NCBI GenBank assembly: GCA_002288455.1
Contig: NEUS01000037.1
Coordinates: forward strand, 1 to 33,846
Direction: 5' to 3'
From: Opitutia bacterium Tous-C1TDCM
GTDB lineage: Bacteria > Verrucomicrobiota > Verrucomicrobiia > Opitutales > Opitutaceae
DNA: 33,846 nt
Positions within the stretch are counted from its first letter, which is position 1; the number at the start of each line of letters is the position of its first letter. Of this stretch, positions 1 to 33,846 are shown one piece after another. Made by a program: the position numbers and the translations under genes. A model generated the notes under the pieces. The model was not told the origin of the DNA, did not search any database, and worked only from the letters and a program-made list of their open reading frames with translations.

Positions 1-68
1 GCCTTGAACGCCTCGTCATAGGGCCGGGGCTTCGCCCCGGCTTCCTTCTGCTGCTGCTGCTTTGTCAT
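1..68 (-). CDS. N-terminal fragment of an unidentified protein
   Basis: An ATG at 66-68 on the minus strand opens a frame that runs off the left edge. Only 22 complete residues are visible, beginning MTKQQQQKEAGAKPRPYDEA. The start has a CAG run (poly-Gln). A perfect 8-bp hairpin (GCCGGGGC, TTC loop, 23-41) lies within codons 10-16. The PYDEAFK stretch recalls the beginnings of Rpn-type nucleases and of some transposases, but far too little is present to assign a family. It is in the same direction as the transporter that ends at 159. Confidence 0.4.
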   Translation of the reverse strand, partial: MTKQQQQKEAGAKPRPYDEAFK

Positions 69-133
69 CGTTGAGTCCTTTGTTTGGCCTCAACCCGTGT
101 CCGTCAAATCGGGGCAAGCTCAGATTGTGCCCG

Positions 134-166
134 ACTTTCAACTTTCAGCTTTCAACCTTCAACTCC
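134..166. repeat. Heptanucleotide array A (ACTTTCA-type)
   Basis: Four consecutive 7-base units, ACTTTCA, ACTTTCA, GCTTTCA and ACCTTCA (134-161), are followed by a partial ACTCC. The period is exactly 7. Read on the minus strand the word is TGAAAGT, and the TGA stop codon of the symporter gene (159-161) is part of the first unit of the array. The rest of the gap up to the next minus-strand start at 68 shows no other feature. Confidence 0.75.
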
Positions 167-1058
167 CGGCGGCAGGCGGCGCCGGTTCCGGCCGCTGGCG
201 ATGCAGCTGCCACGAGTTCCACAGGTTGTGCCAGATGACGTAGCAGGTCGGGCCGAGGGCGACGACCGGCCCGGCGTAGAGCAGTGCCAGATAGATGGTG
301 AACGTCGTGTTTTTCTGTCCCAGCGCCTGGCTTGCCTCGCGCGCGAATTCCCGGCCGCCGATCAGCCGGCCGACGCTGAAGTTCACGATGCAGACCACGA
401 GCGACGAGCCGGCGATCTGCAGCAGCAGCACGAGCGGGGTGTCGGCGTGGCCGCGCAGGAAGTAGGAGGCGTTGGCGGTGATGAGAAACATCGACGTCAC
501 CCACATGCCGAAGGACAGGTTGCGGAGTTTCGGCGGCCAGGCCGCCGCCCCCGGATAGACGAGCCGCAGCAGCCACGCCGCGCCCATCGGCACGAAGACG
601 ACGAGCCCGACGCTCCCGAACACCTGCGCGAAGGCCTCGGGGGTCGCGCGGCCGAGCACGATCGGCAGAATCAACGGGAGCAACGCGGCGACGCCGACGT
701 TGGTCAGCACGAAGGCGGCCACGACGTAATCCACCCGCCCGCGCAGAAAACTGATGATCACCGGGGCCGCGATCGCCGTCGGCGTAATGCCGCAGAAGAA
801 AGCAGCGAGCGCGATTTCCCGGCCGCCGACGAGCCAGCCGCCGCCCCAGGCCGCGAAGCCGAGCGCGAGATTGGTCGCGAAGAGCACGAGGTGTCTCCGC
901 GTCACGGCCGACCGCGAAAACCGGGTTTGCAGAAACACGATGAAGAGCATCGCCATCACCAGCCAACGGATGGCCCACGCGAGGCTGTGCGCCTGCGGCA
1001 CCAGCGCGCCGAGCACGATGGCGGAGAGAATGGCGGCGGTGCGGCTGAATCCGTTCAC
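159..1058 (-). CDS. Bile acid:sodium symporter (BASS) family transporter
   Basis: This 299-residue protein is almost entirely hydrophobic helices, about nine or ten. It matches the BASS/SBF fold of Na+-coupled organic anion transporters in length and in the GITPTAIAAPVI segment (around residue 100), which resembles the conserved helix-break region binding Na+ and substrate. The substrate cannot be read from sequence, and it is not clearly an arsenite (Acr3) transporter. The frame stays open upstream of 1058, but the first hydrophobic helix begins directly after the GTG at 1056-1058 and the upstream residues are charged and low-complexity, so GTG is chosen. The stop codon lies in heptad array A. 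It diverges from the secreted protein gene at 1188. Confidence 0.85.
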   Translation of the reverse strand: MNGFSRTAAILSAIVLGALVPQAHSLAWAIRWLVMAMLFIVFLQTRFSRSAVTRRHLVLFATNLALGFAAWGGGWLVGGREIALAAFFCGITPTAIAAPVIISFLRGRVDYVVAAFVLTNVGVAALLPLILPIVLGRATPEAFAQVFGSVGLVVFVPMGAAWLLRLVYPGAAAWPPKLRNLSFGMWVTSMFLITANASYFLRGHADTPLVLLLQIAGSSLVVCIVNFSVGRLIGGREFAREASQALGQKNTTFTIYLALLYAGPVVALGPTCYVIWHNLWNSWQLHRQRPEPAPPAAGS

Positions 1059-1187
1059 GGCAGGGAAGGCGCGACGACAACGCCCGCCGGCCGGCGACGC
1101 AACCGCGCAGCGCGGACCTTGACCGGGCCCGCGGCCCGCGCGAACTTGCCGCTTCCCCGGTCGTGCGTCGCGCGGCCGGTCGCCGCC

Positions 1188-2387
1188 ATGGACTTCCCCT
1201 CTTTCCTTCTTCGCCGCGGGGCCGGTTTCTGCCGAATCCGGTCGTGGCGGGCTGCGGTCTGGTGGGGCGTGGCGACGCTGCTGTTGACCCAAGCCGGGCG
1301 CGCGCAGCCGTTCACCGTGACGTGGACGATCGGGGCCGATTCGGCCGTCGTCGAAGTGGACGGCATCTGGAAAAACTCGATCGACGACCTCGTCCGCACC
1401 GAGTGGCCGCCGGAACTTTGGGCGCAGCTGTTCGTGGTGTTTGCGGAAGGGGAATTGGATCCGGGGGCGCCGGGTTTTGGCGCCGCCTTCGTGCCGGGCA
1501 CATGGCGCGTGGAAGGGCGGAAGGTGCGGTTCGAGACCTTGGCGCCGCTGCAACCCGGCGTGCCGTACCGCGCCGAGTTTCGGCCTTGGCGTTTGCCGGG
1601 CAACGGCCTGATCCCGAATTTCGGCGGCGGCGGCGGGGCGTCCGGACGCATGCCGGTGTACTCGTTCTACGAAGTCCCGGCGAAGCGGAACGAGGGCGCC
1701 GCGCTTACGCAGATTTTTCCCTCCGCGGCTTTGCTGCCCGCCAATCTCCGCGCGCTCGAGCTGCATTTCTCCGCCCCGATGCGGCGCGGGGCCGCCGGTC
1801 ACGTCCGCCTGCGCAGTGCGGGCGGCGCCGAACTCGCGCTCGGGCTCGGGCCGGCCGAAACGGAGCAATGGAACTCCACCATGACGCAGGTCTCGCTGCC
1901 GCTGCCGTCGGGCGCGGCCCGATTCAAGGTGGGCGAAACGTACACGTTGGAAGTGTTGCCGTCGTGGTTGGATGCGGGCGGGCGGCCCGTGCGCGCGGCG
2001 GTGCAGAAGCGCTTCCGGGTCGGGCCGCCGGACCGCGTGCCTTCGGATCCCGAGGCTTGGGAACTGCGGCCGCCGCCGCCCGGTTCATACCTGCCGCTCG
2101 AAATCGTTTTCGACGAACCGCTCGATCGCGAGCCGGCCACGCGGCTGATCCGCCTCCGGCGCGGCGGCGAGATCGTGTCGGGCGACAGTTCCGTCGGCGG
2201 CGAGGAGCGCCGCTGGCGCTTCATGCCCGTGCAACCTTGGGCGGCCGGCGACTACGAGATTGTGGTCGCCCCGGCGCTCGCGGATCTGGCGGGCAATCCG
2301 CTCGGCGGCGGGCCGGCGGCCGGCGCCGACAAAGCCGGCCGCGCCGCCGCCCCCGGGCAGATCGTGCTGCCGTTTGCGCTACGCTGA
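1188..2387 (+). CDS. Secreted protein with Ig-like (SbsA/Big_5) domains
   Basis: The predicted 399-residue protein has an arginine-containing N-region, a hydrophobic stretch (about residues 20-36) and a likely signal peptidase site at GRA/QP. The mature part contains at least two copies of the bacterial Ig-like SbsA/Big_5 pattern. In this pattern an opening like LRALELHFSAPM or LPLEIVFDEPLD leads to a closing segment of the type YTLEVLPSWLDAGGRPV or YEIVVAPALADLAGNPL. Such domains are structural modules of exported and surface proteins, and no catalytic motif is seen. The frame is open far upstream, but the upstream part is antisense to the symporter. The ATG at 1188 just precedes the signal peptide, with no Shine-Dalgarno sequence. 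Confidence 0.75.
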   Translation: MDFPSFLLRRGAGFCRIRSWRAAVWWGVATLLLTQAGRAQPFTVTWTIGADSAVVEVDGIWKNSIDDLVRTEWPPELWAQLFVVFAEGELDPGAPGFGAAFVPGTWRVEGRKVRFETLAPLQPGVPYRAEFRPWRLPGNGLIPNFGGGGGASGRMPVYSFYEVPAKRNEGAALTQIFPSAALLPANLRALELHFSAPMRRGAAGHVRLRSAGGAELALGLGPAETEQWNSTMTQVSLPLPSGAARFKVGETYTLEVLPSWLDAGGRPVRAAVQKRFRVGPPDRVPSDPEAWELRPPPPGSYLPLEIVFDEPLDREPATRLIRLRRGGEIVSGDSSVGGEERRWRFMPVQPWAAGDYEIVVAPALADLAGNPLGGGPAAGADKAGRAAAPGQIVLPFALR

Positions 2388-2453
2388 TTCCGCCGGTGGG
2401 TGGCAGTCGGAGGGTTGCCAGATCGCACCGCCATGCCCGCGCCCGCCCACAAC

Positions 2454-2520
2454 CCAAAACTCAAAACCCAAAACCCGCGCCCGGCGACAACTCCGAACTC
2501 CAAACTCCATATTCCAAACC
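2454..2520. repeat. Heptanucleotide array B (CCAAAAC then GAACTCC words)
   Basis: Two arrays are separated by 13 bases. The first, 2454-2474, is CCAAAAC, TCAAAAC, CCAAAAC. The second, 2488-2515, is CAACTCC, GAACTCC, AAACTCC, ATATTCC, with a trailing AAACC. Both have an exact period of 7. The same order of words (CCAAAAC then CAACTCC/GAACTCC) occurs at 7771-7854. The array lies in a 489-base gap (2388-2876) between two plus-strand genes. Apart from the hairpins at 2758-2829 nothing else in that gap was recognised. Confidence 0.75.
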
Positions 2521-2757
2521 GCGCGCGCCCCCGTGCGCCCCCGTTCAACCGGGCCCGAGTCCGTTTATCCAAACTTGTCTGTAACTTTGCCCGGCGTGGC
2601 GTGTTTTTGTGCCATGTCCGCAGCCGTACCGTGCCGTTTTTCGACCGCCACCCTGCCGCGTTTCGACGCGGGCCGGGCGGACTTGGTAGCAAATTCGTTC
2701 CCGGCGGCGGCCGCGGTCGTTTCCTTCCTGCCCGTTCGTAGTCATCAGTCGTGGGGT

Positions 2758-2829
2758 GTGGCCGGCTCGTTGTGGGGCCGGCCACTTCGCTTTGACGGGG
2801 AGGAACCAAGGGCCGCTTGCGTCGGCCCT
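2758..2829 (+). promoter_or_regulatory. Two tandem GC hairpins in the leader of the exporter operon
   Basis: Hairpin 1 has a 9-bp perfect stem, GTGGCCGGC (2758-2766) with GCCGGCCAC (2777-2785), and a 10-base loop. Hairpin 2 has a 7-bp perfect stem, AGGGCCG (2809-2815) with CGGCCCT (2823-2829). They lie 48 bases upstream of the adaptor ATG. Neither is followed by a T-run, so an ordinary intrinsic terminator is unlikely. A structured leader or a binding site for a regulator is possible. Function is inference. Confidence 0.4.
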
Positions 2830-2876
2830 GCCGATTTCATCCGATCACCGTTCCCGTTTCGACTTTCCTGATTTCC

Positions 2877-4232
2877 ATGAACGCTCCCGCTGCCAAATCC
2901 GCCGCCAAATCGTCCCGTACCGTGTGGTACGTGGTCGGCGGCCTCCTCGTTCTCGCCCTCCTCGGGGGCGGCGCCTACTTCAAGGCCAAGTCCGCGGACA
3001 AGAGCGTCGTCGTCACCGCCGAAAAAGCCGTCACCAAGACGATCACCCAATTGGTCAACGCCACCGGCAAGATCCAGCCCGAGGTCGAGGTGAAGATCGC
3101 CCCCGAAGTTTCCGGCGAGATCGTCGAATTGCCCCTGCGCGAAGGCGCCGTCGTGAAGAAGGGCGACCTGCTGGTGAAGATCAAACCGGACAACTACCGC
3201 TACCAGCTCGACCAGCGCGAGGCCGACCTCGCCGCCGCCCGCGCGTCCTCGATGCAGAGCAAGGCCCAGCTCGTGAAACTGCAGGAAGACCTCAAGCGCA
3301 CCTCGGAACTGTTTGCCAAAAAGCTCGTTTCCGATTCCGACCTCACGGCCGGCAAGACTTCCGTCGAGGCCGCCCAGGCCGGCTTCGAAAATTCCCTCGC
3401 CCAGATCCGCCGCCAGGAAGGCCTGCTCAGCCAGGCCAAGGATCAGCTCGAGAAGACGGTGATCTTCTCGCCCATGGACGGCACCGTCAGCTCCCGCACC
3501 TCCGAAGTCGGCGAGCGCGTCGCCGCCACCGGCCAATTCAACGCCGCCGAAGTCATGCGCGTCGCCGACCTCAGCCGCATGGAAGTCCGCGTCAACGTGA
3601 ACGAAAACGACGTCGTCAACGTCAAGGTCGGCGACAAGGCCCGCGTCAGCATCGACGCGTATCCGAACCGCAAATTCACCGGCGCCGTCCGCGAGATTGC
3701 CTCCGCCGCCAAAACCCAGGGCCTCAACACGCAGGAGGAAGTCACGAATTTCCAGGTGAAGATCAGCATCGCGGACAAGGACGTCGCCCTCCGCCCGGGC
3801 ATGAGCGCCAGCGTCGACATCGAGACCAAGACGGTCGAAGGCGTCGTCGCCGTGCCGATCCAGGCCGTCACCGTCCGCAGCCGCGAGGGCAGCAAGACGA
3901 TCGAGCAGCTCTCCCAGGACCGCGAGAAGAAGTCCAAGGAAAACCAGGGCGAAGGCGCCGCCGCCGCCGTCAACGAGAAGCAGCAGCGCGAGCGCGAGAA
4001 GGCCGACCGCGACGCCCTCCAGCGCGTCGTGTTTCTCAAGCAGGGCGAGACCGTGAAAATGGTCACGGTCGAGACGGGCATCAGCGACACCTCGCATCTC
4101 GAGATCAAGGCGGGACTCAAGGCCGGCGACGAAGTCGTCAGCGGTCCGTTCAGCGTCATTACCCGCACGCTCAAAGACGGCGCGAAAGTCCGCCTCGAAA
4201 AACCGAAAAAGAAAGACGAGGAGAAGAAGTAA
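2877..4232 (+). CDS. MacA/HlyD-type periplasmic adaptor of an ABC exporter
   Basis: This 451-residue membrane fusion protein should bridge an inner-membrane ABC permease to an outer-membrane channel. Residues 1-14 are cytoplasmic and a single membrane anchor spans about 15-34. The first half of the biotinyl-lipoyl domain ([20 protein letters not shown]) lies near residues 80-100, followed by an alpha-helical coiled-coil hairpin (about 110-190). The second lipoyl half begins [10 protein letters not shown] (near 200), with beta-barrel and membrane-proximal domains after it. A charged Lys/Glu/Gln-rich insertion (about 341-385) interrupts the last domain and is not typical of MacA. The ATG at 2877 is chosen because the anchor follows at once. 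It is one base from the ATPase gene. No TolC-like gene is in the window. Confidence 0.88.
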
Positions 4233-4233
4233 C

Positions 4234-4971
4234 ATGACCCCGTCCCCTTCCGCCGCCGCGTTGGAAAACCGCCCCGTCCGGCCGCCCGGCGCGCTCGTCA
4301 TCGAGATCGAGGGCGTCACCAAGCTCTACAAGATGGGCGCCGAGACGATCCACGCCCTCCGCGGCGTCAACGTCCGGATCCACCGGAACGAATACCTCGC
4401 CATCATGGGACCTTCCGGTTCCGGCAAATCGACGCTGATGAACATGCTCGGCTGCCTCGATACGCCGACCGCCGGCCGCTACGAGTTCTCGGGCAAGAAC
4501 GTCGCCACCATGGTCGACGACGAACTCGCCGACATCCGCAACCGCGAGATCGGTTTCGTTTTCCAGACCTTCAATCTGCTCCCGCGCTCCGACGCGCTCC
4601 ACAACGTCGAGCTGCCGCTGATCTATGCCGGCGTGTCCAAATCCGAGCGGCTCGAACGCGCCCGGCTCGCCCTCGAAAACGTCGGCCTCGGCGACCGCCT
4701 CCACCACAAGCCCAACGAACTCTCCGGCGGCCAGCGCCAGCGTGTCGCCATCGCCCGCGCCCTCGTCACCCGTCCTTCCATCATCCTCGCCGACGAGCCC
4801 ACCGGAAATCTCGATTCCAAAACCGGCGTCGAGATCATGAACCTCTTCGAGCAGCTCTACGCCCAAGGCAACACCCTCATCGTCGTCACCCACGAGGAAG
4901 ACATCGCCCGCCACTCGCGCCGCATCGTCCGCCTCCGCGACGGCCTGATCGAAAGCGACGCCCGGGTGTAA
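4234..4971 (+). CDS. MacB/LolD-type ABC transporter ATPase
   Basis: This 245-residue soluble ATPase powers the exporter encoded around it. It shows Walker A GPSGSGKS (about 59-66), the Q-loop in [11 protein letters not shown], the signature [15 protein letters not shown] (about 163), Walker [13 protein letters not shown] (about 183-194) and the H-loop in VVTHEED (about 217). The LLPR and DEPTGNLD wording is typical of the MacB/LolD/FtsE family. The preceding stop ends at 4232 and this ATG starts at 4234, so translation is probably coupled. A purine-rich GAGGAGAAGAAG upstream is one of the few plausible Shine-Dalgarno sites in the window. In E. coli MacB the ATPase and permease are one protein; here they are separate genes. 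Confidence 0.93.
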
Positions 4972-4973
4972 GC

Positions 4974-5166
4974 GACCAAGGGACAACAGACCAAAGGACC
5001 CGAAAGGGACCAAAGGACTAAGGACAAAAGGACCAAAGGACTACGATCCGCCGAACCAAGACGACCTCCGCACTTTGGGCATCCGCGCTTTTTCCGCGGT
5101 CGTTTCGTCCCTTGGTCCCTTGTCCTTTGGTCCCTGCATCCGTCCTTTGGTCCCTTAGTCCTTTCC
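4974..5166. repeat. Inverted heptad/octad arrays C (GGACCAAA) with a 63-base core
   Basis: The left arm (4974-5041) is a series of 7-8 base units starting GAC: GACCAAGG, GACAACA, GACCAAAG, one longer unit, then GACCAAAG, GACTAAG, GACAAAAG, GACCAAAG. The right arm (5105-5166) carries the complement, including GTCCTTTGGTCCC twice (5122-5134 and 5142-5154), which is the exact complement of 5006-5018. Between them is a 63-base non-repetitive core (5042-5104). The element fills the gap between the ATPase and the first permease of one operon, so a transcript could fold it into a long imperfect stem-loop. The right arm forms the pyrimidine-rich leader of the permease gene. Confidence 0.8.
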
Positions 5167-5174
5167 CAGCCCCC

Positions 5175-6422
5175 ATGCGCCGGTTTTACATCGAGATCCT
5201 CGAATCCATCCGGATCGCGTTCGCCCAGATCCGGGCGAACAAGCTGCGCTCCGCCCTGACGGCCCTCGGCGTCATCATCGGCATCGTCGCCGTCACGCTC
5301 ATGGGCACCGCGATCAAGGGCATCGACGCCGGCGTCGACCGCAGCTTCTCCGGTTTCGGCGACGACATCCTCTACGTCACGAAATGGCCGTGGCGCGACG
5401 TCGACGATTGGTGGAATTTCCGCAACCGCCGCCCGATCCGCCACGACTACGCGCGCCAGATCAACGATTGGGTCGCCGCCAATCCCGACGGTCCGCTCAA
5501 GCTCGCCGTGCCCACCGCCAGCCGCGGCACCAACGTCTCCCGCGGCGAATACCGCGTGAACAACATCTGGACCCTCGGCACGTCCGCCGACTACGCGCGT
5601 ATCACCCGTTCCGATCTCAAGGAAGGCCGTTTCTTCTCCGACTTCGAAGCCCAGACCGGCCGCAACGTCGCCGTCGTCGGCTTCGATGTCGCCGATGCGC
5701 TGTTCCCCGGCGAAAACGCCGTCGGCCAGAACATCCGGATCCGCGACCAGATTTTCCAGATCGTCGGCGTCGCCGCCCGCCAGGGCAGTTTCCTCGGGCT
5801 CTTCAGCTGGGACTCGATGGTCGCCATGCCGCTCACGACGTTCCGCCGCTATTACCGCACGGGCGAGGACGGCGAGGTCCGCGTCCAGGTCGACACGACC
5901 CGCATGGCCGCCGCGCGCGACGAATTGCGCGGCCTCATGCGCCGCCTCCGCCAACTTACGCCGGAGCAACGCGACGATTTCGAACTCAACGAACAGGGCA
6001 CGATCCGCTCGCAGCTCGATCCGATCAAAAACGGCATCGCCCTCGCCGGCTTCTTCATCACCGGCCTCGCGCTCTTCGTCGGCGCCATCGGCATCATGAA
6101 CATCACCTATGTGAGCGTGAAGGAACGCACCAAGGAGATCGGCACCCGCAAGGCCCTCGGCGCCCGCCGCCGCACCATTCTCCTCCAGTTCCTCATCGAG
6201 GCCGTGGCGATCTGTTTCGTCGGCGGGCTGGCCGGTCTCGCCGTCGCCGCCGGACTCACCCAGATCGTCGCCGTGGTCGCGCCGTCCTTCCCGCTCGTGT
6301 TCTCCCTCGGCCTCGTCTCCGTCGGTCTTATCATCTCCGCGCTCACCGGCATCTTCAGCGGCTTCGCCCCCGCGTGGCAGGCGAGCAAACTCGACCCCGT
6401 CGTCGCGCTGCGTTACGAGTGA
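5175..6422 (+). CDS. MacB/FtsX-family ABC permease, first of two
   Basis: This 415-residue permease has the MacB layout. A helix near residues 25-45 (SALTALGVIIGIVAVTLMG) is followed by a large periplasmic MacB_PCD domain (about 50-270). The C-terminal FtsX domain has three helices (about 283-310, 335-365, 370-395). The conserved cytoplasmic loop VKERTKEIGTRKALGARRRT (about 315-334) couples to the ATPase, and the protein ends SKLDPVVALRYE, the usual family ending. It begins with MRRFYIEILESIRIAF; upstream codons fall within the repeat array and are rejected. It is 28 bases from the next permease. The pair probably forms a heterodimer, unlike homodimeric MacB. Confidence 0.9.
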   Translation: MRRFYIEILESIRIAFAQIRANKLRSALTALGVIIGIVAVTLMGTAIKGIDAGVDRSFSGFGDDILYVTKWPWRDVDDWWNFRNRRPIRHDYARQINDWVAANPDGPLKLAVPTASRGTNVSRGEYRVNNIWTLGTSADYARITRSDLKEGRFFSDFEAQTGRNVAVVGFDVADALFPGENAVGQNIRIRDQIFQIVGVAARQGSFLGLFSWDSMVAMPLTTFRRYYRTGEDGEVRVQVDTTRMAAARDELRGLMRRLRQLTPEQRDDFELNEQGTIRSQLDPIKNGIALAGFFITGLALFVGAIGIMNITYVSVKERTKEIGTRKALGARRRTILLQFLIEAVAICFVGGLAGLAVAAGLTQIVAVVAPSFPLVFSLGLVSVGLIISALTGIFSGFAPAWQASKLDPVVALRYE

Positions 6423-6450
6423 CGCAGCGCCGCCGTCCCGCCTTTTCCCG

Positions 6451-7677
6451 ATGCTCTTCAACGAAATCCTCCGGCTCGCGCTCTCGTCGCTCCTGGCGAA
6501 CAAATTGCGCTCCGGGCTGACGATGCTCGGCATCGCCGTCGGCGTGTTCTCCGTCATCGGCGTCATGACGGTCATCACCGGCCTGCGCGGCTCGATCGAG
6601 TCCGGCCTGAATGTGCTCGGCGCAAACAGTTTCCAGATCACCAAATTTCCCGCGATCAACTTCTCGGATCCGTCGACGCGTTTTCGCAATCGCCGCGACA
6701 TCACCTACGCCCAGGCCGACCGCTTCAAGGAAATGATGCGCGGTTCCGCCGAGGTCAGCCTCACGCTGCGCCGCGCCGGCCGCCGCGTCAGCTACCTCGA
6801 CCGCAAAACCAACCCCAACGTGCGCCTGATCGGCTCCGACGAGAATTTTCTCTCGAGCCGCAATTTCGAAATTTCCGCCGGCCGCAACATCCAGGCCGAC
6901 GACGTCGAGTTCGGCCGCGCCGTCGTGCTGATCGGCGCCGACATCGTGAACCGCCTTTTTCCCAACGAGGAAGCGCTCGGCCGCCTCGTCCGCATCGACG
7001 GCCAGAGCTACACCGTCATCGGCCTGCTCGCCTCCAAGGGCACGACGTTCGGCGAAAATCTCGATATCAACGCCGTCACCCCGATCACGCAGTACCTCGA
7101 GGTCTACGGCCGTTCCTTCCGTTCCCTCAGCATCAACGTGCAGGCGCGCGACCAGGAATCGCTGGCCGGCACGCAGGACCAGGCGATCGGTGCCATGCGG
7201 CTCGTCCGCAGTCTCGAACCCGAGTTTCCCAACGACTTCGAAGTCTTCTCCAACGAATCGCTCATCGAAGCCTTCAACAACATCGCCGGCGTCGTCGCCA
7301 TCGGCGCCTTCGTGATCAGTGCCATCGCGCTCCTCGCGTCCGGCGTCGGCGTCATGAACATCATGCTCGTGAGCGTCACGGAACGCACCAAGGAGATCGG
7401 CATCCGGAAAAGCATCGGCGCGAAAAAGAAAAACATCCTCATGCAGTTCCTGATCGAGGCCGTCGTGCTCTCGCTCGCGGGCGGCCTGGCCGGCGTCATC
7501 TGCGGCATCGTCGGCGGCAATATCGGCGCGATGGTGCTCAACGCCTCCGCGGTTTTCCCATGGGGCTGGACCATCGCCGGCCTGCTCGTGTGCTCCGCCA
7601 TCGGCATCGGCTTCGGCTTCTATCCCGCCTGGAAAGCCGCCTCCCTCGATCCCATCGAGGCACTGCGGTACGAGTGA
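6451..7677 (+). CDS. MacB/FtsX-family ABC permease, second of two
   Basis: This 408-residue paralogue of the preceding permease has the same plan. There is an N-terminal helix (SGLTMLGIAVGVFSVIGVMT, about 23-42), a periplasmic MacB_PCD domain (about 45-275) and three C-terminal helices. The coupling loop is VTERTKEIGIRKSIGAKKKN and the ending is ASLDPIEALRYE. The two permeases differ clearly in their periplasmic domains, so the duplication is not recent, which fits a heteromeric exporter. It is the last gene of the adaptor-ATPase-permease-permease operon and faces the kinase gene across the complex repeat region 7688-7854. The exported substrate is unknown; peptides, lipids or drugs are all possible for this family. 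Confidence 0.9.
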   Translation: MLFNEILRLALSSLLANKLRSGLTMLGIAVGVFSVIGVMTVITGLRGSIESGLNVLGANSFQITKFPAINFSDPSTRFRNRRDITYAQADRFKEMMRGSAEVSLTLRRAGRRVSYLDRKTNPNVRLIGSDENFLSSRNFEISAGRNIQADDVEFGRAVVLIGADIVNRLFPNEEALGRLVRIDGQSYTVIGLLASKGTTFGENLDINAVTPITQYLEVYGRSFRSLSINVQARDQESLAGTQDQAIGAMRLVRSLEPEFPNDFEVFSNESLIEAFNNIAGVVAIGAFVISAIALLASGVGVMNIMLVSVTERTKEIGIRKSIGAKKKNILMQFLIEAVVLSLAGGLAGVICGIVGGNIGAMVLNASAVFPWGWTIAGLLVCSAIGIGFGFYPAWKAASLDPIEALRYE

Positions 7678-7687
7678 GGTATAAGAC

Positions 7688-7854
7688 CGGAAACCGGAAT
7701 TCGGAAACCGGAGCCGGGGGAGCAATTGCGGATCGCGGATTGCGGGTTGCGGATTGATCCGGCCGCAACCCCAAACCCAAAAACCAAAACTCAAAACCCG
7801 GAGCGCGGTTCTTCGCCTCCGCAACTCCGAACCCCGAACTTCGAACTCCGAACC
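7688..7854. repeat. Composite heptad region D: four different 7-base words in series
   Basis: Four arrays follow each other. D1 (7688-7715) is CGGAAAC, CGGAATT, CGGAAAC, CGGAGCC. D2 (7725-7759) is ATTGCGG, ATCGCGG, ATTGCGG, GTTGCGG, ATTGATC. D3 (about 7771-7799) consists of CCAAAC/CCAAAAC/TCAAAAC-type units spaced 6-7 bases. D4 (7822-7854) is CAACTCC, GAACCCC, GAACTTC, GAACTCC and a partial GAACC. D1, D2 and D4 keep an exact period of 7. The region fills the convergent gap between the exporter operon and the kinase gene. Confidence 0.8.
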
Positions 7855-7876
7855 GCCGCGGCTTTAGCCGCGGCGG
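7853..7876 (-). terminator. GC hairpin over the kinase stop codon
   Basis: A perfect 10-bp inverted repeat, CCGCCGCGGC (7853-7862) and GCCGCGGCGG (7867-7876), encloses the loop TTTA, which holds the TAA stop codon of the kinase gene. On the minus strand it is followed directly by the TTCGGAG-type heptads of D4, not by a T-run. A terminator or 3'-end stabilising role is inferred from position between convergent genes. Confidence 0.45.
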
Positions 7877-9084
7877 ATTTCCGAGCCCTGGAAACGGATC
7901 TGGATCCGGTAGACCTTTTTCGTGCGGCACTTGATCGCGCCGGTGGCGAGGTCGACCTTCTCCGGGATCTCGATTTTGTGGATGTCGACGACGGCGTGGT
8001 AGCCGCGCTCGGAAAACACGTCGATCAGCATGGCCAGCGACATCGGATCCTCGAGCACCGGATCTTCGGTATTGATCAACGCCACGCCCGAGATCGCGTG
8101 CCGGATCACGATCGGAATCATCTTCTTTTCGATGAAGGTGACGACCGTCGCGAACTGCTCGCGGTGTTCCAATTCGTAGGAGTCGAGCCGGCGGACCATT
8201 TCCTGCCGGGCGCCGACGATGATCTCGCTCGCCACCGGCACGCCGCGCAACCGGTCCACCGTGCGGGGATCGAGCTCGAGCGTGCTCTGGTATTCGAGTT
8301 CGTGAAGGATATTGCGCTCCACCTCTTCGATCGGGCCCTGCGCGTTGATGAAGTGGTAGTGGAAGATTTCCTTCAGCGACTGCAGCGCGTCCCAAGTCTG
8401 TTCCTTGAAGACACGGTAGCGCCGGCGCGCCAGGGTTTCGTCGTGGTCCGTCGGGCGGTCTTCCCAGAGCTCGCCGATGCCCGTGCGCGCGACTTCCTCG
8501 TTGTGCACCTTGGTTTCGCGGCCGCGCTTCAGTTGGCGCGCGATCGATTCCTTCTCGTCGACGAAGAGCACCATGATGTGGATCGTCGGCTGGCGGAAAT
8601 GGATGCTGAGCGGCGTGTGGTAAAACTCGCGGCGCAGCATGTGCATTTTGTCCACGAGCAGCTTGAGGCACTCGACCTGCACATTGGTGCGCGGGAAACC
8701 GTCGAGGATGACGCCGTCCTGATATTGCCGTTTCAGCAATTGCCGGAGCAGCAAACCGACGACCTCGCGGTCGCCGACCATGTTGCCCGCATCCTTCAGC
8801 GCCTTGGCTTCGGGCGTATCGAGCAGCGCACTGATCACGATGGGCGGGCAGGTGAGGCCCCGGGTTTTCGTGATGAAGGCCGTGTTGGTGCCCTTGCCGG
8901 CGCCCGGCGCGCCGCCGAGCAGAATGATTTCCTTGGGAAACCGCAGGTGCTCCAAGCCTACCTTCGCCACCAAGTCGCGCCAGACGGATTCGAAAATCAG
9001 GTGCGCGTCCTTGATCTCAAGATCGGTGAGCTTTCCCGGGGTCGGGGCGGCGGCGGCAGGTGCGGTCGCAGGGTTTAGCGGCAT
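7864..9084 (-). CDS. Adenylate-kinase-like NMP kinase with C-terminal extension
   Basis: The predicted protein has 406 residues, about twice the length of adenylate kinase (roughly 215). After a 45-residue N-terminal extension come the P-loop GGAPGAGKGT (57-66), the NMP-binding and core motif DGFPRT (128-133) and an Arg/Asp lid-type segment with RPTDHDETLARRRY (210-223). The kinase core therefore seems complete and should transfer phosphate from ATP to a nucleoside monophosphate. Residues from about 268 to 406 form an extra mixed alpha/beta region that I do not recognise. An alternative ATG at 9120 adds 12 residues but lies inside a heptad array, so 9084 is preferred. Whether it replaces or supplements a standard Adk cannot be judged from this window. 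Confidence 0.8.
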   Translation of the reverse strand: MPLNPATAPAAAAPTPGKLTDLEIKDAHLIFESVWRDLVAKVGLEHLRFPKEIILLGGAPGAGKGTNTAFITKTRGLTCPPIVISALLDTPEAKALKDAGNMVGDREVVGLLLRQLLKRQYQDGVILDGFPRTNVQVECLKLLVDKMHMLRREFYHTPLSIHFRQPTIHIMVLFVDEKESIARQLKRGRETKVHNEEVARTGIGELWEDRPTDHDETLARRRYRVFKEQTWDALQSLKEIFHYHFINAQGPIEEVERNILHELEYQSTLELDPRTVDRLRGVPVASEIIVGARQEMVRRLDSYELEHREQFATVVTFIEKKMIPIVIRHAISGVALINTEDPVLEDPMSLAMLIDVFSERGYHAVVDIHKIEIPEKVDLATGAIKCRTKKVYRIQIRFQGSEIRRG

Positions 9085-9094
9085 GAGAGGGTTT

Positions 9095-9266
9095 GGCAAA
9101 GGGCGGAGGGCTAGAGGCATTTGCCCGCAAGTTCGACACAAGAAACGCCCCGCCTCCCAAATGCCAGCCGCTAGCCGCCAACTCCAAACTCCGAACCCCG
9201 AACTCCGAACTCCAAACCCCGTTCCCGAACCCAGAACCCAGAACCCAAAACCCAGAACCCAGAACC
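9095..9266. repeat. Heptad arrays E: inverted GGC-type arms plus long GAACTCC/GAACCCA array
   Basis: The left arm is GGCAAAG, GGCGGAG, GGCTAGA, GGCATTT (9095-9122). After a 31-base core, a continuous in-phase array runs 9154-9266 in 7-base steps. It starts CTCCCAA, ATGCCAG, CCGCTAG, CCGCCAA, moves through CTCCGAA-type units and ends in GAACCCA/AAACCCA units. A single 6-base unit (9221-9226) breaks the phase. CAAATGCC and CTAGCC in the right part are inverted copies of words in the left arm. With about 16 units this is the longest array in the window. It lies between the U32 gene stop and the kinase start. Confidence 0.82.
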
Positions 9267-9298
9267 GCGCCGCGCGCCCCGCTGCGCGGCGCCGGTTC
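9262..9298 (-). terminator. GC hairpin at the end of the U32 gene
   Basis: An inverted repeat pairs CGCCGCGC (9268-9275) with GCGCGGCG (9284-9291) around an 8-base loop. It is extended by GAACCG (9262-9267) with CGGTTC (9293-9298) after one bulged base. The right arm overlaps the U32 stop codon (9297-9299). On the minus strand the hairpin leads straight into TTCTGGG-type heptads. There is no T-run, so classic intrinsic termination is uncertain, but the position fits a 3'-end structure. Confidence 0.45.
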
Positions 9299-11864
9299 AC
9301 GTTTTCCGCCGGATCACCTGCGCCGCGGTCTCCATCTGGCCGCGCGTCACGCCGAGCTGGTTGATCAGCTTCAGTTCCCGCCACAGTTCGTCCCCGGAAA
9401 TCTCGCCGCGCAGCAATTGCGCGTAGCGGCCCAGGGTGCGCGTCATTTCCTCGGCCGGTTCGTTCACGAATTCCACGCGGAAACTGCGCGCCCCGAGCTC
9501 GACCAGCCGCGCGGCGTATTCGGCGCCGGTCTGGGCGCGGTTGTTGAAAACCGTGTTGCGGCAACCGGCGTCCGCCTTGAGCGGCAGCTCGGCCCCCACG
9601 CGGTCGCGCAGCGCCACGCGGTGTTTGTCGCAGGGCCGGCCGCAGTCGCGGTAGTCCTTGCCCGAGGACAGAAACGCGCAAAACACGCAGTGCTCCATAT
9701 GGAACATCGGCATGTGCTGGTGGATCGTCAGGTCGAACCACGTCCCCGGCGCCGCCTGCAGCAACGCTTCCAATTGGCCGATGTTGAGGTCGTAGCTGGC
9801 CGTCACGCGCTCGAGGCCGTAACGCTGGAGGTAATACGCCGCCGTCCACGGATTCGCCACGTTGAGCGAGAAGTCGCCGCGCTTCCGGTCGCCCGCGAAA
9901 AACGCGAGGTGGTCGTGGTTGCGCACGAGGTAGCCGTCGGCTTCGGACGAACGCACCTGTTTGAGGATCCACTCCTCGCCCGGCTTGAAGATGCGCGGCG
10001 CCGCCACCCAGATCGTCGCCGCGGCCGCCGGATCCTGCGGTTGCAATTCCCGGAAGCGCGCGACGGCGTCGCGGTAGTGTTTCGGGTTTTCGAATTCGCA
10101 GTAGATCGTCCGCACCCCGGCCGCCCAGGCCGCGTCCAATTGTTCGAGCAGCCGGATGACCGCGATCAGCTCGGGCGCCCGTTCCGGCGGCGGAGCCGCC
10201 CGGAAATCCGGCGCCGCGAACGATTCCCGCAGCTGCCAGCGCTTGGGCTGCGCGCGCAGCCGTTCCAGGGTCGCCGCGGCTTCGCGGCGCAGGCGGTTGA
10301 GTTCGCTGACCGGCAAAATCACCGCGCCCTCGAGGTGCGATTCCAGTTTGCCCAGGCGGAACGGCGTACCGCCGAGCCGCCCGAGTTGCTCGCGCAGTCG
10401 TTCCGCGGAAAGCGGCTGCTTCTCCGCCGCCGCGAGCGGCACGGCCGACTCGACCTTCGCCACATGGCCCTCGCCATCGCTCGCGATCAGCGTCAGCGGC
10501 GTGCCCGCGCGACCGTGGATCTCGAGGTCGACGGGCCGCTGGAAACGGATCTGCTCGCCCTCGAAGGTACCGCGCAGTTCGCGGTCGAGCGCGGGGTCGT
10601 TGGTCTTCCAAAGCCATTGGCCGACCCGCACGCGGCGCCAGTCGATGTCGCCCTGGCCGAAGCGCAGCGTCGTCTCGCCGCCCGCCCCGCCGCGCGGCTC
10701 GACCTGATAGACGCGGCCGCCTTCCTCTTTCTCTTCGGGCTTGCCGGCGTCGAAGACGATGCCGTCGCCGGGCTTCAGCGGCGCGGCGAGTTTCAGGGTG
10801 ACGGATTCGTTGGCCACCGCGGCGATTTCGCCGAGGAAGACGCCGCGCTTGGTGCCGAAGCGCGCGTGCGCGAGTTCCTGGTTGTGGATGCCGCGGAACC
10901 AACCCGTGTAGAGCCCGCGGGAAAATGCCATCTGCAGTTCGTAGCGGGCGGGATCGGCCGCGGCGTCTCCCTTTGCCTCGCGGTCGGTCGCCCGCGGTCC
11001 GGCGAGCTTGTCCAAGGCCTGCCGATACACGCGGGTGATGCTGGCGACGTATTCGGGCGCTTTCAGGCGACCTTCGATTTTAAGCGAAGCCACGCCGGCG
11101 CGCACGAGCTCCGGGAGCACGTCGATGCCGGCGAGATCCTGCGGGCTGAGCAGATAGCGGCGGTCGCCGAGATCGATCTGGCGGCCGTCGGCGATCAGGT
11201 CGTAGGGCAGGCGGCAGGCTTGGGCGCATTCGCCGCGGTTCGCCGAACGGCCGCCGAGCGATTCGCTCGTCAGGCACTGGCCGGAATAGGCGACGCAGAG
11301 CGCGCCGTGCACGAAGACTTCCAGCGGCAGCGCCACGGGAGCCGTTTTTTGCGCGGCCTGGATTTTTTCGATTTCGGCGATGGAGTTCTCGCGCGCGAGC
11401 ACGACCAGTTGCGCCCCGAGCTCGCGGGCAAAGTCCACGCCGGCCGCGCTCGTGACCGTCATCTGCGTCGAGGTGTGGATCGGGAAATCCGGCGAGAGCG
11501 CGCGGATCATCCGGCAGATGCCGACGTCCTGCACGATCGCCGCATCCACGCCCGCGGCGATGATGGTGCGCAGGTAGTCCGCGGCGTCGGCCAACTCGGG
11601 CGTGAAGACGAGGGTGTTGAAGGTGACGTAGCCGCGCACACCGCGGCGGTGCAAAAACTCCATCAGCGCCGGCAGGTCCGCCTGGGTGAAGTTCTTCGCG
11701 CGCATCCGCGCGTTGAAACGCTCGAGGCCGAAGTAGATCGCGTCGGCGCCGTTTTCGACCGCGGCTTTGGCGCATTCCCAATCGCCGGCGGGCGCGAGCA
11801 GTTCCGGGCGCACCGGGACGGGCGTGGGCGACGGCGAAAGGGCGGGAGCGGAAACGGAAGACAC
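9297..11864 (-). CDS. U32 peptidase-family protein, two-domain (RlhA/TrhP-like)
   Basis: This 855-residue member of the U32 family is longer than E. coli RlhA/YdcP (about 650). The first TIM-barrel-like domain starts RPELLAPAGDWECAKAAVENGAD (about 19-41), shown here across its length. It carries the family signature EVFVHGALC ... SGQC (182-197) with cysteines 190, 197, 213 and 217, the expected ligands of a [4Fe-4S] cluster. A middle beta-rich collagenase-like region (DUF3656 type, about 290-600) is followed by a second U32-like domain with its own cysteine set (HCVFC ... CGRPC, about 725-745). Characterised relatives use prephenate to hydroxylate rRNA or tRNA bases, so RNA modification is likelier than proteolysis. 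Start is GTG at 11862-11864. Confidence 0.85.
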   Translation of the reverse strand: MSSVSAPALSPSPTPVPVRPELLAPAGDWECAKAAVENGADAIYFGLERFNARMRAKNFTQADLPALMEFLHRRGVRGYVTFNTLVFTPELADAADYLRTIIAAGVDAAIVQDVGICRMIRALSPDFPIHTSTQMTVTSAAGVDFARELGAQLVVLARENSIAEIEKIQAAQKTAPVALPLEVFVHGALCVAYSGQCLTSESLGGRSANRGECAQACRLPYDLIADGRQIDLGDRRYLLSPQDLAGIDVLPELVRAGVASLKIEGRLKAPEYVASITRVYRQALDKLAGPRATDREAKGDAAADPARYELQMAFSRGLYTGWFRGIHNQELAHARFGTKRGVFLGEIAAVANESVTLKLAAPLKPGDGIVFDAGKPEEKEEGGRVYQVEPRGGAGGETTLRFGQGDIDWRRVRVGQWLWKTNDPALDRELRGTFEGEQIRFQRPVDLEIHGRAGTPLTLIASDGEGHVAKVESAVPLAAAEKQPLSAERLREQLGRLGGTPFRLGKLESHLEGAVILPVSELNRLRREAAATLERLRAQPKRWQLRESFAAPDFRAAPPPERAPELIAVIRLLEQLDAAWAAGVRTIYCEFENPKHYRDAVARFRELQPQDPAAAATIWVAAPRIFKPGEEWILKQVRSSEADGYLVRNHDHLAFFAGDRKRGDFSLNVANPWTAAYYLQRYGLERVTASYDLNIGQLEALLQAAPGTWFDLTIHQHMPMFHMEHCVFCAFLSSGKDYRDCGRPCDKHRVALRDRVGAELPLKADAGCRNTVFNNRAQTGAEYAARLVELGARSFRVEFVNEPAEEMTRTLGRYAQLLRGEISGDELWRELKLINQLGVTRGQMETAAQVIRRKT

Positions 11865-11901
11865 GCGGAAAACTGTGGCGGCGGCGGAACGCAGTGCAAC
11901 G

Positions 11902-13155
11902 TCACGGCGCCGCTGGCGGCCGGGCGGGGTTGCTCGCCACGTGCGGCGCGGCCGCCCGGAGTTCCGCGGCCAGCAAGGCGGTGAGCACGAAGAAACCGAT
12001 CGCCGCGTAGCCGAGTTGCGGCAGGCCGGCGAGTTGACCGCCGGGCGTGCGCGTGACGAAGACGCCCGCGAGGACGTTGGCGCTCGCGCTCGCCGCCTGT
12101 TGCAGCGCGGCGTTCACGCTCATGAAACCGCCGCGGTAGCGGGCCTCCACGGCGTTGGTGATCATCGTCATGGCCGGGGAGAAACGGCCCGACATCGTCA
12201 CCATAAACAGCGCCATCACGATCGATGCCGTTGCGACCGAGGCCGGGCCGAGCCGCGTGATGACCAGCACGGTGCCGATGGCGCCGATCGAGATGAACAC
12301 GAGCAGTTTCAGCCGGTCCATCCGGTCGCAAAGCCAGCCGACCAACGGCGTGCTCAGCGCGGTGGCGAGACCGCCGACGGCGTAGGTGATCGGCAACTGC
12401 ACGGCCTCGTTGAGCCCGACGTTGGCAACGAACGAAGGCGCGATGAACGGGATGAGAATGCCGCCGGCCATGACGAGCACCGCGCCGAGGGCGAAGGCGC
12501 GGAGGTGGATGCCGTGCGACATGATTTCCCGCATTTGCCGGATCGGGCGGTGGTCCTGCACCGCGGTGCGGATCGGCGGAAGGGTCGCGATCGCGACGCC
12601 GAGAATGACGGCGACGAAACCGACCAGCAGGAAAAACGGCGCGTGCCAGCCGAATTTGCCGGCGAGCACGAGCCCGAGGGGCACACCGAGTACGGAGGCC
12701 AGGGGAAAGGCCGACATCACGATCCCCATGGCCCGGCCGCGGCGTTCCGGCGGGATGATGTCGCCGACCATCGCGCCGACCATGGAGCCGGCGAGACCGC
12801 CGAAGGCGCCGGCGGCGATGCGCGCGAGCATCAGCGTGTGGTGGGTCGGAGCCAGGGTGCAGGCGAGGGTGGCGAGGCCGAAGCCCGCGAAGAGGACGAC
12901 GAGGGAGCGTTTGCGGTCGAAGCGATCGAGGAAGAAGCCGCCGGCCAAACCGGCGAAGGCTGCGGCGATGCCGTAGGACGCGACCAAGTAGGTGAATTGC
13001 GCCGGACCGATGTTGAAGACCGCCATCAGCTGCGAGCCGAGCGGCATCATGATCATGAAATCCATGACGTGCGTGAACTGGACGGCCGCCAAGGTCAGCA
13101 GCGTCGCCCGCTCGCGGGCCGGCGAGAGGGCGTGGTGCTGGAGCGGCGCGGACAT
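11902..13155 (-). CDS. Major facilitator superfamily transporter
   Basis: This predicted 417-residue transporter has about twelve hydrophobic helices. The loop after helix 2 reads GGFFLDRFDRKRSL (near residues 65-80), the MFS motif-A pattern, and a related WLCDRMDRLKLL loop occurs in the second half. It resembles drug/arabinose-efflux type MFS proteins, but the substrate cannot be assigned. ATG at 13155 (MSAPLQHH) is chosen over an in-frame TTG at 13185, because a pyrimidine-rich leader like those of other genes here precedes it. It lies 37 bases upstream of the U32 gene and 76 bases downstream of the LysR gene, in the same direction, so it could be a target of that regulator. Confidence 0.85.
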   Translation of the reverse strand: MSAPLQHHALSPARERATLLTLAAVQFTHVMDFMIMMPLGSQLMAVFNIGPAQFTYLVASYGIAAAFAGLAGGFFLDRFDRKRSLVVLFAGFGLATLACTLAPTHHTLMLARIAAGAFGGLAGSMVGAMVGDIIPPERRGRAMGIVMSAFPLASVLGVPLGLVLAGKFGWHAPFFLLVGFVAVILGVAIATLPPIRTAVQDHRPIRQMREIMSHGIHLRAFALGAVLVMAGGILIPFIAPSFVANVGLNEAVQLPITYAVGGLATALSTPLVGWLCDRMDRLKLLVFISIGAIGTVLVITRLGPASVATASIVMALFMVTMSGRFSPAMTMITNAVEARYRGGFMSVNAALQQAASASANVLAGVFVTRTPGGQLAGLPQLGYAAIGFFVLTALLAAELRAAAPHVASNPARPPAAP

Positions 13156-13231
13156 GGAGAGCGGAGAGTTGGGCTTTTGCTCCAAAGCGCAACCGGCGGT
13201 CCGGCCCGCGGTCGGATTTGCCGCGGCTGAA

Positions 13232-14143
13232 TCAGGCCGGATTCGCGCTCGCGGCGGCTTCCCGGGCTTTCACGTACTCCCGGAAATGCGTCAGGAACTG
13301 CTCGGCACCGCGGCTTTGGTAGCGTTGCAGATGCCGAATCACCACCAATTGGCGGGTCGGCAGGCTGCCGGTGAGACGCAGGTAGGTCAGCGCGTCGCGG
13401 TCGTCCGGTGTGCGGGCCAATTCCGGCAAGATCGAGATGCCCGAGCCCTGGGCGACAAACAGCTTCAGGGTCGCCACTTGCGCGCAACGGATACCGATGC
13501 GCGGCTGGAATTTTTGGTCCCCGAAGAAGCTGCGGATCTGCGCGCTCAGGGCGCTTGAGTCACCGAGCGAGACAAAGGTCTCCGCCGCGAGATCCTGAAT
13601 GCTGATCTCGCTGCGGAGCGCGAAGGGATGCTCTTTTCCCACAACGAGGAGCAACGGCTCGGTGAGCAAGGGCTCGATTGAAACGCGGTGCTCCACCACA
13701 GGCAACGGGACTACCGCAAGGTCGAGATCGCCGTCGACCACCGCGCGGATGAGGTCGGAGCGGAAATCCTCGCGGGCATCGATCAGAAGATTCGGATGAT
13801 GATTTCGGCATTCCGCGAGGAACGGAGTAACCAGATAGGGCATAACGGTTTGAACCGCACCGACCGTGATCCTTCGGCCTAGGCTCGGATGATCGCTCAA
13901 CTCGCGGGCGGCGTTTTCGACTTCGAAGAGAATGCGTTTCGCCCGTTGCAAGAACGCCGTGCCGGCCTCGGTCAGCACGGCCTTGCGCCCGAGACGGTGG
14001 AACAGCTTGTGCCCGACCTCGGCTTCGAGATTTATAATCTGCTGGCTTAGAGAGGGCTGAGATACGTTGGAACGTTCCGCGGCACGGGTGAAGTTATGCG
14101 TCTCAGCGACGGCAACGAAGTAACGCAGTTGGTACAGTTCCAT
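13232..14143 (-). CDS. LysR-family regulator, OxyR-like but without redox cysteines
   Basis: This 303-residue LysR-type protein has an N-terminal winged helix (residues 1-60) with FTRAAERSNVSQPSLSQQI as recognition region. The effector domain is close in wording to OxyR (TVMPYLVTPFL, VAQGSGISILPELA). In E. coli OxyR, Cys199 lies in LEDGHC and Cys208 in GFC. The matching segments here read LGDSSA and SFF, so both redox cysteines are absent and peroxide sensing by disulfide is not expected. ATG at 14143 starts MELYQLRYF; a TTG two codons upstream is less likely. The gene diverges from the small membrane protein at 14250 and precedes the MFS gene. Confidence 0.88.
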   Translation of the reverse strand: MELYQLRYFVAVAETHNFTRAAERSNVSQPSLSQQIINLEAEVGHKLFHRLGRKAVLTEAGTAFLQRAKRILFEVENAARELSDHPSLGRRITVGAVQTVMPYLVTPFLAECRNHHPNLLIDAREDFRSDLIRAVVDGDLDLAVVPLPVVEHRVSIEPLLTEPLLLVVGKEHPFALRSEISIQDLAAETFVSLGDSSALSAQIRSFFGDQKFQPRIGIRCAQVATLKLFVAQGSGISILPELARTPDDRDALTYLRLTGSLPTRQLVVIRHLQRYQSRGAEQFLTHFREYVKAREAAASANPA

Positions 14144-14178
14144 AGGCAAAAACGATACATACGATAGGGAAGTTCGAT
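14142..14178. promoter_or_regulatory. OxyR-type tetrad operator overlapping the LysR start
   Basis: ATAG (14142-14145), CGAT (14153-14156), ATAG (14164-14167) and CGAT (14175-14178) are each separated by exactly seven bases. This is the spacing of the four OxyR contact tetrads (ATAG-N7-CTAT-N7-ATAG-N7-CTAT), with CTAT replaced by CGAT twice. It covers the predicted -10 region and the start codon of the LysR gene, which would fit autorepression. The match is by eye only. Confidence 0.45.
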
Positions 14179-14183
14179 TTCAA
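14156..14183 (-). promoter_or_regulatory. Likely promoter of the LysR gene
   Basis: On the minus strand, -35 TTGAAA (14183-14178) matches the consensus at five of six positions. A 16-base spacer follows, then -10 TATGTA (14161-14156), a weak match. The predicted transcript would have a very short leader. The region overlaps the tetrad operator. Confidence 0.4.
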
Positions 14184-14200
14184 CTATTTCGTTTTGGGCC

Positions 14201-14206
14201 TATACT
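14201..14206 (+). promoter_or_regulatory. -10 box TATACT of the small membrane protein gene
   Basis: TATACT matches TATAAT at five of six positions and lies 43 bases before the ATG at 14250. The hexamer 17 bases upstream (TTTCAA, 14178-14183) is a poor -35 and overlaps the LysR promoter, as would suit activation by the divergent regulator. Confidence 0.45.
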
Positions 14207-14249
14207 AGGTGCGTCGGACCAATTGTGGTTCGGCAAACCAAACGAAACT

Positions 14250-14432
14250 ATGAATAAGAACATCCTCCTTGCGGTTACCTCCGGCACGATTGCCGCCGCC
14301 GCCCTCGTGCTTTCTTTCCGTTCCTCGGTTACTGCGGATTCCCTGATCGGCTTTGCCAGCGTCCTCGGACTGCTGGGCATCGCGACCTTGGAGTATCGCA
14401 TCAACTGGAAGCGGCTCCTCGGCCTCAACTAA
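14250..14432 (+). CDS. Small 60-residue membrane protein, unknown function
   Basis: This 60-residue protein begins MNKNILLAVTSGTIAAAALV and consists of two hydrophobic segments (about 5-22 and 31-46). The short basic tail is YRINWKRLLGLN. No family was recognised. It is a convincing gene because it has its own near-consensus -10 box upstream and a strong intrinsic terminator 24 bases after the stop. It is therefore probably transcribed alone. It shares its control region with the divergent LysR gene and may be regulated by it. ATG is preferred over a TTG at 14223. Confidence 0.7.
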   Translation: MNKNILLAVTSGTIAAAALVLSFRSSVTADSLIGFASVLGLLGIATLEYRINWKRLLGLN

Positions 14433-14456
14433 GCCGAAGAGCAGATAACCTGAACA

Positions 14457-14485
14457 GGGGTCCGGAGCAATCCGGGCCCCTTTTT
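14457..14485 (+). terminator. Intrinsic terminator of the small membrane protein gene
   Basis: A 9-bp stem pairs GGGGTCCGG (14457-14465) with CCGGGCCCC (14472-14480), with one G-T pair and a 6-base AGCAAT loop. It is followed directly by TTTTT (14481-14485) and then ATT. This is the only textbook Rho-independent terminator found in the window. Confidence 0.9.
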
Positions 14486-14594
14486 ATTGCCCGGATCCGG
14501 CGGCCGGGGCGGAAAAGGGCACTTTTGGTCCAACGGTAGACAAAGCACGTCGCCGCCGGCGCTTCCTTGGCATCACGATCCCGTATCAGCCCGC

Positions 14595-15110
14595 ATGGAG
14601 GAATTGCCCGCACATGACACTTGGCAGCATTGGTTTCAGTCCCACGGCCCGAAGCTGTTGCTCTGCGCCCGGCAATGGACGCGGTCGGCGGCCGATGCCG
14701 AGGACATCGTCCAAGATGCATTTGTCCGTTTCTGGCGGCATCAACGCCACCTGCCCGGCGACCCGATGGCGCTGCTCGTCACTTCGATCCGGCGCGCCGC
14801 TTTGGATCGGGCGCGCGGCGAAGACCGGCGGACGCGCCGCGAAGATTTCTCGCTCGTCGGGGCCGGGGAGCCGACGGCGGAGTTCGTTTCTGCCTTGGAG
14901 GCGGACGACCGTCGGCTCGCGCTCGAGGATGCCCTGGGTCGCCTGCCGGCGGAGCAACGCGAAGTGCTCGTGCTCAAGATCTGGGCGGAGCTCACCTTCG
15001 ACCAAATCGGCGGCGAACTCGGGCTTTCGCCCAACACGGCGGCGTCCCGCTACCGTTACGCCCTTGCCGCCCTGCGTCGGGAACTGACCCCTGCCGATTG
15101 CCATGGATGA
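14595..15110 (+). CDS. ECF-family RNA polymerase sigma factor
   Basis: The 171-residue protein has the two-domain plan of extracytoplasmic function sigma factors. Region 2 includes ADAEDIVQDAFVRFWRH (about 35-51), which binds core polymerase and the -10 element. Region 4 ends in LTFDQIGGELGLSPNTAASR (about 135-154), the helix-turn-helix for the -35 element. The ATG at 14595 (MEELPAHD) is preferred to upstream starts that would add unrelated residues. Its stop overlaps the start of the next gene by 8 bases, so the two are translationally coupled, the usual arrangement for a sigma factor and its membrane regulator. Confidence 0.9.
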   Translation: MEELPAHDTWQHWFQSHGPKLLLCARQWTRSAADAEDIVQDAFVRFWRHQRHLPGDPMALLVTSIRRAALDRARGEDRRTRREDFSLVGAGEPTAEFVSALEADDRRLALEDALGRLPAEQREVLVLKIWAELTFDQIGGELGLSPNTAASRYRYALAALRRELTPADCHG

Positions 15111-15552
15111 CGAACTGAAAGATCTCGAAGCGGAACTGCGCCGCCTGCGACCGGCACCCGTTACCGACCGCCTTTGGGCGCGGTTGGAGGGCGAGTTGGC
15201 CACGGCGGCGCCGCCGCCGGCCGCGCCGGCCGATTGGCGCTGGCTCTGGAGTTTCGTCCTGCCGGCTGCCGCCGCCGCCGCTCTCATGGTCTGGCAACCG
15301 GGCCGGCCCGCGCCGGCGCGGGGAACCGGCGCGGTCCTGGCCGGGGGCGCCCTGCGTCCCGTCGCCGCGGAAAACCTCCTCGTGCGCGCCCGCGACGAAG
15401 GCTTGGTGACGCTCGACGACGGCACGCCGGCCCGGCGCGAGCGTTGGACTTTTGTGGATACGATCACGTGGAGCGATCCGCGGACGAATGCTTCCCTCAC
15501 TTGGACCGTGCCGCGCGAAGAGGTCCGCGTGGTGCCGGTCGTTTTCCAATAA
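15103..15552 (+). CDS. Single-span membrane protein, putative anti-sigma factor
   Basis: The 149-residue protein has a charged N-terminal segment of about 45 residues, one hydrophobic helix (WLWSFVLPAAAAAALMVW, about 47-64) and a C-terminal domain of about 85 residues beyond the membrane. That is the topology of an anti-sigma factor. The ZAS zinc motif (HxxxCxxC) is absent, so if it is an anti-sigma factor it is of another type. The assignment rests on topology and on the 8-base overlap with the ECF sigma gene. The C-terminal half has no recognised family. Confidence 0.6.
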   Translation: MDDELKDLEAELRRLRPAPVTDRLWARLEGELATAAPPPAAPADWRWLWSFVLPAAAAAALMVWQPGRPAPARGTGAVLAGGALRPVAAENLLVRARDEGLVTLDDGTPARRERWTFVDTITWSDPRTNASLTWTVPREEVRVVPVVFQ

Positions 15553-15569
15553 TCCAACCTCCTCCTCCT

Positions 15570-16619
15570 ATGCTTCCCTCCCTTTTGAAACTCCGCCCGC
15601 TCACTTTGATGGCGGCCCTGTTTGCCCTCGGCGTCGGCGCCTTGGCCGCGGCCGATGCCCCCGCACCCAAGTCCCCTCTGCCGGCGGAGCGGCGCGAACT
15701 CCGGGTGCTCTCCGGCCCGGAACGCGAACTCCTGACCGTGATCGAGGCCCGCGTGGCGGGGGACGGCAAAATGGAACTGGAGCAGGTCACCTTTCTCGGC
15801 GTCGAGACCGGGCCGGTGGCCGGAGCGCTCGCGGCCCAACTCGGTCTCGCCGAAGGCACCGGGCTCGTCGTGAACCATATTGTGCCGCAAAGCGCGGCCG
15901 CCGGGGTCCTCGCGGTCCACGATATCCTCGTGAAACTCGACGACCAGATTTTGATCGAGACGCGGCAACTGGCCGTGCTGATCCGCGGCAAAAAGGCGGG
16001 CGACGAAGTGACGTTCACCTACCTGCGCGGCGGCAAATCCGCCACCGCCAAGGTGAAGTTGGGCCAACGGGAAATGCCGAAGACCGCGGCTTGGTCGGAG
16101 GGAGGTGCCAAGACCTTCAATTTTGTCGGCGTCCCCGCGTCGGAAGACGGCCGCCCGAATTCCGCGGCGGACCGCGGCGAGGTCGATCGCGTGCTTGGCT
16201 TGCTGAAACGTTCGCACGCGGCCGGCACGGTCCGCGAAGAGATTGCGCGCGGCGAGGGCCCGGGCTTCCGCGTCATCGCCATCAACACCGGCAACAGCAC
16301 CCTGAATTTCAACGACGACCAGGGTTCCCTCGAGCTGACGGTGCGCGAGGGCGTCAAATCGGTCGTGGCGAAGGACCGCGACGGCAAAGTCGTTTTCTCG
16401 GGCCCCGCCACGGGTGAAGCGGAACGCAAGGCCATGCCCGCCGAGGTGCGCGCGCGGCTCGAGAAGGTCGAGGGCATGCGCGAAATGAGCTTCCGCACCG
16501 ACGGTGAATTCAAAGGCGTGCAGAACCGCACGGTCCGCACGCGGGGCATTTCGCTGCCCGTGGAAAAATCCTTGCCGGCCGCGGCCGGTTCCCGGTCGTG
16601 GCCGCCGCGGGTGCTCTGA
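15570..16619 (+). CDS. Periplasmic PDZ-domain protein
   Basis: This 349-residue protein has a signal peptide (about 1-27, cleavage near ALAAADA) and one PDZ domain (about 60-160). The domain includes EGTGLVVNHIVPQSAAAGV, the groove strand and helix, and GDEVTFTYLRGGK. There is no protease domain, so it is not DegP/HtrA. The C-terminal 150 residues contain an acidic/basic region with VVAKDRDGKVVFSGPATGEA and are unassigned. It lies 17 bases after the membrane protein gene, in line with a sigma/anti-sigma/envelope-sensor operon in which the PDZ domain binds exposed peptide ends. That role is inferred. It ends 8 bases from the convergent DUF4199 gene. Confidence 0.75.
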   Translation: MLPSLLKLRPLTLMAALFALGVGALAAADAPAPKSPLPAERRELRVLSGPERELLTVIEARVAGDGKMELEQVTFLGVETGPVAGALAAQLGLAEGTGLVVNHIVPQSAAAGVLAVHDILVKLDDQILIETRQLAVLIRGKKAGDEVTFTYLRGGKSATAKVKLGQREMPKTAAWSEGGAKTFNFVGVPASEDGRPNSAADRGEVDRVLGLLKRSHAAGTVREEIARGEGPGFRVIAINTGNSTLNFNDDQGSLELTVREGVKSVVAKDRDGKVVFSGPATGEAERKAMPAEVRARLEKVEGMREMSFRTDGEFKGVQNRTVRTRGISLPVEKSLPAAAGSRSWPPRVL

Positions 16620-16627
16620 CGATTCGC

Positions 16628-17170
16628 TCAGTTGGCCGCCGACGCCGGGTTCGGCAGTTCCGGGCGTTGGCGGTAGAAGATCGCGATGAGCAGCGAAAGG
16701 CCAACCGACCAGATGAAGCCGAAGATGGCCTGGAAAACCGTCATCGCGGGCGGCGACATCCACTTCCGCATCATCGGTTCCGTTTCTTCGGCTTTGGCGG
16801 CCGGCAGGCCCGCTTCGATCATGGCGTCGATCTGCGCCTGGACCATGAGATCGCTCAGGCCGGGATTGATGATGGCAAAATAGAGATAGGCGAAAACGGC
16901 TCCGAGCAAGGCCCCCACGAGGCCCGTCAGCACGCCGGCGCCGAGCGCATTGCCGTAACCCCAATCTTCTTCGGTGGTGTAGGTGCGGCGTTTTTCCTTC
17001 ATCGCGAGCGCCAGCGAGGCGACGCCGATGGCGATCCCGCCGACCATTCCGACCCATTGCGCCGACTTCAATTTGGCCGTGTCGTCGTGCAGCCCGGCGA
17101 AAAACATCAGGAGAGTGAGCACGGCGCCGGCAAACGCCATCAACGAGCCGTAGGTGAGAGCGAGCTTCAT
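16628..17170 (-). CDS. DUF4199-family membrane protein
   Basis: The 180-residue protein has four hydrophobic helices (about 5-27, 36-55, 72-98 and 140-165). The soluble segment between helices 3 and 4 (about 100-138) is rich in Met, Ala and Glu. Helix placement and the wording YLYFAIINPGLSDLM match the DUF4199 family, whose function is unknown. ATG at 17170 starts at MKLALTYG; an in-frame TTG at 17206 would add twelve residues. The 243-base gap upstream holds heptad arrays F and no gene. Confidence 0.72.
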   Translation of the reverse strand: MKLALTYGSLMAFAGAVLTLLMFFAGLHDDTAKLKSAQWVGMVGGIAIGVASLALAMKEKRRTYTTEEDWGYGNALGAGVLTGLVGALLGAVFAYLYFAIINPGLSDLMVQAQIDAMIEAGLPAAKAEETEPMMRKWMSPPAMTVFQAIFGFIWSVGLSLLIAIFYRQRPELPNPASAAN

Positions 17171-17277
17171 GCGGCGCAGCAAGGCGGCCGCCCGCGCCGG
17201 ACTCAATCCGGTCGTGATCGCCGGTCCGGCGGCGGGATGGACGGCACCGCGCCGGCCCGCTCAGCCGAACTCATGCA

Positions 17278-17399
17278 GTTGAGTGGGCTTGGTTGAGAGT
17301 TGAGAGCAAAACCGTTCGGTCTCGAACGTACCGTGCTGCGGTTGCGTTTTCCGTGCCGCGACGGATCGATCTCTCAACCCTCATCTCTCAACGCGCAAC
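17278..17399. repeat. Inverted heptad arrays F (GTTGAGA) with a 66-base core
   Basis: The left arm (17278-17305) is GTTGAGT, GGGCTTG, GTTGAGA, GTTGAGA. The right arm (17372-17399) is TCTCAAC, CCTCATC, TCTCAAC, GCGCAAC. Both have an exact period of 7, and TCTCAAC is the complement of GTTGAGA, so the arms can pair. The core of 66 bases (17306-17371) is close in length to the 63-base core of array C. The rest of the gap shows nothing recognisable. Confidence 0.75.
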
Positions 17400-17413
17400 C
17401 GCATGATCCCGGA

Positions 17414-18232
17414 TCAGGAATTGTCGCCGTCGAGCCGGCGGCCGAGGCCGCCCAGCAGCGAACCTTCTTCGCGGCCGCCGCGGCCGGTCTGCGGCGCCGC
17501 CGCAATGATCCGGCCGGCGAGGCGCGAGAAGGGCAACGACTGCAGCCAGATCTTGCCCGGACCGCGCAGGGTCGCGAAGAACAGGCCTTCGCCGCCGAAG
17601 AGCGCGGTCTTGATGCCGCCGACCATCTGGATGTCGTAGTCGACCGTCGGCTGGAAGGCGACGATGCAGCCGGTGTCGACGCGCAGGATTTCCCCGGGAG
17701 CCAGCGTGCGTTCGTAGAGCGTGCCGCCGGCATGGATGAAGGCCCAGCCGTCGCCGGTGAGCCGTTGCATGATGAAGCCTTCGCCGCCGAAGAGACCGGC
17801 GCCGAGTTTGCGTTGGAATGCGATGCCGACGCTCACGCCCTTGGCGGCGCAGAGGAAGGAATCCTTCTGCGCGATCAGTTCGCCGCCGAGGTCGGCCAGA
17901 TGCACGGGAATGATTTTCCCGGGATACGGGGCGCCGAACGCGACGCGGCGTTTGCCGGCGCCTTGGTTGAAGAACACCGTCATGAACAGCGATTCGCCGG
18001 TGAGCAGGCGTTTGCCGGCCCCGAGCAACGCGCCCATGAAGCCGGACGTTTTCTGGGAGCCGTCGCCGAAGACCGTCTCCATCGCGATCCCGTCGTCCAT
18101 GAACATCATGCCGCCGGCTTCGGCCACGACGGCCTCCTGCGGATCGAGCTCCACTTCGACGAACTGCATATCGTCGCCGTGGATCTTGTAGTCGATTTGG
18201 TGCATCTGCGTGGAAAGAAGGGGCGGATTCAT
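17414..18232 (-). CDS. AIM24/TIGR00266-family protein
   Basis: The 272-residue glycine-rich beta-protein matches the AIM24 (TIGR00266, tryptophan-RNA-attenuator-like fold) family. The evidence is the opening [24 protein letters not shown], seen across residues 18-41, and the repeated GLFGGEGF and [10 protein letters not shown] turns (about 147 and 211). A C-terminal Gly/Arg tail follows. Bacterial members have no defined biochemical role. The ATG at 18232 is used; a second ATG nine codons later is possible. It lies 61 bases downstream of the small membrane protein gene, on the same strand. Confidence 0.85.
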
Positions 18233-18293
18233 GACGGTGAGAGTTGGCAGGAAGAATGCGGGTTCAAGGCGAAGTCGGCGCGGCGCGCTCCGG

Positions 18294-18509
18294 TCAGGCG
18301 GCGAGCGGCCGCGTTTCGGCGCTCGTCTCGGCCGCGATGCGCCGCGTGTAGGCTTGGCGGGGCGCGTAGTCGTGGGCGCCGAGCAGCGCGATCATGGCGA
18401 CGGTGAAGGCGCCGAAGGCCGGCAGCGCGGCCACGCCGGCGGCGAGACCGGCCGCGGTGGCGGCGGCGGCAACGAGGGCAAGGGCAGGGAGGACGGTGGA
18501 AGTTTTCAT
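18294..18509 (-). CDS. Small 71-residue membrane protein
   Basis: This 71-residue protein begins [20 protein letters not shown] and has one long or two short hydrophobic segments (about 5-45). A polar tail ends [13 protein letters not shown]. No family was recognised. It is supported by its ATG start, its position in a run of minus-strand genes and a distinct hairpin just upstream. The composition (Ala-rich) is easily produced by GC-rich DNA, so the gene is only moderately certain. Confidence 0.5.
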
Positions 18510-18515
18510 GCGGTG

Positions 18516-18535
18516 TTTCCGTTGATTGACGGAAA
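18516..18535 (-). promoter_or_regulatory. Inverted repeat just upstream of the 71-residue gene
   Basis: TTTCCGT (18516-18522) and ACGGAAA (18529-18535) form a perfect 7-bp inverted repeat with a 6-base spacer, ending 6 bases before the ATG at 18509. It could be an operator or a hairpin masking the start codon. There is no T-run, so it is not an intrinsic terminator for the upstream phosphodiesterase gene. Confidence 0.4.
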
Positions 18536-18589
18536 AACCCGCGGCCCGCCGGAAAGTTGCACTCGGCCGCCGAAAATTCCCGCGCGGGG

Positions 18590-19822
18590 TCAGCGCGATT
18601 CCGACCGCAGCGCGGCGCGGGTCACGGCCGCATCGCCGTCGTGCTCCGCGGGCGTCAGTCCCAGCACCGCGCACAACAACGCGTAGACATTGACGTTTTC
18701 GAAGGCCGGCAGCGTGACGCCGCGCGCGAACGACGGTCCATGCGCGAGGAAAAATCCGTGCATCGAGGGCAGCGCCGGATCGTAGCCATGGTCGCCGCCG
18801 AGGTACCCGCGGGCGGCGTAGCGTTTTTTGAGCCGCTCGAAATTGGCCCGGGTTTCCACGTGCCAGCCCTCTTCCGGCAGAATCCAGAGCGGGGCGATCC
18901 GCGGATTGTCACGGAGCCGGAAATGCGCCGGCAGATCCGCGGCGCGATAGACCCGGGCGCGGGGCACGCGGGTGAGCCGCGCGTGCAACGCCTCGACGTC
19001 GCCGTCCAGCGGCCGCAGCGAAACGACGCTGCCGTCGGCGTCGAGCTGCACGCGGTCGCGGTCGATGTAGTCGTCGAGGATCACGACCCGCTCGGCGCTG
19101 GTCGCGGTCATGCCGTGGTCGGAGACGACGACGAGGTCGGGGGCGATGCCCGCGGCGTGCAGGCGCGCGAGCAATTCGGCGATGCGGCCGTCGACGAGGC
19201 GGACGGCGGCGGCGGTGGCCGGATCGTCCGGGCCGTGCGTGTGGCCCGCGCTGTTGGTTTCCTCGAGGTACAGGGCGAGGAAGGAAACGCGTTCGCCGGC
19301 GGGGCGCGTGAGCCAGCCGGCGATTTCCTCGAGCCGGGATTCCCAGGGTTGGGAATAGTCGTAGCGTTTCCAGAAAGTCGGGCGGCGGCCCTTGATCTCG
19401 GCTTCGGAGCCGACCCAGAACGAGACCGCGGTTTTCAGCCCGGCACGCTCGGCCGTGACCCAGATCGGCTCCGCGCCCCACCAGACCGATTCCTGCACGG
19501 CCGCGGGCTGGAAGTAGTGGAAGATCTTTCCGAGGTCCGGATCGAAGAAATCGTTGTTCACGATCCCGTGCTTCGCCGGGTAACGGCCCGTGATGATCGT
19601 GTAGTGGTTGGGAAACGTGTTGGTCGGGAAGACGGGAATCAGACTGCGGGCGGTCGTGCCCTCGGCGCGCAGGCGCCGCAGGGTCGGGGTTTCGTCCGGA
19701 TACTTTTCGCAGTAGTCCCAGCGGAATCCGTCGAGCGAAAGCAGAATCAGCGGTCGCTCCGGGGCCGCGGCCCCGGCAACGGCGAGCGCGCAGAAAAGAA
19801 GGAACCAGCGGCGCGGTTTCAT
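18590..19822 (-). CDS. NPP-type nucleotide pyrophosphatase/phosphodiesterase
   Basis: This 410-residue exported enzyme of the alkaline phosphatase superfamily belongs to the NPP family. The signal peptide is about 1-20. Metal and nucleophile motifs are LLSLDGFRWD (Asp31), FPTNTFPNHYTIITGRYP with Thr69 as expected nucleophile, SDHG (Asp235, His236) and SMHGFF near the C-terminus. In characterised NPPs a zinc is bound by an Asp in EEPDxxGH; here the segment reads EETNSAGH, with Asn190 in place of Asp and His194 kept. Activity may therefore be altered. The start ATG overlaps the stop of the Smr gene by 4 bases (ATGA), showing coupled translation. Confidence 0.87.
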   Translation of the reverse strand: MKPRRWFLLFCALAVAGAAAPERPLILLSLDGFRWDYCEKYPDETPTLRRLRAEGTTARSLIPVFPTNTFPNHYTIITGRYPAKHGIVNNDFFDPDLGKIFHYFQPAAVQESVWWGAEPIWVTAERAGLKTAVSFWVGSEAEIKGRRPTFWKRYDYSQPWESRLEEIAGWLTRPAGERVSFLALYLEETNSAGHTHGPDDPATAAAVRLVDGRIAELLARLHAAGIAPDLVVVSDHGMTATSAERVVILDDYIDRDRVQLDADGSVVSLRPLDGDVEALHARLTRVPRARVYRAADLPAHFRLRDNPRIAPLWILPEEGWHVETRANFERLKKRYAARGYLGGDHGYDPALPSMHGFFLAHGPSFARGVTLPAFENVNVYALLCAVLGLTPAEHDGDAAVTRAALRSESR

Positions 19823-20106
19823 GGTTGCAAGGTCACGACCGTCTCTCCCCAGGAACCGGCCGATTCGTCCGCCAGCCGGAACGAGGCGATGCCCGGGGCG
19901 CAGCGGAGCCAGGCGTGGACGGTGCGGCGCAGCGTGCCGGTGCCCTTGCCGTGGATAATCCGGATTTCGTGCCGGCCGAGGCGGCGGCATTCCCCGACAT
20001 AGGCCGGCAGGAGTTCGCCGAGGTCCTGCGGCCGGAAGGTATGCAGGTCGAGCTCGCCGGTGATCGGTATTCGCACCGGAAGTACGGTGTCGCCGGCGGC
20101 AGCCAC
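19819..20106 (-). CDS. Small Smr-domain protein
   Basis: The 95-residue protein is essentially one Smr (MutS2 C-terminal) domain. It contains the LDLH motif (19-22) and IHGKGTGTLR (about 49-58), which are the two conserved nuclease-fold motifs of Smr proteins that act on nucleic acids. Start is GTG at 20106, four bases after the tatA stop. The larger frame upstream is antisense-like and overlaps tatA, so it is rejected. The stop overlaps the phosphodiesterase start by 4 bases. Stand-alone Smr proteins are small endonucleases or RNA-cleaving factors; the activity of this one is unknown. Confidence 0.82.
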   Translation of the reverse strand: MAAAGDTVLPVRIPITGELDLHTFRPQDLGELLPAYVGECRRLGRHEIRIIHGKGTGTLRRTVHAWLRCAPGIASFRLADESAGSWGETVVTLQP

Positions 20107-20110
20107 GGCT

Positions 20111-20626
20111 TCAGGCGGTTTTGGCGGCGGTTTCCGCCGGGGCCGCGGCGGGGACCGCCGGCTTGGGCTCGACGGTTGCGACCGGGACGTCCGGAACCGG
20201 GGTGGCGGCGGGCGACGGCACCGGGGCGTCCGCGGGCGCGGCGGCCGGCGCGGCGGTGGCTGCGGAGGCCGGATCGGTCGCCGGGGTGGCGTCGGGGGCG
20301 TTCGGGCCGGCGTCGTAGGAACCGTCGTATTGATAATGATGCGGATCTTCGTACGGCGTCGCCGGCTCGGCGGCGGGCGTCGTGGCGGCCGGCGGGGGCA
20401 GGAGGGCGGTGTTTTTCTTGCGCTCGTCCTCTTCCATGGCGCGTTTGAATTCTTCTTCCACGCCGGCGGCGGCCTTTTTGAATTCCCGCATCGTCTTGCC
20501 GAGACTTCGTGCGAAGTCGGGCAGCTTGTTGCCGCCGAACAGGACCAGCACGATGATAAACACCAGGACCATCTCGGGGCCGCCGATGCCGTCGATGAAG
20601 GCCAGGGGTTGGAACGCAGGGTCCAT
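20111..20626 (-). CDS. tatA: TatA/TatE-family twin-arginine translocase subunit
   Basis: The 171-residue protein forms the pore component of the Tat pathway for folded proteins. The N-terminus has a membrane helix (PEMVLVFIIVLVLFGGNKLP, about 17-36) with the FG hinge and KLP motif, then the amphipathic helix DFARSLGKTMREFKKAA. The remaining hundred or so residues are a low-complexity Ala/Pro-rich tail, much longer than in E. coli TatA (89 residues). ATG at 20626 (MDPAFQ) is chosen; a weaker start nine codons earlier exists. No tatC or tatB is visible in the window. Gene order is epimerase, tatA, smr, phosphodiesterase. Confidence 0.87.
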   Translation of the reverse strand: MDPAFQPLAFIDGIGGPEMVLVFIIVLVLFGGNKLPDFARSLGKTMREFKKAAAGVEEEFKRAMEEDERKKNTALLPPPAATTPAAEPATPYEDPHHYQYDGSYDAGPNAPDATPATDPASAATAAPAAAPADAPVPSPAATPVPDVPVATVEPKPAVPAAAPAETAAKTA

Positions 20627-20675
20627 TGACGCAATGTGACGCATTTCCGGCAAAAAGGTAGTGCTAAATTCGGAG

Positions 20676-21596
20676 TCAGCGGGCCGCGACCGTCACGGCG
20701 AAGCGCTGCGTGTCGCCCGGTTGCACCCAATGCAGACCGACCCGGTTTTCCGGGGCATTGGGCGGGCCCATCCACGGTTCGACGCAAAAAAACGGCGACT
20801 CCGGGGCGAGGGTCCACGTGACCAATGTTGCTTCGGGATGCGGCACTTTCTCGGTGCCGAGCTTCATCACGACGTCGCCGGGCCGGCCCTTTTCCCCGAA
20901 CACGATTTCGTTGCTGCGGAGTCCGAGGTGGAGCGCGTCGAGCAGCGCCGGGTTGTCGAGCGGTTCCTCGAGCCGGAGTTGCGGCCCGGCAACCAAGGCG
21001 CCGGTGGCGTCCTGCCGCAGCCGGCGCGAAGCGGGGATCCGGATCAGATAATCGCCGCGCGTGGTGCCTTCGCTCCACGGCAGGGTGAAATAGAAATGGT
21101 GACCCGCGGACCACGGCAGCGGCTCGGTCCCGAGATTGGCCAAGGCGAATTCGCAGCTCAGCCCGAACGCCTCGAACCGGTACGTCACCGTAAATTCGTA
21201 GCTGAACGGATAGCAGGCCTGGGCCTCCGCGCCGGGCATGAACTGGGCCACGAAGCCGCGCGCATCGAGGCGCACGATCTTGAAATCTCCCTGGCGGGCG
21301 AGGCCGTGCATCGGCATGGGGCGGCGGACGCCGTCGGCGGCCCGCCAGTGGTAGATTTCACCGCGGTCGAAGACCCGGGCGTTGAACGGAAAGAGAATCG
21401 GGTTGCCGCCGCGGACCTTGGCGAGAGCGGCGAAGTCCACCTGCTCGGGCCAGTAGAGCACATCGCGGACGCTGCCGTCGCCGAGCGTGAGGTTCCAGTT
21501 CATCAGGCGGGCGCCGCGTTCCGGCAGGGCCAGAAACGTCGAGGGACCCACGCGCCAGCGGGTGAGAGTTTGGCCGGCGTAAGGAACTTGCTCCAT
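20676..21596 (-). CDS. Aldose 1-epimerase (galactose mutarotase)-like protein
   Basis: The 306-residue beta-sandwich protein of the aldose epimerase superfamily interconverts sugar anomers or binds hexose phosphates. Family landmarks are NPILFPFNARV (65-75), MHGLAR with His97, GHHFYF with His166/167 and FCVEPWMGPPNA with Glu273. These match the catalytic His/His/Glu arrangement of mutarotases. The substrate is not defined. The ATG at 21596 begins MEQVPYAG. The gene diverges from the NfeD operon across 148 bases, in which I see no clear promoter, and runs toward tatA 49 bases downstream. Confidence 0.87.
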   Translation of the reverse strand: MEQVPYAGQTLTRWRVGPSTFLALPERGARLMNWNLTLGDGSVRDVLYWPEQVDFAALAKVRGGNPILFPFNARVFDRGEIYHWRAADGVRRPMPMHGLARQGDFKIVRLDARGFVAQFMPGAEAQACYPFSYEFTVTYRFEAFGLSCEFALANLGTEPLPWSAGHHFYFTLPWSEGTTRGDYLIRIPASRRLRQDATGALVAGPQLRLEEPLDNPALLDALHLGLRSNEIVFGEKGRPGDVVMKLGTEKVPHPEATLVTWTLAPESPFFCVEPWMGPPNAPENRVGLHWVQPGDTQRFAVTVAAR

Positions 21597-21744
21597 GGTC
21601 GCGCGGATTTACGGACCGGGTCCCGTCGGCGCAAAGGATTATTGCGCCGAAACGGGACGGGAAAATTTCCGGCGCTGGAAATGCCCCGGTGGATTCCGAG
21701 TCGGCGATGCTTGCGCGGCCGACGGACGGACGTAGGGTCCGGGC

Positions 21745-23235
21745 GTGTCGTCGATGAAATGGATCACTTTTTTGCTGCTGGCCGCCGCCACCGCGGTGGC
21801 GGGTGACGTCCCGGGGCCCGCTTCCGGCGCCCCGACGCCGGACGGCCCGGCGGCTCCGGCGGCGGAAGCTGCCCGACCAGCCGCCGAAGCGGGCAGCGCC
21901 AAGCGGCGCGTGGTGGTGATTCCGGTACGCGAGCAGGTCGATTCGCCGCTGTTGTTCATTATCCGTCGCGGATTGAAGGAAGCGATCGAGGCCAAGGCCG
22001 ATGCGGTCGTGCTCGATATGAAGACCCCCGGCGGAGCGCTCGATGTGACGTTCGAGATCATGGAGGCGCTCGGCAAATTTCCCGGGGAAACGATCACGTT
22101 TGTCGACGACCAGGCGATCTCCGCCGGCGCGTTCATTTCCGCCACGACGAATGAAATTTGGTTTTCACCCCGCGGAAAAATCGGGGCCGCGGCGCCGGTG
22201 GCCGCGACGGGGCAGGAAATCGACAAATCGATGCGCCAGAAAGTGGTCAGCTATCTGCGGGCCGAGGTGCGCTCGATTTCCGAAGGCAAGGGTTATCGCG
22301 GCCAAGTGATTTCGGCGATGATCGACGAGGACTTTGAGCTCAAAGTCGGCGACACCGTGCTGAAACCGAAAGGGGAATTGCTCACGCTCACGGCGAGCGA
22401 GGCGATGAAAACCTACGGCGACCCGCCGCAGCCGCTGCTCGGCGCCGGCATCGCGGGCAGCGTCGACGAACTGCTCGTACGCAAATACGGCGCGGGCAAT
22501 TTTTCGGTCACACGCTTGGAGATCACCTGGTCCGAACACGTGGCGGTTTTCCTGCGCGGCCTCGCCCCGATTTTGCTCGGGCTCGGCCTGCTGGCGATCT
22601 ACGTCGAGTTCAAGACGCCGGGATTCGGAGTGTTCGGCATCTCCGGAATTGTGTGCCTCGGGGTGGTGTTTCTCAGCAATTACGTCGCGGGAATGTCCGG
22701 GCACGAGCCGATGCTGATCTTCGGGCTCGGGTTGCTGCTCGTGCTGGTTGAGCTGTTCTTTTTTCCCGGGGTGGTGGTGGCGGCGCTCGGCGGGCTCGTC
22801 CTCATGTTCGGCGCGCTGATCTGGTCGATGGCCGATATTTGGCCCAACGAACCGGTGCGTTTCGACGGCGACCTGCTGCTGAAACCGCTTTCCGACCTTG
22901 GTCTCGGCATGTTGGTCGCGGTGGGGCTGGCGCTCGCGTTGGCCAAATTCATTCCGAAAGGCTGGTTTTTCAACCGGCTGGCGGTCGCGCAACCGATCGC
23001 GGGTTCCGCCCAGGTTGCCGGCGGCGCGCCGGGGTCCGAAGTCGGGCTCGGCGCCTTGATCGGAAGGCAGGGCATCGCCGTGACCGGCCTCTATCCCAGC
23101 GGCCAGATCGAGATCGACGGCCAGCGCCATGAGGCGCGGCTGGAGGTCGGCTCCGTGCCCCCGGGCACGCGCATCGTGGTGCGCCGCCGAACGTCGTTCG
23201 GGTTGCTCGTCGAACCGCAGGACTCCGCCCTATGA
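21745..23235 (+). CDS. NfeD long form: ClpP-class membrane serine protease
   Basis: This protein of about 496 residues has the NfeD1b layout. A signal peptide is followed by an Ala/Pro linker and a ClpP-like protease domain (about 55-235). The domain contains VVLDMKTPGGALD and DQAISAGAFIS, whose Ser before AGA is the expected nucleophile. Four or five helices follow (about 270-400), then a C-terminal OB-fold NfeD domain (about 425-495, IGRQGIAVTGLYPSGQIEI). Known relatives cleave stomatin/flotillin-type proteins and are encoded beside them, as here. GTG at 21745 has an AGGG about 9 bases upstream; ATG at 21754 is the alternative. The stop overlaps the next start (ATGA). Confidence 0.9.
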   Translation: MSSMKWITFLLLAAATAVAGDVPGPASGAPTPDGPAAPAAEAARPAAEAGSAKRRVVVIPVREQVDSPLLFIIRRGLKEAIEAKADAVVLDMKTPGGALDVTFEIMEALGKFPGETITFVDDQAISAGAFISATTNEIWFSPRGKIGAAAPVAATGQEIDKSMRQKVVSYLRAEVRSISEGKGYRGQVISAMIDEDFELKVGDTVLKPKGELLTLTASEAMKTYGDPPQPLLGAGIAGSVDELLVRKYGAGNFSVTRLEITWSEHVAVFLRGLAPILLGLGLLAIYVEFKTPGFGVFGISGIVCLGVVFLSNYVAGMSGHEPMLIFGLGLLLVLVELFFFPGVVVAALGGLVLMFGALIWSMADIWPNEPVRFDGDLLLKPLSDLGLGMLVAVGLALALAKFIPKGWFFNRLAVAQPIAGSAQVAGGAPGSEVGLGALIGRQGIAVTGLYPSGQIEIDGQRHEARLEVGSVPPGTRIVVRRRTSFGLLVEPQDSAL

Positions 23236-23717
23236 CTCTCGTGGTGATTCTATTCATGGCCGGCGTGCTCCTGCTGGCCTTCGAGGTCATAGTCCCGGGC
23301 GCGGTGCTGGGCATCGTCGGCGGTTTGCTCTTTCTCGCCGGCACATTGGTGTCGTTTGCGCGCTTTGGCTTCGACGGCGGGCTGATCGCCGGCGGGATCG
23401 CGACCGCCATCCTCGGCCTGGCGCTGTACCTTGAATTTGTGGTTCTGCCGAAATCGCGGCTGGCGAAGGCCTTTTCCATGACCGCGACCGTCCAGGGCAC
23501 GAGCCAGCCCCCGCTCGCCGCCGCCGCGGATGTGGTCGGCCGCGGTGCGGTGGCCGCCACGGCGCTCGTGCCGAGCGGCTACGTCGAGGTCGCCGGCAAG
23601 CGCTACGAGGCGTATTCGCGCAGCGGACACGCCGCGGCCGGCGACCGGCTCGAGGTCGTCGGGATCGACACTTTCCGTCTTATCGTATCCAAACCTTCCA
23701 CACCCAAATCCCTATGA
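23232..23717 (+). CDS. NfeD short form (membrane plus OB-fold)
   Basis: The 161-residue protein lacks the protease domain. It has three hydrophobic segments (about 2-20, 25-42, 50-72) and then an OB-fold-like NfeD domain (about 85-155, [22 protein letters not shown], seen over residues 101-122). Short NfeD proteins accompany flotillins in many bacteria and probably help organise membrane microdomains. The gene overlaps by 4 bases with both the long NfeD and floA, so the three are translated together. Confidence 0.88.
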
Positions 23718-24718
23718 GCATTCCCGTACTCGGCGTCGTTATCGTCGTCGCCATCGTCGGCCTGATCGTTTTCGCCATCGTCTTCAGCCTCGTCGGCGCG
23801 TGGGTGAAGGCGATGTTCAACGGCGCTCCCGTGCCGCTGTCCAAGCTGGTGGCCCTCAAGTTCGCCAGCATCCCCTACAACCTGATCGTCGACGCGCGCA
23901 TCACCGCGGTCCGCGCCGGCATCGCGCTCGACGCCGACCAGATCGCGTCGCACTTCCAGGCCGGCGGCAACGTCGTGCCCACCGTGCAGGCGCTCATCGC
24001 CGCCCAGAAGGCCGGCATCGAACTCGGCTGGGACCGCGCCTGCGCGATCGACCTCGCGACCAAGGGCTCCGGCAAGAGCGTCGTCGAGGCGGTGCGCACG
24101 TCCGTCGACCCGAAGGTCATCGACTGCCCGAATCCCGAGGGCGGCCGCACGACGATCGACGGCGTGGCCAAGGACGGCATCCAGGTGAAGGTGAAGGCGC
24201 GCGTCACCGTGCGCACGAACCTCGACCGCTTCGTCGGCGGCGCCAAGGAAGACACCATCATCGCCCGCGTGGGCGAAGGCATCGTCTCCACGATCGGCTC
24301 GGCCGAAACCTACAAGGTGGTGCTCGAGTCGCCGGACAGCATTTCGAAGACGGTGCTGGCGCGCGGCCTCGATGTGGGCTCGGCCTTCGAGATTCTTTCG
24401 ATCGACATCGCCGACGTCGACGTCGGCGAGAACGTCGGCGCCAAGCTCCAGGAAGCGCAGGCCGAAGCGAACAAGAACATGGCGCAGGCGCAGGCGGAAA
24501 TCCGCCGCGCCGCGGCGGTCGCGGTGGAGCAGGAAATGAAGGCGCGCGTGCAGGAGATGCAGGCCAAGGTCGTCGAGGCGCAGGCGCAGGTGCCGTTGGC
24601 GATGGCCGAGGCCTTCCGCTCCGGCCGGCTCGGCGTGATGGACTATTACAAGATGGAGAACGTGCAGGCGGATACGTCGATGCGCAGTTCGATCGCGCAC
24701 CCCGACGGCAAGAAGTAA
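23714..24718 (+). CDS. floA: Flotillin-like protein FloA (SPFH family)
   Basis: This 334-residue membrane scaffold is anchored by one N-terminal helix (about 5-30). An SPFH domain follows (about 35-200, including [16 protein letters not shown] and [16 protein letters not shown]). A coiled coil rich in Ala, Glu and Gln runs about 235-300. Length and the conserved N-terminus agree with bacterial FloA. It assembles membrane microdomains and influences fluidity and protein complexes. It is translated with the two NfeD genes through ATGA overlaps and is followed by a coiled-coil membrane protein gene after 48 bases. Confidence 0.93.
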
Positions 24719-24766
24719 GCTCCGGCTGCACTGTCCCGTTAACCCAGCGCGTCCGCCTTCCGCCCC

Positions 24767-25369
24767 ATGATCGAGTGGATCCTCGAAAAGCTGCCCGTCA
24801 TCATCTTCGTGGTGATTTTCATCGGGCAGATGGTGCGCGGCCTGATGAAGGCCAAGGACACCGAGGCCGAGCCGCCGGTGCGCCACAACGAGCTCGAGGA
24901 GCAGCGCCGCACCGAGGAGATCCAGCGGGAAATCCGCCGGAAGATCGCGGCGCGGCGCGGCGGGGCGATGCCGGCGGGAGAAGCCGCGGAGGCTCCGCCG
25001 GTGATGCGCCGGGATCCGACGGCGATTCCGTTGCCGGAGCCGCTCGGCGGACCGTTACGGAAGCTATTCGAGGAGCTCGAGCGCCGGGCCGAGCCGGTCG
25101 CGGCCCCCGTCGCCCCGCCGCCGCTGGCGGCCGAGCGGCGCAATGAGGAACTGGAACGGCAGCAACGTCTGGCGGAAGAGTTGGCGGCGCTGAAAGCGCG
25201 GCGGGCCGCGCAGACGGCGGCGGCCAAAGCCGAGGCGGCCGCGCCGGGTCGGCGGGCGGCAGCGGCGGGAGGTCGCTCCGCCGTGGAAGAACTCAAAGAT
25301 CCCGAGCGGCTGCGCCGGGCCTTCCTGCAACGGGAGATTCTGGGGCCGCCGGTCAGCCTGCGACCGTAA
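24767..25369 (+). CDS. Coiled-coil membrane protein of unknown function
   Basis: The 200-residue protein has one N-terminal membrane helix (LPVIIFVVIFIGQMVRGLM, about 9-27) and then a long charged region. Two predicted coiled coils are rich in Arg and Glu (about 40-65 and 110-150). A conserved-looking end reads ELKDPERLRRAFLQREILGP, often seen at the C-terminus of small membrane-anchored proteins in which it may bind a partner. No family was recognised. Position directly after floA suggests a microdomain partner; this is inference. It faces the rodZ-like gene across 40 bases. Confidence 0.7.
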   Translation: MIEWILEKLPVIIFVVIFIGQMVRGLMKAKDTEAEPPVRHNELEEQRRTEEIQREIRRKIAARRGGAMPAGEAAEAPPVMRRDPTAIPLPEPLGGPLRKLFEELERRAEPVAAPVAPPPLAAERRNEELERQQRLAEELAALKARRAAQTAAAKAEAAAPGRRAAAAGGRSAVEELKDPERLRRAFLQREILGPPVSLRP

Positions 25370-25409
25370 CCGTGGGCCCGAATACGGGCGAGGGAGAGAA
25401 CCGACGCCT

Positions 25410-26252
25410 TTACGGCGCGGGCAATTGGCCGCGTTTGTAGCCGGGACCGAACTGGGCGAGCATCTGGCCGAAGTTCATGCGCCGGCCGTTGATTTCCAGT
25501 TCGAGGTTCTCCGGGGTGTCGGCTTCGACGTAGAGGGCGCCGGGGCGGGCCACCGAGCGGGTCTCGCCGGCGGCGATGAAGCCGGAGAAGTAAACTTCGC
25601 CTTCGCTCTCGTCCGCGTTGCGCTTGAGGACGGTGACTTTGACCGGGCGCACGGCGTAGAGGCCGATGACCGGGCCGCGGGGGGCGGTGGCTGAGGTCGG
25701 GGCGGGGCTCGGCGCCGGCGCCGGGGCGGCAGGGCGGTTGCTGCCGATGAGATTCCAGCCGAGAATGAGCACGAGCAACCCCACTGCGCCGCCGCCGCCC
25801 CACTTGATGTATTTGAAAACGACGGCGGGGTCGGGACCGGTGGGCAGCGAGGTGGAGCCGCGCGGATAGCGGGGCTGGGGCTGCGCCCCGCTGCCGGAAG
25901 CGGAATCCGCCTGGCCGTCGGCCGGCGGGGCGGAGCGATCGCCGGTTTCGCCCGCGGTGGCGACCGTGATATCCATGCGACCGTAGACTTCGCGGTTGGG
26001 TTGGCGCGGGCGCACCTCGCCGCGGCCGAGCGCGGCGTAGTCGTTGAGGATCCGGTCGCCGGGGAGCTTGAGAAAATTGGCGTAGGTCCGGAGAAAGCCG
26101 CGGGTGTAGATTTCGGTCAGGCCGATATCGAAATGGTTGGTCTCGAATTTCTGCAGGTAGTCGCCGCGGATCTTGGTGGCTTCGGCGGCTTCGCGGATGG
26201 AGATGCCCTTTTTCTTGCGCGCTTCCTCGAGGCGTTCGCCGATGGTCTGCAT
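25410..26252 (-). CDS. RodZ-like cell-shape protein (HTH plus membrane helix)
   Basis: This 280-residue protein has an N-terminal XRE-type helix-turn-helix (about 4-72, RLEEARKKKGISIREAAEAT and YTRGFLRTYANFLKLPGDR). A Pro/Gly/Ser-rich linker follows, then one membrane helix (about 151-171) and a periplasmic beta domain (DUF4115-like, about 195-270). That order is diagnostic of RodZ, which links MreB filaments to the wall-synthesis complex. The ATG at 26252 has a pyrimidine-rich leader. It lies 66 bases after ftsK in the same direction and is probably co-transcribed. Confidence 0.87.
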   Translation of the reverse strand: MQTIGERLEEARKKKGISIREAAEATKIRGDYLQKFETNHFDIGLTEIYTRGFLRTYANFLKLPGDRILNDYAALGRGEVRPRQPNREVYGRMDITVATAGETGDRSAPPADGQADSASGSGAQPQPRYPRGSTSLPTGPDPAVVFKYIKWGGGGAVGLLVLILGWNLIGSNRPAAPAPAPSPAPTSATAPRGPVIGLYAVRPVKVTVLKRNADESEGEVYFSGFIAAGETRSVARPGALYVEADTPENLELEINGRRMNFGQMLAQFGPGYKRGQLPAP

Positions 26253-26318
26253 GGGTGGGGATTAGGGAGAAATGCGGGGAGAGGGAAGACCGATCTGCGC
26301 GGCGCCGGGGCGCGGGGC

Positions 26319-28832
26319 TCAGAGCGAATCCAGATCGACGAGGATTTCGCGCGGGCTGGAGCCGTTCTCGGGCCCGACGATGCCTTTTTCCTCCATGATC
26401 TCCATGATCCGGGCGGCGCGGTTGTAGCCGATCCGGAGCCGGCGCTGCAGCATGGAGGTGCTGGCGCGTTTCGTGGATTTCAGCACGTCCAAGGCCTGTT
26501 GATACAACTCCTCGTCGTCGCCGAGATCTTCGTCGTCTCCGCCGCCGTCCCCGTCCTCGTCGTCCTCGCTCGCGGCGCGGTCGATCTGCTGCTGGACCGA
26601 CTGCGCGTACTGGGGCGGGCCGTTGCGTTTGAGGAATTCGACCATCTCTTGGACTTCCTCGTCCGAGACGAAGGCGCCCTGGGCGCGGACCAGGCGGGAA
26701 GTGCCCGGCGGGGAGAAGAGCATGTCGCCGCGGCCGATGAGGGTGTCGGCGCCCTTGGTGTCGAGGATGGTGCGCGAGTCGACCTGCGAGGCGACCTGGA
26801 ACGCGATGCGCGAGGGGAGGTTGGCTTTGATGACGCCGGTGATGACGTTCACCGACGGGCGCTGGGTGGCGATGATGAGATGGATGCCGGCGGCGCGGGC
26901 GAGTTGGGCGAGGCGGGCGATGCTCGTCTCGATCTCGGCCGGCGCGACCATCATGAGATCGGCAAGTTCGTCGATGATCGCGACGATGTAGGGCAGGCGT
27001 TCGGGAATCTCGATTTCGTCGGCTTCCAGCGGATCGACGCCGGCGAGGGCGCCCTGGGCATCGGGGGCCGGGACGGGTTCGGCGCCGGCTTTCTTGCGGC
27101 TGTTGAAGCCGACGATGTTGCGGACGTTGCACTTCGCGAAAATCTGGTAGCGCTGCTCCATCTCGCTGAGCAGCCACTTGAGGGCGCCGGGGACTTTTTT
27201 CGGTTCGGTCACGACCGGAATCAACATGTGCGGCAGCGAATTGAAGATCTTCAATTCGACGACCTTGGGGTCGACCATGATGAGGCGGAGGTCCTTCGGG
27301 CTCTTCGAATAGAGGATCGAGGCGACGATGGAATTGATGCAGACGGATTTGCCCGAGCCGGTGGCGCCGGCGATGAGCAAGTGGGGCATCTTGGAGAGAT
27401 CGGAAACGAGCGGCTTGCCGGAAACATCCTTGCCGAGGGCGATCGGGATTTCCGATTTCACCCCGGCCCAATCTTCGCTTTCGAGCAGCTCGCGCATGCC
27501 GACGGGAGTGGGATGCTGGTTCGGCACCTCGACGCCGACGGCGGCCTTGCCGGGAATCGGGGCGAGGATGCGCACGGACTGGGCGCGCATGCCGAGGGCG
27601 ATGTTCTTGTCGAGGCCGGCGATTTTCTCGACGCGCACGCCGGGCGCGGGGACGACCTCGTAGCGGGTGATGACGGGGCCGACGTGGATTTCGCCGAGGG
27701 TCACCTCGACGCCGAATTCGCGGAGAATGCGGAGCAGGTTTTCCGCATTCTGGCGGTGTTCTTCCTCGCTGTTGCCGGCGGCCGGTTTGGCCTGTTCGCG
27801 CAGGAGGGAGAGGGGCGGGAACTGGTAGGTGGCGTCGTCGCTCTGCGGCAGGGAAATCTTGGCGGCCTTCTTCGGTTCCTCGGGGCGGACGATGTTGAGT
27901 TCGACTTTGCCGGCGGCGACCGCGAGTTGCTTGGGATCGGTGGCGGTGGCGGATTCGGGGGCTCTGGCGACGGGCTTGGGCGCGGGTTTCTCAGGCGGGG
28001 GGACAACCGGCCTCGGCGCGGGGGCCGGACTTTCGGACTCCGGCGCGCGAGCGACCGGGCCTTTGGCGAGGGGATCTTCCGCGGATTTCGGCACGAAGGT
28101 TTTCTTGCCGGAAGGACCGACGGGACCGGCAGGTTGGGCGGCGGAGTTCGCGGCGACGGAGGCGGCCGCGGTTTTCTGTTTCGCGCGGGCTTCCTTGGCT
28201 TTGAGCAGGAGATCGCGTTCCTCGGCTTTGCGTTTCGCGCGCTCGGCGCGCCACGCATGCCAGCCGGAGAAAAGTTTCTCGAACTCGCTGCCGATATCGC
28301 GGGTGAAGATGAAGAGCAGCGAGCCGACGTAGATGGTGCCGAAAATCAGGCCGGAACCGAAGGGCCCGAGGGCATCGGCGAGCAACCGGTAGTAAAGGGT
28401 CACGCCGACCAGGCCGCCGTAGCCATGCGGGAAGTAGTCGCTGCCCCACTTGGGTTCGCTGAACATCGCGAGGCCGCCGGCAAAGGAAACGCAGGCGATG
28501 AGCATGGCGACGGCGCGCGTCCCGGTGACGTGCTTGGAATTCCGCACCGAGAGATAGAGCAGCCAAAACAGGAAGGGCGGAATCAACCAGGCGCTGACGC
28601 CGATCGAATAGAAGAGAGCCCAGACGGAGTTGGCGCCGATGACGCCGGCGGGATTTTTGCCGACGGTGGTGGTGCCGCGAAACGTGCTTTGGCCCGGATC
28701 ATACCAAAGAAACGCGACGAGCAGAAACGCGCCGAAAGCAAAACAGAGCAGGGCGGCGGGCCAATTGGGCCGATAGCGAGGAGCCTGAAAAGACGGTCCG
28801 GCGTTTGGGTTTGAAGTCTCCGGCTTGGGCAT
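26319..28832 (-). CDS. ftsK: FtsK DNA translocase
   Basis: This 837-residue septal DNA pump segregates and dedimerises chromosome termini. Four membrane helices occupy the first 190 residues. A Lys/Ala/Pro-rich linker follows (about 200-370) and then the alpha/beta motor (about 380-750). The motor has Walker A GATGSGKS (about 489-496), Walker B-like VAIIDELADLMM and FtsK/SpoIIIE landmarks such as GIHLIIATQRPSVNVITG. A 25-residue run of mostly Glu/Asp (around 755-780) precedes the C-terminal winged-helix gamma domain (STSMLQRRLRIGYNRAARIM), which reads orienting DNA motifs. It diverges from the mannose isomerase gene. Confidence 0.95.
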   Translation of the reverse strand: MPKPETSNPNAGPSFQAPRYRPNWPAALLCFAFGAFLLVAFLWYDPGQSTFRGTTTVGKNPAGVIGANSVWALFYSIGVSAWLIPPFLFWLLYLSVRNSKHVTGTRAVAMLIACVSFAGGLAMFSEPKWGSDYFPHGYGGLVGVTLYYRLLADALGPFGSGLIFGTIYVGSLLFIFTRDIGSEFEKLFSGWHAWRAERAKRKAEERDLLLKAKEARAKQKTAAASVAANSAAQPAGPVGPSGKKTFVPKSAEDPLAKGPVARAPESESPAPAPRPVVPPPEKPAPKPVARAPESATATDPKQLAVAAGKVELNIVRPEEPKKAAKISLPQSDDATYQFPPLSLLREQAKPAAGNSEEEHRQNAENLLRILREFGVEVTLGEIHVGPVITRYEVVPAPGVRVEKIAGLDKNIALGMRAQSVRILAPIPGKAAVGVEVPNQHPTPVGMRELLESEDWAGVKSEIPIALGKDVSGKPLVSDLSKMPHLLIAGATGSGKSVCINSIVASILYSKSPKDLRLIMVDPKVVELKIFNSLPHMLIPVVTEPKKVPGALKWLLSEMEQRYQIFAKCNVRNIVGFNSRKKAGAEPVPAPDAQGALAGVDPLEADEIEIPERLPYIVAIIDELADLMMVAPAEIETSIARLAQLARAAGIHLIIATQRPSVNVITGVIKANLPSRIAFQVASQVDSRTILDTKGADTLIGRGDMLFSPPGTSRLVRAQGAFVSDEEVQEMVEFLKRNGPPQYAQSVQQQIDRAASEDDEDGDGGGDDEDLGDDEELYQQALDVLKSTKRASTSMLQRRLRIGYNRAARIMEIMEEKGIVGPENGSSPREILVDLDSL

Positions 28833-28864
28833 TTGGTGTGGTCCGTCTGCGAAAATTCAGGCGA

Positions 28865-28892
28865 ATTCCACGGTAACGTGCCGGGTGGTCAA
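28865..28892 (-). promoter_or_regulatory. Possible ftsK promoter
   Basis: On the minus strand, -35 TTGACC (28892-28887) matches at five of six positions. After a 16-base spacer comes TGGAAT (28870-28865), matching the -10 consensus at four of six. It is about 33 bases before the ftsK ATG, in the divergent 107-base gap shared with the isomerase gene. Confidence 0.35.
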
Positions 28893-28939
28893 ATGTAAAC
28901 ACCCCCCGCAGGCTTTTCACGACTTTCTCGACAACTCAC

Positions 28940-29911
28940 ATGCAGGACTTGTTGCTCTTCCAGCCTTTGTATCAGGAACGTGTCTGGGGAGGCAAAGCAT
29001 TGGCCGCGGCGCTCGGGCGGACGTTGCCGTCGGGGGGGCCGATCGGGGAGAGCTGGGAAATCGTGGATCGGCCGGAGGCCCAATCGCAGGTGGTGGGCGG
29101 GACTTGGGCGGGGAAGACGTTGCGCGAACTCATCGCCGAGGCAGGTGCGAAGGTGATGGGGCCGGGATGGCCGGCCGGGAAGGCGTTTCCGATATTGGTC
29201 AAGTGGCTCGATTGCCGGGAACGCCTCAGCCTGCAGGTGCATCCGCCGGCCGCGGTCGCGGGCGAATTACGCGGCGAGCCGAAGACCGAGAATTGGTACC
29301 TGGCGGAGGCGGCGGCCGGGGCCGAATTGATCGTGGGGTTGCGGCGGGGCGTGACGCGCGACGCTTTCGAAACGGCAATCGCCCGCCAAACCTTGGAAAC
29401 GTGCGTGCACCGCTTTCCGGTGCAGGCCGGCGATTCGATTTTGGTCCGCAGCGGGCAGGTCCATGCGATCGGCGCGGGCAACCTGATTCTCGAGATCCAG
29501 CAGAATTCCGACACGACGTACCGGGTTTACGACTGGGGGCGCGTGGGGCTCGACGGCAAACCGCGGCAGATGCACGTGGCGCAGTCGCTGCGGTCGATCG
29601 ATTGGCAGGATTTCGAACCCGAGCCCGTGCGCGGGGCGGCTGTTTCCACGATTTTGGCGGATTGCGCGGAGTTCCGCATTCGCCGCGTGGTGCTGAACGC
29701 GGGGGAAACGTGGCGGATTGCGCCGCGGCAAGAGGCGCGCCTCGTCAGCGTGGTCGCCGGCGCGGTAGCGGTGCGCGGCGGCGCGGGCGGCAGCGCGGAG
29801 CAACGGCTGGCCCGCGGCACGAACGCCCTGGTGCCCTTCGCGGGCGCGTGCGAGTTTGAAGCGGAGCAGGCGACGACCTTGCTGGTGACGGAGGCGTTTT
29901 CCCGGATTTGA
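28940..29911 (+). CDS. manA: Class I mannose-6-phosphate isomerase
   Basis: The 323-residue cupin metalloenzyme interconverts mannose-6-phosphate and fructose-6-phosphate. It is the short (Firmicutes-type) form rather than the 390-residue E. coli form. Zinc-site motifs are LQVHP (about 98-102), PKTENWYL (the Glu) and SGQVHAIGAGNLILEIQQNS, the second half of which also contains the catalytic region. RVYDWGR follows. ATG at 28940 is the first codon of the conserved start (LFQPLYQERVWGG). The gene diverges from ftsK and lies 85 bases upstream of grpE in the same direction. Confidence 0.9.
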   Translation: MQDLLLFQPLYQERVWGGKALAAALGRTLPSGGPIGESWEIVDRPEAQSQVVGGTWAGKTLRELIAEAGAKVMGPGWPAGKAFPILVKWLDCRERLSLQVHPPAAVAGELRGEPKTENWYLAEAAAGAELIVGLRRGVTRDAFETAIARQTLETCVHRFPVQAGDSILVRSGQVHAIGAGNLILEIQQNSDTTYRVYDWGRVGLDGKPRQMHVAQSLRSIDWQDFEPEPVRGAAVSTILADCAEFRIRRVVLNAGETWRIAPRQEARLVSVVAGAVAVRGGAGGSAEQRLARGTNALVPFAGACEFEAEQATTLLVTEAFSRI

Positions 29912-29996
29912 AACGCGGGCGGGGTTTTGTGCCGCGGACCGCACACCGCACTTGAAGACGGCGGGTGCCGCGGCTACGGTCTTTCTCTTTTTCACT

Positions 29997-30572
29997 ATGT
30001 CCGAGCCCGAAACCAAGATCCCTGCGTCTCCTTCCGAAACTGCGACCGACGCCTCCGGCGGCGGATCAGCTGCGCCGCAGAATCCAAGCGCCGGTGGCGC
30101 CGACCTGGCTGCCCAATTGGCGGCGGCCAAGGCGGAGGCGGCGGCCAGTCTCGACAAGTTTCTGCGCACCGCGGCCGATCTGGAAAATTTCCGCCGGCGC
30201 ACGGTGCGGGAAAAGGAAGACCTGCGCACGGCCGCCACGGGCCGCGTGCTCGAGGACATTTTCCCGGTGCTTGATACGCTCGGTCTCGCCATCACCGCGG
30301 CGAAGCAGCCCAACGCCGATCTCAAGACGCTGGTCGGCGGGGTCGACATGGTGCTGACGCAGCTGAAGACGGCGTTGGCGAACCACGGGTTGAAGGAAAT
30401 CAATCCCGCGGGCCAGGCCTTCGATCCGCACCAGCACGAGGCGATCTCGCATGCGCCGAGCGCCGAGGTGAAGGAAGAGCACGTCGTGACCGTCGTGCGC
30501 ACCGGCTATTCGTTGAACGGCCGGCTCCTGCGCCCGGCCTCCGTGGTGATCTCGAGCGGTCCCGCCAAGTAA
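29997..30572 (+). CDS. grpE: GrpE nucleotide exchange factor
   Basis: The 191-residue cochaperone of DnaK opens the nucleotide pocket. After an Ala/Ser-rich N-terminus comes the long dimerisation helix (about 45-85, with DLENFRRRTVREKEDLRTAA). The C-terminal beta domain contains FDPHQHEAISHAPSAEVKE and ends VRTGYSLNGRLLRPASVVIS, the hallmark of GrpE. ATG at 29997 is preceded by a T/C-rich leader without a Shine-Dalgarno sequence. dnaJ follows after 60 bases. dnaK is not in the window, and no CIRCE element was found upstream. Confidence 0.95.
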   Translation: MSEPETKIPASPSETATDASGGGSAAPQNPSAGGADLAAQLAAAKAEAAASLDKFLRTAADLENFRRRTVREKEDLRTAATGRVLEDIFPVLDTLGLAITAAKQPNADLKTLVGGVDMVLTQLKTALANHGLKEINPAGQAFDPHQHEAISHAPSAEVKEEHVVTVVRTGYSLNGRLLRPASVVISSGPAK

Positions 30573-30632
30573 CACTTTTTCGCACCCTCCGGCGGTTTGC
30601 CGGCCGATCCCGGCGTCCGCCGAATTATCAAC

Positions 30633-31787
30633 ATGGCCAAGGAAGATTACTACGAACTGCTCGGAGTCCAAAAAGGCGTCACCGCCGAGGAACTGAAGAA
30701 AGCCTACCGCAAGAAGGCCGTGCAGTTTCATCCGGACAAGAACCCGGGCAACAAGGAGGCGGAGGAGATGTTCAAAAAGGTCTCGCACGCCTACGAGATC
30801 CTGAACGATCCGGACAAGCGCGCGGCCTACGACCGCTACGGTGCGGCGGCCTTCGAGGGCGGCGGGGCCGGGCCGGGGCCGCGGGGCCCCGCGGGCGGCG
30901 GCGGCGGTTTCCACGATCCGTTCGACATCTTCCGCGAAGTGTTCGGCCAGCAGGGCGGCGGGGGCGGCGGCGGAATCTTCGACGAAGTGTTCGGCGGGGG
31001 CGGCCGCGGCGGCAGCCGGGACGGCGCGGACCTCCGCTACGATCTCGAGATCACGCTCGAGGAAGCGGCCCGCGGCATCGAAAAGGAGATCACGTTCCGC
31101 AAGAACATGGCCTGCGAGCGCTGCGACGGCGCGGGGGCCGAGCCCGGTTCGAAACGAGTCGTGTGCCCGACCTGCCGCGGGGCGGGGCAGGTGCGGCGTT
31201 CCGGCGGCATCATCACGTTCACGCAAACGTGCCCGACCTGCGGCGGCGCGGGCAACAAGGTCGAGCGCCCGTGCACCGCGTGCCGCGGCGAGGGCCGGAT
31301 GCCGAAGACGTCGAAGCTCAACGTGCGCATCCCGCCGGGCGTCGACACGGGTTCGCGCCTGCGTTCCTCGGGGAACGGCGAAGCGGGAATGTCCGGCGGG
31401 CAAGCGGGCGATCTCTACATCGTGCTCAGCGTGAAGGAGCACGAGTTGTTCGAGCGGCAGGGCGAAGATCTGTTCTGCGAGATTCCGATCAAGTTCACGC
31501 TCGCGACGCTCGGCGGCACGATCGAGGTGCCGACCTTGTCGGGCAAAGCTTCGCTCAAGATTCCGACGGCCACGCAGAGCGGCACGACCTTCCGCCTGCG
31601 CGGCAAAGGCATGCCGAGTCTGCGCGGCGGCACGCAGGGCGACCAGCTCGTGCGCGTGCATGTCGAGGTGCCGACGTCGTTGTCGGGCGAGCAGAAGAAG
31701 ATCCTCGAGGAATTCGCGCGGGTGAGCGGCGATGCCGCGGAGCCGACGTCGAAATCGTTCTTCGAAAAAGCGAAGAAGTTCTTCTGA
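30633..31787 (+). CDS. dnaJ: DnaJ chaperone
   Basis: The 384-residue Hsp40 is of the full type-I form. It has a J-domain (1-70) with HPD at 33-35, a Gly-rich linker (about 75-130) and a zinc-binding domain with four CxxCxGxG repeats ([32 protein letters not shown]; about 155-225). The C-terminal substrate-binding domains contain [20 protein letters not shown]. It presents unfolded clients to DnaK and stimulates its ATPase. ATG at 30633 begins [11 protein letters not shown]. The last residues ([11 protein letters not shown]) are typical of the family. Confidence 0.96.
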
Positions 31788-31865
31788 GCACAAGGTCCGG
31801 CCAGCGGCGGGCCCGCGGGCGGGCCGCGTTGACAGACCGGAGCGGCGGCGGTACGGCGAAGCACC

Positions 31866-33371
31866 ATGCTTTTCCGTTACCCCGCGGCGGCGTTGCTCCT
31901 TCTTTGCCTGAGTCTAGCGCTGCGGGCCGCGCCCTTGCCGCGCAGCACGCCGGAGGCGCAGGGCGTGGCCGCGGAGGCGATCCTCGGCTTTGTGGCCGAA
32001 GCGGAGAAATCGATCCAGGCGCTGCACAGTGTGATGATCGTGCGGCGCGGGCACGTGATTGCCGAAGGTTGGTGGGCGCCCTATGCGGCGAACGAGCCGC
32101 ACCAGCTTTTCTCGCTGAGCAAGAGCTTCACCTCGACGGCGGTCGGCCTCGCGGTGGCGGAGGGCAAATTGAAGATCGAGGATCCGGTGCTGTCGTTCTT
32201 CCCCGAATTGGCGCCGGCGAAACCGAGCGCGAACCTCCGGGCGATGCGCGTGCGCGATTTGCTCACGATGGCAACGGGGCAGCACAACGAGGACATCCAG
32301 AATTTCCCGTACCGCGGCGATGAGAACGTCGTGAAGAAATTTCTCGAACTGCCCGTGGCGCACAAACCGGGAACCTTCTTCGTCTACAATTCGCCCGCTT
32401 CCTATATGCTCTCGGCGATCGTGCAGAAGGCGACCGGACAGAGCGTGCTCGATTACCTGAAACCAAGGTTGTTTGCGCCGTTGGGAATCGAGCAGCCGAC
32501 CTGGGAGGCGAGCAAGCAGGGCGTGTCGATGGGCGGCTTCGGCCTGAGCCTGCGGACGGAGGACATCGCGAAATTCGGGCAACTTTACCTGCAGCGCGGC
32601 CGTTGGGATGGACAGCAAATCGTGCCGGAAGCGTGGGTGGCGCAGGCGACGGCGCGCTGGATGTCGAACGGCAGCAATCCGGCGAGCGATTGGGAGCAAG
32701 GCTACGGCTTCCAGTTTTGGCGTTGCCGCCACGGCATTGTTCGCGGCGACGGGGCGCGCGGACAATTTTGCCTGATCATGCCGGAGCTGGATGCGGTGGT
32801 CGCGATCACGGCGGGAACGGGAAATTTGCAGAAGGTGCTCGATGTCGTTTGGGCAACGCTGTTGCCGGCGTTGCAAGCGGCGCAGGCGCGGACAACGCCG
32901 CTGGCGGTGGAGACGGCGATACAGGCGAAGTTGAAAGCGAAACTTGCGACGTTGACCTTGGCGAAACCGACGCCGGCGGCGACGACGCCCGAGCTGGCGG
33001 CGAAGATCGCGGGCCGGAAATTTGTCTTTCCGGAAAATCCGCTGAAGTACGAGAGCCTCGTGCTCGCGCCCGCGGCCGGCGGCAACGGCGCGACGGACGT
33101 GCGTTGGCGGAGCGGCGGCGAAGAGATGGCGGCGACGGTGACGCCGGCGAATTGGAGCCGCGTCGAGGCGGCGAATCGGGAAAGCGCGGTCGCGCTGAGC
33201 GGCGCGTGGACGGGGCCGGCGACGTTTGCGCTGGAGACGGTGTTGTTCCGCACGCCCAACACGGTGCGGCTCGAACTGCGGTTCGATCCCGAGGGCGAGA
33301 CCGTTACCCTGAAAGCGATGCCGAATTCCGGGGGCGCCCCGCGGGAGATCGTGGGCCGGTGGGCGCGTTGA
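31866..33371 (+). CDS. Class C beta-lactamase-type serine hydrolase, exported
   Basis: The 501-residue protein has a signal peptide (about 1-21) and the beta-lactamase/penicillin-binding fold. Catalytic motifs are SxxK in SLSKS (Ser83, Lys86), Tyr174 in VYNS and a late GARG segment in the place of the KTG box. Such enzymes include esterases, D-amino-acid peptidases and true lactamases, so drug resistance should not be assumed. Residues beyond about 350 form an extra Ala/Thr-rich region and a beta domain of unknown role. TTGACA at 31829-31834 resembles a -35 box, but no good -10 follows. It ends 18 bases before the convergent sugar permease gene. Confidence 0.85.
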   Translation: MLFRYPAAALLLLCLSLALRAAPLPRSTPEAQGVAAEAILGFVAEAEKSIQALHSVMIVRRGHVIAEGWWAPYAANEPHQLFSLSKSFTSTAVGLAVAEGKLKIEDPVLSFFPELAPAKPSANLRAMRVRDLLTMATGQHNEDIQNFPYRGDENVVKKFLELPVAHKPGTFFVYNSPASYMLSAIVQKATGQSVLDYLKPRLFAPLGIEQPTWEASKQGVSMGGFGLSLRTEDIAKFGQLYLQRGRWDGQQIVPEAWVAQATARWMSNGSNPASDWEQGYGFQFWRCRHGIVRGDGARGQFCLIMPELDAVVAITAGTGNLQKVLDVVWATLLPALQAAQARTTPLAVETAIQAKLKAKLATLTLAKPTPAATTPELAAKIAGRKFVFPENPLKYESLVLAPAAGGNGATDVRWRSGGEEMAATVTPANWSRVEAANRESAVALSGAWTGPATFALETVLFRTPNTVRLELRFDPEGETVTLKAMPNSGGAPREIVGRWAR

Positions 33372-33389
33372 CGCGGGCGCGGCGCGGCG

Positions 33390-33846
33390 TCAGCGCCGGA
33401 GTTTGACGTCCATCCAGACGGCGAGCGTGAGGACGGCGCCGCGGGCGATGAACTTGGCCTCGGGGGAAACGGCGAGGAGCGTCATGCCGTTGAGCAACGC
33501 AGTCATGATGAGCGCGCCGAAGATCACGCCGCCGACGGTGCCGCGGCCACCGCGCAGGGCGGTGCCGCCGATGACGCAGGCGGCGATGGCGTCGAGTTCC
33601 ATCAAGTCGCCGACGGTGGTGGTCGAAGAGCCGGAGTAGGCCGTCGTCATGAAGCCGGTGAGCGCGACGGTGACGCCCATGAGCGCGTAGGCGCCGACGA
33701 GGACGCGGGAAACGGCGATGCCCGAGAGGGCGGCGGCTTCCTCGTTGCCGCCGATGGCGTAGAGGTAGCGGCCGAACGGCGTGTGCCGGGTGAGGAACCA
33801 GACGCCGCCCGCGGTCGCGGCGAGAATCACGAGCGAGAGCGGCACG
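33390..33846 (-). CDS. XylH/RbsC-type sugar ABC permease, C-terminal part
   Basis: The C-terminal 152 residues of an inner-membrane sugar permease are visible; the N-terminus lies beyond the right edge. The segment has four or five helices. It carries TPFGRYLYAIGGNEEAAALS and LDAIAACVIGGTALRGGRGT, the coupling and helix regions of the BPD_transp_2 family. The ending MDVKLRR and the wording NGMTLL followed by LTLAVWMDV are closest to XylH (D-xylose) among the permeases I know. The matching ATPase and binding protein are presumably further right. Substrate is inferred only. Confidence 0.82.
   Translation of the reverse strand, partial: VPLSLVILAATAGGVWFLTRHTPFGRYLYAIGGNEEAAALSGIAVSRVLVGAYALMGVTVALTGFMTTAYSGSSTTTVGDLMELDAIAACVIGGTALRGGRGTVGGVIFGALIMTALLNGMTLLAVSPEAKFIARGAVLTLAVWMDVKLRR

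Follow-up and report, generated by a model that had tools for sequence, protein, structure and literature searches.

Heptamer repeats have, to our knowledge, been reported in several bacterial groups, with no agreed origin. PF05635, the family of the 23S rRNA intervening-sequence proteins (IVP/S23), forms a four-helix bundle, and its solved relative is homopentameric. In the accessible part of PMC4990558, the intervening sequence (IVS) of the C. burnetii 23S rRNA gene is described as having a 28-bp stem and tandem heptamers and as being cut by RNase III, and the S23p/IVP proteins are said there to be without known function. Among the papers found, with subscription journals poorly covered, none joins intergenic heptamer arrays to PF05635, and the nearest, as far as its accessible text goes, is this C. 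burnetii paper.

Similar repeats have been interpreted in other ways. The heptamers of Xanthomonas and Nostoc resemble the arrays described here in having mostly four 7-nt units, a G-rich sense strand near stops and a rarity between divergent genes, and form 70 and 75 inverted pairs; the available portion of PMC4692102 reads them as G-quadruplex motifs, and the terms S23, intervening, four-helix and xcc0516 are absent from that text. Likewise, the Geobacter metallireducens sites share tandem 7- or 8-nt units in opposite-strand pairs at variable distance, and are read as global regulator sites in the part of PMC2700814 that could be consulted. In addition, PF05635 genes beside cas4/cas6 are assigned a CRISPR-Cas-associated function in the accessible text of PMC3936711.

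The window, that is, the whole analysed stretch of 33,846 nucleotides of Opitutia bacterium Tous-C1TDCM, carries arrays of this kind. As far as PMC4990558 could be consulted, the elements to which we assign them resemble the IVS with its S23p/IVP gene: the ends are complementary over about 28 bp, tandem heptamers adjoin the gene, the encoded protein belongs to the PF05635 family and the size is similar (428 nt). However, that IVS sits in rRNA genes, whereas every window element separates protein genes, none lies within an rRNA gene, and none contains the IVP gene.

Period-7 arrays in the window

The original prediction described arrays with a 7-base step in at least six intergenic regions. The arrays are confirmed, as Tandem Repeats Finder recovers them at all six places and the window contains 7 lag-7 segments, while 200 shuffles average 0.19 and never exceed 2. 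Within the 22 intergenic stretches of the window alone, period 7 is likewise commoner than in shuffled sequence, with 7 segments versus 0.03 (maximum 1 in 300 shuffles), so that intergenic tandem 7-nt units exceed chance, as in heptamer simple-sequence repeats (STRR or long SSR). Across 40 other stretches of the same genome (658 kb), there are 38 segments at lag 7 versus 1 and 8 at lag 8 versus 0, each relative to a single shuffle. The arrays can be treated as one family, as had been proposed; their supposed conservation of period without sequence holds in part, since the period is kept more than the word, but the words form recurrent families across the genome and are shared with a sister species (G007).

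Gene calls from our own simple gene finder place 78 of 84 arrays from the genome sample and the window between genes, though intergenic bases make up only 11.4%. None of the window arrays lies inside a gene, and 134-163 overlaps one gene end by 17%. A comparison with gene ends, which had been suggested, revealed that arrays are concentrated right after stop codons and scarce between divergent genes, their density being about 10 times higher in convergent than in divergent spacers. Only 45 of 69 arrays have their G-rich strand in the sense orientation relative to the closest gene end.

Two elements of the window have the build of hairpins. At 17257..17409, a GTTGAGA array and its complement stand at the ends (weak Tandem Repeats Finder arrays at 17292-17306 and 17369-17390, period 7; borderline fold z -1.99); the element directly follows the minus-strand gene 17414-18205, TCAG is found on either side, and the word is the arm word of an IVP element of the same genome (L248). 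The region at 4974..5166, thought to mix periods 7 and 8, is instead an inverted pair of octamer arrays, GACCAAAG ... CTTTGGTC (Tandem Repeats Finder 4974-5041 and 5107-5135, period 8), which forms a long stem (fold z -4.13 versus shuffles) and separates an ABC-type ATPase gene (4234-4971) from the permease gene (5175-6422) of the same operon.

Three further elements fold no better than shuffles. The composite at 7686..7853, in which CCGGAAA and ATTGCGG arrays are followed by AACCCAA and CTCCGAA arrays (sub-arrays 7686-7712, 7725-7756, 7767-7799 and 7817-7853; Tandem Repeats Finder, period 7), fills the spacer of the convergent genes 6451-7677 (+) and 7864-9084 (-) without a strong stem by score (fold z -0.72), and its segment 7823-7853 matches the arms of L252, an IVP element that this genome also carries. 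At 2446..2519, two heptamer arrays, CCCAAAA and AACTCCA on the plus strand (Tandem Repeats Finder 2446-2476 and 2489-2519, period 7), begin 58 nt past the plus-strand gene 1269-2387; contrary to the usual arrangement, the C-rich strand is sense and no stem is formed (fold z -0.44). The AACTCCG and GAACCCA arrays at 9163..9266 (Tandem Repeats Finder 9180-9221 and 9193-9266, period 7), which follow the minus-strand gene 9297-11813 at a distance of 14 nt, have the G-rich strand as sense and no partner arm (fold z -0.24). These fold scores come from 15 hand-picked loci, 5 of which have z of -2.7 or lower. Finally, a single array with the minus-strand word GTTGAAA (134..164, period 7 by Tandem Repeats Finder) lies where the minus-strand gene 159-1058 ends, with no partner arm at this edge of the window. 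A tblastn search with 90 IVP sequences found no IVP gene in the window.

Proposed PF05635 cassettes in related genomes

The IVP loci studied in relatives number 90, comprising 30 own returns of the search, the 55 next by E-value (two contig-edge hits were skipped) and 5 from this genome (G000) and G007. After omission of L259, which has a short flank, complementary flanks (at least 12) accompany 75 of 89 IVP genes versus 6 of 454 control genes, and period-7/8 arrays occur in both flanks of 53 versus 4. The arms are about 30 nt long and consist mainly of 7-nt units, and both this build and its association with IVP genes are established. The same build exists inside an Azospirillum 23S rRNA gene (L304). 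The likening of the arrays to cyanobacterial heptamers proved apt, as arms that are complementary and for the most part heptameric occur at 17 of 20 IVP loci taken from viral contigs and from plasmids, the majority of them cyanobacterial; no IVP match was returned by tblastn in phages.

In 84 IVP elements the arm period is 7 in 68 and 8 in 12 (stem cut-off 14), whereas a second cargo family, GxxExxY, has arm periods of 8, 9 or 10 in all 26 elements with a stem (cut-off 12). GxxExxY is PF13366 of the PD-(D/E)XK nuclease superfamily. Because arm period goes with cargo family, the spacing seems to matter; selection or a copying process may keep the units alike.

Comparison of relatives shows that elements are gained and lost between close species. 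Of the five places aligned (all but 134), four (2454, 4974, 7688 and 9095) carry the same word type with other unit counts in G007; the element at 17257-17409 is missing there, and may have been either gained in G000 or lost in G007. One orthologous junction is empty, holds a hairpin, or holds a hairpin with an IVP gene depending on the relative, as does the gyrB-gyrA junction, and IVP genes are present in relatives at junctions orthologous to those of the window (in this comparison L102 and L121 come from a single genome, and the hairpins L125, L131 and L174 have no short period). These junction states are established, as is the occurrence of the same cassette in two species at loci unrelated to each other: a 428-bp arm-IVP-arm block occupies the gyrB/gyrA spacer in this genome and the gatA/gatB spacer in another species. 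Furthermore, in one hairpin compared between G000 and G007, 28 of 30 arm positions are conserved versus 36 of 59 loop columns.

The gene-free arrays connect to these cassettes in several respects. Their median length is 31 nt, compared to 30 nt for IVP arms, with lengths clustering near 30 nt; four IVP elements of G000 share arm words with 15, 12, 4 and 0 of them, and they thus share ends with 3 of these 4 gene-bearing elements. A complementary partner (at least 12) lies near 26 of 78 gene-free arrays versus 15 of 361 random intergenic pieces, and the other 52 arrays lack one. We take the arrays of the window for IVS-like cassettes that have decayed or carry no gene, a reading that is inferential for the two thirds of arrays without a partner. 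A comparison of IVP-less with IVP-rich sequence gave 0 in 325 kb versus 9 in 367 kb, with lineage and GC confounded and 4 of the 9 on one contig.

A cassette model and its rivals

The arrays are probably the arms of small IVS-type hairpin cassettes inserted just past stop codons, often within operons. A complete cassette would start with a G/A-rich arm made of roughly four 7-nt units (about 30 nt), continue with a PF05635 gene and close with the complementary arm. The window would hold gene-less forms, namely the mini hairpin 17257-17409, the octamer hairpin 4974-5166 and the composite spacer 7686-7853, single arrays being taken as decayed halves. By analogy with rRNA IVSs, the transcript may fold and RNase III or a similar nuclease may cut the stem, which would render insertion within operons harmless. 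Full copies may serve the gene-free copies in trans, and the IVP protein may read the unit spacing.

The strongest rival, which we nevertheless consider unlikely, is that these are plain tandem repeats made by 7-nt polymerase slippage in unconstrained spacers, with inverted pairs arising by template switching and IVP genes merely located there. Slippage has been proposed for heptamers in literature cited in the accessible parts of PMC4679880 and PMC4692102, G000 and G007 do differ in unit number at corresponding places, and only a third of the gene-free arrays are paired, for which reason our confidence in the cassettes was lowered to no more than probable and that in plain repeats was raised. 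However, slippage fits poorly with the excess in convergent over divergent spacers, the lengths near 30 nt, the arms and IVP gene found as one block at two loci, and an arm period that tracks the cargo family.

It is still less likely that the arrays act as transcription terminators or mRNA 3'-end stabilisers, as their post-stop position and enrichment between convergent genes might suggest, because elements occur within operons (gyrB-gyrA, gatA-gatB and the permease pair). Intrinsic terminators in particular are rejected, since just 1 of 57 IVP elements has a T-rich tail after its 3' arm and terminator-like sites are about as frequent in the window as in shuffles (23 versus 18.9). Host regulatory sites or G-quadruplexes, as for the Geobacter pairs and the Xanthomonas/Nostoc heptamers, are very improbable despite the same build in the accessible text of PMC2700814 and PMC4692102, as elements appear and disappear between close species and GGG runs are missing from many words, on which ground the G-quadruplex is rejected as a general basis. 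Just as improbable are ordinary MITEs that carry IVP as cargo and depend on an unseen transposase (PF05635 is not a transposase family), which would account for the inverted ends, the common words of gene-bearing and gene-free forms and the cassette at two loci, but not for ends that vary widely around a constant gene family, and no clear target duplication is established, the TCAG flanks being seen at 17257-17409 only. Mobility by reverse transcriptase is dismissed, as G007 has 7 IVP genes but no RVT_1 match (G000 has one; RVT_1 occurs in 20 of 57 genomes).

Two narrower proposals were rejected on figures that the wrong strand of three loci (L218, L226 and L230) may affect, as regards both protein similarity and mismatch type: arm mismatches comprise 72 of G-U versus 95 of A-C type, so that no wobble signal is seen and RNA pairing is unsupported by this test, and the word follows the IVP sequence among close proteins only, which argues against a strict protein-to-word code, arm words being highly similar in every one of the 14 different-locus pairs whose protein score is at least 0.8, versus 23% of 64 pairs at 0.6-0.8, with an overall rank correlation of 0.071 (reached by 99 of 2000 permutations).

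More tentatively, and with the balance leaning against so broad a claim, the cyanobacterial STRRs, the Xanthomonas GGGAATC repeats, the Geobacter paired octamers and the Opitutaceae arrays could all belong to a single class of stop-start-junction cassettes, whose ends they would form, with arms of about 30 nt of repeated units, a spacing that the cargo protein dictates (7-8 nt for PF05635, perhaps one unit per subunit of a homopentamer, and 8-10 nt for GxxExxY) and gene-free hairpins mobilised in trans. If the cassette reading is true, the arrays are element ends and IVP is a candidate handler of those ends, so that each explains the other, and a long-unexplained bacterial repeat would be tied to the intervening sequences of rRNA genes. 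The rule that unit spacing follows the cargo protein would be directly testable.

The interpretation given in the original prediction is thus partly supported; it had missed that a third of the arrays are paired in inverted orientation, that arrays tend to follow stop codons and that they are linked to PF05635. Finally, IVP genes in cas operons would under the cassette reading be insertions and not CRISPR accessories. Three plasmid IVP copies lie between cmr2/cmr3 or cas6/cas4, the third of which (L302) has arrays without a clear stem, and the other two have arms of 14.5 and 25, which suggests that the IVP genes of cas loci are inserted cassettes.

Period-7 arrays and their positions

Tandem arrays are present at all six places in the window for which heptanucleotide arrays had been claimed (134, 2454, 4974, 7688, 9095 and 17278), mainly as heptamers and at 4974 as octamers, and the finding is real. 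A lag scan detected 7 period-7 segments in the window compared with 0.19 in window shuffles, and compared with 0.03 when shuffling was confined to its 22 intergenic stretches. In 40 other stretches of the same genome (658 kb of 4.15 Mb), 38 lag-7 segments were found versus 1 in one shuffle and 8 lag-8 segments versus 0, and lags other than multiples of 3, 7 or 8 gave 0 or 1 segments. Judged by the named organisms closest to it, this genome is a MAG of the Opitutaceae. Furthermore, CCGAACTCCGAACTC occurs 195 times in this genome with at most one mismatch, and its reversed control is absent at that tolerance. The array words form families (GTTGAGA in 13 arrays, GTTGAAA in 12, AGTTCGG in 9, GGCGAAA in 6 and the rest in fewer), and octamer words such as AAATTGGG also occur. 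Long perfect arrays constitute several contig ends (L055 10363-10485, L059 1-123, L037 1-121 and L038 1-123), where the repeats probably break the assembly.

With genes called by a codon-based finder trained on the window genes, 78 of 84 period-7/8 arrays from the genome sample and window fall between genes; intergenic DNA accounts for 11.4% of the bases. Among the 66 arrays flanked by called genes at either end, convergent spacers (9.3 kb) hold 24, codirectional ones (42.1 kb) 37 and divergent ones (19.2 kb) 5. Lag-7 identity peaks in the first 40 nt past stop codons (0.364 versus 0.27-0.30 for six other lags) and rises only slightly upstream of starts (0.316 versus 0.29-0.31). Where the 3' end of a gene faces the array (69 arrays), the G-rich strand coincides with the sense strand of the closest such gene in 45, at a median distance of 14 nt from its stop. 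Arrays also occur in 28 of 80 named loci that surround one gene (1.43 Mb in total). There, 40 of 52 fall between genes: 30 in codirectional, 6 in convergent and 2 in divergent spacers, and 2 that lack a neighbouring gene on one side.

The window and its counterpart in the sister species (G007) are syntenic, with 84-87% identity, and near 2454, 4974, 7688 and 9095 the two have the same kind of word in different unit numbers. The element at 17257-17409, flanked by TCAG on both sides, is absent from G007, where the sequence is uninterrupted. Among 30 genomes compared around the adenylate-kinase-like gene, these words are confined to the two species, and five others have period-7 arrays there with other words. 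At window 25365-25414, the spacer has ~97 additional bases in G007.

An intervening-sequence protein gene between complementary arms

Wide inverted pairs enclose a gene of ~120 aa in four loci (L147, L156, L158 and L167). Both such proteins tested match PF05635, the 23S rRNA-intervening sequence protein (4e-13 and 2e-14; hereafter IVP), and one tested against NCBIfam matches TIGR02436; the sole PDB match of the IVP from the window's genome is XCC0516 of X. campestris (2gsc). PF05635, which resembles the DGR protein Avd according to PMC10053308, is present in 40 of 57 related genomes, with 8 copies in the window's genome and 7 in G007. G007 carries both arrays and IVP genes but has no RVT_1 match.

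In 75 of 89 scored IVP loci the flanks are complementary with a score of 12 or more, versus 6 of 454 control genes, and period-7/8 arrays lie in both flanks of 53 versus 4 of these, while periods 5 and 10 do so in none of either set. Stems of at least 14 are found in 84 of 110 IVP loci, a set made up of the 90 from genomes and 20 more on plasmids or viral contigs; the arm period in these 84 is 7 in 68, 8 in 12, 6 in 2 and 9 in 2, and G outnumbers C in the 5' arm of 82. The arms have a median length of 30 (quartiles 27.5 and 33.5; 59 elements with a stem of at least 15), and gene-free period-7 arrays one of 31 (quartiles 28 and 37). The coupling of array word to IVP protein is weak overall, which counts against the cassette reading of the arrays.

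The same ends occur with and without the gene. Four stem-bearing IVP elements of the window's genome match 15, 12, 4 and 0 of its gene-free arrays, and 18 of 50 IVP elements from genomes other than this one and G007 match at least one of them. Window positions 7823-7853 and 9180-9221 match one element of the same genome (L252), and the word of 17257-17409 is shared by another of its IVP elements (L248). The array count was 0 in 325 kb of the IVP-less set versus 9 in 367 kb of the IVP-rich set, a confounded comparison in which 4 of the 9 lie on one contig.

Junctions classed across relatives, with G007 entering twice, take several states: perm1-perm2 (59 loci) 49 empty, 4 hairpin, 1 array, 4 IVP and 1 other; abc-perm1 (56) 30 empty, 9 hairpin, 2 IVP and 15 other; perm2-adk (53) 20 empty, 4 hairpin, 3 array, 5 IVP and 21 other; mfp-abc (51) 39 empty and 12 other; adk-u32 (19) 3 array and 16 other. 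Between gyrB and gyrA, an IVP gene is present in 7 of 28 resolved genomes (30 fetched), and the remaining spacers are short or hold gene-free hairpins with several words or another gene; one (L368) is filled by a different open frame of ~148 aa followed by CTCTCCCTTTCC repeats. The gatA-gatB junction has an IVP gene in 2 of 30 genomes. A 428-bp block, 78.5% identical, is common to gatA-gatB of another species (G002) and gyrB-gyrA of the window's genome; it begins at the left arm, includes the IVP gene and stops within the right arm, and blastn of the 10-kb regions detected no similarity outside it, which shows that arms and gene form one unit at unrelated loci.

Pairing of the arms and a second cargo

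A complementary partner (score of at least 12 within 250 nt) was found for 26 of 78 intergenic arrays versus 15 of 361 random intergenic 30-mers; thus, one array in three is paired and the other two thirds are single, which counts against the cassette reading. Five of 15 hand-picked loci, window 4970-5170 included, fold with z at or below -2.7, a level not reached by the windows at 2440, 7685 and 9090. A perfect hairpin (L035) retains 28 of 30 bases per arm in its G007 ortholog and 36 of 59 columns in the loop, with one base pair changed on both sides; arm mismatches lack a G-U excess, so that this test lends no support to RNA pairing and counts against the cassette reading.

Of 11 other genes inspected at the junctions, ten appear to encode GxxExxY proteins; both of two tested match PF13366 (PD-(D/E)XK nuclease superfamily), and one tested also matches TIGR04256. 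Stems of at least 12 occur in 26 of 30 such loci, with an arm period of 9 in 14, 10 in 7 and 8 in 5, a median arm length of 29 and a G-rich 5' arm in only 12 of the 26. Selection on spacing is supported chiefly by the fact that the two cargos have arms of similar length and different period. At gyrB-gyrA (L361, L366, L376 and L378) and gatA-gatB (L391, L397, L399, L404, L406 and L412), both of which are IVP cassette sites in other species, GxxExxY genes (TIGR04256, PF13366) are enclosed by inverted arms built from 8-10-nt units.

Related systems and IVP genes beyond the phylum

PMC4990558 describes in the 23S intervening sequence (IVS) of C. burnetii a 28-bp stem, tandem heptamers upstream of S23p and RNase III cutting. 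Heptamers of Xanthomonas and Nostoc have the same unit number, strand and place as the arrays here, according to PMC4692102, and other papers report paired tandem octamers and heptamers in Geobacter (PMC2700814) and TAACTGA repeats in Beggiatoaceae (PMC4679880). We class the window elements as gene-free cassettes of an IVS-like kind, or as what is left of such cassettes, and keep them apart from rRNA IVSs because they lie outside rRNA and lack the gene. We propose that the cassettes may be excised, could be mobilised in trans and may be bound by protein.

By tblastn, IVP has matches in 23 plasmid records, most of them from cyanobacteria, and none in phage records. Complementary arms of at least 14 were found in 17 of 20 loci (16 plasmid and 4 viral-contig, some near-duplicates), and the copy from Azospirillum is embedded in a 23S rRNA gene (Rfam LSU_rRNA_bacteria, 1e-290). 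The presence of IVP genes in cas loci is mentioned in PMC3936711; three on cyanobacterial plasmids (L295, L302 and L307) have cas genes on either side (cmr2/cmr3, cas6/cas4), and complementary arms are present in two of these three.
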